From Climacium dendroides (Eukaryota > Streptophyta > Bryopsida > Hypnales > Climaciaceae): a stretch of DNA of 64,000 nucleotides. The translations under genes were made by a program, and so were the position numbers. The stretch's first letter is position 1. Each line of letters begins with the position of its first letter. Under the pieces are notes generated by a model. It saw only the letters and a program-made list of their open reading frames with translations, was not told where the DNA came from and made no database searches. Shown in pieces: positions 1 to 64,000 of this stretch. The stretch covers positions 18,333,345-18,397,344 of the forward strand of contig OX467089.1 in NCBI GenBank assembly GCA_950106755.1, read 5' to 3'.

Positions 1-2
1 TG

Positions 3-350
3 ACGAGGGACCTGCGAAGGGAGCTGGAGTCCAAATTTGAATCATTAGAGAAATTCAACAATTTCTCTGATTATTGGTTGCACCAAGACTGGCTGGATAA
101 ACAGGTGGTTGCCTTCGCAACCAATATAGTGTCAAATTGGTGTTACCACACGGGGAAGAAAGAAGATGGTAGCGATTGGGACACGCAGAATAAAGAGGTG
201 GTTGCAAAGTTGAAAATCATTCAAAACTTTGCTCAACAATTTTCTTCATCGCGTAAGAAAAAACAAGCACCATGGAAGCGACAATTGAAGACGCCATAAC
301 GGCTCATTGTGTGAGTGGAACATTCAAGTGGCTTGAAAGTACAGTGAAAG
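3..350 (+). pseudogene. Protein kinase gene, 5' fragment before the LTR insertion
   Basis: This is the left half of a plant protein kinase gene whose other half starts at 3779. One open frame runs from the window edge to the stop at 297-299, with a Trp-rich, charged stretch (residues DYWLHQDWLDKQ). A second frame starting at 272 (residues MEATIEDAITAH) continues to 350 and joins in frame with the kinase domain once the LTR and one copy of GAAAG are removed. The two frames overlap, and one missing A in the A-run at about 257-264 would unite them, so a frameshift is likely here, although an unseen splice is possible. The gene starts upstream of the window. The region N-terminal to the kinase domain has no fold I recognise. 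Confidence 0.55.
346..350. repeat. Target site duplication GAAAG, left copy
   Basis: GAAAG at 346-350 is repeated at 3779-3783. The two copies immediately flank a segment that begins TG and ends CA on the minus strand, as expected for an LTR insertion with 5-bp target duplication. The pair defines the edges of the solo LTR between them. Confidence 0.85.
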
Positions 351-1567
351 TGTCGCAGTACAGGGTAAGCAATTTCCCTATTATACTCACAAAAATCACT
401 CTAGAGCATAACAAAATGACCCTAAAGATCGAACCCACGAGATCCTGTGAAGTAGCTAACTCTAACAAGGAGATAAACTAAATTAAACCCCTTAATTTCA
501 CTTTTTCGGTTCTACCTCTAACGACCGGAACAACCAAAACCAACCGGAAAGTTTCAACCGGACTGTATCCTACTTCCAGTTTTACTAGTTCCCTGATTTC
601 TGGGCTGACTTATCAATTCTGGACCCTACAACTTCCGGTCTTATATATCCTCCTAGGCAGATCCGATCCGGTCCACCCTTCCGTACCCGGTTTAGTTTTA
701 CCTCTGTTTTACCATTAGAGGGTTCGCCGCTTGCTTTTGAAAGTGGTAGGCCCACCACTCCTTCCGTGACTTATAGTGGCTAAAGACCCACTTTCCTATC
801 CATTGATCCCCTAACTAACACGGATCCGGTTTGATCTTTCACAATAATCCGAATAGTAATCCGAATCACAGGTCACACAAAGACCCCCCGTACGATCCTC
901 TCATACTACAACGACCTTGACACTAATCCGTTCCGCATGAAGTTCAGTGGCTACAAGTGAATCTGTCCGTTCCAACACCTACGAAAGTTCCTTCGTTCAC
1001 CCACAACGGTGGCAAGACCTCACAGGAGTCAGGATACTCGACCGGATTTCCCACCTAGGAGTTCTAGCGCAGCTAAGGAATCCCTCCCTATCCGCCTAGC
1101 CTGATCAACGGATCTCTCACCCGGAATGCTAAATTTTTGTAGCTGCTGAGGCACTGGAATCCACTCCTAACTCTTCATAACCTACTCACATGTACCTAGA
1201 ACCGGAAACATACATCAAGGGGAGAAACTCTACCAACACCTCCGTACTCACTTTCCTATTCTGACTTAGTGCACTCTTTCCAATACTCGGGAAAAATACA
1301 CAAAAGTTAGTTTAAAGGAAAGTACACAAGGAAATGCCAAAAGAACTCTCTCCCGTCTCTAGCTCAGAGACTGTTTTATATACAAAAAGCAAAAAGCAAA
1401 AAGTGAATACATGATTTCCGCCTCTGAAGGCGCTGACAATCCGGTCCTACATTATCCTAACCGGATTCTATTCCGGTTCCTATCTATAAGTCCTATTTTT
1501 ACAATCCTTCCTGTTCCGTCTCATACATTCGGGATCCAATGGTAGGGCTCTCATCAGGTCTCTCCAA

Positions 1568-3175
1568 CTACTCGAAGACCTCATTTAGATTCCGGTTCCT
1601 TTCTCCATCCGTAGGTAGAACCGGATGTTCTTCCTCAGCTTCCAGGGAGTCCAAATCTATCGGCTGATGTCCGGTCGAGGGTGTATCCTTCTTGGCCCTG
1701 CTTGACTGGGGCGTCTTGTCCTTTCCCAGCTCTTGAGCTACGTCTTCCGGAAACAAGTCCGGAAGAGAAATTTCCAAGAGCCGGACCGGAATTTCTGTCA
1801 ACTTCTGGCTACTCTCCACGATCCGATCCACTGACTCCCGTGCCTTGGATAGGAGCTTCTCCATCTGCTCCTCAAAATCGGTGAGGATGTGTACCACCTT
1901 GGTTCCGGATATCTTCTTGTCCTTGTGCACCTCCTCTTCGAACAGGCGCGCCTTGGTGATTGCGGCTCCGGGTCCTCCAAGCACGTCCTTCACTTCCGCG
2001 GCCAACTTCTTCATTTCCTCCGCCATCTCCTTTGTCGCGGTGGCGTTCTCAAGCAACACGAATAGTTCGGCCTTGAGGGTATCCACCTCATCGTGCTGCC
2101 ACTTGCTTTCCTCCTTCATCTTCCGGAGCTCTTCTGAATTGATAACACTTTCAGCCACCTTCCTCGGCAATTGACTGTCTGGTTCCGCTCCGATTAATTC
2201 CGCGATCTCCCCGAGCGCCCGCTTCTTAATTTCCCAATCCGCCCGGATTCCGCAGAGGATCCCAACCAACTCGTCGAACGGATCTTTGGTCCCGGATCCG
2301 GATGCCACATCCGGTCCGGTTGGAGTCTCACTTCTGCGCGGACGCGGATGTCCCGGGGGCGTTCCTCGATTCCGAGTCGGAGTGGTCTTCTGCCTCTTGT
2401 TGGGAACATACGGTTCCTCCTCTTCCTCTTCTTCTTCTTCCTCCTCCTCGGTTTCGTTTCCGAAATCCGCTTCTTGGTCGGACTCGGATTCGTCGTACTT
2501 CATGGTCCGCTCTTGGGCCTTCCATACCTTCAGCTCCACTTCCGTCAGCAGTTCCTGTTGCTGGTAGAGGTGGTACACATAAGGGCACAGGGGGGTAGCC
2601 CTACTTCTCCCCACTCTCGTAGTAAGCTGGGACACCAGATCAAAGAAGATCTGGCCCCAGTCTACTTTCTGGGTTCCGCTTAGCGCTCCGAAAATCGTGT
2701 TAGCCAAGGTAATAGTCACCCTGGTGGGCTTTTCCGGATGCAAAACCGGAACCAGGAACTGGAGCAGACGTCGCTCCCGGTCATCAAGGCAGTCTTCGAC
2801 CGCGTAGCCGTCCTTCGGATTTACTACGCTTCCGAACTTGCCCTGGACGAAATCATCCTTCCAGTTGGCAAGGCCGAGTCCTCCTGGCCGGAATCCGTAT
2901 ACGTCCCGCCACAAAGCCTCGGTCCATTGGACCGGATTCCCTCTCAGGGTGTTATCGAACTGATTCGATACGCCACTCAGGAGTTCTCTAACCATCCTCT
3001 CATCTTTGAAACCCCAAGGTTTCAAAGCTAACCCCTGACAACCCATCAACGACAAATCCTCTCTGAGCTCTCCCTGTTCCGGTTCCTTGGTCGGCATGAC
3101 CGGAACTACTTTTCTAAGCTTTACTTCACTTGGGGGCGGGGTGTTAGAACCTCTCTTCCGGTTCAGCCGCGGCAT
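1568..3175 (-). CDS. LTR-encoded ORF of family C, 535 residues, function unknown
   Basis: This is an uninterrupted 535-codon frame inside the family-C solo LTR. The ATG at 3173-3175 is the first in the frame and lies downstream of the TATA-like box. Residues 40-220 form a globular region homologous to the family-A LTR ORF, sharing GCxGL near the start, NxTLRGxPVxWTE, NPKDxxA, PEKPTRVTIT, ANTIFGA and YxYHLYxQQELL. An acidic run of about 13 Glu follows at about residue 240, then basic KRQK and RPRR patches, then a region with coiled-coil character and the shared ISGTKVVxIxxDF motif, and an acidic C-terminus. It is not gag or pol. The N-terminal block resembles the domain annotated as 'putative plant transposon protein', which is my inference. 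Its frame is open although the element's internal region is gone. Confidence 0.7.
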   Translation of the reverse strand: MPRLNRKRGSNTPPPSEVKLRKVVPVMPTKEPEQGELREDLSLMGCQGLALKPWGFKDERMVRELLSGVSNQFDNTLRGNPVQWTEALWRDVYGFRPGGLGLANWKDDFVQGKFGSVVNPKDGYAVEDCLDDRERRLLQFLVPVLHPEKPTRVTITLANTIFGALSGTQKVDWGQIFFDLVSQLTTRVGRSRATPLCPYVYHLYQQQELLTEVELKVWKAQERTMKYDESESDQEADFGNETEEEEEEEEEEEEPYVPNKRQKTTPTRNRGTPPGHPRPRRSETPTGPDVASGSGTKDPFDELVGILCGIRADWEIKKRALGEIAELIGAEPDSQLPRKVAESVINSEELRKMKEESKWQHDEVDTLKAELFVLLENATATKEMAEEMKKLAAEVKDVLGGPGAAITKARLFEEEVHKDKKISGTKVVHILTDFEEQMEKLLSKARESVDRIVESSQKLTEIPVRLLEISLPDLFPEDVAQELGKDKTPQSSRAKKDTPSTGHQPIDLDSLEAEEEHPVLPTDGERNRNLNEVFE

Positions 3176-3486
3176 GAGGGTAGCTCTACCCGGTTTTCAC
3201 TCTCTACAGTCCTAAAAAGGGAGCGCGCGACACTCAGATGTTCCGCTCCGCCTGTAATCTACCCTACCGGCGTGCTCACACTCTTAGCTTCTCACGTATC
3301 CGCTCGCACTCAAGGTCTCACCCACTCATGTCCGGAAGAGATCTCTCCGTCTCACACCCCTCACTCACTTCCGTACCCTCTTGTACTTCCTCTCCCTTGC
3401 CGTGGTCAATGATAGAAACGTCAGGCGCTAAATCAAGAAACAACAACACGTGGAAATCCAGAGACCTGAAAATGGGCAGGGCCAGG

Positions 3487-3497
3487 CTTTATATAGT
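3487..3497 (-). promoter_or_regulatory. TATA box of the family-C LTR
   Basis: The minus strand reads CTATATAAAGC here, about 310 bp upstream of the LTR ORF start and about 280 bp inside the LTR start. It is a canonical plant TATA context followed by a GC-richer stretch. Spacing and orientation fit the LTR promoter. Confidence 0.5.
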
Positions 3498-3778
3498 CCT
3501 GACGCCCTGGACTGTCTTTATGACCAGTCGGATATCCGGTTCGGTTCTTGACACCCGGTTATCTCTAATCCGGTCAACAAGATTCCGGTTGGAAATACTA
3601 TCCGGTTGTACATCTAATCCGTTCCGCTTTGACCTAAAACCGGATTAGTTCCGTAAGGTAATTTTGGTGACTATTTTTGGATTTATTTTTCTTTCTAGAT
3701 GAATCCGGATACCTATTTCTAATTTCCGGTTCGCTCAAAAGGGTAAACAAATAAAAATCAAAAATATGAGTTGTCACA

Positions 3779-4808
3779 GAAAGTCATCCCCATGCCGGAC
3801 AATAGTGCGGTTGGTTCATATGGGACCGTGAGGAAGGTGATGCTTACAAAACTTGAGAGCATTCCTAGTTGGATATTTTTTGCTGGGAAGAGCTTGAAAA
3901 CCACAAATGAAAAGGAGAAGCGCCAAGGGATCATCAATGAGACGAGAGGGTGTCCAGTGATACATCATGGCATCATTCGAATTGCGTACATCCATCCTAA
4001 AACGATGGAAGGCTATACCCTATGGTGGAATGGAGGATCTCTAATTTCTTTTTTATCCAAGTACAATTCGAAAGTGAACGAATCAGTGGATGTGGATGAC
4101 ATTGAGCGTGAACAAGGTACGCTGCTGACAAAAGAAGAGCTTGCATGGGTTGCAACTTACCGAAGGAACCGAATGAACTTGGCACTCTCCTTGCTTGTCA
4201 TTGTGGGGAAATACCACGATGCGCAGTACATGCACAACGACATAACTCCATCCAATGTTTTGCTCCATTTTGATGATTGGAAAGAGCACAGGGTGTACAT
4301 AGGGATATGTGATTGGAGACTTTCTAGCCGAGTTGTAGAGAAGGAGCCATCAAGGTATGGCTTTCCCAACATGGAGACCCTAGCGAAGGAAAAGAAAAAG
4401 CGAAAGTTTGCAGCCCCTGAGTTGTTTTATGTATACGGAGAGCAGGGTTCAACTAATTCAATTGAGGCCATGCAGAAAATGCATTTGTACTCCATGGCAG
4501 CTGATGCATATGCGGCGGGATGGATAGCAGCTGCAATTTGGCAAGAAGAGTGGGACCCCAAATACTTTACAACGAAGAATCCAGAGCAATATGTGAACCT
4601 CAGGATCAAATTGAGAAGCCTCATGAAAGATGATGTGGGTGTACATACTTGGCAATTGCGAAACATCTCAAATATATATAAAACCAGATGTATTCTCTAC
4701 TCAAAATGTCATAATATATTAATATGCCATATCATTGTTCTTTCTCATTGCATTTTAATTTTTTATGAATTCTATGAGTTGATGGTAAAACCTCTACAAA
4801 AACAGTGA
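3779..4808 (+). pseudogene. Protein kinase domain, 3' fragment after the LTR insertion
   Basis: The second copy of the GAAAG duplication leads directly into a kinase domain in frame with the exon ending at 350. Visible motifs in order: glycine loop GSYGTV (about 3810), AGKSLK as a candidate Lys strand, the catalytic loop MHNDITPSNVLL (HND in place of HRD, with the Asn of DxxxxN kept), GICDWRLSS in the DFG position (DWR), and AAPELFY as the APE motif. DAYAAGWIAAAIWQEEW follows as helix F. The reading frame runs to 4808, but similarity fades after about 4660, where AT-rich sequence begins. The C-lobe end is therefore missing or lies in an unseen exon. The altered DFG and the broken gene point to a pseudogene or a recent knockout. 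I cannot assign the kinase subfamily. Confidence 0.65.
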
Positions 4809-5830
4809 ATGCAGTAGTTTGGTATAAAAATACATACATTGTATTTTTTTAGTAGGTCTATGTTTTTTTTTGTTTTCTTTTGAACAAATGGAAAAAACAA
4901 TGCATTAAAAAAACAAGTCTATGTTCTAGAAGTTAATGAAGCCCCCCCTCCAAAAGAAAGTAATTGATCCACCAAAAAAAAGAATGACATTGAAGTAGAT
5001 TGGAATAATTTTAGTAATGAAAAAAATAAATAAAAGGATAGAGAATGATGGAACAAAAAAATAAGAATAATGGCTTTGAGTTCAGATGGAATAACTTTAG
5101 TGAATTAGAAAAATAAAATAGAGAAGGGAAAGATTGAACAAATAAAGCAGAACTATGAATTCGAATAAAATAGTCTTCCTAATTAATGAACCAAAACAAA
5201 ATAGAAATTGGAATGTTAGAACATGAAAATTGTCCATTTCTTTCAAAAAAAATGTTCGAAAAGAAAAGAATAACTATGAGTTGGGATGGGAGAGTTTTAG
5301 GAATGAAGAAAAAAAAAAAGAGAATGATCCGAACCGAAAAGAATGGCATAGAGTTGGGATGGGAAGAGCTTTGTTCATTAATGGAAAAAAAATAGGAAAG
5401 GAAATGATGGAACAAATACAAAATGGATTGGGCTTGGGTTGGAACAATTTTGTGAGAGAGAGAAGCCCACAAAAAATAGTGTGTCAAAGTGATTTCAACT
5501 AACACCCCAAAAAATTACCATTTAGTTCAAATAGAGTTGGAATACCACAAAAAATAAATGGAATTCACTTGGGATGAAAGAGTTTTGCTATGGAGCAAAC
5601 AATGAAAGGAATGGGAATGATCAACGAAAAAGAAATGGCCTCGGCTTGGGATGGAACAATTTTGCTAATCACGGAAAATAAAATAGGAAAAAAAAGTCAT
5701 TCCATCGTACACAAGTGGCATTGAATTCAAATAAAAGACTTATGGTAATGATGCCAAAAAAAATAGGAAAGAGAATGATTCCGCCCAAAAAATAATGGCA
5801 GTCACTTAGAATGGAAGTGTGCTTTAAAAA
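4809..5830. repeat. A-rich degenerate tandem repeat
   Basis: From about 4975 a unit of roughly 80-90 bp recurs with strong drift: an A-rich tract, then variants of GAATGATGGAACAAA, then TTGGGATGGAAGAGTTTT and an AAAATAGGAAA tail. Clear copies occur near 5040, 5130, 5290, 5400, 5560, 5640 and 5760. I see no convincing coding sequence. The short frames here simply read through the A-rich repeats. Confidence 0.5.
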
Positions 5831-5919
5831 TCAATGTCCAAAAGGGGAGATGGGGTGACCAAAGCTTTTGAAAAGCATACCAATTTATTTTAGGGTGGCC
5901 AATTATTTTGAAGGAGTTA

Positions 5920-6225
5920 TATAATCTAACATTAAAAGTAATATGAATGGTGGAGTGCTTTCGAATATGGAAATGCTTTGGGTGTCAGTGTAATATAATG
6001 TAACACCCAAAAAATTTATGGAATGGTGGATTGGTGGAGTGATTTGGACGTGGAAGTGGTTTGGGTGTTACAAACTTATAATGAGGTAATTTAACACCCC
6101 GCAAAAATATGGAATGATGGATTGATTAGGATATGGAATTTATCTGGGTGTTACAGTGATATGATCTAACATTAAATAAAAATATGGACTGTTGTAGTGA
6201 CTTGGAATATGGAATATGAAATGGA
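5920..6225. repeat. Degenerate tandem repeat, about 95-bp unit
   Basis: Three to four drifted units contain variants of TAACACCCAAAAAATTTATGG, GGAATGGTGGATTGGTGGAG and a GGGTGTTACA end. The unit begins and ends with complementary short motifs (AACACCC and GGGTGTT), so each could form a small hairpin. Confidence 0.45.
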
Positions 6226-6240
6226 AATATGTAAAAAGCA

Positions 6241-9200
6241 TATTAATTTAGTATATTTATTAAATCCCGTCCACGCCCTGACGATGGCGTCTGCGCCCAG
6301 ACGATGGCGTCCGTGCCCTATATGTTCCAGAATCCACGTGGCATCCTAGTGGCATCCACATGGCCTATTTTTCCATTTTCATAAAGTCAACTTTTTGTTA
6401 ACTGTATCGGACGGGCGAACCGGACGTCCGTCTATTATGACAACCATGCTCAAACGGTGTTGCTTAGATTCAAAACAATTGGTGTTTCAAAACAACAATT
6501 GGTTTTTGGACATCAATGGATGGTGCTTGGGCGTAAAAGTTGGATTGTTTATAAATTTTAAATTTATGATAATTTGTGTGGTACACAAATTGACACAACC
6601 TACTTGATTATGACTAACTTGACTTGTCTTAAGGTCAAGTCTATTCTTAAAGATACCAATTAAGAGCTCATTGCCTTTGGAGGAAGCTAAACTCCTTGAA
6701 ACAATTTTCAATAAAATTTTGTAGGAAGAAAATTGGAATTGACATCTAACCCTAGTTGTTTCATATTTTTTGGACTTTTGTAGAACTAAGTACAATTGAA
6801 GTTGAAATGCAATGGTCAATAAAAGCGATCACCTCTTGAAATGTACACTTCTGGTACATTGAAGAAAACAAAATGTACCTTTGTGTCATGATTCCTTTTA
6901 GAACTGGCTACCTTAACCTTTAAAAGACATTTCAAATCCGGGGGTGTTCAAATTTCATTAGATTTCTACATTAAAATATAAAATTTAAAAATTTGATGCT
7001 TTTTACATGTAGTAATATACGTCTAAAATAAATTATTATTTTTTCATAATTGAAAATATAAAATTGAATTTCATTGAAATTTTTAAGGAAATTTCTTTGT
7101 AAAAGAAAAAACTAATTATAAAAACGATTTAAATAATATAATTTCTTGATTAAAATTATAAATAATAGTGAAAAATATCAAGGCATAAATGAAATTTTTT
7201 TGAACTCATACCAAGAGATATTTGATAGTAAAAGTTCAAAAGTGAGGTATTTTGAATTTTTAAGAGGCCATCCTCAAAGTGTTGGAAAAATTACAAATTT
7301 AATTATTTAAAAAAAATTAAAATGGAATAAAACATAGATCATTAAAGCTCAATTTTTTTAGGTAAGCTTAAAAGCATTTACAATGAAGAACTATGTGAAA
7401 AATTCAAGTTTGACTTTCAAAATGACCATAGGGCTTACAACTTCCTTTAACCCCTCACTAATAAAGTGGACCAAAAGTGTCCTCACATAGTTTCAAGTCC
7501 AATTCAAAGTGATGTAACTTTTGCATCCAATGTCCAAATTCAATAAAACTTGTTGGGAAATTTGAACTCTCTTTTCTAGTTTATGCGATAAAATTTTCAG
7601 ATCAATTTAAGATGTAATGATTTCTTGGAAGTCAATCGAAGTTCACCAAATTGCATTTGAAGGCTACAACTTCAAAGGCTTGTATCTCCTTCATCCAATG
7701 TTCGTTTTCAATAAATTTTGTTGTGTTATGTTTCCCTTGAAGTCTAGTTATTGTGGTAAAATTTTCATATCAACTCAAGTTGTTTGGAATGTTTAGAAGG
7801 GCAATGGCACAATATGGGTATCACTTTTGGAACTCTCCATACTTTAGAAAAACGTCCTTCCGGAAATGAAAACAATATTGGAAAATTACAAAAAGTACTT
7901 GGTGTTATAGAAGGTATGTTGGTACACCACAATCATATGCTATATAGGTCAAATTCAACAATTGAATTTTCTCCTAATTTTACATAATCAACACCTAATC
8001 ACATTATAGTAGTGAAACTGTGAAAAGACTACATATATAAGGTTTTCTATTAAAACAACTAGGCATGCACCTTATTAAGCATATCATATGGTTTTAGGAG
8101 AAAGATGTTATGAAATCATAGTCATTTTAAATTGTGTAAAAAATTGTGATTTTTAGAAGTTCTCCCAAATAAGAAAATATAGTAATATATCAAATTAAGA
8201 GTTAAAATTAAATATGGATATGATTCAAACATTTTTTTAAAACTAATTATCATGTTTATGAAAAATTTCTTTATAAATTGGAATTTTGGACTGTTCCTTT
8301 TGCCTCAAATTTGAAACTAAGACAGTTCCAGATTCGACAATAAAAGAATGAAAAGAAATATCAAAATTGTTCAATTATTCTTGCTCAATAGTATTTTGGA
8401 TGGAGTATTACAACTTTCTCATAGATTTGTCATCATATTCATTTTAAATAAAAAATGTATAATTTCCAACACACATTGAATGAGTCGAAAAATGATAGTG
8501 TTTTAGTGAGATAGTCTTTTTAAAACCCATATCGTGCCATTGCTAGGAAGCAATTTGAAGTTCAAAATTCCAACATTTTTGGATTACAGTGAACTTTGGT
8601 AGCGTGTTTCTTCTTCATATAGCCTAAGATCTTCATTTTTTAAATTCATATAGTCATTAATATATACTCCATATATTCTTGCTACTTTAGTTTTCATGTC
8701 AACTAGCATTGGTTAATATTATGATTGATGATTTTACAAAAGTTGAGGTCTTTCTACATTCTGAGTGTGGTCCACAGACATTGCGCTTGTCTCTTGCTTT
8801 GAACACCTTGAAATCATGTCAATGATGGATTAATACTGAGTTGGGAGATGTGGTAAATTTCCTTTTGTTTTCAGAATGAAGAATGGGTTTACTCTATTTA
8901 ATCTCACTGCTTCCGAGTGCCTTAAATTTAGTTCATTGCTAGATAATTTTGGTGGTTCACTTGTGGTTTGTAAATTGTAGATCACTATTTGCGACTATTT
9001 GATTTTTGTGCATTTTCTCGTTTCGAATTAATATCTATGGTTTGTGGATTGATTTGGAACTGAATTCCGTTTGGAGCAAATAAGTTTTGAATGCCTTTGT
9101 GCAACCATTCAATCAGCATTCTACATTCCAATGGCGGCATTTGCTATTGTAACAAAATTTCCAAAGATTGGTACTCTTGCTAATGTCCTTTTTGTATTTT

Positions 9201-9270
9201 AGATCTTTGCCTATTTCAATTTTTAGAGTGTGACTGTGCACTTTAGTGTTGTAATTGTGGCCAATTAAAA
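6241..9270. other. AT-rich intergenic DNA, no gene seen
   Basis: A short GC-richer island at 6265-6430 holds two copies of GACGATGGCGTC followed by repeated CACGTGG/CACATGG words. The rest is AT-rich with many stops in all frames. Two drifted direct repeats of about 150 bp lie at 7490-7640 and 7650-7795, sharing TGCATCCAATGTCC-like, TTCAATAAA and TAAAATTTTCA words. I found no exon with coding character. Confidence 0.5.
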
Positions 9271-9273
9271 CTC

Positions 9274-9325
9274 GAATATGGACATGTCTGATGAGATGAC
9301 AATATGGACATGTCTGATGAGATGA
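9274..9325. repeat. 26-bp tandem duplication
   Basis: Two identical adjacent copies of a 26-bp unit beginning AATATGGACATG and ending GAGATGAC. Perfect identity suggests a recent slippage or duplication. Confidence 0.8.
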
Positions 9326-9329
9326 CAAT

Positions 9330-11300
9330 ATTACAACTTAAGGTGAAGTGGTTCTACACCATGATCTTGTGGCCTTGAACCAAGCAATTCTTTGTCGACC
9401 CAACAATAAGTTTGGATTTTCACACACATGCATTTTCCTTTTTCTTCCTAAATCATATTATTTCCTTCCTTGCCATATGTGTGATCCACCGCATGGTTTT
9501 CATGGAATTGCAAGTGCCAATTTAATGAAATTGATGTTCAAATGTGGTCATTAATCAAAGAATGTGTGTAATTTGCTTCGATATTTTTTGAATGGAGCAA
9601 TTCAAATTTTCCCTCTTGAATGAAATCTTTATCCTTTTTAAGTTTATTAGCACTACGGATTCTGGTTTCAAAAAAGGTGAGCCAACAAGAAACTCATCTA
9701 AGCACTAGAAAAAACTAACTTTCAACTCTTTGAACATCACATTTTGGCATTAATACTGAAATTTGCCAAAATGATGAATGTGCTCATTGGTTTTTAATTA
9801 TTTACATATGATGAATAGATAGAAGGACTGTATTTGCACTTACCTGTTTAATTCAGGATATTCTATGCATTTGGAAGTAGTACCTGGCTAGGAGGTTTAC
9901 TCGGATACTTGTCCAAATGATCGCCTTAATAAGTATGGTGGTCTATAACTCTGTATGGACACTAATACAATGTGACACTACTTAGCCACTATCTAGATGT
10001 TTTTATGACTAAGGAGATGTCTAGACTAAAGTTGAAGAAGTATTGTTGTTTAAAACTTAGCTTCCATGTTGCTATTGATTTAGTCACATTTGGGGCGTTG
10101 CTTTTGAAACGTTTGCATTTTGCATTGGGAATTTGTATCTCCTACTATATGCAACATTTTCAATGTATATTGAGCTCTATAACTTGAGTATTGTTTATAC
10201 AAATGAATGGGTGATAATAGTATATTAGAACATCAATTATAATAACAATAATCTAATATTTCATAAAGTATTGTATTTGGTAATATTCTATAGAAAACAT
10301 TGTATTCTATAGAATTCTATACTATTGTATATTTGACATATAATATACCTACACAATATTTTGTACATCCATTTGGTATACAACACTATTCATAATATAA
10401 TAGAATGTTGTACTTTGTAAATTCATGATAGGAATTTTTTACAATCTATATTATACCTTCTCTCTTCCTCTACCTTGACTAAGATTATGGGACATTGTCT
10501 TCACTTAGGAACAAATTTGAGAACAACATTGAGAGCCATTAACCGATGTTTGATTCTTAAACATATTTGTTTGAGACATTGCTTTTGAACAATGTTTCTT
10601 ATTAAAATATGGTTTAGGAAAGGAAATGTGGCTTCACAAATGTTGTTTAGCCTTACAAATTCTAGTAGTATAATTATGTACTTAACTAATTTTATAAACT
10701 TAAGGGGAAGAAGATAATTATTAATATTATTGATTTATTGTTAGGCTAAGATGAATAAATGCAAAAACATGAGAATTTGACTTTGGGTAAGGATATTAGT
10801 ATTATTGATTTTTTTGACTAGGTTTCTACAATCCATAATTTGGGACTAATGCTTTGTTCAAAGAAATTTAGTCTAACCCTTAAAGGACAATGCATGTCCT
10901 ATGGACATTTTGAAAGTCAAATTTTGAATTTTCACATAGTCCTTGGTTCTAAATGTTTTTAAGCTTAACTAAGAAAATGTAGCTCCAACAATCTACTTTT
11001 TACTCAATTCATTTTTTTGTCAAAATTGTAATTAATGTGACACTTTGAAGATACCATACAAAAAGTTTAAAATACACTTCTTTTAAACTTTTTTTGAATC
11101 GAATTTCTCTTGGTGTGAGCTCAATAATCTCATCAATTATACCAAGATGTTTGTTACTATTATTTCCATTTCTCTTAAACATTTCATACTATTTTTAAGT
11201 ATTTTGTAATTGCTATGATATATACAAAGAAATTATTTAAATAATCATATGAACTTTAATTTGATGTTTCTAATTATGAAAAAATTAAATTAAATTTTAG
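9330..11300. other. AT-rich intergenic DNA, no gene seen
   Basis: There is no coding signal. The segment 10200-10440 is built from repeated TATTCTATAGAA-like and ATAATATA words. No RNA gene was recognised. Confidence 0.45.

Positions 11301-11302
<2 letters not shown>

Positions 11303-11337
<35 letters not shown>
11303..11337. repeat. (AT)n microsatellite
   Basis: Uninterrupted alternating AT of about 35 bp. Likely variable in length. Confidence 0.9.
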
Positions 11338-11340
<3 letters not shown>

Positions 11341-12073
11341 CATCAAATTTTTAAAAATGTAATTTTGTACAAAAGGGTAGCAAACATAAATGTTTTACAA
11401 TGAAAGGAATAGTGGGAATGGAAAAAAAACATTTTTTTTGGACATTTCTAGTCTTTGGTTGGCATAAAAAACTGAATATAGAGGTAATTCCTTTGAAGTT
11501 ATTTTTTTAGCAATTTTATAATATAAAAATATTGAGTTCAATGAGGTTGCAACCAACTTTCTAAGCACACAAAATACAAGAATGGAAGGGAAATTAAGGG
11601 CGATAGAAGAAGAATTTACCACATGCATTTGAGTTGAATAGGCTTGCCACTTCCCATGGTCAATCACAACTCTTCCAGGCCTTTGCAAGGCCTTTGCAAT
11701 TCTACCCTTTATGGTCAATTCTTGGATCTTCCAATTGCAAAAGCATAACTTCTTGGTATGTGTTGTCTTTTTCAAGAACCTTACTACCTTACTAGCAAGC
11801 CTATTCACACACAATTATTAATACTGCATTGTATACATACAATTTGAAACTTTAGAACTTGATAAGGAAATTGGGGAACTATGAATTAATTCTATGGTTA
11901 GTTATCTTGTGACTTGTGATGTCCATCCAATGGTTTTCCTATCGAACAAACCATGCATTTCTTGTAATGTTTGGATTCATGTGGACTTCTATGTAGTGTA
12001 GAAACTGAAGAAGTAACCTCGGAAAGGAAACTATAATCGAAGGCTTAGATTTGGGGAGCACTTAACAAGAGCA
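11338..12073. other. Upstream region with a decayed duplicate of an exon-3 edge
   Basis: Most of this is AT-rich. The segment 11543-11614 resembles 13122-13209, the intron-exon edge of exon 3 of the gene downstream: it shares AGGTTGCA, CCAACTT, ACAAAAT, GGAAGGGAAATT, GGCGATAG and AGAAGAAT with one gap of about 15 bp, and the acceptor AG is lost. The rest is promoter-proximal sequence of the gene starting at 12074 without recognisable motifs. Confidence 0.4.
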
Positions 12074-15036
12074 ATGGTGAGGAATGCACCAAATATAAGC
12101 ATGACAATGGATTTCCGAGATTCTTTAGCGTATGAAGTTCAGGTAAAATTTCTTTTTGACAATGCTTACAATAGTTCAGCTTTATTGATTTTGACTTCAT
12201 TTGAGAATGTAGTCATCATGTGTGGAAGAAATATTCTTTAGGTTTTGTCAAAATATTTGTTTGCAATATGGAAAATTCAATTTCTTAGAATAGTAGACAA
12301 GCTCCATTGTCTTAACCATCAAGGAGCTATTTCTATTAACAACATGGGTGACAATCATGGAATTGCAAATTTTTGGTATTGAATAGTATAGCCATCTTGG
12401 ACGTGTTTTGTACATTCCAACAAGGATGCATGTCCGCCTCTAGATGTATCTCTAGATGGTGAATAAGTTATGGAGGGCCATTAATAGTGAGAGTTTTGTT
12501 TCAATTTTGTAGATTGAAGTTTTTTGAAATTTCCAATCAATATGGAGTTCTTATACAATTTTGAAAATAATCTCCTTGGAGCTCTATATGGTTTAATTAT
12601 TCTTCTTGTAGTCTTGAAGAAATTTTGTAATACCTTTAAAGTGTTGTGGCTGTCTCCAATTGGTTTTGGATCACACAAAATGGTAACATGATAATGTTAT
12701 CTTACTTTGTTGGAAATACACAATCTACAGGAAAAAGGAGAGATATATTTTTTCTACAGGCCCAAAGCAGGAGTTGATAATCCGGAATCCAAGGAAGATG
12801 TGCAACGTCTCTACATTATACTCCGACCTGAGGAGGCCGAAATGAGGGTTGAGGAGAAGCAAAGCTCTGACTTAGGTATGCATATATCCCTAACAAGTGG
12901 TTCAAGAATAAGTGCATTCTACAATATTGCTCAATGAGACCATTGCTCAAAAGCTTGAAGCTTCTTCCATACCTAGCAAGCCACCACATTTATCCTGAGA
13001 CGTACTTCATCAAAGGAGTGCAATATTGATAATCCCGTCCACCTTCATCTCATTATATTTACAAAGGTGGAATATAGCATCCAGGGTTTATTTTTGTACC
13101 ATTATGGACTAATGTGTTTAGTAAGGTTGCATCCAACTTCTTAACTTGTATGCTACACTACAAAATGTAGGAAAGGAAGGGAAATTCAAGGCGATAGGAG
13201 AAGAAGAATCTCACCGGTCTCCTAAACCTGGGGTGAAGGCAGCATCAATGGAAATTGAGCAAGACTTGGAGGTTCATTCCATGGTGACAGAGAATTTAGT
13301 CAACACTACGGTCCATGGTGGACTAAAAGTAACAGATGAACATGGACACAAGAAATTCTTGCCTTATAAAACTGTTGCTGCAGGTGGCCATGGAACCGAG
13401 GTAAGATACTGGACGGTGAATGTGCAAACAAATTAAAGTTCTTTACGCACCTAACTTTGAATTTGAATTCATTGCCTACACCACAGCTTGTACAATTTAC
13501 TAAAATACATGGGCTTCAAGCAATGCTGCAGAAAATAGAAATTGGAAAGAAAGCTTTATTTCGATACTTGGTGGTGGGAAGAAAGCACTTGCCACTACCC
13601 AAGCACACCAGTCCGTTCTGGGGGTTTGTAGAACTTGTCACCACTAACCTTGATGACATCAAGAAAGTCCTCAATGATGGTGAGTGCTTCTACTCGATAA
13701 CTGCAACGTTGTACATTCAACTCTGCTATAGAAAATGTTGGTTTGGAAAATCACAAGTGTAGAGTGTTTTCTAATATTGGCCTTCGAATCATGCGTAAGT
13801 TTGAGAAGAGTTATTGTCGTCATTTATTAATAAATATTGATGGTTTTTAATGTTGTCAATGCAGAGAATACGGAAGTGGACACAGTCCAAGGTGAGCAGT
13901 CCAACCCAGTTGCAAGACCTGTTGGTGAAGGTGTATATAGCCTTGTCCGACATCACACAGCGGTGAGAACAAGCACCCACCTCGTCTACAAACTGCAGAA
14001 TCCGGGGCCGCACAAAAAGCACAATCCACAAGATGCACTCAACATCGAGCCGCAAGCTTCCTTTGTCATCCAAGTTTGAACTCCATTTCCTTCCAGAGCA
14101 TTAATTCTTATTAATTCTTATCAACACATCGATATAGATACTTCTTGCTGCTTCCAATTATGCTGAAGGATACTGTTTCCGTTTCTTTCAGCAATTTCTT
14201 CCATGTGACGGAACGTACTTTATTGGGAGATCTTTGACATAGAATTCACTAGACAGATCACTTTGTGTCCAATAGGCATTGTCAAGATCAAATTGTATTA
14301 TTACTAGTTTGATGATTTGTTATGCAAATCGATGGGAGTAGGAGATTGTAGAACACTATTGAAGGAATAGGAAACAACAACGATTAGAGACCATTGACCT
14401 TATTTGCCAAATCATGCTTATGCCACTTGACAATGTGCTGATGTGTTGCAACCTCTTCCTTCCTTCCTTTTGTACTATTGTAGTGACCTTTAGATGTAGC
14501 TCCAGTGTGTTTTTGGAAGGTGCATGTTGCCAGATTGATTACCGTTAAAAGCAGGTCCGATTCTGGCTTCAGAATTGGCCAGTATTTTGTAGAGAATGAG
14601 CAAGCCCTGCCCGTTCTCTAGTACAAACAGCTATTACATTCTCTTCCTTCCGATACCAATCCTGCAAACTCTGTTGCTCAATCCGACTTCGTCCAATGTT
14701 TGGCAGATAAAGAATCCAGAGCACCCAGCACCAGCATCCACCACCGGTGTGGGTAGCAAGCGGAGAGTTTTTTTTCCAGCCCATTTGCAAGGCCGAATTG
14801 GGTCCAGGCGGTTCCTGCCTGCCGATCCTCCCGACCTGCTCAACTACGAAGGCGTGGAATTCCTTCTGCTTTCCGCACATGACGATGTAGATGCCGAGTT
14901 AGCAAATGACATCAGTTTCCACAATCACGATCTCTTGACAGGGGATGCCCCGGATGAGCTCATTCAGTATTTGGTGGCCGGGGCCAAGCACGGCAAGCAT
15001 CCCATCAGACCGCTCATCGAAGGTCAATGGGCGTAG
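12074..15036 (+). CDS. Plant-conserved protein of unknown function, six exons, 376 residues
   Basis: Proposed exons are 12074-12142, 12731-12875, 13171-13400, 13532-13679, 13865-14073 and 14707-15036. All introns are GT-AG, the phases agree at every junction, and the spliced frame is 376 codons. Exon 2 holds EKGEIYFFYRPK and DVQRLYIILRP. Exon 3 is a variable charged linker ending GGHGTE. Exon 4 holds FRYLVVGRKHLPLP and PFWGFVELVTTN. Exon 5 holds PVGEGVYSLVRH, THLVYKLQNP and ALNIEPQASFVIQ. Exon 6 holds IKNPEHP, FPAHLQGRIGSRRFLPADPP and LLNYEGVEFLLLSAHDD. I recognise this as a family present across land plants and annotated only as uncharacterised; no catalytic motif is visible. The first exon is the least certain, although its DFRDSLAYEVQ end reads in phase into exon 2. 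No targeting peptide or membrane segment is evident. Confidence 0.8.
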
Positions 15037-18000
15037 CTCGCAATGGATGGGAGGCAGACCAAGTATGGACCCAGCCCAATTCGCTCTCTTGATCTTAACC
15101 TTAGAAAGTAGGACACTGCAAACCTAAAAGTTCCCACGGATGATTTCAATGTTGGTTGGTTGTGAAAACAAAAAATACACCTATTGGTTCAATAATCGGA
15201 GTGTTTTGATGATTATCTCAGTCATGTCTTTTAACGGTTAACTCTAAAAGATTCCTACAAACACTAAGTACTCTGAATGGATGACAAAGAGTTTTTCTCT
15301 ATAATTTGACAAAAGTGAAGATGTTCATTCTTGGAATTTTGTGTGAAAAGGGAAGGTCCTTTACAATAGTTTGACCTCTAATAAGTGCTTTTCTTTTTAA
15401 GTAAATGGTTTGCATGATACCCAAAAGGATGATTTCCACAATGACTAGTCCATCCTTCTAAGATTAAGGTAGGATCACCTTAACCTTGTGAAAATGACAT
15501 TGCAACCTAAAAGTGGCCAATGGCTAGATGACTTTTTAAATCATTGTAGAAATGAAAAATACAACTATTGGTCAATAAATCATTTTTGACAAAGTACCTT
15601 AGTGATAGATCTTTTCCTTTCAAGAAAAAATGGTGTAAATTTTTGTGAATAGCATTATGGAGTGTTGGGAAATCTTCATTTTTAATCTCATAAAGGCTAA
15701 TTACAATTAAGGGCAAGTGAAATCTAAGAACAATATTTGATCATAATATGCAATCAAAGTTAAATTGGTAGATTTTCTATAATAGTAGGTATCTTATTTT
15801 CAATGTTCACTTCTTGAAGAGAGTACAATAAAATTTACTTTTTCTTTGGTTTTCCTAGGGCTTGCTTCGGGGAACATGCTTGGATTTGGGTGTTCCTACC
15901 TTCATGCACACAATGAGGTTCTAAGGATGGGAATTGGATTGAAAAATAACTAATTTATAAATTCAATGAATACCACTATCTATTATTTCACAATCTCAAA
16001 GGACACTTTTCAATTGCCAATGGAATCAAATAGGAAATTTAGAGAGGCACAATAAAATCCAATAATTCAAAAGTAGTCCCCACCAGGGCTTTTTTTTTTC
16101 TAGCGAAATTTCGCTAGATTGTCAGAAATCTAACCTCTCTAGTTTCGTCCCTCCAAAAATTGGCCTTTGTACTGAGGACAACAAGGGAGACACTAGTTCA
16201 AAAAAAAGCCCCAGTCCCCACCTAGTGTTTACAATGGGAAGCTATTAGTAGTCCCCACCTATAATCATGTGTCTTTTTCTTTTTCAACAAAAATGAATAA
16301 TTGGCCAAAATACTTATGAAACAGTCTAAGCTTTCCATTCTCTGGGATAAATATTGAAAATACAATGAGTGGAATAATATGTAGTGACCAAGGGATGGCT
16401 TCTATCTATTTTACTCATTACTACAAATTGCAACACTAAGTCACTTTCATGCGCAAGAATTTATAAATTGTCAACATAGAAATTCGTAGATTACAACTAG
16501 AATTAGAAGGATTTAATCAATTAACAACTTTTTAGCTACTTGCAGAGTCTTAGAAGATGATTCAATAATTTTTTTTAGAAAACATGAAAATTTTAGAATA
16601 TACTTTTAACAAACATGCAAAGTTTTGAGAAAACATGGATAAAAAATGTTGTTGAATTTGGACAACATTTAATAGCAATGCTAAATGCTAAATTTGAAAT
16701 CATAGTAAAGTGTTATTAACGACATTCATAGTGTATGTTGCTATAAGCAACTTTTGTTACAATGAGAATTTGTAGATGTTTGTATTAAACATATTTGACT
16801 ATTGAAAGTCAAACCTAGATTAGGATTACCACAAATAGTAATTTATCAATGTTTGCAAATTCAAGACTCTAGACTTGATGGCTTCATTGAAGATTTATTG
16901 GCTCTCTACAAGAACAGAGGATCTTTGCTTTGAGAAAAGCTACATAATTTACAATTAATTTGATTAGGATCTCATTCAAAAAGTGAGCCAAAGCTACAAG
17001 GAATTGAAGGAAATAGGTGTAAGGTAGTAGAGTTATTTTGCTTTTTGAGAAGTTGTCAGTCCTATTTCAATTCCATGATGCAAGGGCAAAATCCTCTAGT
17101 GTTGTCATTGTGGATAGTATAATAATAAATTTTTTATTGTGAACCAAAGAGGAATTCTTTTTGAGATTTGCATACATTGCACAAATGGCAAAATTACATG
17201 TCAATATACTACTTATGAAATTTAGTGTAAATTTCACTAATTGATATGTAAATAATATAAGTTTTACTTTTTGTGAATATTTTTACTAACTATATTCATA
17301 GAGATTTTCCTTTGATTAGTATAGATATTCGAGCTCTTAGTAAAGAATCTTCATCTAAAGTAACAACTCATAGCATTTCCATATATCAATTAATGTAGAC
17401 CTTGCACTAAATTTCATTATGATTGTAGTTAACTATCAAAGTGCTTTATAATGTCCCTTGTCTCCAAAATTATGACTAAATTTGTCTTGTTGTAGACCTA
17501 ATAAAAATTCTTGTAGATAATATTTGTATTTTTCTCAGTGCAATAGTTGATATAATTTTTAATTTATTTCAAATGCCAACATTAAGAATCATTTTTCATA
17601 TAACTAATCAATAGAAACCATTTAAAATGTAGAAGGTAGAAAGTGAGCAATTACTTGAATACTCATTAGTCAAATATTTAGAGTTTAGTTATATTTTATA
17701 ATCTTGTCCTTTTCTATTGCCATGGTGTCTTTTTTAGACTCTTGATTGAACAAGATCAAACATTTACTTAAGATTATGTTTAGTAATTATAAAGTAATAT
17801 CTTGTTATAAAGATGGCATTCCTTGCCACCCCCATCTTTTGGCATTGATATAATTTATTATTATAAGACTCTACTTTTAGATTATCTAGTCTATCATCAA
17901 CGATTTTTTTTGTTATGTCTTCTCTCAACTTTCACTAGGTGATGCTATATTATTTTTATAAAAGAAAACTTATTGATGTCATCACAAACACCCCATTCCT

Positions 18001-18053
18001 ATTCTAATAACTAATGATTGTAAGAAACACTGTCCTATTTTTTTGCCTTGTGC
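15037..18053. other. AT-rich intergenic DNA, no gene seen
   Basis: No coding signal. A short fold-back candidate lies at 16087-16213. The rest is AT-rich with short A and T tracts. Confidence 0.45.
16087..16213. repeat. Short fold-back element with a perfect 20-bp palindrome
   Basis: The segment starts GGGCTTTTTTTTT and ends AAAAAAAAGCCCC, which are mutually inverted, and it contains the perfect 20-bp palindrome TCTAGCGAAATTTCGCTAGA at 16099-16118. The word TCCCCACC occurs on both sides. It could be a very short MITE, but a clear target duplication is not established. Confidence 0.35.
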
Positions 18054-18967
18054 CTTAATCCTTAAAGTCCCAAGGCCTTTTTTCCATCAAAACCTACTCA
18101 AAACTACCATTTCTATTGCAAAGAGCAAATAACTTTGAAAATTGATTTTTTTCCATATCTAACTACAAGATCTTATACTACTCAAGTATAAAAATGCGTG
18201 GAAAAAATTTCAAAAACTTTAACCACATGGATTGCAAGATATGTGCATTCAAAGTGAAGAAAACAAGTTTTTTTTACACCTTGATTGACTAGATTTTTAG
18301 TTTTGAATCATCTTAACTTAAAAGTTTTGCACTATTGATTTTGATTTTCTAATTTTTTATGTTGAAAAATTGTGTTGAGAATCTAAGAAAAAAAATTCAA
18401 CAAAAAAACACTTAATTTTCACTCATTAAAAAACTGTTAAGTAAAAGTAGGTTCAAGATTGAAGGAATAACTAAACCATTAATAGCTCTGAGATGGAATT
18501 GAAACACCAATAATCTCAATGGTGAGATTGATCTAGCAAGCAAATTTAACCTTGCTTGACAATTTTTTTTTTTAAATTGTTAAAATTGCATTAAAAAATG
18601 AAGTCTATAATTTTTCTCATCACTAGTCTAAATAGAATAAATCAAGGCTTCAAATGTAGAAAAAAATGATTGAAAAAATATATTTTTTTAATCTTTTAAT
18701 TTTATATTGTGAGGTAAAATTCAAAGATTAAAAAATGTAACTTTTTGTGATTTTTTTGGACTGCCCCTAAGTTCTTTTTTGGACTCATGGTAGCATAACT
18801 TTTATTTCCGAGTAGTGATTGAAATAAAAATTTATATGCTCAATAAGCTAATCTGGTTTCCTATCTTCAAAAAAAGTTTAAAATTTTATGTCAATAATTG
18901 AGATCACATGAGCCAACCTGAAATCCCAAGAGTCCCTTGCATGGACTTTGGGACTTTAAGGGTTAAG
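18054..18967. mobile_element. Candidate TTAA-flanked inverted-repeat element, 0.9 kb
   Basis: The left end reads TTAA-TCCTTAAAGTCCCAAG and the right end, inverted, reads TTAA-CCCTTAAAGTCCCAAAG. This gives terminal inverted repeats of about 16 bp bounded by TTAA on both sides. The interior of about 900 bp has no coding frame. TTAA target duplication with ends starting CCCT/TCCT resembles piggyBac-type MITEs. A reversed end with a similar word lies at 49195-49217 (minus strand TTAACCCCTAAGTGCCCAAGGC), suggesting a family. TTAA is common in AT-rich DNA, so chance contributes. Confidence 0.4.
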
Positions 18968-19737
18968 AAGGTTTAAAGTCAAAAAATCTATTCAAGCTAG
19001 GTATAAAAAATCCTTGTTTTCTTTACTTTAAATGCAATTATCTTACAATCTACACTATTAAAGTTTCCAAAAAAATTCCATGCATTCTTATACTAGTATA
19101 GTACAAGAATGTAAAAAAACAGTTTTTAAAAGTTTTTAGCTCTTGGCAATAAAAATGGCAATTTTGAGTGTTTTTTATGGAAAAAGGACTATAAAATGCA
19201 GATGTACAAAAAAACCTAGATGAAAATTTGTATTTCTCTGTCAGTTCTCACATTTGAAGAAAGGAGTCAAAGACGTTATACTTCGTTTCTGACCTTCTAG
19301 TCCCCCAGCAAAGAGGAGGGAGTACGAACTAGAAGTGTAAACCCTCGACGCCATAACATTCCTAAACCCTAAATCAATTCAAAAGACTCAAACAGTGTAA
19401 CCTCCCCAACACCTTCAACAGGAGGAGCTCCATACTATCACACCACGCATCTGATGTTGTTCCTGCCAAGAAAAAAAACCTCGCACAAGAAATAATTGCA
19501 CCTTTCATCTCATCAATTAACGATTTATTGTCCAAAATCGATTGCATCTACAAACATACTGATTGTTTTATACAGAGTAACTCAATACGCAGTCATTGCA
19601 TAAGCTGAGGCTGCGACCAGCCGCAACTTCTCTTGTCAGATATTTAACTATAATTACAACACTGGATGCACCATGCGAGAGCTCAAACGTGCCAACATAA
19701 AGCACAAAAACCAGATAACAGGAGTGTTCGGGTACTG
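18968..19737. other. Intergenic DNA, no gene seen
   Basis: AT-rich to 19250, then more balanced composition toward the ARPC5 3' end. No frame or RNA motif that I can support. Confidence 0.4.
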
Positions 19738-20404
19738 AAACCCTAATCTAAGAAGAGGATGGCGATCAGAATCAACAACTCTGTGCATTGAGAACGAAGA
19801 CAATCCAATATTGCTAATGCAATTATGGAAGCTCAATCAGCATGCTGGAGAGAAAAAACGCCAGAAAACAATGAGGCAGAAAACGTACAAATGGAAAGGT
19901 CCTTACAATGTCACAATGGCGAGAAACCAGGTTACAATTCAGCTATACAAGGTTTTGAGTGTCCGATATGGCTCGCATAATGCACCCGCTGCCAGCCATT
20001 TCGTACAATTTTTTATGAAGCCTAAGACAGAGGTCGCACGTGATCCGATCCCCTGTTCCTAACCCTCAAACCCTAATCTAAGAAGAGGATGGCGATCAGA
20101 ATCAACAGCAACTCAGCGCATTGCGAGCAAAGACAATCCAATCCAATTCAAGAAACCATGGAAGGTCAATCAGCATACTGAAGAGTAAAAAACGCCAGAA
20201 AACAATGAGGCAGAAAACGTACAAATGGAAAGGTCCTTACAATGTCACAATGGCGAGAAACCAGGTTACAATTCAGGAGCTATACAAGGTTTTGAGTGTC
20301 CGATATGGCTCGCATAATGCACCCGCTTCCAGCCATTTCATACAATTTTTCATGAAGCCTAAGACAGAGGTCGCACGTGATTCGATCCCCTGTTGCTAAC
20401 CCTC
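19738..20404. repeat. Tandem duplication of the ARPC5 3' end (2 x about 335 bp)
   Basis: Copy 1 (19738-20067) and copy 2 (20068-20404) both begin AAACCCTAATCTAAGAAGAG and both end in AACCCTC. Each contains, on the minus strand, the last 40 or so ARPC5 codons with the same stop, plus the downstream flank. Copy 2 is part of the full gene. Copy 1 is an orphan C-terminal piece with one Glu-to-Lys change (LHKKLYEM). The two differ at scattered positions and by a 5-bp indel just 3' of the stop. Confidence 0.85.
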
Positions 20405-20717
20405 GATACAAATACTTCATCAGAATGTCGTGAAGCTCCGGATTCAACCCCATCAACAGCCCGTCCACGTCTTTCGTGGCCATCAAGACGCGATGCACCA
20501 GGATCCAGTTCGCAGACTTGCACCTCTCGTCGCGCGTTTGCGTGGGCGCGTCCTGGAGAGCCGCTTCCAAAGCCTCGGTGTATTGCGGGACGCGCAGGAG
20601 TCGTTCCACCTGCCGCGACTTGTTTTCAATCCTGGCGATGATCACGTCCGGCGACTCCGTCTCCACGAATGTGTCAGCGTCGAGCACCGACGACGCATTG
20701 TCTTCATCGTCCGCCAT
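20280..20717 (-). CDS. ARPC5: Actin-related protein 2/3 complex subunit 5 (p16)
   Basis: ARPC5 is the smallest structural subunit of the Arp2/3 complex, which nucleates branched actin filaments in the cytoplasm; it bridges ARPC1 to the rest of the assembly. The 145-residue frame matches plant ARPC5 along its length: an acidic N-terminus (MADDEDNASSVLD), then VIIARIENKSRQVERLL, the strongly conserved TRDERCKSANWILVHRVLM, KDVDGLL, DILMKYLYRGLATGD, CDLCLRLHEKL and the C-terminal GSGCIMRAISDTQNLV. The start is the only sensible Met and lies beside the conserved acidic region. Length is slightly above the roughly 130 residues usual in plants, owing to the N-terminus. The whole gene is one exon, which may be lineage-typical or point to a retrocopy. 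No poly-A scar is obvious, and the 3' end is tandemly duplicated. Confidence 0.9.
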   Translation of the reverse strand: MADDEDNASSVLDADTFVETESPDVIIARIENKSRQVERLLRVPQYTEALEAALQDAPTQTRDERCKSANWILVHRVLMATKDVDGLLMGLNPELHDILMKYLYRGLATGDRITCDLCLRLHEKLYEMAGSGCIMRAISDTQNLV

Positions 20718-20936
20718 AACCCTTGCCGCAAGCCAATTGTCCGATCGATCGCCCTGCTGCTACACTTGTCGGAATTCGATCCCGAAAAGATTCACGGAAA
20801 GAGACGAGTGAAAAATCATCGTATAGCTAATGGTAGCTGGATGGTGCGACAAACCATTCTCTGAATCTCGCCGGGACAGATTGCTTGCTGCCGACTGATG
20901 GGTGACGGAAGCCAGGACAAAGCAGAGCGACGGCAG

Positions 20937-21003
20937 TATACCGGTATAAGCCTTATTTGCAGGGACACGGCTTTAGAGTGTACCGGTATAAGCCTTATTT
21001 GCA
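20937..21003. promoter_or_regulatory. Twin 23-bp motif upstream of ARPC5
   Basis: TACCGGTATAAGCCTTATTTGC plus a final A occurs identically at 20939-20961 and 20981-21003, spaced 42 bp (about four helical turns). It lies 220-290 bp upstream of the ARPC5 start codon on the minus strand. Each copy contains the palindrome TACCGGTA. The arrangement fits a paired transcription-factor site but could be a simple small duplication. Confidence 0.4.
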
Positions 21004-22029
21004 TTATTCATAGAACCCTTTTGTAGTTTCCAGGTGAAGGTGGGGTTGCCAATCAATATAGGATATATCATGAGAGCCGTATCCCAATCCGTATCTATAT
21101 TATCACTCTAGATCCATATCCGTTTATATATGTATATAACTCCAAGTCCATATTTGTATATTGTGTCCATATTCCATAATCCATATCTCATATTTGTATT
21201 TGTATATCGTATGTGTATATTATATTTTTTAAGATCAATGGCATTGGAGGGGGGAGGAGATTTTTCTTTAATAAAAATCAATGGCCTATGATTTTTGAAG
21301 GAGGGAGGGAGGAAATGGTAGTTTTTGCATCTTTTTGTATCATTGTGTAAGCCACTTGTTCTAAGGCCCAAAACTTGCAAGCAATTGCACACAGCAAAGC
21401 ATGTATATACAAAAAATCATCTCATTTCAATTGAACCAATACTCTAATTGAACTACCTTCACTCTCTCCAATTGCCCAACCCTATATGACAATAAATGTG
21501 ATTGGGGAGGGTTAAATTTACAAACCCATCCTCTTGTTTTAGGAGATACCCATCAATATTACCAACATTCAAGGCTCCTACAATACCATCTTCTAATTCT
21601 AGAATGTACTTTGAAACTTCAATTGATATAGCACACTTTGATTATTGATTCTTAGACCATGACTCCATTTGTGCGTCAAAAAATCCTATACCTTTAAAGA
21701 TTTAGAATCTTAATGACAAGATAGTTCTTATTGTACTTGCCATTATAATAAAACTAAAGTTCTACAAAGCTTGTGCAATAGCAAATATAAGGTATGGAGT
21801 ACACAAAGAATTAAGAATTTTGGAGGTAAAACAACCAATGTACAAGGCCTACTCTTTACCTTCAATACTACTTTCCATTTCCAATGTTTTTGGATGAAAC
21901 TTTGTAATGCACCTAAAGGACTAGGGGGTTGAGCATAGCTTTTATTTTTTTAAGTAACTTTTGTAACAAGCATAATTTTTCATTAGTGTGGAATAATTTT
22001 GATGATTGTCACTATCTCTTCTATTAAGA
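21004..22029. other. Intergenic DNA, no gene seen
   Basis: 21060-21220 is a run of drifted CCATATCTATATTTGTATA-like words (simple AT-rich repeat). After that the DNA is ordinary AT-rich sequence without coding signal. Confidence 0.4.
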
Positions 22030-22850
22030 TAGCATGTTTGTTTTGTTTTGTTTTGTTTTGTTTTGTTTTGTTTTGTTTGTTTTGTTTTGTTTGTCACGTT
22101 GAGATTTCCTGGACCCTACATCCCCCACTCACGTGCTTGGTACTATCGGAAAGCCCTCGGTGAGGAGGGGTGCACCGGCTTGGTTCCGTGGCCTTTCGAC
22201 GTACAGTGTGAAAGTTGTGCATTTCTGAGTTATTTTTGGTTCTAAAAAATTAGAAAATTACTTTAACTCATATTTTGGTCACAATCTTGGTACTGTTGGA
22301 AAGCTCTCGATGAAGAGGGGTGCACGAGCTTGGTTTCATGGCATTCCAACTCATGGTGAGAAAATTATGCATTTTTCAGTTGTTTTTGGTTTTAAAAAAA
22401 TTAGAAAATTACTTTTACTTTTGTTTTGATGCAATGCCACAGGGCACTCTAGTCTATACCTTAAGACAAGATGTTTTGTTTTGTTTTGTTTGTTTGTTTG
22501 TCACATTGAGATCTCCTGGATTGTGCGTCCCCCAGTTGGATGCTTGGTACCGTCGGAAAGCCCTTGGCAAGGAGGGGTGCACTGACTTGGTTTCATGGAA
22601 TTCAAATGTACAGTGTGAAAGTTATGCATTTTTGAGTTATTTTTGGTTCTCAAAAAATAAAAAATCACTTTTACTTATATTTTGGTCACAATCTTGGTAC
22701 CGTTGGAAAGCTCTTTGCGAGGAGAGGTGCACAGGCTTGGTTTCATGGCATTCCGACCCACAGTGAGAAAGGTATGGATTTTTAGTTATTTTTTATTTTT
22801 AAAAAATTAAAAAAATAGTTTTATTTTTGTTTTGACTATGGCAACGACAC
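22030..22850. repeat. Higher-order repeat: two 406-bp units, each with two 150-bp subrepeats
   Basis: The word GGTAC-TCGGAAAGC and its variants, followed by GAGGGGTGCAC and CTTGGTTTCATGG, occurs at 22140, 22289, 22546 and 22696. The spacings of 149, 257 and 150 bp show a pair of 150-bp subrepeats duplicated at a period of about 406 bp. Each large unit starts with a (TTTTG)n tract (about 22036-22095 and 22470-22500) followed by TTGTCAC. A degraded third start is visible near 22830. Open frames here come from the repeat, not a gene. Confidence 0.65.
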
Positions 22851-24417
22851 AGGGACACACATGGCCACAAGGCACATTACTTTTACTTTTGTTTAGACTA
22901 TGGCAATGGCATAGGGCACACTAGTTGAAATGAAAAAGACTTATGTAGCTTTTCTAAGAAAAAAATTGATAAAATTACACAATTTCTAAAAAATGCAATT
23001 ATTGACAATATTGATGAAAGATGTTTAATTAGGCAATACTTTATACAATATAGATGTTGAAATTGGAAAAAATTTGTGCTCTAAATTGCTTCAAAACTTT
23101 GATTTTTTTCCCCACTGAAGTATATCATTATGATTTTGATGTATAATTTTTTGTTACTTGGATTTGAAGTAATGATTTAGAACACCTTCTCTATTCTTTG
23201 ATCAAAAATTGTACAATTAATCATATCTTAATCAAATTGCACTAATAGATTCAACAGAAAACATTGTCTAAGATCTCTTTGTTGTTCAAAGACTATTATT
23301 GAGGTTCACATTTTGAAATTTTGCAAATGTAATTGTAGAAGCCACCTGGTGGCCTTATGATCCTTTTGAAAAACATCACCAAATTCTAGAATTTTTTTGT
23401 TAAAATATTTTGTTTTTAGAAAAAAATTGTATATTTAATTTACACCAAACTTGAAAAATTGAACATGCCTTTATCTAAAGTTCAATACATGCCTTTGTCT
23501 AAATTAGGAATTCCATAAACAATTAAAATAAGCATTTCAACCTTTAGAATTTGGAGAATTCCTTAAAAAATTGAATTGATTGTATAGAAATAAGGATGAA
23601 GAAGAATGAATAAAAAGGGATTCTTTTCCCTCAATAATGAATATTCTATTCAATATAATTGTGAACTCTCCATCTTACCTCATTTGTGTATCATAGCTTC
23701 ACCTAAAACAACTACTTTTGGAACTTGTTCCTAATCAAGTGTGAGCAAATTGAATCTTTTTCAAATCAACAATAGAGGCAACTATTGTCTACTTCCTATT
23801 TTAGCATTGTACCATTGCCATTAGAGAGGGCACTGTTATTGGTATTCCTACCATCCTACAAAAATGAGGTTGGATATCCATCAAAATTTAAAGAGCAAAA
23901 TCTGAGTGTGAATGTAAGCTTGATTCCATGGAGAGGCATTTCAGGGTGAAGACCAAACATCTGAACCCCAAAACCCAATACAAAAGATATGAAAAGCAAG
24001 AGACATAAATACTTGATTCAATCAGTTTATTCTTCGTCATTGATGTTAACAAAGTAGGAAAAGAATTCCCGAGAGCAGACATTTTAGCTTACTGTTCATA
24101 AAAACACAGTTCAAGATTGCTTTGTCCCCTGTTGTGCCCCTTGTTCCCCAATGCGGCAAGTGAAAGGCAAGTGCAAGCACCCCCTGTATAGGCTGTAAAG
24201 AGTCACCTTCAGCATGATAATCCTCATCACAGTTGAGCCGTCTTCTTCGTCACGGATAACAAAATCAAAGGAGACTTATTCATAAGCTACAACTTGCCAC
24301 GCACTGACTTTATCCTGATAAGACTTCGGGGACGCTTGAGAATCAATTGCGTTGAAAACACATAACCCGAGAGTCTGCTAATCAAAAGCACATGAGCATT
24401 TCATGGCAGATAATAGC
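22851..24417. other. AT-rich DNA downstream of IDH, no gene seen
   Basis: No coding signal. The segment from about 24110 to 24417 is GC-richer and is likely the 3' UTR of the IDH gene on the minus strand. Confidence 0.4.
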
Positions 24418-27313
24418 TCAAAGGTGGTCAATGAGTGCCTTGGTGTAATCGCTGGTGGTAGACTTGCCACCCAGATCAGATGTCAGATACCGCCCTTCGG
24501 ATATCGTCGATAATACAGCATTGTGAATTTTGTCTGCATAGTCGCTCAAATTAAGATGATGCAGCATCATCACAGAACTTAACAACAGTGCCGTCGGATT
24601 TGCCATGTTCTGTCCATGCAACAACAATGTTCACAACTTATTAAGTCTAGGAAGAGAGCTCCAAACAACCTCTATACAAAGCACATATTGTGAATTCTTC
24701 TTCTTAAGTATCCAGGTTAACATTCCCAGACCTCCGAACAAAATATTCAACAGACTCTACCGCAATAGGAGAGCTCAAGTAAAGAAGATCAAGCAATTTA
24801 TGCCTGATCAAGCCACATAAAAAAACTTGGAGTTGAAAATGAACTAGATAACATAATCTTCGCCACAATTTCGAAAACATGATGCAAGGGCTAGAGAGGA
24901 AGGGGAGAAACCAACCTTGCCAGCAATATCAGGAGCTGTTCCGTGCACAGCTTCCATCAAGGCCAAACCACCATCTCCGATGTTTCCACTGTTACCACCA
25001 CCCCATATATCAATGTCGAATACCAGAATTGCATCATAAATTACCAAAATAAGCGCTAAAAATATTGCACTTTTCTGAGTGTCTCAATCGTACGTCATCC
25101 ATTGAACTCAATTATTATATATGCAACCTAGAGATTGCAACAAAACTCAAGCAGACCAAAAACGCAGACACAGACACAGATTAAAGTCGAAACTATATCT
25201 TTCTGTGTGATTTCTTGCAGCCCTAAGATAAAGACTAAACACCTCAGGAAAGTTATCAAGCGCAGTGGTTTGAGGACCCAATCATACCTAGGCGTCAGCC
25301 CCAGCCCGCCGATAAGACCAGCACACAAATCGCTGATGATGTCACCATAAAGATTAGGCATCACCAACACATCAAACAGTGCTGGGTTCTTCACCAACTG
25401 TACAAAAAAGGACATAAGGTTAAGAACAGTCAATAGGCCCCTAACAACCTAACGATCGGGAGAATAGGGACTTACTGAAAATAACCAAGAGTATACTAGG
25501 GAGTACGAACCGCCGCACAAAAGCATTGATATACTAAAAGTAGATTGAAATGTGTTATAAACGAGGCAAGTTCAAAGAATCCTACTCTGAAGTTGGTCAA
25601 AAAGGAACTGGATGTTAAATCAATTCTAAACTAATGAGTCAGTTCTGCAGTGTATAGTAGTGAGCTTGAGAAGGTTGATACAAACCACCTACCATCATGC
25701 AGCAATTGTCGATGATAACCTCCTCATACACAATGTCTGGATACTCTGCAGCTACTTCCCGACAACACTGAAACATCCCCGAGACCACATTCAAGGTCGC
25801 ACTCATGGCAACACCTTCGAAAATGACAGACATCGCTACTCAAAGAGCTCAATTAAACCAATGGACAGAATACAGTAAAAGTTCAATGAACTTTGCCTGT
25901 GTGAACCCAAGTACTCCAGACAACAATGTAACCACCGAATACGTGTTACAATTGTTACCTCCAAAAAGAGTCCATCGGTCTTCTTCATGATATTTGCTTT
26001 GTGGATAGCAGACACGCGCTTCCTGCCATGTAGTTGAGCGTAGTGAAACGCATATTTCGCCACACGCATACTGGCCTGCCTGGTGATAATTTTTATGCTT
26101 TCTACCACCCCACTTACCACCTAAAAACACAAACTTACTAAGCTCAGTATGTCAAGATGCCAAATTCACATCAAATAACACCCAGCCAGCCGCAAAAGAA
26201 TTCTTCGTGCAAACGTATTACGCTCACTATCAAGTTCCCATTCAAGAACACTCAGAATATATAGACAGACCGCATGAACTTGACACAAAACACTTAAATT
26301 TCAAACAAAATCTCTGCCCGAACAAGTTGCTCCCAGCCTAGAATATCAAAGTAGAAAAACTGACCTTCACAGTTCAAATTCAACACTAAACAACTAGGTC
26401 CAAAGTGTTCTTACTAACAGCAATCAAACACTAGCGTCATTACTGGAAACCCTAATCCACAGCTAGTAGCAATGCAACCCTAAGGTTTGATGGATCCTGT
26501 ACTACGACACACCTCGATGAAAAAGAGAAAGAGTATAAGTTTTAAACCTCGTTCACATCCCCGGACTCACCTGATGTTCCAATCCACTGTACTCGCCTTC
26601 AGTATTTTCACGAATGGTAACTAAGTCAACATTGTCATACCGTGTCCTATACCCCGGAATGCTCAGGCACGGTCTGACATTCGCATATAAACCGAGCTCC
26701 CTTCGTAGGGTCAAGTTCAGTGACTTGAAACCCTTCCCGATGGGCGTTGTCATCGGACCCTTCAACCCTATCCCATTCCGTCGCACGGATTCCATACTTT
26801 CCCATGTCAAGAAGCTCCCCGTCCTCTCATCTACTTTCGACCCCACGTAATGCTCCTCCCACTGAATTGGCGCTTTCACAGCCTCGAAAATCTGCACACG
26901 ATAAACAGTCAAATTCCAAGTACGCCGAAAACAAGAATCTCAAAATCGAACCTAAAACTTCCCCTTCCAACAAAACTCAGAAAATTCTCAATCAAAACGC
27001 TTTCGTGAGTACTCCTTTGAACGTTCTTCCTTTTTTTATGCGTCAACTTAAATTTTCACAAACGCAAACATCGCACACTCTAGAATTTCAGAATCCTGGC
27101 GCCCTCCCCTACCTGTTTCACCGAAACGGCGATCTCGGGGCCAATGCCGTCGCCCGGGAACAGAGTGGCCGTAATGATCTTGTCCTCATCACTGTCACTA
27201 GAAAGTGATCGGTGCTGCTGCTGTTGCTGCACAGCGTTAGAAGAAACCGCGGCTCTGCCGAGACGGTGCGACAAAAGCGAAGCTAGGCGCGAGCGCGCAC
27301 CTTGCATGGCCAT
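24418..27313 (-). CDS. IDH5: NAD-dependent isocitrate dehydrogenase, catalytic subunit, mitochondrial
   Basis: It oxidises isocitrate to 2-oxoglutarate with NAD+ in the mitochondrial TCA cycle, acting as the catalytic subunit with a regulatory IDH partner. Exons on the minus strand are 27113-27313, 26571-26891, 25959-26120, 25693-25767, 25288-25397, 24916-24988 and 24418-24609. All introns are GT-AG with matching phases, giving 377 residues. The N-terminus ([14 protein letters not shown], Arg/Ser-rich, no acidic residues) is a mitochondrial presequence, and the enzyme begins at [14 protein letters not shown]. Substrate Arg residues lie in [14 protein letters not shown], Tyr168 in [10 protein letters not shown] and Lys215 in AIHKANIM. 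Metal Asp residues are 248, 272 and 276 ([16 protein letters not shown]), and the NAD site lies in [10 protein letters not shown]. Retention of all of these residues and close similarity to plant IDH5/IDH-V favour the catalytic over the regulatory subunit. No inactivating change is visible. Confidence 0.93.
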
Positions 27314-27940
27314 GGCGAATCGGTCGGCGTGGAAGTGGAAGCCCTGTGGAGGCTCTTTGTCCTATGAGGAAGGTCGAGAGGCGGGCTAATGGAGGGGGAA
27401 AAGGAGAAAAGCTGGAGGCTCCGCTGCGATGGTGGTCGCGGGGCGCAGCAGATTCCCGTCTATGTTTGGCCCTTGGAAGTGGGAGAGAAGGGCCAAGGGC
27501 GAGGAATGCGACGGAGAATCGTTCGTGCTTTATCTGTGAGGGCTTCTGTCGACGGAAAATGGGTCGTTCGTTCGAGATGTGGTATTTCTGGGGCTTCAGG
27601 CGACGGAGAATCGTTCGTTCGTGATGCTCTATTTGTGGGTGCTGAGGGCGACGGAAGTGCACGACTGGTCGTCGCATCTCTGTTGTCGTCGCTTGCTTTC
27701 TGCTGCAGTTGCGTTCTTGTAGTCTGGCCGTCGTGACTGCTTGGGAGCTTGGGACCTTTGATTCTATTTTAGGAGCTTTAATTGCAAAAGATAGTTTGCA
27801 GTGTGTGTGCGCACATGCACGCTCAATTTCAGCTCGTTTCAAGGGGGAATGTTGACACTCACATTTGTGGGTCATCGATACTTCATGACTTTAATAGTTG
27901 CACATTTGAGTAATCTAAAAGATGTTGACAAGCTTTAGCA
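27314..27940. promoter_or_regulatory. GC-rich upstream region of the IDH gene
   Basis: The 27230-27740 interval is clearly GC-richer than its surroundings and starts at the IDH first exon, as expected for the 5' UTR and promoter. It contains repeated GACGGAGAATCGTTCGT-like words (about 27509 and 27601). I see no clear TATA box. The open frames on both strands are by-products of GC content. Confidence 0.4.
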
Positions 27941-27989
27941 CTTGTGTTTGTAACGTGTAAAGCATTAGAAGCAGATTGATATTACACTC

Positions 27990-28333
27990 GTGGAACAACT
28001 ACTGTAGAAGTAGATTGATTGTTATAAAATTGTTGTCAATCAACAATGAACGAAAAAGAAACCTCACATCCTCGACAAGAAAAGTAGCGTTGTAGTTATT
28101 GTAGATGTAGATTGATTGTTATAGAATTATTGTTGTGGAACAACTACTGTAGAAGTAGATTGATTGTTATAAAATTGTTGTCAGTCAACAGTGAATGAAA
28201 AAGAAACCTCACATCCTCAACAAGAAAAATAGCACTACAATGTTATTTTTCTTGTCGAGGACGTGAGGTTTTTTTTTGTTCACTACTGATTGACAACAAT
28301 TCTATAACAATCAATCTACTTCTACAGTAATTG
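27990..28333. repeat. Tandem copy plus long inverted repeat (hairpin)
   Basis: A segment containing GTAGATTGATTGTTATA, TTGTTGTCAATCAAC and AACCTCACATCCTC occurs at about 27998-28090, again at 28141-28231, and a third time inverted at 28244-28333. The last two form a near-perfect stem of about 90 bp with a 12-bp loop (28232-28243). It resembles a fold-back MITE or a small-RNA precursor. A short fourth piece lies at about 28097-28130. Confidence 0.7.
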
Positions 28334-28504
28334 TACATATTGACATAATCAACATCCAATGTTGAGAAATTGATACAAGGCAACTTAATTTCACTATTTT
28401 CTGTAGCTTCTTCCAGTCTCCGTCTCCGTTTCCCTTGCCCAATTAATCAGCTTCAAATTCAGCAAGAGTCTCAAGACAAGACACAAGACAGAACCGTGGC
28501 TCCT

Positions 28505-28608
28505 CCAAAACAATATAATCGAAATTATAGTAAGATAATGACAGTAACTCGGGCTCCTGCAAAACAATATAATGGAAATTATAATAAGATAATGACAGTA
28601 ACTCGATA
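28505..28608. repeat. Tandem repeat, two copies of about 55 bp
   Basis: Two near-identical units contain CAAAACAATATAAT, GAAATTATA and AAGATAATGACAGTAACTCG, separated by GGCTCCTG. They lie between the hairpin and the decayed gene at 28692. No coding role is visible. Confidence 0.65.
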
Positions 28609-28691
28609 CAAGAATAACTGACCAAGCCACATGATAGGCAATACTTACTAAATACAAATCCACAAACAAAATTTATACAAATGGTATGGAC

Positions 28692-29575
28692 TTATCCAGT
28701 CCGCATACCCTTCCGTAGCCCTGTACCAATTTCTGCTTTCCGCTTTCTTGTCTTACCATCTTCTGATCCAGGGGTGGTCGAACTTCCTGGAGTAGTGGCC
28801 GGTGCATTCACCTTGCGAACTATACAAACACGAACTCGTTAATATTGTCCAAAAAACAAAATCGTTAATAATGTGCAACAAACAAAAAAACAAATGAAAT
28901 CATAGTAAAAGACACCGGTTCATCGAATGATCTCTGCAAGATGTATGCAACAGTGGCAAGGAAGTTTGGATCCATCCTTGGAATGCCATTAGAAATGAAG
29001 AACGTATCACCCTCCTCCCCTCCCCACCACGATAGGCAACATATGTAAGGTCAAAAGACAAAAGAATCCCATAGGCTAAATTTAGGCTGACCATGTAGCC
29101 ATATTGGACAGCGTAAGCATAACAAAAACGTTAGCCGGGGGCTCAGGATGGCTAGGCCCACCAACTCGGCTTCCAATATCCCACAAACTAGGTTTTCTCG
29201 AATTGGGCGTCTTCCTAAACACGACAGGCCGCTTCATCTCTACAATATGTCTACCATCCACATGCACAACTATATCAGCTCTCTGTCGAGAAGAAAATGC
29301 CAATAAAACCGCCGGCTCGTCCGCTCCTACATCAAGCTCAAGGAACTCGTCATTGACACTTCATCAAGTACCGAGAAGTTCTGTCCAAGAGCCCTATTCA
29401 CGGACCTAAGCACATTTTTAAAAGCAGCTGATGCAGAGCGCTCGTTGGTTGTCTCTAAACTCAGGAAATCCTCCACTACATCTGGGGACAATGGTCGCAG
29501 ATGACGAGTAGAGTCATCGCACTGCTGAATGAAGATAATCATGGACAGAGCCAGAAAGGTCCGCCCAACGAGTCA
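28692..29575 (-). pseudogene. Decayed gene with a possible PD-(D/E)XK-like motif
   Basis: Protein-like segments lie on the minus strand in changing frames. 29330-29572 reads RPLSPDVVEDFLSLETTNE and ASAAFKNVLRSVNRALGQ. A one-base shift near 29345 leads to SVNDEFLELDVGADEP, RADIVVHVDGRHIVEMKRP and PSLWDIGSRVGGP. Another shift near 29095 gives LSFDLTYVAYRGGEG, and a further shift gives GDTFFISNGIPRMDPNFLA. After a likely intron, 28692-28823 reads a basic tail (GKTRKRKAEIGTG) and stops. ADIVVHVDGRHIVEMK has the D-x(n)-E-x-K spacing of the PD-(D/E)XK nuclease fold; this is inference from one motif. I do not recognise the family. At least two frameshifts make this a likely pseudogene, unless the splicing is unusual. 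Confidence 0.4.
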
Positions 29576-31882
29576 AATAAAACGTCGGCCGAGGAGGTAT
29601 TCTACGGCTCGGAGTACCACCAAAATTGGAAACACCAACAACGGGAATTCGCTATTGAAGCCAGTTTCTCAGTGTCATGAGACTCGCGCCAGGCCCAACC
29701 ATCTAAGATACAACCAAAAAAATACAATTAAAACTGAATTCCGAGGACGGCCAAAAGCCCAGCAGCACTTCGACACAAGGTGATGCATGCAATCTCTCTA
29801 AAGAATGAAATATCCAACACTTCAACAATCAAAATTAACACACCCGAAGAACCTTAACCACCGCCAAGCAAACCCTAAGGATCCCTAAGCAACTACGAAC
29901 TCTAAGCACCGCCAAGCAAACCCTGAGGACCGGCGACCAGACCCTAAGCACCAGCCAGGGAACCTTCAGCAGCAAATTCAACAAACTACAACCTAACAAC
30001 AGAATTGGAGCAAGCAATAAGAACTCACAATTCAAGGTTTACAATCATCTGTACAAGGACGGCAAGGCTATCACGCCAAGAATTCCTCTACTCGATCTCA
30101 CCACGCAGCTTCAACTTGAGAAGATCGCTACTCAACTCCAAGAACGTGCTTCCCGGATCGCTGCTTTACTCCAAGAACGGATCGTGCTTCCCGATTCCCA
30201 ATTGCGCTTCCCGATTCTTGATTCCCGATTTCCGACGACCAGAAAGTACCCAGAGCACAAGTGCATGAAACATAGCTTCAACGTGCTTCCCGAATCGTTG
30301 GTTCCTGATTCTCAAATGTGCTTCCTGATCCTGATTCCCTACTGCCGACGAAATGCACTACTCCAGAAACAGACGACGACCACAAAGAACCAGGAGCAAC
30401 GCAGAAGACAAGCGCATGAAAACAGGCAAACTCGCTGCGATTCAAAATGGAAGCTAGGGTTTCTACCGCCTCCAAAATCGGGAGTGATGACCCCCGAACC
30501 TGGACACCCCGAACCTGGCCATAGATTCCATCTTATTCTTGACCCATTAAGGACTGGTCGACCACTTTTGGCATTTCTCATGTAAGCTCAAATACATTAC
30601 TGTTTTTGTTTTTTTGGAAACACATGGATAATTTCTATTGATATATGAAAACAGTACACTGAAAGTAGAGGAATGCGTCCCTGGCGAAGCAAGTTCACTT
30701 TACACACACTTTTTTTTTCCTCCTTTTTTATGTATGTTAATATTTTCAATTCTATGCTAGTATATACAATCATTAACAAGACAATTATTCTTATTATAAT
30801 ATCCGGTGATGAAAGTTGACATTACTTGCCAAATTATTAATTAAAGTTGACAAATGTGATTCAACAATGTCTAATTTTTTTTAAAGTATGTTTTTTTCAG
30901 ATGTTTTTCCTTGAAAAAATAACATTTCAAAAATTTTGGCATCTAATTTTAGAATATTTTTTATTGACCGCATGACTACAAGGTATAATATTTGTCCCTT
31001 GCAATAGGATCCAAGATCGAAAACAAACTCAATTACTAGAACAACATATACGATTCCTCAACTAATATACACATGCCATATTTAACTACTTTTGGACTTT
31101 AGGGGGAATTTTGGACTATGCCATGGTACAATTCATTGGGAGATCTTCTAATATTTGTATTTCAAAGACTTGAATGCTTTCGAAAGTGCACCAACAGTAA
31201 GGTAATAGAGTGTGTTAATATATAAAAAGAAGACACCAAATACAATAACAAGACCAAAGCACGCATACTTCATGCACTTATACATAATAATTGAGTTGAA
31301 TCATTGGGAAATTTCCGATGGAGGGCATTTTGAATGAACTGAGACCTCAAGTGGTGCCCTAAAACATTGAAAACCAAAGTTATCAAATTCTAAGAACTCA
31401 AAGCATTAATATTGGATTCCCCTACAAAATTAAAGATCGGGAGATCTCTTGGTATAAAATCCCTACAAGCTCATGTAACAATAGGATAGAAAATGTAAAG
31501 GCAAATGCAATTATAATTTGGTAGAATTGATTCAAATTTGGACGTAACAAATACTAAAGGTGTATTCACTACATTTTATTCATGACACTACACAAGGTGA
31601 AACAAAGGATTGGAATATCTCTAGATAGAATCCCTACTACATTAAGTTACTTCCAAGAATACATATAGAGGACAAGGCAAAAGAATGCACTTACAAGCCT
31701 TTGGTATGGTAGAATGAAACATGAAGGGAACTTATAGTAAAGGGGGGGTTCACTACATTTTATTGATGGTAGTAGTGTACAGAAAATAAGAAATAGATGA
31801 CTGCCTTTCAAATCAAGTTATTGACAGTATTCCGGATAGGTTTCCCACTAATAATTATCTTCTTTCGTCTACAATAGGGTTT
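29576..31882. other. Intergenic DNA with short imperfect repeats
   Basis: 29845-29975 repeats ACCCTAAG/CCGCCAAGCAAACCCT-like words, and 30130-30320 repeats CGTGCTTCCCGATTC-like words. 30480-30515 has a doubled CCCCGAACCTGG. This may be the promoter or 5' exon region of the decayed minus-strand gene. From 30590 the DNA is AT-rich without coding signal. Confidence 0.4.
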
Positions 31883-32131
31883 TTAAAATTCAACAGGATC
31901 TACGTCATCCCTAATTGTAACTGGAGGGGCCAATAGAACTGTATGTGGCCAATTGAAAGGATCTACCTCATGGAGTACAGTAGATTGATTCCAAATAATG
32001 TTGCGTGCTCTAGGGCTATTTAAGATGAACTTCAACAGTTTAAGACGTTTTGGATAGAGGTCGTTCTTGTCTGGTTTCTCACAATCGGCAATGAAAGAAA
32101 TCCTCTCATAGTCTCTAGAGGGAGAAGACAT
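31883..32131 (-). CDS. Small ORF, 82 residues, unknown
   Basis: An ATG-initiated frame with protein-like composition: RDYERISFIADCEKPDKNDL, a Lys/Leu-rich helix (KRLKLLKFIL), then VDPFNWPHTVLLAPP and an acidic end. It stands alone in AT-rich DNA. No domain is recognised. It could be one exon of a longer gene, a remnant, or chance. Confidence 0.3.
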   Translation of the reverse strand: MSSPSRDYERISFIADCEKPDKNDLYPKRLKLLKFILNSPRARNIIWNQSTVLHEVDPFNWPHTVLLAPPVTIRDDVDPVEF

Positions 32132-32789
32132 TGCAGAAGCTCACCCAAAGTTAAAGAATGCATGGACAACCAACAACCACAGATCGTGTGATTAACTAAA
32201 TATTTGAAGAAACCAGAGAAAGCATGTGGTATGTCGATACTCTAAGGGAGATCCGCAACACTGCCCTCAACACAAAGAACACCTATCAAAACGATGAGCA
32301 ACGCCTTCTACATACACGATTGTAGTCAATTCCTAAAAGGCAGGAGAACCTCCAAAACGACGGGAGATCTCTCAATAAATATAGATAGAGACAATCACGT
32401 CATGGAAAGCCAATGTCACAGTATTGAAGGGCATCATCTCCATTTTCACTAATGTAGGATAATGGAGCTAACAAAAATAATTTGCTACAATGACTTACTA
32501 TTATATTCATGGTACACTCCAATGAATAAATGTTGACGAACGTCAACAATTTTGCTACTATACCTGAAATTTCAAAAAGACCATTGATTACTCTTAATAC
32601 TTTTGTTACGCACTTGTACGTATTCTTAGAGAATTGTTGAAATGATGTACAAGCAAAATGAAATGCCGTGAAATCTCTGGTTGGAGCTCATACAATGAAA
32701 TACGAAACCAAGGACTAGAGATCACATATAGTTCACAAGGGGTATAAACATGCACTCAACAAAACATGTACAATTGCAATTACAATAGA
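32132..32789. other. AT-rich intergenic DNA, no gene seen
   Basis: No coding signal, RNA motif or repeat that I can support. It ends exactly where the LTR-C fragment begins. Confidence 0.4.
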
Positions 32790-33617
32790 TGTTGCAGTAC
32801 AAGGTAAGTAAATTTCCTGTTATATTCCCCAAAACCACCCTAGAACATAACTAAGTGACTCTAAAGATTGAATCTATGAGATCCTGTGAAGTATCTAGCC
32901 TTATTAAGTGATTAAGTTAAGTTAGTATTCAAACCGCACTTTTTGGTCCTGTGTTCGGAACTAGAAATACTACAACACATGGAAAATGGAGAATTGGATT
33001 CCCCTCACCATTCCGGTCCCACTAACTATTCAATCTATAAATCACCACCATCCTAGGATTTTACTACTTCTAGTCCTGCGTTTCCCTGTAAACCAATCCG
33101 TTCCGGACTGTCTACACGTATCTTTACTCCTACCCAATTTAGTTTTGTCTTTGTTTCACCATCAGAGGGGTCGCCGCTTGATTTTAAAAGTGGTAGGACC
33201 ACCACTCTTTCCGTAACTTATAGTGGCTGAAGATCCACTATCCTATTTTCTAGTCTCCTAAACTACTTCGGATCTGGTTTGGTCCTTCACAACAACCCAG
33301 ATGGTAATCCGGATTGCAGGTCATATAAAGACCCCCTCGTACAATCTTCTCATACTACAACGACCTTTGATGCCAGTTCCTATCTGTGCGAAGTTAGATG
33401 ATCACAAGTCTACCTGTCCGTTCCAACATCTACTAAAGCTTTTTTGTTTACCAATTAGGACGGTGAGACCTCATAGGAGATTGGACATTCAATCGGGTTT
33501 TCCATCCGGGAGTTCTAGCGTGACTAAGGAATCCCTCCCTATCCGCCTAGCCTAACAACAATTTTTTCACCCAGAATCCTAAACTCTAGACGTGCTAAAG
33601 AACTGAAGTTTACTCCC
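32790..33617 (-). mobile_element. Family-C LTR fragment, interrupted by the gypsy element
   Basis: Starting TGTTGCAGTACAAGGTAAG, this aligns along its length with 351-1210 of the first family-C LTR. It shares GAGATCCTGTGAAGTA, GTCGCCGCTTG, AAAGTGGTAGG, AAGACCCCC, CTCATACTACAACGACC and GGAATCCCTCCCTATCCGCC. It stops abruptly at 33617, where the gypsy 5' LTR begins; the first copy continues at this point. The remainder should lie beyond the window end, past the gypsy 3' LTR. Confidence 0.75.
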
Positions 33618-34047
33618 TGTGGGAATCTGGAATCCGGAAACGGATCAATGATACAAGAATTAGGTGAGAAAAATAGGGAAAATAAAAAATAGTTTAGTTA
33701 GAACGTGATTTTTTGTGTGAGATAACTCAAATTAGGAAATAAGCGTTCCGGCACAATCCGTAACCAGAACTTATCCAGATCCGGAATCCGGATTCACTCG
33801 GAACACAGGAACCTACCGTATAGACCTCGTAGCTACGGGAGTAGGATACCGTTAGTACAACGGACCTGTAGCCGTTGTCCTTAAATCCGTAAAAAGACGG
33901 TTTAGTATTTAAGCTGTTTGCCTAGGGTTTTCCTCTTCACTTTCTTGTTTTGCTTTTCTGAGACTGTCCGTGTGAGTAGTTGAGAGAAAGAGTGGTGAAT
34001 TAGCGACTGAAGTAGGGTTACTTCTCTCTCGTTCTGACTTAGATCTT

Positions 34048-35818
34048 ATGGCATTCGAACCAGTACAGAAGGTAGCGATATCTGCCCGGGTTATCTCTCC
34101 GGCCATTCCGGATAATTCGGAACTATACAAGCAGTTAGAGAAAGATTTGACTAAGTTAGGGTGTGTTGGTCTATTACACCGACCATGGAACCTCAAGAGT
34201 GAAGATATGATTCAAGAGCTACTTCATGGTGTTCCGAATCAGTATGAGCTCACTTTGAGAGGGCGGCCAGTCACGTGGACCGAGGACATCTGGGCAGACG
34301 TCTATTAGTTCCGGAAGAGCGGGAACGGGTTAGCATCAAGGACGGACCGTTTTGTAGCTGGGAAGTTCACAGGGTCTGCAAACCCTAAGGACGAATTCGC
34401 TATTAGCGAATGCAAGGACAAGAGACATAGGCGGATACTAGAATTTCTCATTTCCATCTTGTGTTCGGAAAAACCAACACGGGTTACCATTACGGTGGCC
34501 AATACTATTTTCAGAGCTATGGAGAACCGAGTGGTGCATTGGGGTAGAGTCATAGCCGGGATAGTGGCTAAGTTAGCGGATCATTTAATCCAAACAAAGG
34601 CGAGTCCAGTTAACACCTACTTGTTCCATCTGTACCATCAGCAGGAACTTTGGAGTGTAGCGGAAGTAATCTAGTATGACACCGGAAAGGCGATTCTGTC
34701 ATACAGACTTTCTAGGGAGGAAGCGGAAGATTCGGTCGAGTCGGATCCAGAAGAACCCCCCGAGGAATACTTGACCGATCCGAGGAACAAGAAGAGGAAG
34801 TCAACCGATCCGGGGTCGCGATCCAAGCCACCGGCGATGGAGAGGGGGGAGTCAAGCAAAGGACCGGAAGTAGAAACTGAATCAACATTTTTCAATGCTG
34901 GGTTCGAGTGGATACGCGAGGCCAAGGTACTCCACGACAGCCTGGCGGATTTGGTAATAGATACCGCGGAAGTTTTGAAGGTGGAGTCGGATCAGATTGT
35001 GGAAGTTGTCAAGCGACTGCCCAAACCGGAAGATTTAAAGAGAAGGGAGGAGCGGATCCAGGAGCTGGAGGCGGAACGGAACCAACTCCAAGCTCGAGTG
35101 AATTGGGCGGAAGGGAAAATGGCAGCTTTAAAGGAGAAAGAGAAAGAGGCTCTCTCCCTTGTCAAGAATCTATCCGCAGCAGTCGACATCAAAGCCGACG
35201 TTATCACGAAAGCTGCTTTGTTTGACTCGAAGCTAATATCGGAAGGCCACATCACCGGAACCAAGGTAGTGACCATCTTCGTGGACTTCACTGCGAAGAT
35301 AGAGCGAGTTTTAGGGGAGCTCCGGCAGCTATTGGCGGCCATCGACCCAAATCAGGTGATGGATTTCTCCACCTTTCTAGAACTTCCTTTTGTCTTGGGT
35401 ACTCCAGGGAGACCGATGGCAGATCGTGCAACTCGAATGGAGGGATTGAGGGGGATACTCACGCCAGCCGAGCCTTCCGCCAACAAGATGCGGATGACGG
35501 AGCTGAATTTGAGGCCAGTTTCGGAGCTGGAACCTAAGTCTAGTGTGAAATCAGTTCCGGTACCACCCAAATTCTCAACTCCGGAATTTGATGAGCGCAT
35601 CATTCAAGGTTCCAAGACAGTAAGTCAGAGGAGACCTCATCAACCGGATCGGTGGAATGACCAATTCGGATTGAACTAATCCGAAAGGATTTTCACACAT
35701 GCAAGAGACCACACCAGAAAAGAGAAGCAAACCCGCAACATTGGAGGATATACCGCTAGAGAAGGAGAAGGAAGTTCAAGTCATCGAAGACTCTGAGGAG
35801 GAGAGTACCTACTCCACT
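34048..35818 (+). pseudogene. LTR-encoded ORF of family A, broken copy in the 5' LTR
   Basis: Homologue of the intact 649-codon ORF at 37093-39042. It starts with the same MAxxPVxK and SARVISPAIPD context. In-frame TAG codons replace Gln codons at about 34306 (after DIWADVY) and at about 34673 (after VAEVI). A later stretch near 35590-35680 has lost part of the linker and shifts frame. The CACTA element then splits the gene; the remaining codons resume at 51149 and end at 51299-51301 (GRKPKH, stop). The same TAG codons are present in the 3' LTR copy, so they predate this insertion. Confidence 0.8.
35816..35818. repeat. 3-bp target duplication ACT of the CACTA element
   Basis: ACT at 35816-35818 and 51146-51148 flanks the CACTA termini. 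The uninterrupted LTR A reads CCACTTCCGG at this point, so removing the element and one ACT restores the LTR exactly. Confidence 0.9.
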
Positions 35819-35859
35819 CACTAGAAGAATTCAATGTTTTTTTTAACATTGGAAAAAAC

Positions 35860-36290
35860 GTGCCGTGATGTTTTATTTAACAAGGACGGTACCTGTAGTG
35901 ACGTCTAAAAAAATCCGTTTAAAAAAACAGGCCAAAAACGGGCCATGTTATGTGCTAAAACATGCTTAAATTTTTTGTGACATCGAAAACAACAGGGTTA
36001 CCCAAGAGTTTCTGAGAGTGCCATGTGGAGGGGTTTTGGCATCCACGTAGGATTTTTAACGATGGGCAGGGACACGTGGGACAACTTTTTCATCCAACGA
36101 CGTTCTGACGTGTCCAATGACGTGGACCCCTAAATATCCGACGTGAAAAATAATTTCCGGTGCACACAGCCTACGTGGCAGCTGACGTGGCACTTTTCTG
36201 CGGTACATGCCGATGTTCTGTGTAATGTTCTCTGGGACATCACATTTGACAAGAGGATGTTTTAAATGACATCAGAGTCAAATCAGTCAA
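35860..36290. repeat. CACTA left subterminal repeat region
   Basis: TGACGTC, GACGTGG, TGACGTG and TGACATC-like words recur here (for example near 35899, 36110, 36121, 36190 and 36268), together with ACGTGGCA blocks. In CACTA elements such subterminal repeats bind TnpA. There is no gene in this interval. Confidence 0.55.
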
Positions 36291-37092
36291 TGTGGGAATG
36301 CGATCCCACATGCTAGACCCATAATACTAGTATAGGACAGAAAAATTCAAAACTTGTTTCCTTCAGAGGGAAAGTTTTTGAGTTCCCCTAGGAAGTAAGG
36401 CAAATTAGGAAAACCGGATTTTCGGATCCGGAAAAATTTCATTAGGGCTAAAAACCTAAAATCCGGAACCCTAGAAAGTTCCGGATATCGGATGACGGCG
36501 CCGGCCCTAAACCGGAAACCGGATCCGTACTAGGGATAGGGTTTTGCCGCCAAAACCTATCCCGTACATCGAGTCCATATACGAGGGGGACTGTAGCCGG
36601 CCGCGGGCACACTTATCCTCTTTCTTTTGTTCTCCCGCCGGCGTATTCCGTTTTCCTTGCTTCTGTGGGAATCCGGAATCCGGAAACAGATCAATAATGC
36701 AAAAAGTAGGTGCGAAAAATAGAGAAAAAATAAAAAAATAATAGTTAGAGTGTGATTTTTGGACCAGATAACTTGAATTAGGAAATAAGCGTTCCGGCAC
36801 CACCTGTAACCGGAACTTATCCGGATCCGGAATCCGGACTCATCCGGAACACAAGAACCTACCGTATAGGTCCCGTAGCTACGGAAGTAAGATACCGTTG
36901 AGGCAACGGACCTGTAGCTGTTGTCCTTAAGACCGTAGAGAGACAGTTTGGTACTTAAGCCGTCTTCCTAGGGTTTTCTCTTCCCTTTTCAGTTCTGTGT
37001 ACCCGAGACTGTTTGTGTGAGTAGTTGAGAAAAAGAGTGGTGAGTTAGCGACTGAGGTAGAACTACTTTCTTTTCGTTCTCACTTAGATCTT

Positions 37093-39042
37093 ATGGCATC
37101 CGGACCAGTACGGAAGACAGCGGTATCTGCCCGGGTTATCTCTCCGGCCATTCCGGATAGCCCGGAACTACACAAACAGTTAGAGGAGGACCTGACTAGA
37201 TTAGGATGTGTCGGTTTACTACACCGACCGTGGAATCTCAAGAGTGAGGAAATGATTCAGGAGCTACTTCACGGTGTTCCGAATCAATATGAGCTTACTT
37301 TGAGAGGACGACCAGTCGCGTGGACCGAGGACATCTGGGTGGATGTCTATCAGTTCCGGAAGAGTGGGAACGGTTTAGCATCGAGGACGGACCGTTTTGT
37401 AGCCGGAAAGTTCACCGGGACTGCAAACCCTAAAGACAGCTTTGCTATCAGCGAGTGTAAGGACGAGAGACATAGGCGGATTCTAGAGTTTCTGATTCCG
37501 ATCTTATATCCGGAAAAGCCAACGCGGGTTACCATTACAGTGGCCAACACTATCTTTGGGGCTATGGAGAACCGGATAGTACACTGGGGTAGGATCATAG
37601 CCGGGATAGTGGCTAAGTTAACGGATCACATGACACGAGCTAAGGCAAGTCCGGTTAGTACGTATTTGTTTCATCTGTACCATCAACAGGAGCTTTTGAG
37701 TGCAGCGGAAATAATTCAGTATGACACCGGAAAGACCCTCTTGTCATACGGACTTTTCGGAGAGGAAGCGGAGGATCCGGTCGAGTCTGAACCGGAGGAA
37801 CTTCCCGAGGAGCGTCTGACGGACCCAAGGACCAAGAAGAGGAAGTCAACCAATCCGGGGTCGAGAATCAAGCCTCCGACACTGGAGAGGGGGGAGTCTA
37901 GCAAGGGACCTGAGATGGAAACGGAATCCGCATTTTTCAATGCGGGGCTCAATTGGATATGGGAAGCCAAGGTACTTCATGACGGATTGTCGGATCTGGT
38001 GATAGATACCGCGGAAGTACTGAAGGTGGATCCGGATCAGATCGTGGAAGCTGTCAAGCGACTGCCCAAGCCGGAGGATCTGAAGAAGAGGGATGAGCGA
38101 ATCCAGGAATTGGAGGCGGAACGGAATGTATTCCATGCTCGGGTGAATTGGGCGGAAGGAGAAATGGTAGCTGCGAAGGAGAAAGAGAAGGAGGCCCTTG
38201 CGCTGGTCAAGAATCTAACCGGGGCAGTCAACATCAAAACCGATATCATCACGAAGGCTGCCTTGTTTGACTCCAAGATGATATCCGAAGGCCACATTAC
38301 CGGAACCAAGGTAGTTACCATCCTCGTAGACTTCACCGCGAGAATAGAACGAGTTTTCAAGGAGATCCAGAAGCTGCTGGCGGCCATCGACCCAAACCAT
38401 GCGATGGATTTCTCCACCTTTCCGGAACTTCCTTTTGTCGCAGGTACCCCAGGAAAACTAGTGGCGGATCAGGCAACCCGGATGGAGGGTCTGAGGGGGA
38501 TACTTACACCAGCCGAGCCTTCTGCCAGTAAGATACGGATGACGGAGTTGAATTTGAGGCCAGCCTCGGAACCGGAACCGGAGTCTAGTGCGAAATCGGT
38601 TCCGGTGCCATCTAAGTTCTCAACTCCGGAAGTTCCCAAGGCACAAACAATGCCAAATTTGATGGCCGGAACATTCAAGGTTCCAGGACAGCAGGTTAGG
38701 GGAGATCTCATCAACCGGATTGGTGGGATGACCAATCCGGCTCGGACCAATCCGAAAGGATTTGTGCACATGCAAGAGACCACGCCGGAGAAAGGAAGCA
38801 AACCCGCGACGTTGGAGGATACAACACCAGAGAAGGAGAAGGAAGTCCAAGTTATTGAAGATTCGGATGAGGAGAGTGCCCACTCCACTTCCGGAACCGA
38901 AGACGACAGCGATCCGTCGCCAGCCACGCACCATATCCAAACTCGGGCCACAGCAAAAACTACGCCAGCCAAGAACACGAAGGGGACGCCTACCAGCCAA
39001 GCGGGGAGTCGTTCAAAGAAAGGACGGAAGCCAAGACATTAG
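37093..39042 (+). CDS. LTR-encoded ORF of family A, intact, 649 residues, function unknown
   Basis: This is a single open frame inside a solo LTR. Residues 1-30 form a short basic lead (SARVISPAIPD). Residues 31-220 form a globular block: LGCVGLLHRPWNL, GVPNQYELTLRGRPVAWTED, VAGKF, PEKPTRVTITVANTIFGAM, and then THE-type helices ending in STYLFHLYHQQELLSA. A linker with an NLS-like KKRK (about residue 250) follows, then a coiled-coil region (about 310-380, RDERIQELEAERN) and EGHITGTKVVTILVDF. A Pro/Ser/Thr linker and an acidic patch lead to a basic tail (SRSKKGRKPRH). The N-terminal block recalls the plant-transposon-associated 'putative plant transposon protein' domain (VRGRPV-type motif); this is inference. 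It is not gag: there is no CCHC knuckle, and a separate gag exists. Confidence 0.75.
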   Translation: MASGPVRKTAVSARVISPAIPDSPELHKQLEEDLTRLGCVGLLHRPWNLKSEEMIQELLHGVPNQYELTLRGRPVAWTEDIWVDVYQFRKSGNGLASRTDRFVAGKFTGTANPKDSFAISECKDERHRRILEFLIPILYPEKPTRVTITVANTIFGAMENRIVHWGRIIAGIVAKLTDHMTRAKASPVSTYLFHLYHQQELLSAAEIIQYDTGKTLLSYGLFGEEAEDPVESEPEELPEERLTDPRTKKRKSTNPGSRIKPPTLERGESSKGPEMETESAFFNAGLNWIWEAKVLHDGLSDLVIDTAEVLKVDPDQIVEAVKRLPKPEDLKKRDERIQELEAERNVFHARVNWAEGEMVAAKEKEKEALALVKNLTGAVNIKTDIITKAALFDSKMISEGHITGTKVVTILVDFTARIERVFKEIQKLLAAIDPNHAMDFSTFPELPFVAGTPGKLVADQATRMEGLRGILTPAEPSASKIRMTELNLRPASEPEPESSAKSVPVPSKFSTPEVPKAQTMPNLMAGTFKVPGQQVRGDLINRIGGMTNPARTNPKGFVHMQETTPEKGSKPATLEDTTPEKEKEVQVIEDSDEESAHSTSGTEDDSDPSPATHHIQTRATAKTTPAKNTKGTPTSQAGSRSKKGRKPRH

Positions 39043-40224
39043 GATTGGTAGGAGAAGAGGTATAGGATCCGAAATGGGGTTCCGAGCTTGGACCTGGTTT
39101 CCGGAAATTTAGGCGGATAGTGAGGAATCCGGTTATCTCGGACGGCTGTTAGCAATCTGTCCGGATATCTCGGGAGATTCAGGGATTGGTGGCCTGGATT
39201 TCCGGGTTTCCTTTCCAAGCTTTTAGGAGTTGACTTTGGGTTTTTGTATTAGTATTTTAAGGGAGGCAAGTTAGTTGTCTGCCATTCCATCCTACTCCAC
39301 TGGATTGTAGTGCTTTCACGTATGTATTACAATTTTCTTTTCTTAAATCTAAATCAGCCAAGTTACCTTTAGCTGCACTTTTTCGCTTAGACAGGATCAT
39401 TCTGAGCTGGGTGTATGCATGGGTGTCTGATCTGGTACTGGAGAAAGAGAGGGGAGGGAGAGAAGGAATCCGGATCTTGAGCTACGGATCGTCTGGGAGT
39501 GAAGTGAGTGAGAAGGGATGCAAAGCTGAGTAAGGGAGTACAAGTGCAACGTGCTTTTAAACTGCTGGAACCGCAATCCGGAGCAAAGGGTAGAGGTCCG
39601 TGCGAGTCCGGAACCAGGAGGGTTCTGTGCGGAGTTAAGCAACCGCTAGAGGAAAGGATCTCCCGCTACTTCGGAAAGTCTGCCAACCTTCCCCTTGGTA
39701 AATTGTCTTCTCCTTGAGATTCTATCATTTTGGGTCTATAAGCTCTGATCCGTCGTTGTAGTAAGAGAGGTGTGGAAAGTGCTCTGTGTGACCTGATTCT
39801 GGATTGGCCAATCCAGAAACTGTGAGAGAATACTCCTCCTTCCTCCTACAACTGCGTTGTCTTAGGTGTGTTGTTTAGTAGATTTAGAGTACAGGGAGAA
39901 TAATTGTACAAGTGGTGAGTCCCCACCCCTTTCTAGATCAAGGGTGGACCCTTTGAGGGTAAAACAGAGGCAACAAAAACCAGTGACGGAAGAGAGACGG
40001 AAATCAGATCCGGGTGTGTCCGGATCCGGAACGGAATCCGGAATGTACTAAGTTTCCGGAACGAGATAGGATAAGTGAAATAAGGGGGATTAAGTAAGTA
40101 GTCACAACCCGGATACTTCTCATTCAATCGATATCATACTAGAAGTTCCCTGGACCGATAATTCGTGTCATCTTGCAACAATCTGCTGTTGTCAGGATAC
40201 TTACGGCTAACTGCGCGTACGACA
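39043..40224 (+). other. 3' part of LTR A after the ORF, noncoding
   Basis: Presumed 3' UTR, R and U5 of the LTR. It contains conserved blocks shared with 51302-52471 and 63360-64000: CAAGTTAGTTGT, TCACGTATGTATTACAATTT, a CAACCGC-AGAGGAAAGGA block, GTGAGTCCCCACCCCTTTCTAG and AATTCGTGTCATCTT. No frame is conserved across copies. Confidence 0.6.
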
Positions 40225-40346
40225 GCTTCGTTAGAATTCCGGTAGACTGAGGGACTATGTGAGTTGCGATCGTGCAGGGGTTACCGGAGTGACAGTTGTG
40301 AGCAGAGATTTAGGGAGAGATTGTGTGAGGATTGATCGTGAGCACA

Positions 40347-42448
40347 ATGGCTTCTAGGGCAAGCCGGCGGAAGTTGAAGGACTTGCCTGAGGATTCAGAG
40401 GACGAGGCGCCGGCACCTGTACCTCGACCAAGGACCATCCCGGTGATGAAGGTGGTTCCGGAGGTTCCGACGGAGGAGGACCGGCTGGCGCGCCTACGGG
40501 AGCATCTCCGCAACATGGGGTGTGACGGACTCCTAGAAGTGCCGTGGGGAATCCGAAGGAGAGCCTGGTTTCGGACATACTTCGTCCGAAAATTGGTATC
40601 TTGGATACCACCATTCGGGCGAAGCCAGACCTGTGGACGGTAAACACTTGGCGGGCCGTCTACAAGTTCCGGGAGGCGCTGGACAAGGTCATGGAGAAGA
40701 ACCAGGAGGTGATGGAGGGAGAGTTCCGGGCGCCCGCCAATCCGAAGGAAGGTAACCAGGTTTCCGACCTAGTGAATCCGGAGTACCGGGATGTGGTAGC
40801 GTTTCTCAACCCTATCCTCCATCCCACCAAGCCGCGGCGAGTAGTAGCGAAGGTAGCCTCCACCATCTTGTGGAGCCTCCAGGGAAAGATGATGATGGAC
40901 TGGGCAGCCATCATCCACGAGCTAGTCGGAGACTTAGTGCGTGCCCTCCGGTCCGGAAAGAAGAGCTAGAGTCCTCTTCCGGCATATTTGTCTCATTTGT
41001 ACGCCCACCATTCTCTGCTCAAGGCGAATGAAGAGAGTGCGTATCAGGACCTAGTCCAACTTCAGCAGTAAGGAGGAGAGGAGCCCTCGCCTCGAGACAG
41101 ACCAGACGATGAGGACACTAAGGAAGAGGAGCTGGTCTCTCCGCTAAAGAAGAGGAAACGACGGAATAGGACGCCGCCGGTAAGTCCGTCAGAGGAGCCT
41201 CCTACATCGGAACCACAGGAAGAGGTTCAGGAGGTAAAGACGAAAACCGGACTTGTTCCGAAGGGAGTCCAACCATCCTTGCAACTGGTTGGGCCGATAT
41301 GACCGCACACCGTCGCCACTGAGGCTGAGGCCGGACCCTCCCGGACCCGGATGATAGAGGTGGAGGAGAGGGATCGGACAACCATGTGATTGGGAGGGTC
41401 ACCCCTAGAAGACATCCAAGAGATGGCTCAGCATCTGGTGTGGCGGGTAGACGATCTCTTCCAGATCTACGAGAACTATGATGGAGCCCTCAAACGAGTG
41501 TACCGGAAGATGGCGCTAACCGACCGGAATGCCATTTTCCGGAGGACGGATGCATTGGTGGTAGCGGAGCAGCAAAACAACCTCCTCATAGCAGAACAGA
41601 AGAATTTGGTAACAGAGCTAGGGGCGTTGCGCGTAGAAAACCGAACGTTGCGAGACCAAGTCCGGAACTCGGAATCCCATTGTGTGGATTTAGAGAGCAC
41701 CATCCGCACTGTTAAGGAGACAGCTCGGCTTACAGAAGAAGCTCATCGCCGGCAGATAGCGGCCTTATGCGAAAGTGTAGTTCAGCTCCGGAGCTCTCTA
41801 GAGGTCCCGATAGACTATATCAACAAGGCCTGGCTGTTTGAAACTAACCTCGATGCAGCCGCCAACTCAAGCCGGGTTCCTATCGTCAAATGCTTACTAG
41901 AGCAAGCAAGACGAATGGATACATCCCGGGCCGCGATGAGGGAGATGATGGAGTACATTATGTCTACAGAATCGGATCCGGCACCTCAATCTCCCTCGTC
42001 AGCGCAGACTTTGGTGGTTCTGGAAAGCAGTGATCCGGAACCTATGGTTACGGAGGTCTCACCGGTGGTCCCGGTAAATCCGGAACTTTCACCACCAGCC
42101 GGAAGACCAGAAGGAGTGGACTAGAGAGCAGTGGTACCTCCGGGAAGTGAAGACCTGCTGCCGGTAACTCCGACCATTGACCTGATGAGTGCTTCTCCGG
42201 AAGTTCACGCCGGACGGACGGTACAGTCTTCTCCGCGTCATAAGAAGACTTAGAAGGATGCGAGAGGGAGTCCGGACACTCAGGTAGTCGGGACTAGGAG
42301 TGTAGACAGGGATACCAGTATTATGGAAATTCCAAGATGGGGCCAAAGGGGTCCGAATCTATTTTCTCCGGAGGGTAGCCGGAAAGAAGTAAAGCTGGAT
42401 CTTCTGAAGGACTATGTTCCTCCTAAAGATCCAGATTCAAAAGAATAG
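40347..42448 (+). pseudogene. LTR-encoded ORF of family B, decayed
   Basis: Starts MASRASRRKLKDLPEDSEDE and continues as MGCDGLLEVPWG, matching the GCxGL-xPW motif of families A and C. A frameshift near 40550 leads into VNTWRAVYKFREA, APANPKEG, HPTKPRRVVAKVASTI and a TAG after RSGKKS (about 40967). SHLYAHHSLLKANEES then continues in frame. Stops follow near 41069 and 41300. The segment 41390-42121 is an open coiled-coil and acidic region, and the frame continues through two more stops to a final TAG at 42446-42448. The domain layout (globular block, basic PLKKRKRR, coiled coil, acidic tail) is the same as in families A and C. Confidence 0.7.
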
Positions 42449-43545
42449 TATACAATAGTGTAGTTTAGTGGCAATACTGGAGTCCGGCCGTCAAAGCCGG
42501 AAAAATAGGATCTGGAATCTTCCGAAAATTTAGTGGACCAGTAGGAATGCTTTGTAGGATTTTTAGGATGATGTTAGTCTTAGTATAAGTAGGACTTTTA
42601 ATGACCTTTCTGGTCATTCACAACCATCTCATAGTTTCAACATTGTACCTTTTTCGGAGTTTAATTCTAAAGTGTGTTGGAGTATCCAATCTCTTATCTT
42701 TCTTATGTACGGTATATGTTTGTGAGAGGTGTGAGTTCGTTCTTGCGTTTCCGGTATTGAGAACTTACCTTGTGTGGCAAGAGTCGATGTTGTGAGAGTA
42801 TCCGAATGTATTAACTTGAGGGGGAGATCAACCGAATGGTTCCGGCAGTAAGATTAGGGTAGTACTGCTCAGATGCCGGTATAGCCTACGTGTAGGATAT
42901 AGCCCTAGGTGAAAAGGGGTATCTGAGAGGCTGCTAGCAAACTTCCGTGTACGGAGGTATTGCTGGACGTGCCCAAATTCCGGATTGCCGGAATTCCTCG
43001 TAGAACAGAGTTAAGCCCCGGCACAAGCCCAAGAAAGTACAGGAGAAACCAGTCGGTCAACAGGAGGCTCAGTGTTCGGTTAAAGGTTAGAATGTCGTTG
43101 TAGTTCTTGACCGTCTCTGTGTGACCTAATCCGGAAGAGCTTCCGGATTTGTGAGGCGACGGAACAAGAGGACACTTCCGGTCCATGAAGAGTTAGGTTG
43201 CTATTAGTATTAGAGAGAGAGAGAGTGAAAGAGAGCGTGTTTCCGGACACGATAAGCATCCGGACGGTGGATCTGGCCACTCATCATCCAAACCCAGGGA
43301 TCCCGGAAGGGACATTGAAACGGTTTCCGGATCCTTCCGGAACCCACCCGGCACTAGTGTCCGGACCAGACCAAAAGTCCGGAATAATCCGACGGAGAGA
43401 AAAGTGAGTGCTTAGACCGGGATAGCCTATGAAACTGTAATCCACAAGTCCTCGTGGGAATGATTCCGGAGCGGTTTACTCTAAGAAGGCCTTTGGTATG
43501 AATTAAGGGCTAATTGGAGGAATACTGGTCCGACTAATCGCTACA
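42449..43545 (+). other. 3' part of LTR B, noncoding
   Basis: CCGGA-dense sequence with no conserved frame, ending in the LTR terminus CTACA and the GTCAA duplication. It contains a (GA)n-like tract at about 43212-43235. Confidence 0.5.
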
Positions 43546-43550
43546 GTCAA

Positions 43551-44294
43551 CGAGAATGTGCTTTAGAAAACGAGCTAGGTGGACAATACTGTGGAATTTC
43601 TTCTTTGCTGAAATCGCAGACATCGTCCACATACACGTCTATTGTGACATTAAGTAGAGCAACCCGTGTACTGGGGTATGCATTGCTTTGCGCTTAGTGT
43701 TCCGTTCGACACGCACAGTGACAACTGCAGTGTTTTCTTGAGCATTACAGAAGACATACAATGCGAGAGGAAGGATGTTTTCCCGAACGAAATGAACAAC
43801 GTGAATCATAAACCTCAACATCAAAGATGATGTACTCTACAACCCATATACATGAGTGAATGGAAGATTGAGATATGCCATTAGAAGATGAATTATGTGT
43901 CTTTGTAAGAGATGTCCAAGCATAGAAGCTTGTGTTTTCAATGGCATTGGGATTATAAGGCCACTTGCCAACTTCTGCACAAAATAGCTATGCACATGCC
44001 CATAGTCTAGTACTACGAAGAAATCCACAACAACATTAACTATAGCACTTTCGATGAAAACATGGTGTGTTCTACTCAATGTTCTGAATAACATGCTTGA
44101 CCATCATATGCGACGTTCAGTTGGACACGCTGTGGCAAACAAGGACTCACTTCTTCCGAGGTGCATCTAATTTCTTAACAACAGTAGTCTGCATCGTACC
44201 ACACCAAGTCAAAACCAGCAGTACCTATTCGTGCATGTTTATTTCTAGAACTCTTATACAGCCACAACAAATGTCAAGAAATGTTACACTTGCA
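43551..44294. other. CACTA interior downstream of the TnpA-like gene
   Basis: Resumption of CACTA sequence after LTR B. No coding frame is visible. It contains GACATC/GTGACA words similar to the ends and probably includes the 3' UTR of the minus-strand gene. Confidence 0.4.
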
Positions 44295-47200
44295 TTATTC
44301 TTTTAAGTTGCATACAGAAACAAATGAAAGTATGGGTGAATGGAATGCAGCCTTCCTAACCTTTTTAGTGGGTTGGGTAGGTTTAGGAAGACCCATCGCT
44401 TTGGGAATTGTTGCCTTCGGTGTAGCTTTCGTGCTTTTCGCAGCTTGCGTAGTCCTCACAGCACGCCGAGGCCGGCTTGAGGACTCACCAAGGACTTCAA
44501 TGTCTTCCTGCAACACCATCACACAATTATTATTCACTTTTGACATCCTCTAATTACCTACACTTCCTAGCCTTACCTGAGCACCATTGAGGCACTTGCT
44601 TTCCTGTAAGATGCACATAGTTATTGTAAAACATACCTACGCATTCAATGGAATGGGGGACTCAAAGGAAACTTTGACTTCTACTTACATACTATTCTGA
44701 TGTACTCGCTTTGAAAAGAACAGGCTGAGCCCTAGAGTGCATCAGCGTTTGCCACTAGTGACGTTCACTTCAATGTCCAATTTGACACGCACTTGTAAAA
44801 AAAAATTGAAGCATTGCAAATAAACGCTACTACGCTATGACACCATCCTCATACAAGGCAATTCATGGAAATAACGTCACTAGCCTAACAAAGGGAGTGC
44901 TTCACGTCGGTCACTTGGCACTTAAAATGGAAAGAGAGACGTCGCATCACCTGTTGCTTCGTGGAGGTCTCCATCGTGCTTTCTCTCCTCTCAGATGTTG
45001 CCTGCGCCTCGGAGTCTTTGACTATGGCGTACACATCTTCCACTCCTTGCTGACCTTCAGCAATTTCAGGGATCGCAACTTCACCGGTGCCTTCTACCTG
45101 CTCCTCCTCAGCATTAGCTACAATGTCGTGAATAACATCATCTTCAACAGCCCGCTTGTCGGAGTTAACGTCAACAAGAACATCGTCTTTGACATCGCTT
45201 TGGCCAACTATGGGGACTGACTCAACGACATCTACAGGAGCTGTCGGCTGCAACACGGGCACAAGATAGTCCTTCTGTGCCATTTTCGACGCCTCTGCCC
45301 TAGGTGACATGAGAAGTGGTGGATTCCCTGCCCCGATAGGCGAGGATGGCTCCGTGACATCCAGGGTCCCCCCAGCACTTGCTTTACACTGACTTGCGAG
45401 GATCTTCCGTAGCATTTCCTCCATGCTTTTGTGGGACGTGCTCACGGTCTCAGTAAGGCGACTTACACTGCTTTCAAGCTCATCCATCCGACTACGCATC
45501 TCTTGCAACTCTTTGCCATGGGGACTTCGACCTCTGCGCTTCTCTTCTTCTAGACGCTGCAACTCCTTTGTCACTTCTGCGTCCACCTCTGCTTCAAACG
45601 ATGCTCTGTTCCGCAACAAAGTCTACAAGGGGAAGAAGAATATGCACTTAGAGTTCACATGCAAAGGTTACATGCTTCAATGGCACCGTACAAGGGGAAG
45701 AAGAATATGCACTTAGAATCCACATGTAATGATTACATGCTTGAATGCCACCCGACAAGGGGAAGAAAAATATGCACTTAGAGTTCAGATGCAATGATTA
45801 CATGCTTCAATGCCACCCCACAAAGGTCCTTCCACGTACGAAGAAGAAGGCCGAGTCCTCCACATCTACCATCATTTCTGACATTTTTGGGAACAACAAA
45901 CGCAACATGTGTGATGAAAGTGGTGTCGACCTGGGCAAGTAGGTGGACGTCAGTTACTACATACTTACCAGCCTCGAGATGACTTCTCTCTCTACGGCCT
46001 TACGTTGGGCTGTGCTGAATGCCTTCCCCTTAGAAATGGCAGACATATGGGCTGACTTCTCTTGGGAAGCATCGGTAGCACGAGCCTCCTTCAATGCCTC
46101 CCACACATCGTCATCCATTCCGATTGGCTTGGATTTTCTGCCATCAATCAATCGATTGAGCTTCCAACGAACATGAATGAGCGCTTTTGTGATGAACGGC
46201 TGCATCCACTTCTCCGACACTCGCTCGGACTCTCCCTCTATACGCCAATCTGTAAGCCAGAGGACTTAGTATAGCTACCTCTGCATTGTGTATGACATTG
46301 ATGTGCCAAAGAATAACAAGAGAATTTACATGGACACCCCTATGTCTCCAGAAAACACTAGGGGATATACACTGCACATCCCTGTGGTGCGGACGACCAT
46401 AGGGACCACCCCTCATTGTAGAGGATCCTACACTGATGTCAGTCGTGACATTGTATTCGATGTCGCTGTGGACATTACAAGTGACATCCACTGCCCCGCC
46501 TCATGGCCAATGAGCTACCTTCCACAACATTTACAGTCTTCTGAACTACATGCAACAGTGAACTACAAGGTCTATAGTCCTCTTCATTTCACAGAGAAGG
46601 ACTGAATACAAACTTGTATATAGGCGCCTAAATAAGCGCCGTCTGTCTTTCTTGGGCTGACCTTTCCATCCTAATCCGGGGTCAAGGTCTCTTGCATATT
46701 TCTTGATGTCGTTGGAAAAAGGAACCTTCATAGGTCCGAATGGTTCTCCTTGTCGGTCTATTTCCACAGGTTTCTTCATTACAGTGCTTAAGCCTTTTTC
46801 GCGAGCCTGTTTGGGGATCAGCTGCTCGATCATCTCTTTAGTATCAACATTCGAAGCTGGTTCATCAGACCCTATGTTGTAACCCTTACTGTAAAAGGTC
46901 AAATGCACTATCAGCTTCGGAAGAAAATGGGGCTATGTCAGTACAACCAAATCACTCCCGCAACTGGACCCCCGCAAAAGAGATGTCCACATACGCTATT
47001 TGCGGCTTCAAAGTATTCTACATGTTCCTCTGTTGCTCACTACGTTGAATCTAACGTCGATGTAGACACGCCTGGACGTTGTTTTGAACATTACAGGAAC
47101 TTTCTCTTGATAGAAACTGGAAAGACGCCGTGGTTTAGGGTCTGTCACCCTTGCAGGGGGCTGACTCCCGTACGTCCTGATTGATCACTCCTGAAGTCTT

Positions 47201-48459
47201 ACAAATTTCTCTCTGACTAAGGAACAAACAATCACTTTTATTTGTATAGAGTTCAACTGAAAGAACATGTCCTCCGTGACGAAGACATGAACGTCACACA
47301 ATTTATGCGGACGTCACATTAAACGTCTATGACATTTAACATGATAGAGTCGACGTCATAAGAAACAAGGTGTGCGTTGCACTTGACGTCCGTACCAACG
47401 CGCGCCTCCCCCAAAACCTTGAATACCACTGGTTCTATACTCAAATTATTTCCTCTTCCAAACTTACCTCCAAGACTGCTCTTTGAGTTCCTCCTCTTCC
47501 TCTGCGTCGTGCCTTGCCTCCTCCGACAACTCCAACAGCACTTGAGGGGTCCTCTTCCTCTTCGGTGGAGGATTGTTGTTCCAATCTGAAGTACTTTCCA
47601 AGGTTGTTCAGGTAACTCCTCTAGAATGTAATGGAGATTTATCCAAATCTAAAACGAACAAATATCTTGTAAATCCAATAGAATGTTCAGACCTAGATAT
47701 CGACACGACCGAAATAAGGAGGATACTAATTCTCATGTGAGAAATGATCATTTCCAGATTCACAACTTTTGAGTGGATTGTGAAGTAAAACCTAACCACA
47801 AACTCCATAGTCAATGGAAAATGTAAAGGAGATTCATACAATACTATACAAACGCTCATGAAAATTCTGTGGAAGTAGCTCATTTGAACATCCAAACTCA
47901 ATCAGCAGCATTATAAAGACTGCAATTGAATGCGAATTTTGCCTGGAGCAAATCACTTAATTTGGTCATTCATAACAACCAACAGTGAAATATTGATCTT
48001 ATATTCTTGAGCACTTAGTTAGACTGCACATTGTGATTCTCAAACTAGAAACCCAACCCTAATCCGTCCCTACATTGAAAGTTTATCTCGATATCCGACG
48101 AGAACTAAGAACTTGTGAGATAGGGTAAATCCAACGTAATGAACCTCGGAGAATACCGATTCTCAGGTGAGAAAACGAAAATTGAAAGATTCACATCTGA
48201 AAAATCAGATTTTGCGAATTAAAACGTAATCACAACTCCATAGTTGATAACAATAATGTAAAGTACATTCAGAGAGTAATATAAGAAAACAAAGAAGAAT
48301 ATGAATAAATTCTCAAAAGGAACCTCAATCACACATTTACACTAAGAAAATAGCAATTCAGTGTCGACAAATTTGGCTTACTTGGAGCAAATCGCCGATT
48401 GGGGGCGGAGTCCAGGGTTGATCTGGTGCAGGATCCTCGGGGTGAATCGGAACTGCCAT
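44295..48459 (-). CDS. CACTA-encoded TnpA-like protein (plant transposase accessory gene)
   Basis: Minus-strand exons are 47468-47585, 46614-46888, 45969-46249, 44951-45622 and 44295-44507, all GT-AG with agreeing phases (about 519 residues). A possible first exon is 48382-48459 (start MAVPIHPEDPAP), but its phase does not fit exon 2, so a small exon or a frameshift is missing. Exon 2 holds an NLS-like PPPKRKR and an acidic run. Exon 3 holds KKPVEIDRQGEPFGP, the 'DxxGxPxG' feature of plant CACTA ORF1 proteins. Exon 4 holds WMQPFITKALIHVRWKLNRL, MDDDVWEALKEAR and SQEKSAHMSAISKGK, like the Transposase_24-type region. Exon 5 is a coiled coil (MRSRMDELESSVSRLTE) and an acidic region. The last exon is basic (SSRPRRAVRTTQAAKS). 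It should bind subterminal repeats. The family call is by pattern only. Confidence 0.6.
45625..45819. repeat. Three exact-length 65-bp tandem repeats in a CACTA intron
   Basis: Units start ACAAGG at 45625, 45690 and 45755, and a fourth partial unit starts at 45820. Each contains GGAAGAAGAATATGCACTTAG and a TTACATGCTT-AATG end, with few differences. They lie in the intron between exons 4 and 5 of the TnpA-like gene, close to the acceptor. Confidence 0.85.
47260..47400. repeat. Internal cluster of GACGTC/GTGACG motifs in the CACTA element
   Basis: GTGACGAAGACATGAACGTC, GGACGTCACA, TCGACGTCAT and TTGACGTCCG occur within 140 bp, in a large intron of the TnpA-like gene. They match the subterminal motif of the element, so they may be internal TnpA-binding sites. 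Confidence 0.4.
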
Positions 48460-49966
48460 CTTCTTCCTTTTTTTTCTTTCTTCCAAGAAATTGAACAAGT
48501 AGCAAAGCTAAGCTGCAATTTGACAGATTACAATGGCATGAGAGCAAGAGAATGCGTGAAATTGAGAGGAACTACAAATCCGCTGGTTGCAATGCAATTA
48601 AAACCCTAATTTTATTGAGCTTGTCAAATGGAACAGAGATGGATATCACCCAGGTATCAGATCAATTGAGGACCCTACGAGCACAAATTTGATGTCGAAC
48701 AATACTTTGAAGTTAAATAAAACCTAACTAAGTTTCTATTTTTAGTATTTTATATTTTTGAATTTTTTTTTGAAGTCTAGTTTTAGCATTAAAAATTCAA
48801 TTTTGAAAATGAGTGATTATGATTTTTCTATTCAAGATTTTGTATAAGGCTGTCCATTGCATAATAGACAAGAGTAGATTTTGAGAAGCCATAAATTGGT
48901 TAGGATTTTGCATGTTAGGCCCTTATCCTCATATTTTTTTGGTGACCAACTTTTTAGATTTGGCATGTGAAAAGAGGATTGAAAGACTTCAAATTTCTTT
49001 TACAATTTTAGCATCCTTATGATGAAACATTATAATCTTTCAATCCATAAGTAATATTGTTGTATTTTCTTTTCCTATGTGATCTCTAAATTGTTTAGTT
49101 TGAATTTGTACAATTATAATTCCAAAAAAAATGATACAACTTATCAAAATGATGTCTTTTTGTTCAATTTAGAACAAATTCCTCAAAGCTCAAAAAAGGC
49201 CTTGGGCACTTAGGGGTTAAACAAACATCTATACTATAAGAAGTTTTGTCCTTGTGATAAAGGGACACTGAAAATCACTACTTTTTCTATTGAAAATAGT
49301 TCCTATTATTCTATTGATAGGTAGGAACGAGTTTAGCTAATTTTTGAATGACTTTCGGGATTATAAAGGAGCTCATGGAGATGAAGTTGAAAGTTTAAAA
49401 CTACCCTAAACCATAAGTAATTCTTCACGAATAGAAGCAAGGAAAAAAGTCAAACAAATATTCAAAATTTTGGAGATTTAAGCAGTAGCCATGCTACAGT
49501 ATGTGAATGTAGTGCTTTACTCATCAAAAAATGAACGTAAATATTATTTTTTGTGTCTTTTTTCCTCCGCAAAAGATAATGCCCATCTAACTTCCACATT
49601 CCAATAGATATTGTAATTATAGTTCTACTATCACCAAGAAGCCCTTGCATAGTATATATATTCTATCTTTGTACAAACTATTGTGCTTTTTTGATCATTC
49701 ATTTGGCCTGTACAAAGTCATTTGTAATTATTTTGCAAACCTAACACGCTTTTATTGTTGGTAAAGTACTTTGTAGAGGATGGATGAAACACTAAATTGG
49801 ATTAGAATGTGGTAGAATACCTTCTCTACATAAGTACCTACCAATTGGATCAATTGAAAAGTGAAAATAATGTTTATTTTATCTAAAAAAAAGTACGTTC
49901 TATAAATACATCCTCAAAAAGTACTTTTCTGACGTACTTTGTAGGGGGGCGTAATGTGATTTCACC
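48460..49966. other. CACTA interior, AT-rich, no gene seen
   Basis: Apart from short promoter-proximal sequence upstream of 48459, the region is AT-rich with no coding signal. The word at 49195-49217 resembles an end of the TTAA-flanked element at 18054, so an older inserted element may be present. Confidence 0.35.
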
Positions 49967-50535
49967 CTATGGAGACTGCAAGTCACTCCCAAATTGTTTG
50001 GGCCATCCCTAAACCCAGGTGGGAAAGCACTTCTTGGCACTTCCCACACAACCATTCACCCCAATTTTTTGGGGGGAACCCCCGAGCCCCAACCCAATGG
50101 AATGAACTTGGCCATAACACCCCCATATTCTCCCCATTTAAATTTTTTCCCAACTCTCTAAATCCAAAAAGCACTGGGAAGAATTCACTGTGGGGACTTT
50201 AAATTACTCCCAAATTGTTTGGGCCATCCACGAACCCCCAATGGAAAGCACTTCTTTGCACTCCCCGTACTACCATTCACCCCCATATTGGGGGGGGACC
50301 CCCAAGCCCCAACCCAATGGAATGAATTTGAACTGGACACCCCTATATTCTCCCTATTTAATTTTCTCCCCATATAATTTTTTTCCAACTCTGTAAATCC
50401 AAAAAACATTGGAAGGCATTCACTATGGGGACTGCAAGTCACTCTCCATTTTATGGGGTCTAATTTGCAATCCCAAAGCCAATGGAATAATGTCACATAG
50501 ATCCCGACACTCCCAAGTAATCCCCATTTTCTGTT
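49967..50535. repeat. Tandem repeat of about 221-235 bp, 2.5 copies
   Basis: Units start at 49967, 50188 and 50423 with CTATGGAGACTGCAAGTC-like sequence and share CCCAAATTGTTTGGGCCATCC, CCCAACCCAATGGAATGAA and TATTCTCCC-ATTTAA. The third copy is shortened. The unit contains the near-palindrome CCAAATTGTTTGG. No coding role. Confidence 0.75.
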
Positions 50536-50879
50536 CTCAAAACCCGTCTCCAAATAATATTGCGTAACTTCACCTCTGTGATAAGGTTATCCCAATGAGT
50601 CTCCATTTTTATTTCCCATCTTTCATGTTTTAGGACCTAAAATATTTAATTCTGTACATCTTTTTTATTTTGGCATACCCTAGACTTATAACACCAAAAC
50701 ACATTTGTTGAGTCATTACATGTGTCTATGTCACTTTAATCCTACCTTGTACCCATGACTTCACATCCTCCCAGAAAGCCTGAATTTTACACCCTCAAGC
50801 TCTTTCCTATACTGATCAGGTGTTTTCCCTATAGGGCAGCACCCCCTTTGCCCTCTCAGTGACAGCAGTGCACCTGCCC

Positions 50880-51145
50880 GTAGTGAAAGATGCACCAGTG
50901 GCTGACGTGGCCGATTCGCGTTTTTTTTGACGTCATGTGAAATGTCCTTTGTTTTTTTTGACATAGTGAAAAACACGTCTGTTCAAAGTGACATCCCTAC
51001 ATTTCCTGACGTCTAATATGACGTTTCAGATGACATCACAAAAAATTGTCCCTGATCTACGCGTTTGTCCAAAAACGTAGTGACGTCAAAAATAACGGGT
51101 GATGTCACAGCGTAACGCAATCAAAAACATGGTTTTCTTATAGTG
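50880..51145. repeat. CACTA right subterminal repeat region
   Basis: GCTGACGTGG, TTTGACGTCATG, GTGACATCC, CTGACGTC, TGACGTTT, ATGACATCAC, GTGACGTCAA and GATGTCACAG lie within 250 bp in both orientations, before the terminal TTCTTATAGTG. They mirror the left end and are the likely TnpA-binding array. Confidence 0.6.
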
Positions 51146-51148
51146 ACT

Positions 51149-52471
51149 TCCGGAACTGAAGACGACAGTGATCGGTCTCCCGCAACGTGCCATATCCAGA
51201 CTCGAGCAACAGCGAAGACGACGCTATCTAAAAGTATAAAAGGGACGCCTACTAGTCAAGTAGGGAGCTGCTCAAGGAAAGGACGGAAGCCAAAGCATTA
51301 GAATTCGTAGGAAAAGAAGTATAGGATCCGGATCAGGTTTCCGAGCATGGGCCCGGTTTCCGGAATCTTAGGCGGATAGTACGGAGATCCGGCAATCTCG
51401 GACGGTAGTTATTAGCCTTTCCGGATATTTCGGAGGTTCAATGATTGGTTGCCTGGATTTCCGGGTTTCCTTTTCAGGCTTGTAGGAGTTGACTTTGGCT
51501 TTTGTGTTAGTATTTTAAAGGCAGGCAAGTTAGTTGTTTGCCATTCTATTCCATTCCATCTTAGTGCTTTCACGTATGTATTACAATTTTCTTTTCTTAA
51601 TCTAAGTCAGCTAGGGTGCCTCTAGCTGCACTTCGCTTAGACAGAATCTTTGGCTAAGTGTATGCGTGTGTGTTGTATCCTTATATTGGAGAAAGAGAAG
51701 AGAGGAAGAGGAGGAATCCGGATCTTGAGCTATAGATCTCTTGGAGGTTGAGCTGGTCAAAAGGGATGCAAGTTGAGTAAGGGAGTGTGAGCGTCACGTG
51801 CCTTTAAATTGCCGGAATGGCAATCCGGATAAGAAGGTAGAGGTCCCTGCGAGTCCAGAACCAAGAGGGTTCTATGTGGAGATAAGCAACCGCCAGAGGA
51901 AAGGAACTCCCGCTACTCCGGAAGGTCTACCAACCTCCCCCTTGGTACATTGTCTTCTCCTTGAAACTTTACTCCCTTAGGTTTATGAGTTCGGATCCGT
52001 TGTTGTAGTACGAGAGGTGTGAGAATTTCTTTGTGTGACCTGCTTCCGGATCGGCCAATCCGGAAACTGTGAGAGAATACTCCTCCCTCCTCCTACAACT
52101 GTGTTGTCTTGGGTATGTTGTTAGTTAGGATTTGGGTGTAGAGAGGTTAGTCACACAAGTGGTGAGTCCCCACCCCTTTCTAGATCAAGGGCGGACCCTC
52201 TGAGGATAAACCCGAGGCGACAAAAACCAGTAACGGAAGAAAGACGGAACTCAATTCCGGTTGTGTCCGGATCCGGAACGGAATCCGGAATGTACTAAGT
52301 TTCCGAAGTGAGGTAGGGGAAGTGAAAGAAGGAGGATTAAGTGGGTAGTCACAATCCGGATGCTTTTAATTCAATCGATATCATACTAGAAGTTCCCTGG
52401 AACGATAATTCGTGTCATCTTACAACAATTTGTCGTTGTAAAGATATTTACGGCTAATTGCGCGTACAACA
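51149..52471 (+). repeat. 5' LTR, second part (after the CACTA insertion)
   Basis: This resumes the LTR A sequence at TTCCGGAACTGAAGAC. It finishes the broken LTR ORF at 51299-51301 and runs through R/U5 to the LTR end GCGTACAACA. It is near-identical to 63195-64000 of the 3' LTR where both are visible. Confidence 0.9.
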
Positions 52472-52475
52472 CTTT

Positions 52476-52493
52476 TGGCGCCACTGTTGGGGA
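52476..52493 (+). promoter_or_regulatory. Primer binding site, tRNA-Asp-like
   Basis: TGGCGCCACTGTTGGGGA lies 4 bp after the LTR end. It matches TGGCGCC and GGGGA, the two ends of the PBS complementary to plant tRNA-Asp (GTC) used by Athila/Tat elements, with four central mismatches. Position and match mark the start site of minus-strand DNA synthesis. Confidence 0.8.
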
Positions 52494-52627
52494 GCTACTG
52501 AAAAAATTATCGATAGAGTAGAAGATAGGAAAAGGTAGTTCAGGACGGTAAGCCAAAACTCAGTTGTTAGCTGGATTGTGGATTAAGTTAATGAGGGTTA
52601 AATAGACAAGAATTCGATTCTAACTTC

Positions 52628-54132
52628 ATGAGTAGGCCTCAAAGAAGAAATACAACTTTACGTCGGGCGGAATGTCAAGAGGAAATAAATAGGCGAATAG
52701 TGGTGCACGGGTTACCAGCATCACAGTCTACAGAGGATTTGGTTATAATTCCTATTAGGCCGGAAGTACTACCGGAACGTTCCCAAAGCCCTGAAGCGGT
52801 TGAAGAGCTAGAAACAGAATCTGTTACCTTTGAAGAGGGGCGGTTCTTTGACGAATCGGATACTATGGTGACCACCATGCGTCTCCATTACAGTAGATTC
52901 CGAGGAGACGGGAGTAAAAATGTAGATGATTGGATGGTAGAATTTGAAGCTACTACAGTAGCTAATTAAGAAGATGACGCTTCTAGACAAAGAATTTTTC
53001 AGGGACTACTAAAAGGTGAAGCCTTTAGATGGTATCAGGATGTTTCGGAAGGTATCCGGAACAACTGGGACCATCTGACGGAACTCTTCCTACGGACCTT
53101 TAGAGAAGTAGGAGGAGAAGCTAGAGCGTTGAGGAGACTTAGTAAAGTGTCCATGAGACCCAATGAGTCGGTTCGAAAATATGGTCAAAAGGTGAAAGAC
53201 CTGATCAAGAAACTAACAACGGACGTGGCCCCGAGTATACAAGTGGAATGTGGCAAGTTTTCTGGAGGAAATGGGTTTTCCGATCCGGCAATCCCGACCC
53301 GCAATGCTAAGAGAAGCCATGGAGTCAGCCCAAAATTATGAGAATTCAGCTCAATCGCTACGACGGTCTATTAAGAAGAGCGAGAAAAGAGAAAAAAGGA
53401 AGAGCAAAAAGTACGAGAAGAAGATGAAGCGAAGAGGGAGGTATTCGGATTCCGAAACCTCGAGTTCCAGAACCGGATCGAATGAGTCATCCCACCAGCG
53501 CCGTCAACTCGGATAGTGAGGCAGAGACTTCTAGCAGCAGATGAGTTGCGCGAGGCAAAAATGAGAAGGTTAGCAAAAGAACCGTCAAAGTGAAGGTGGA
53601 AGAGGACGATTCCAAGAAACTGATGAAGAGCATCCAAGAATCGTTAGAAGCAATCAAGGTCAACCTAGCTGACAACCGGATGCCTCGACGAACTGTACCG
53701 ACCTCCCGAGCTAATGTATGGTGCGCAAGGTGTGGAAGACTCGGTCATTATGCAAGCAAATGCCCCCAAGGGCATCAGAAGCAGATCCATTTTGTGGACG
53801 AAGAGGGAGTATACTACACACTTCCGAAACCGGAAGGATGTGAAGATCCGATGAATCCAGTATTCCAGATCCAAACCGCATACGGAAGAGGGAAAGCACC
53901 TCAGTAGCTGGTCCGCACCAATTTACATACGCATCCAACAACTGGATCTAGTCAAGGTACTTATTCCACTTCTAGAGTCCCACCCGAATGTTGTTTCGTG
54001 TGTGGAAGTCCCCAACATTATGCCAATAGCTGTCCCCATAAAGGGCAGGGACAAGGGGCACCACTAGCTTTATCATGCCAGAATTGTTTAGAATATGGCC
54101 ATGGAATGAATGAGTGTTCCAGACCGCAATAA
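52628..54132 (+). pseudogene. gag: gag with three CCHC zinc knuckles, disabled
   Basis: Starts at the ATG 135 bp after the PBS (MSRPQRRNTTLRRAE). The capsid-like part reads TTMRLHYSRFRGDGSKNVDDW, then after a TAA at 52967 GLLKGEAFRWYQD, WDHLTELFLRTFRE and ESVRKYGQKVKDLI, typical of retrotransposon gag. Frameshifts occur near 53249 and 53510. A basic, Lys-rich linker leads to knuckle 1, CARCGRLGHYASKC (about 53730). After a TAG at 53905 in the same frame come knuckle 2, CFVCGSPQHYANSC (about 54000), and knuckle 3, CQNCLEYGHGMNEC (about 54080). A TAA at 54130 ends this stretch, but the frame continues into pol. All four in-frame stops of the gag-protease linker (53905, 54130, 54226, 54274) fit single C-to-T changes of CAG, CAA or CGA. 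Confidence 0.85.
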
Positions 54133-54276
54133 ATCCGTACTATCTATAAACATGTAGAAGTTCCACCTCGTGATCAAACCGGACTCAATTACGGATCCAC
54201 TGCCGGAATTGAGAATACGGAAAAATGACAACCAAAGGTGGAACTTCCAAAAGTTTTAGAAAGACTCGTTCATTAA

Positions 54277-55203
54277 GTATCAACTTGAAGTTCCACCAAA
54301 GACCAAAGAAATAGGCATAGAATTGGAAGGCAGAGACGGAAAGAAAAGCCTAGGGTTAGCACCCCCATTTCGGAATTCGATCCGAGTGATTCTGATCACT
54401 CAGAAGAAACGGATCCCATTAGACCCACAGTAGAAGTAGAAAAAGGAGTCGGACCTCGTCTAATTCCCATTGACATTAGTTCGGAAGTCCGACAGAATCT
54501 GGACAATGCCAATGTAATTCCGGATTCCAAAAAGAAGAAGGTTACGTTTGAGGACGTTCCCGTTCTGATTAATCCGGTACCAAACTTAGACACGTATGAC
54601 ATTGTACAAGATATCAAAGATCAGAAGGCTAGTGTCACTTTTGGGCAACTCTCCATGATAATGCAAATTATCAGAAATTGATCTGAGACGCTTGGACAAA
54701 GAAAAGAACAAGGCAACTCAAACTTCCGTCAATCGCAGTCAATTTCTCCCAGATCGAAGACTTTGGAGCGCCGGAGTTGGAAGTCGAAGTGGGAGGATGT
54801 ATTGTCACCCGGGTTCCAGTGGATGGCGGATCGAGAGTGAACCTTATGTTGGAAGATACAGCCTTTGATCTAAGGTACACGACATTCCAAGAGACCGACT
54901 AAGTCTTGAGAATGGCAGATCAATCAAGAGTGTATCCGGTAGGAAGGCTGGCCCAGGTTCCGACCTGGATCAGAAAAGAGACTTATCTGCTAAATTATGT
55001 AGTCATCAGAGTATCTAAGGGAAGGCCTTTTCCCATGCTACTAGGAAGACCATGGTTATATGTAGTAAGACTGCTGGTTGACTGGGGAGCCAAGGAATTC
55101 GTGGTGGGGAAACTTGCCGTTCAAATACCTTGGAAACATGTTGATCACTTGGGAGAGACTAGTGATTCCGACGGATATACCAAGGACTGGTCCGATTAGG
55201 AGA
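54277..55203 (+). pseudogene. gag-pol linker and aspartic protease, disabled
   Basis: After the stop at 54274 the frame continues as an acidic linker (SEFDPSDSDHSEETDP), then KKKKVTFEDVPVLINP and DIVQDIKDQKASVTFGQL, a conserved lead-in to the protease of this clade. After a shift near 54690 comes the protease: AVNFSQIEDFGAPELEVEVG, VPVDGGSRVNLML (active-site D-G-G-S, the usual variant in Tat-like elements) and, after a TAG near 54899, PFPMLLGRPWLYVV (the ILG-type flap end). It ends at the MITE insertion (55204). The enzyme would have cut gag-pol; this copy cannot encode it intact. Confidence 0.75.
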
Positions 55204-56185
55204 CACTAGAAGAAAAACGTGTCCGTTGCAACCCACTGAGATGCGACTATGTGTCCTATACAACTGAGATGCGATTGTAGCCCTCTGTATTTGCACCAAA
55301 TTTCACGTGTATGTAGTTGTAGTCGCAAAGTAGTCGGAAAATGAAGAATAGGGTTACGATATTGTAACAGAAGAACTGACATGAGGTATTCTACATCCAA
55401 TATTCATCGCAGTTGTCCATGTGGACAGCTATCCGCGAAGTAGAGTCCACCGTGGAAAAATGCAATCGCTCTGATTACAGGCTGCAACTAAAAACTAGAA
55501 GATTGCAACTTAGAAATGACTCAAATGCAACTAGGAATCAACTATAATGCAACTAGAGTTCGACTACAATGCAACTAAAAAACGATTCAAATGCAACTAG
55601 AGAACAAGTGCAATGCAACTAGAACATAACTGAAAATCGATTCAATTGTCCCATATCGATTGTCAAGAATACCATCAACTTGAACAGATAAGAATGGTAA
55701 GTTATAGCATTCTTGTGTAATGAATTTTGATAGTGAAATTCTAATATTTATATATTTTGTAGATTTTTATAATCTACAACTCTATAAATTATAACCAAGT
55801 CGCAAACTAGTTGCAAACCAGTTGTATGTCAATCGCAAACTAGTTGCACACTAGTCACAAACGAGTTGCACATCAATCGCAAACTAGTTGTACACCAATT
55901 GCAAACCAATTGTATGTCAATCGCAAACCAGTTGCACATTAGTCGCAAACCAGTTGCACACAAATAAGTGAAATAACTTCCACATCAGCAACCACGTCAC
56001 AGCAGTTCATCGACGAAGTTCTTCATTGCCTATCGAATGACAAACAACCTCGCGACTGCGGTGCAACTCATGCGACTTGTCCACTGCAACTGCGGACTCC
56101 AGAATATCACCAAGTCGCAAATGTCTGATACGACTACAAACCAGTCGCAAACCGCAGTCGCAAAACCCTGCTTTTTCTTCTAGTG
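55204..56185. mobile_element. CACTA-type MITE, 982 bp, inserted in pol
   Basis: It has perfect 14-bp terminal inverted repeats CACTAGAAGAAAAA and a 3-bp duplication AGA (55201-55203 and 56186-56188). Removal restores the pol frame. There is no transposase. The interior holds two motif arrays: left (about 55473-55630) with about seven ATGCAACTAGA-like units, and right (about 55795-55965) with about ten GTCGCAAACTAGTTGCA-like units, mutually inverted in their GCAACTAG/CTAGTTGC cores. The TIR matches the large CACTA element in the first 11 bases, so both may share a transposase source. Confidence 0.9.
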
Positions 56186-56188
56186 AGA

Positions 56189-57640
56189 ACTCAGATTCCG
56201 TGACTAGTTACTTTACGTCTGTTACGGAACCAAATTTTGAGTTTCCGGAATCCATCCTGGAAATTGCGACGGAAGAAACAGAGACTCAGACACCAGCGAT
56301 ACCGGAAGATCAATCATTAGGAGAGATGAGTGTTCCGTTATCGTACGAATGGATCAAACGACAGCTCAATGAAGAGAATCTTCCGACGGTAGGACTGGGT
56401 CGAACAAATCAAGGATCCGTCTGGAGCGAGTTGCGGAACGAGGAAGATGGACCAGAGCCAAAAAAGAGGAAGCCGATAGTAAGCCCAGTGGAGTATGAGG
56501 AGGTGAGTGTTACTCCGGGAAAAAATTTCTTTGTCAACAAAGCAATGTCTGCTCCGGAGAAAACTGAATACAGGAAACTTCTAGAAGATTATCTCGATGT
56601 CTTTGCTAGGTCACCCTCCGACCTCAGTGGGATACCAGCAGAACTTATTGGGAGAACACCGGATCGACCTTGTCGAAGGAGTAGTTACGGTCCGCCAGCG
56701 ACAACATCGGTTAAACCCGAGATACTCTCTGATGGTGAAGGAGGAAATTGACGCTTTGTTAGAAGCCGGGTTTATTTACCCAGTCCTCAACTCAGAATGG
56801 GTTTCACCCATTGTTATTGTTCCAAAGAAACCAAGTCCAGGAGGAAAAAATCAAGATCCGGGTATGCCAAGATTTCCAGAAACTAAATGATGCAACCCGG
56901 AAGGACTACTTTTCGCTTCCTTTTACAAACATCATTCTTGATCAAGTTTTCAGAAATGAGTGTTACAGCTTCCTGGATGGATTTTCCGGATACAACCAAG
57001 TTTTCATCTGATTATTAGACTAGCTGAAGACAACCTTCACAACGGAATGGGGAACCTTTGCATTCACTCGGATGCCTTTCGGATTATGCAATGCCTCCGG
57101 AACTTTCCAACGACTCATGATGGACATCTTCCAGGATTTTTTACGTCAATTCCTAGAGGTATTCATCGATGACTTTGTTGTATACAGTTCCAAAGACGCA
57201 CACCTAGAATACCTGCAAAAAACCTTTCAGAGATGTAGAGAGACGAATCTCAAGCTGCACCTTGGAAAGTGTTTTTTCGGAATGGAATCCGGAATCCTCT
57301 TAGGACATGTGGTTAGTCGGAAAGGGTTAGAGGTAGACATAGACAAGGTCAAAGCCATACTCACCCTTTCCGCTCCAACCTGTGTACAAGAGATCCAAAG
57401 ATTCCTTGGATGTGTAGGGTATTATCGGAGATTCATAGACGGATATGCCTGGAAAGCTACTCCACTTACGGAGCTGCTAAAGAGGGATACTGAGTATTTG
57501 TGGAGTATGGAACGACAAGAAGCTTTTGAGACCTTGAAGTCAACACTAGTCAAGGCCCCTATTTTGTCTTCACCAGATTGGACCAAGGAATTTCATGTTA
57601 CCCTAGATGCTTCTGGATGGTGTTTAGGAGCAATCCTCTA
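56189..57640 (+). pseudogene. pol: pol: reverse transcriptase and start of RNase H, disabled
   Basis: A linker with acidic and NLS-like PEPKKRKP sequence leads to PEKTEYRKLLEDYLDVFA. After a shift near 56650 the RT begins: HRIDLVEGVVTVRQRQHRLN, EEIDALLEAGFIYPV, WVSPIVIVPKK. One extra A in the A-run near 56847 shifts frame, then VCQDFQKLNDATRKDYFSLP and YSFLDGFSGYNQV follow. TGA and TAG stops lie at about 57009 and 57021, followed by KTTFTTEWGTFAF, MPFGLCNASGTFQRLM and the catalytic FIDDFVVYS (about 57161-57187). The thumb/connection reads FLGCVGYYRRFIDGYA and TPLTELLKRD. RNase H starts at FHVTLDASGWCLGAIL and is stopped by adjacent TAG TAA (Gln-Gln in the family) at 57640. Catalytic residues are otherwise kept. 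Confidence 0.88.
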
Positions 57641-58679
57641 GTAATATGATAGTCACCAGAGAGAATGCCCCATTTATTACTCCAGCAAACAAATGAGTTT
57701 GGCGGAAAGGAAGTACACCACCACGAAGCGAGAGGCATTGGCAGTGGTCTATGCATGCAAGAAGTTCCGACATTACCTGCTTGGGTATCGAGTGGTATTC
57801 CATACGGATCATGATTCGCTCAAGTATTTGGTAAACAAACCTGACTTTTCCGGAAGAATAGCAAGATGGGTGTTATTACTCCAAGAATTCAATTATGAGG
57901 TAAAAGTGAAATCTGGGAAGTCAAATGCAAATGCAGACTACCTCTCTAGATTTCGGGGACCGAATTCGCTCAAGGACATTTCCACAGAATTCTCGAATGA
58001 CTTTCCGGAAATTCTGGAAGAATCTGTGTTCCAACTAGAGGAAGGAACCCAATCAGATTACCAAGACATCATCGATTTTCTTGTAGACGGAAGATACCCG
58101 GAGGGATTAAACAAGGAGGAGAAAATCATGTTCTACCATAAGGTTGGCCTTTACTCACTGATTAAGGGAACCTTATTCAAAATGGGAGCGGATGATCAAC
58201 TAAGGCGATGCGTGGAAACTAAAGACCAGAAGAAGATAATGCGAGCCTTGCATTCTGGACTTTCCGGGGGACATTTCGTAGCTATCACCACAGTGAACCG
58301 GATTCGAGCAGCCGGATATTGGTGGCCATACCTGATCCAGGACATCAAGAGGCATGTGGGGAGTTGTGACCAATGTCAACGGACAGGGGCTCCTTCCTTC
58401 CGAAACCATCGGCCACTCGTTCTAATCATGCCTATTGCCCCGTTTGAGAAATGGGGAATAGATTTCATAGGTCCCATTTCTCCAGTTACGGCTAGAAGAA
58501 AGAAGTATATCATCTTGGCGACGGATTATGCCACCAAATGGATAGAAGCACAGGCCACCCGGAATAATTCCGCCCAGACGGCCGCATCATTCCTATTCAC
58601 GGAAATTCTGATGAGGTTTGGACACCTACTAGAGTTAGTCAGTGATCGAGGACTCCATTTCCTGAATGATACCATTTAG
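57641..58679 (+). pseudogene. pol: pol: RNase H and integrase N-terminal and core, disabled
   Basis: The same frame continues after the double stop: YDSHQRECPIYYSSKQM, TTTKREALAVVYACKKFRHY (catalytic Glu), FHTDHDSLKYLV (Asp), NANADYLSRF (end of RNase H). The integrase follows: an HHCC zinc-binding domain with HSGLSGGHF and CDQCQ, then the core with WGIDFIGPI (first Asp) and LVSDRGLHFLND (second Asp). A TAG at 58677 interrupts before the Glu. No second (archeo) RNase H is seen between RNase H and integrase, where Tat elements often have one; the linker is only about 250 bp. Confidence 0.88.
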
Positions 58680-59308
58680 AATATTACCAAGAGGTATCTG
58701 ATCACCTACCGGAAGACCACTCCTTACAACCCAAGGGCAAACGGTTTGACGGAACGAGCCAATGGAATAGTGGAAAAGGTTTTGAATAAAACCATCTCAT
58801 AAAAGACTACCACTGGGAGAAGTCCATTCTTTTTGTGTTTGGACAGGAGACCACCCATGGGATCGAATTAGAAGTGGAATCACACCGAGTAATGACAACC
58901 GGGAATGCTATCCGGACTAGCGATCCGAACATCCGGTTGATGGCTATTGAAGATTTGGAGGAAGCAAGATTGGTGGCCCTAGATCACACGAAGAGGGTAC
59001 TGGAAAGGAAAAAGGCAGATCATGACAAGAAATTACCAACCAATCACGGTATCAAGGAAGGGGAGTTAGTTCTATTATATGACAGCCGTTACCAGATTTT
59101 TCCAGGAAAACTCCACACCAGATGGATGGGCCTATATAGAGTGCGACCGTTGTTTTCTAATGGATCCATTCAACTGGAAGACCTTCAAGGGGTTTGGATG
59201 GACACAAGGGTGAATAAATCCCGAGTCAAGACTGTGAGTGAATTTCACCGTGAGGCAAAATGCATCCATAAGGTTGGGCCGGGAGGAGTGTATGGGACCT
59301 CTAACTAA
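58680..59308 (+). pseudogene. pol: pol: integrase core end and C-terminal domain, disabled
   Basis: The frame continues with ITKRYLITYRKTTPYNPRAN and GLTERANGIVEK, which carries the catalytic Glu. A TAA at about 58800 and shifts follow, then GRSPF. The open frame 58835-59308 contains FGQETTHGIELEVESHRV, LERKKADHDKKL, VLLYDSRYQIFPGKLHTRWM and GLYRVRPLFSNGSIQLED, the GPY/F-like integrase C-terminus. No chromodomain follows, arguing against the chromovirus branch. Confidence 0.82.
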
Positions 59309-60990
59309 CGCCTCCAAGCAATGGACTCTATCAAGTTTGTTATCCAATTTTCATGTGTGAGGTTAGGTGGGAAAAGGGTAGCTTGACCCACTCCCTCAAA
59401 GGTCCAATGACACTCTCTAAATATTCTAAAACATCACCTAAGAAGTTGTAGCATCCTTTTAGGTCAAAATGGCACTTAAAAACCTCTACTTAGGGCTCAA
59501 AATGGGTAAAATTGGCATCTCAATTTTATTCCAGCACATCTTCTTCTACCCAATTGCCTTAAAACCTCCTTAGATTCTTTCCCTCACCAACCTTGTGAAT
59601 TAGGGTATGTTCCTAGGTGAAAGTTGAGCTCGAAAGTGCAATTGAGAGCTCCGAGGGCTAGGTTTGAGCCCTAATTGAGAAATTTCAGCACACATTAATC
59701 CCATCCAAAACCTTCAACCCCACTCTCTTTCCACCTTCTCTTCTTTTACATGTCTCTTAAATCTTAAGTGAGTGCTTCTACATTCACCCCAATTTGTTCA
59801 TAAAGCTCACCACCCACATAATCCAAAAACAACCAACAATTCCATAAAAATTGCAATTAAAATTGCACTTCAACCAAGTACAAACATTGAGTGAATATCA
59901 CCTCAGTCCCATAGCAGACCAACGGCCACTAAAACGGCCATTGCCATCTCTATACTTGTCCAATTGGCTTGAGAATAGTCTCCCTGGAAAGCTACCTTGA
60001 CCTTTCACTTCCCCTCCAAAATTCAGCTTCATACTTGCTGTAGAACTCCCGCTAGATGCCTGCAAAGTTGGTGCTCTCTTTTCGCCGCGGCAGCAGACCT
60101 CCTCACACTAAATCAGTTGCTGTGATCTCGTCCAAGCTCCGTTGGGGACGAGCCATAGCTTGTTGGAAAGCTAACTTCCACGCGCTTCATCTCTCCAAAT
60201 TTCAGCCTCGAATTCGTTGTAAAACTCTCGCTTGATGCCCGCAAAGTTGGCGCTCTTCCCTAGCCGCGGCAGCATACTTCCTCTCCCCCATTTCTTCTCA
60301 ATCTTCACTTTCCACCCCCAAGGTGGAAACCTACTCGACAAATTGGCTCTAATCCTATCCTAACTCCTTGCCATCACTTCCTAACATCCTTCTTTTCAAA
60401 ATTTCACACACACACAAGAGAGCCAAAAAAAAACAAGCACACAAGAGAAAAGAGAGAGATAGAAAAAAAAAACTCCTAACCCTAATTCGACCTTTACCTA
60501 CTTTCCAACTAATTCACACTCCTAATTACCTTCATCCATCCTTAATTTACTGAGAAATACCTTTTAATTATTAATTTTACCTAAAATAATACTCCTATCA
60601 CTATGTTAGTGCCTTCCTAATAGTTATATGTTTGATGGCTTCTTTTGTGCATTTCATCTTTCTTCTTTTTTGTTGGTTTCCAATTTATATTTAGCTCTAT
60701 TTTCAACTTCTAATCTTGGTTTTCAATTCCCTTTTTGTATTTCTTATCCTTTAAATATTTTTAGTTTGTAATTTTGAAATAGATTCCTATCTAATGTATT
60801 AAAAGCCTTCTAACTAATGGTTATAGTTTAATCTAATGAACTAACACTTTTGAACTTGAAATCTCACACATAATTTTTATATTTTCCATCATCTTAGAGG
60901 TGAACCATTACAGTGGTTCACAAAGACGTACGAGCAGGAGTCGGATTCCCAAGACGAAGCCGAGGATAATTGCTGGGACTCTCACAGTTG
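59309..60990 (+). other. Retrotransposon 3' untranslated region, noncoding
   Basis: About 1.7 kb between integrase and PPT with no envelope-like frame. It contains a tandem repeat of about 189 bp (59987-60175 and 60176-60290) sharing GGAAAGCTA, CTTGATGCC/CTAGATGCC, GCAAAGTTGG and CCGCGGCAGCA words, then an AT-rich tail. A long noncoding 3' region is usual in Tat-like elements. Confidence 0.6.
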
Positions 60991-60999
60991 AAAAAGGGG
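60987..60999 (+). promoter_or_regulatory. Polypurine tract
   Basis: GTTGAAAAAGGGG lies three bases before the 3' LTR start (TAA, then TGTGGG at 61003). It is the expected plus-strand primer for second-strand DNA synthesis. Confidence 0.85.
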
Positions 61000-61002
61000 T
61001 AA

Positions 61003-64000
61003 TGTGGGAATCCGGAATCCGGAAACGGATCAATGATACAAGAATTAGGTGAGAAAAATAGGGAAAATAAAAAATAGTTTAGTTAGAACGTGATTTTTTG
61101 TGTGAGATAACTCAAATTAGGAAATAAGCGTTCCGGCACAATCCGTAACCAGAACTTATCCAGATCCGGAATCCGGATTCACTCGGAACACAGGAACCTA
61201 CCGTATAGACCTCGTAGCTACGGGAGTAGGATACCGTTAGTACAACGGACCTGTAGCCGTTGTCCTTAAATCCGTAAAAAGACGGTTTAGTATTTAAGCT
61301 GTTTGCCTAGGGTTTTCCTCTTCACTTTCTTGTTTTGCTTTTCTGAGACTGTCCGTGTGAGTAGTTGAGAGAAAGAGTGGTGAATTAGCGACTGAAGTAG
61401 GGTTACTTCTCTCTCGTTCTGACTTAGATCTTATGGCATTCGAACCAGTACAGAAGGTAGCGATATCTGCCCGGGTTATCTCTCCGGCCATTCCGGATAA
61501 TTCGGAACTATACAAGCAGTTAGAGAAAGATTTGACTAAGTTAGGGTGTGTTGGTCTATTACACCGACCATGGAACCTCAAGAGTGAAGATATGATTCAA
61601 GAGCTACTTCATGGTGTTCCGAATCAGTATGAGCTCACTTTGAGAGGGCGGCCAGTCACGTGGACCGAGGACATCTGGGCAGACGTCTATTAGTTCCGGA
61701 AGAGCGGGAACGGGTTAGCATCAAGGACGGACCGTTTTGTAGCTGGGAAGTTCACAGGGTCTGCAAACCCTAAGGACGAATTCGCTATTAGCGAATGCAA
61801 GGACAAGAGACATAGGCGGATACTAGAATTTCTCATTTCCATCTTGTGTTCGGAAAAACCAACACGGGTTACCATTACGGTGGCCAATACTATTTTCGGA
61901 GCTATGGAGAACCGAGTGGTGCATTGGGGTAGAGTCATAGCCGGGATAGTGGCTAAGTTAGCGGATCATTTAATCCAAACAAAGGCGAGTCCAGTTAACA
62001 CCTACTTGTTCCATCTGTACCATCAGCAGGAACTTTGGAGTGTAGCGGAAGTAATCTAGTATGACACCGGAAAGGCGATTCTGTCATACAGACTTTCTAG
62101 GGAGGAAGTGGAAGATCCGGTCGAGTCGGATCCGGAAGAACCCCCCGAGGAATACTTGACCGATCCGAGGAACAAGAAGAGGAAGTCAACCGATCCGGGG
62201 TCGCGATCCAAGCCACCGGCAATGGAGAGGGGGGAGTCAAGCAAAGGACCGGAAGTGGAAACTGAATCAATATTTTTCAATGCTGGGTTCGAGTGGATAC
62301 GCGAGGCCAAGGTACTCCACGACAGCCTGGCGGATTTGGTAATAGATACCGCGGAAGTTTTGAAGGTGGAGTCGGATCAGATTGTGGAAGTTGTCAAGCG
62401 ACTGCCCAAACCGGAAGATTTAAAGAGAAGGGAGGAGCGGATCCAGGAGCTGGAGGCGGAACGGAACCAACTCCAGGCCCGAGTGAATTGGGCGGAAGGG
62501 AAAATGGCAGCTTCAAAGGAGAAAGAGAAAGAGGCTCTCTCCCTTGTCAAGAATCTATCCGCAGCAGTCGACATCAAAGCCGACGTCATCACGAAAGCTG
62601 CTTTGTTTGACTCGAAGCTAATATCGGAAGGCCACATCACCGGAACCAAGGTAGTGACCATCTTCGTGGACTTCACTGCGAAGATAGAGCGAGTTTTAGG
62701 GGAGCTCCGACAGCTATTGGCGGCCATCGACCCAAATCAGGTGATGGATTTCTCCACCTTTCTAGAACTTCCTTTTGTCTTGGGTACTCCAGGGAGACCG
62801 GTGGCAGATCGTGCAACTCGAATGGAGGGATTGAGGGGGATACTCACGCCAGCCAAGCCTTCCGCCAACAAGATGCGGATGACGGAGCTGAATTTGAGGC
62901 CAGCTTCGGAGCTGGAACCTAAGTCTAGCGTGAAATCAGTTCCGGTACCACCCAAATTCTCAACTCCGGAATTTGATCAGCGCATCATTCAAGGTTCCAG
63001 GACAGTAAGTCAGAAGAGACCTCATCAACCGGATCGGTGGAATGACCAATCCGGATTGAACTAATCCGAAAGGATTTTCACACATGCAAGAGACCACACC
63101 AGAAAAGAGAAGCAAACCCGCAACATTGGAGGATACACCGCTAGAGAAGGAGAAGGAAGTTCAAGTCATCGAAGACTTTGAGGAGGAGAGTGCCCACTCC
63201 ACCTCCGAAACTGAAGACGACAGCAATCGGTCTCCCGCAACGCGCCATATCCAGACTCGAGCAACAACGAAGACGACGCTATCTAAAAGTATGAAAGGGA
63301 CGCCTACCAGTCAAGTAGGGAGCTGCTCAAGGAAAGGACGGAAGCCAAAGCATTAGAATTCGTAGGAAAAGAAGTATAGGATCCGGATCAGGTTTCCGAG
63401 CATGGGCCCGGTTTCCGGAATCTTAGGCGGATAGTACGGAGATCCGGCAATCTCGGACGGTAGTTATTAGCCTTTCCGGATATTTCGGAGGTTCAATGAT
63501 TGGTTGCCTGGATTTCCGGGTTTCCTTTTCAAGCTTGTAGGAGTTGACTTTGGCTTTTGTGTTAGTATTTTAAAGGCAGGCAAGTTAGTTGTTTGCCATT
63601 CTATTCCATTCCATCTTAGTGCTTTCACGTATGTATTACAATTTTCTTTTCTTAATCTAAATCAGCTAGGGTGCCTCTAGCTGCACTTCGCTTAGACAGA
63701 ATCTTTGGCTAAGTGTATGCGTGTGTGTTGTATCCTTATATTGGAGAAAGAGAAGAGAGGAAGAGGAGGAATCCGGATCTTGAGCTATAGATCTCTTGGA
63801 GGTTGAGCTGGTCAAAAGGGATGCAAGTTGAGTAAGGGAGTGTGAGCGTCACATGCCTTTAAATTGTCGGAACGGCAATCCGGATAAGAAGGTAGAGGTC
63901 CCTGCGAGTCCAGAACCAAGAGGGTTCTATGTGGAGATAAGCAACCGCCAGAGGAAAGGAACTCCCGCTACTCCGGAAGGTCTACCAACTTCCCCCTTGG
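61003..64000 (+). repeat. 3' LTR, truncated by the window end
   Basis: About 3.0 kb of the roughly 3.52-kb LTR is in view. It is near-identical to 33618-35818 plus 51149-51980 and has no CACTA insertion, which proves the CACTA came after, or independently of, the retrotransposition. It carries the second broken LTR ORF. About 525 bp should follow beyond the window. Confidence 0.92.
61433..63356 (+). pseudogene. LTR-encoded ORF of family A, broken copy in the 3' LTR
   Basis: Same start and the same two TAG-for-Gln changes (about 61691 and 62058) as the 5' copy. The middle part, open from 62108 to 63064, holds the NLS-like KKRK, the coiled coil (RIQELEAERNQLQARVNWAE) and EGHITGTKVVTIFVDF. A deletion and shift near 62970-63060 separates it from the last open piece (63084-63356), which ends in the basic GRKPKH tail. 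The N-terminal, middle and C-terminal pieces are each readable, but no complete protein can be made without read-through of TAG and a frame change. Confidence 0.8.

Follow-up and report, generated by a model that had tools for sequence, protein, structure and literature searches.

An additional protein-coding ORF within the LTRs of related retrotransposon families of Climacium dendroides, with a possible role in anti-silencing

LTRs and their ORFs in the window

The window analysed here is a stretch of 64,000 nt of Climacium dendroides (GCA_950106755.1, contig OX467089.1, positions 18,333,345-18,397,344 of the forward strand). It contains a full Ty3/Gypsy LTR retrotransposon (element A) with a primer binding site (PBS), a polypurine tract (PPT), broken gag and pol, and a 3' LTR extending beyond the window end (Table 1). 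The PBS, which we take to be tRNA-Asp-like, and the PPT lie at the inner edges of the two LTRs, and the 5' LTR is split by a 15.3-kb CACTA-like insertion. The gag and pol frames are in pieces, with pol in the order RT-RNase H-integrase. The Pfam scan gave no match for the flanking pol pieces (56763-57008 and 58790-59305), and no protease match among the element A pieces scanned.

Also present are three solo LTRs (A', B and C) and C', which is the end piece of an LTR related to LTR C. LTRs A' and A are about 82% identical. LTR C and C' exhibit about 70% identity outside the CCGGA motifs described below, over a longer aligned stretch than the pieces of Table 1. TATA-like sites occur in LTR C at LTR positions 284, 2397 and 3132.

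Table 1. Features of the window
Feature	Position	Strand	Remarks
Solo LTR C	351..3778	-	3428 bp; exact 5-bp TSD CTTTC
Intact LTR ORF of family C	1568..3175	-	535 aa, open; within solo LTR C
C', end fragment of LTR C relative	32787..33583	-	pieces 77.5-81.5% identical
Element A 5' LTR, part 1	33618..35818	+	begins TGTGGGAATC; 98.9% identity to 61003-63202; start set by sequence
Broken ORF copy, element A 5' LTR	34048..35818	+	in-frame stops common to 3' LTR copy
Solo LTR B	36291..43545	+	own length 3689 bp; exact 5-bp TSD GTCAA; interrupted by A'
Solo LTR A'	36664..40224	+	3561 bp; exact 5-bp TSD GCTTC; within solo LTR B
Example CCGGA array, non-coding LTR DNA	36664..37092		14 motifs in 429 bases
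Intact LTR ORF	37093..39042	+	649 aa, open; within solo LTR A'
Broken ORF copy, LTR B	40347..42448	+	frame change and stops; N-terminal part matches family
Element A 5' LTR, part 2	51146..52471	+	finishes GTACAACA; 98.3% identity to 63201-64000 over 51146-51945; end adjoins PBS
Element A primer binding site	52476..52493	+	sequence immediately 3' of LTR end
Element A gag pieces (Retrotrans_gag, CCHC zinc knuckle)	52970..53907	+	PF03732 E 5e-10; PF00098 E 2e-4
Element A pol pieces (RT, RNase H, integrase)	57024..58679	+	PF00078, PF17917, PF17921, PF00665
Element A polypurine tract	60991..60999	+	from sequence; immediately 5' of 3' LTR
Element A 3' LTR	61003..64000	+	from repeat identity; continues past window end
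Broken ORF copy, element A 3' LTR	61433..63353	+	in-frame stops common to 5' LTR copy

The first-pass annotation had proposed an extra ORF lying wholly within the LTRs and encoding a further protein besides gag and pol. Both the anatomy of the window and the genome copies described below bear this out, and the ORF is common to at least three related LTR families. It starts, as had been noted, at a similar distance from the LTR start (429, 490 and 603 bases in A', B and C, respectively). The 649-aa ORF is indeed located in an LTR, but in the separate solo LTR A', recognized by its TSD, rather than in LTR A to which it had been assigned. Likewise, LTR B holds the homologous ORF at the place proposed, but not as an open frame. 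The two element A copies are broken, as previously read, and share their stops. Since the ORF is wholly inside the LTR, a full element has two copies of it and a single leftover LTR still has one; the ORF is found in both LTRs of element A and is kept in solo LTRs, in line with the earlier reading.

Copies across the genome and selection on the ORF

We searched the genome to which the window belongs (412.6 Mb) and fetched the best 60 copies, 30 for each of families A' and C, one of each set being the window's own. At every one of these loci the ORF lies between stretches of LTR sequence (30/30 for A', 30/30 for C). The LTR was matched end to end in 27 A' and 28 C copies (55/60 together), and 18 A' and 21 C copies (39/60) are solo LTRs with an exact TSD. 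For families A' and C, these copies dispose of two ways in which the first reading could have failed: an ORF outside the true LTR boundaries, and a host gene captured only in the window copies.

Conserved extra proteins besides gag-pol are encoded in plant Ty3/Gypsy elements by aORFs (Athila env-like/ORF1, Grande gene23, Retand, Tekay 5'aORF), which PMC7264820 describes in the internal region. The present ORF resembles these in that an extra protein is kept among its copies, those copies having been found by the ORF itself, as were the copies counted below. In contrast to the internal aORFs, it is in the LTR, duplicated and retained by solo LTRs; a position between LTR and gag-pol was found at none of the 60 loci. 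Retroviral accessory genes, namely MMTV sag and lentiviral nef, reach into U3, so that a protein is likewise encoded in LTR sequence. This likeness is one of position, and unlike in those cases the solo LTRs here hold the whole gene.

Inherited variants, taken as variants shared among the 30 copies of a family, were counted by codon position. They are distributed as 62/47/178 over first, second and third positions of the A' ORF (p = 5e-24) and as 73/39/138 in the C ORF (p = 7e-14), whereas the 5' and 3' non-coding LTR DNA of both families exhibits no codon phase (p = 0.49 to 0.97). Differences between the A and A' ORFs are distributed as 84/52/197. The third-position excess in the ORF and the lack of phase in its LTR flanks argue that the ORF was maintained as a protein. 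The bias in A' and C is that expected of purifying selection, and these patterns of substitution indicate that the gene was kept for its protein.

Stops are present in 44 of the 68 scored genome copies of the A' ORF and in 61 of the 81 scored copies of the C ORF, leaving 24 and 20 copies without stops, respectively. Elements with a broken ORF probably moved, because in-frame stops are common to both of their LTRs. This holds for element A and for another element, the two LTRs of which (L019 and L020, on the PBS and PPT sides, 9.47 kb apart) carry stops at the same pair of residues, with 7 differences over 3566 positions. Such movement speaks for a protein acting in trans, but could also mean that the ORF is dispensable. 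Both the decayed copies and the movement would suit a passenger, that is, a gene taken up into the LTR from the host or a transposon and carried without use by the element. We consider this very improbable: the codon-position bias that inherited variants show in families A' and C largely refutes it. The same bias between A and A' speaks against it as well, as do relatives aligning over most of the protein, of which at least one stems from another genome. Decay by C>T at CG and CHG is 2.1-2.7 times that at CHH, a pattern that would fit, as expected, methylated copies.

The encoded protein and its relatives

From its sequence and a structure model, the 649-aa protein comprises an N-terminal domain (about residues 10-222), a basic patch, long helices (278-430) and a disordered tail, in agreement with the layout proposed by the first-pass annotation. 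The N-terminal domain is confidently modelled, as are the helices up to about residue 380, and the helices probably form a coiled coil. Among the 39 members, 36 have the basic patch after their N-terminal domain, as counted by a regular expression without background control. The A' protein has a basic C-terminal tail; the C protein lacks one. No fold match to the LTR protein was found in the PDB and no known DNA-binding domain was identified, with no Pfam family over the cut-off for the window's proteins. Relatives align along most of the protein, many at 30-50% identity; one of them (P0009) shows at most 40% identity among 81 scored matches in the Climacium genome.

Membership in Transposase_32 (PF20167), considered earlier, is not supported. 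PF20167 is absent from the Pfam matches of the window's protein at E-values up to 5. It is also absent among the 25 listed of the 46 families matched by the 39 members, the other 21 being single-member matches weaker than about E = 0.09. In the genome search, 0 of 1 PF20167 match was over the curated cut-off. Among the families listed, the Pfam scan linked no member to PF20167. When profiles were compared with the PF20167-type sequences of this genome, a collinear but marginal match was obtained (138-157 columns, E = 7e-4 to 1e-3, probability 21-27%; reversed control, E = 0.37). Any kinship of the LTR protein with Transposase_32 is distant at best. In this genome, sequences of the PF20167 type are scattered and of low copy number, and no LTR-like pairing was seen among them by eye.

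A sunflower Athila 3' aORF is described as containing Transposase_32 (PMC11728184). The protein could be an accessory replication or structural factor (for packaging, for assembling particles, or for bringing the pre-integration complex into the nucleus), like Athila-type 3' accessory ORFs, that merely came into the LTR, the CCGGA arrays described below being unrelated to it. The marginal kinship of the N-terminal domain with sequences of the Transposase_32 type would speak for this, and the long helices and the basic patch would also suit a structural role. We regard this as possible but doubtful: that kinship is no more than marginal, the motif conservation between A' and A and the family specificity of the motifs would be left unexplained, and elements with broken ORFs probably moved, though helper particles could account for the latter.

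CCGGA arrays and a possible anti-silencing function

Arrays of the pentamer CCGGA in these LTRs are a new observation of this study. The non-coding LTR DNA of A', B and C contains 12-24 motifs per kb, against 0.5 and 0.2 per kb in two stretches outside these elements, and the enrichment over dinucleotide shuffles corresponds to z = 5-13. The ORFs are equally dense (17-18 per kb), the internal region contains motifs less densely, and both orientations occur. DNA flanking the copies has 5.4-5.7 motifs per kb, perhaps owing to the many copies sitting in other elements.

In the non-coding LTR DNA of A' and A, 94.2% of the motif bases are conserved, versus 82.6% elsewhere, a level reached by 1 of 4999 circular shifts. 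Conservation is 0.818 and 0.817 for control 5-mers containing three or four G/C, 5-mers of only G and C are as conserved as the motifs (19/20 bases), and CpG bases alone differ little (38/42 conserved inside motifs, 74/87 outside). Within the A'/A ORF, motifs show no extra conservation relative to other ORF bases. Nor are they conserved between C and C', an old fragment (1 of 8 motifs intact; 27/40 motif bases versus 525/753 others). The ratio of TCCGGA to ACCGGA in non-coding LTR DNA is 15:2 in A' and 2:17 in C (p = 5e-6); the two variants are mixed in the ORFs of both families and in LTR B (13:7).

Instead of being binding sites, the arrays could stem from the composition of CpG-rich LTRs or from the formation of repeats within them, a real possibility that we hold to be on the unlikely side. 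Comparable LTR CpG islands are described in Del elements (PMC4029996). The motif density of the coding parts, the lack of conservation between C and C' and the equal conservation of 5-mers of only G and C would also agree with such an origin. The enrichment over shuffles preserving dinucleotide content, the higher A'/A conservation of motifs than of the control 5-mers, and the opposite variants in the non-coding DNA of two families argue against it.

VANDALs are Mutator-like DNA transposons, not LTR elements. For their anti-silencing VANC proteins, PMC5735166 and PMC10398659 describe an extra protein, a dense short motif in the element, and variation of this motif between related families; the motifs lie chiefly in non-coding DNA, in arrays of a single orientation, and VANC was shown to bind them. 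The present LTRs are similar in having an extra transposon protein, motif-dense non-coding DNA and a motif that differs between families. They differ in that motifs also fill the ORF, occur in both orientations and extend at lower density into the flanks, and in that binding is here predicted. A mechanism similar in principle to VANC anti-silencing appears to be the best available for the LTR protein, and the motif arrays offer indirect support for a role in silencing.

We therefore propose, with somewhat less than even confidence, that the LTR protein is a nuclear, dimerising DNA-binding protein that acts in trans on the CCGGA-type motifs of its own LTRs and keeps these LTRs expressible, most likely by anti-silencing. 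The basic patch would serve nuclear entry, the coiled coil would mediate dimerisation, and the CCGGA-type motif is the candidate target, the binding of which may counter methylation or activate transcription. A narrower, overlapping reading, in which the protein activates transcription from its own LTR promoter via the arrays and does not itself act on silencing, draws on the same motif density, A'/A conservation and family variants, and sequence cannot separate the two; the C>T decay at CG and CHG suggests methylation pressure on the elements, and we judge activation alone unlikely.

For the LTR ORF, one may envisage an origin as an accessory ORF downstream of pol. A shift of the LTR boundary (PPT) upstream of this ORF would have led reverse transcription to copy it into both LTRs. 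Each LTR with an intact ORF, solo or not, would then be both gene copy and target, and elements with a broken ORF could draw on a factor encoded elsewhere. In its fullest and rather doubtful form, the proposal is that of an anti-silencing system within the LTR. Each LTR, including solo LTRs, would combine the gene for a sequence-specific DNA-binding protein with a dense target array, the family code (TCCGGA in A', ACCGGA in C) would diverge with the protein, and the solo LTRs that recombination leaves behind would make up a reservoir, spread over the genome, of helper genes acting in trans. Counting against the mechanism are the motifs filling the ORF and present, at lower density, in the internal region, unlike a purely non-coding target; the ordinary conservation of motifs in the ORF; the small CpG difference and the equally conserved 5-mers of only G and C between A' and A; the motifs of the flanking DNA; the unconserved C/C' motifs and the mixed variants of LTR B; and the want of a known DNA-binding domain or PDB fold, together with the C protein's missing basic tail.

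Regulatory DNA is what LTRs are commonly taken for, and solo LTRs are commonly regarded as dead, whereas solo LTRs here carry a whole gene, which selection maintained during replication. Recombination that removes the element body therefore leaves gene copies behind. Annotation and dating of such LTRs are affected, since one part of them evolves under the constraint of a protein. With a protein, a candidate motif and families with different motif variants named, these elements provide a testable case for how retrotransposons of this kind may escape methylation.

LTR elements of the window and their extra ORF

Self-comparison of the window, together with boundary reading, reveals a nest four deep: a full Ty3/Gypsy-type element (A) holds a CACTA-like DNA transposon, which holds the solo LTR B, which holds the solo LTR A'. 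The two LTRs of element A exhibit 39 substitutions over 2998 aligned sites, and LTR A' is about 82% identical to LTR A. The distance from LTR start to ORF is 429 bases in A', 490 in B and 603 in C. The first-pass annotation reported it in LTRs A, B and C. It is present in all three, but the open ORF of 649 aa belongs to the separate solo LTR A', and the copies of A and B are broken; that of C (535 aa) is open.

Features of the window (PBS, primer binding site; PPT, polypurine tract; TSD, target-site duplication)
Feature	Position	Strand	Remarks
Element A	33618 to beyond 64000		LTRs, PBS, gag/pol pieces, PPT
5' LTR of A	33618-35818 + 51146-52471		split by 15.3-kb insertion
PBS of A	52476		
PPT of A	60991-60999		
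3' LTR of A	from 61003		runs past window end
Insertion in 5' LTR of A	35819-51145		15.3 kb; CACTA-like ends CACTAGAAGAA and TTCTTATAGTG; 3-bp ACT duplication
Solo LTR B	36291-43545		TSD GTCAA; within the 35819-51145 insertion
Solo LTR A'	36664-40224		TSD GCTTC; within solo LTR B
Solo LTR C	351-3778	minus	TSD CTTTC
Kinase-like frame	3774-4805		Pkinase E 2e-6, 28.1 bits, under the 31.7-bit cut-off
Relative of LTR C	32787-33583		old end fragment, directly ahead of element A
Direct repeats	22064-22835		~370 bases, 83% alike (self-comparison)
Direct and inverted copies	27990-28334		clustered, ~100-200 bases, 87-95% alike (self-comparison)
Short repeated copy	60014-60283		between pol and PPT of A; ~90 bases, 79% (self-comparison)

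Since the protein-kinase-like frame directly adjoins solo LTR C, this LTR may have landed in or beside a kinase gene.

Genomic copies and selection on the ORF

Both proteins served as queries against the window's own assembly (412.6 Mb, 123 contigs). The 649-aa query gave 68 scored matches, each spanning at least residues 2-649 with 94-100% identity, and the 535-aa query gave 81 (92-100% identity); 24 and 20 of these lack stops, a share of intact ORFs biased upward because the scored matches are the best-scoring copies. First-look candidates numbered 6072, a figure not to be read as copy number, and 6114, respectively.

The 30 best loci of each family, A' and C, were fetched, each set including the window's own copy. 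LTR sequence lies on both sides of the ORF in all 30 A' loci; 27 match the LTR end to end, two begin at base 12 and one lacks an internal part. An exact 5-bp duplication is found in 18, a PPT upstream in four and a PBS downstream in two (one a variant, recognised by eye). In family C, 28 of 30 match end to end and 21 have exact duplications. The fetched loci thus dispose, for A' and C, of the objection that the ORF might lie outside the true LTR boundaries, within a sample located via the ORF, in which LTRs of the clade lacking it would be missed. Loci L017 and L024 lie 24.6 kb apart, on a PBS side and a PPT side, and carry a common duplication (TAAAT), the pattern expected for the LTR pair of a single element. 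For L019 and L020, likewise a PBS-side and a PPT-side LTR and separated by 9.47 kb, four of five flanking bases agree. In family C, L032 (PBS by eye) and L038 have ACGAG in common, with no PPT recognised ahead of L038, and L051 and L052, with identical flanks, look like a single event.

ORF differences between A and A' fall 84, 52 and 197 on codon positions 1, 2 and 3. Variants were then counted among 30 copies per family (the window copy and 29 loci, excluding L001 and L031, duplicates of window copies), those in at least two copies being taken as mostly inherited through replication. Such shared variants are distributed 62/47/178 in A' (uniform p 5e-24) and 73/39/138 in C (7e-14), the p values being indicative since copies are non-independent and recurrent changes occur. 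With the phase extended into non-coding LTR DNA, counts are flat: 31/25/23 (5') and 68/70/72 (3') in A', 33/32/31 and 73/83/88 in C. Private ORF variants exhibit a weaker bias, still not flat (98/64/128 and 95/56/116). With CG and CHG sites removed, the overall result holds (24/8/89 and 19/8/58). The contrast with the neighbouring LTR DNA, rather than the p values, argues that the LTR ORF is a protein gene kept by selection.

In-frame stops are common to both LTRs of element A. Likewise, L019 and L020 have stops at the same two residues, their LTRs differing at 7 of 3566 positions. Unless gene conversion made the LTRs alike, these elements therefore moved with a broken ORF, which would be consistent with trans supply of the factor, or with its being dispensable.

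Relation to known additional ORFs

Proteins encoded by MMTV sag and lentiviral nef offer parallels. In the portions available of a review (PMC7264820), additional ORFs of plant elements are placed in the internal region, whereas the present ORF is inside the LTR. A sunflower Athila element carries a 3' additional ORF with Transposase_32 (PF20167), according to the available part of PMC11728184, and the LTR protein has a marginal profile match with PF20167-type sequences. These two observations suggest that an additional ORF downstream of pol may have entered the LTR through a PPT shift. No plant element with an ORF inside its LTR was found in the literature searched, as partly available; on that basis the location appears to be new, extra ORFs in plant LTR retrotransposons being already known.

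Five other loci of the assembly (L061-L065) exhibit sub-threshold PF20167 matches. For the L061 family, 54 matches were obtained, dispersed and with no LTR pairing by eye. These loci are possibly host genes or another element.

CCGGA arrays and methylation-type decay

The motif CCGGA (both strands counted) occurs in non-coding LTR DNA at 22.3/kb in A', 23.9/kb in B and 12.1/kb in C, in the ORFs at 17-18/kb, in the internal region of element A at 5.0/kb and in two stretches outside these elements at 0.5 and 0.2/kb. Against dinucleotide shuffles, z lies between 5 and 13 in the LTR parts of A', B and C, the B leader including some pre-LTR DNA. Flanks of fetched copies average 5.4-5.7/kb, unevenly, with 0 or 1 motif in 21 of 58.

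Between A' and A, non-coding motif bases are 94.2% identical (120 bases) versus 82.6% elsewhere (1475 bases), a value reached in 1 of 4999 circular shifts. Intact motifs number 25/36, versus 84/165 for other CpG-holding 5-mers; for CpG bases alone, identity is 38/42 in motifs versus 74/87 outside. Among control 5-mers, those having three or four G/C give 0.82, and those of G/C only 19/20 bases. The ORF exhibits no excess motif conservation between A' and A (83.1 vs 82.7%). As counter-evidence, motifs are not conserved in the comparison of C with C', an old relative of C (1/8 intact; 27/40 motif bases vs 525/753 others). The base ahead of CCGGA differs by family among non-coding NCCGGN sites: TCCGGA 15 and ACCGGA 2 in A' (n=21), 2 and 17 in C (n=24; Fisher p 5e-6). 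The TCCGGA:ACCGGA ratio is mixed in the ORFs (8:10 in A', 6:11 in C) and is 13:7 in B.

We tentatively propose, at somewhat less than even likelihood, that the LTR protein acts in trans on the LTRs as a DNA-binding factor. It would be located in the nucleus, bind the DNA of the LTRs and counter silencing. As described in the accessible text of PMC5735166 and PMC10398659, the VANC proteins of VANDAL transposons are element-coded, bind a short motif dense in the element and strip methylation, related families using different motifs. The likeness is a selected protein gene, coded in the LTR, beside dense, family-specific short motifs. In contrast, VANC motifs, in those texts, lie mostly outside coding DNA and share one orientation, whereas CCGGA also occurs in the ORFs and in both orientations.

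In families A' and C, CG and CHG sites undergo C>T change 2.1-2.7 times as often as CHH sites. Plant-type DNA methylation is expected to leave such a footprint. In-frame stops of both families in this assembly are mainly TAG, with decay by C>T at CG and CHG. This methylation-type footprint could serve for dating copies of A' and C.
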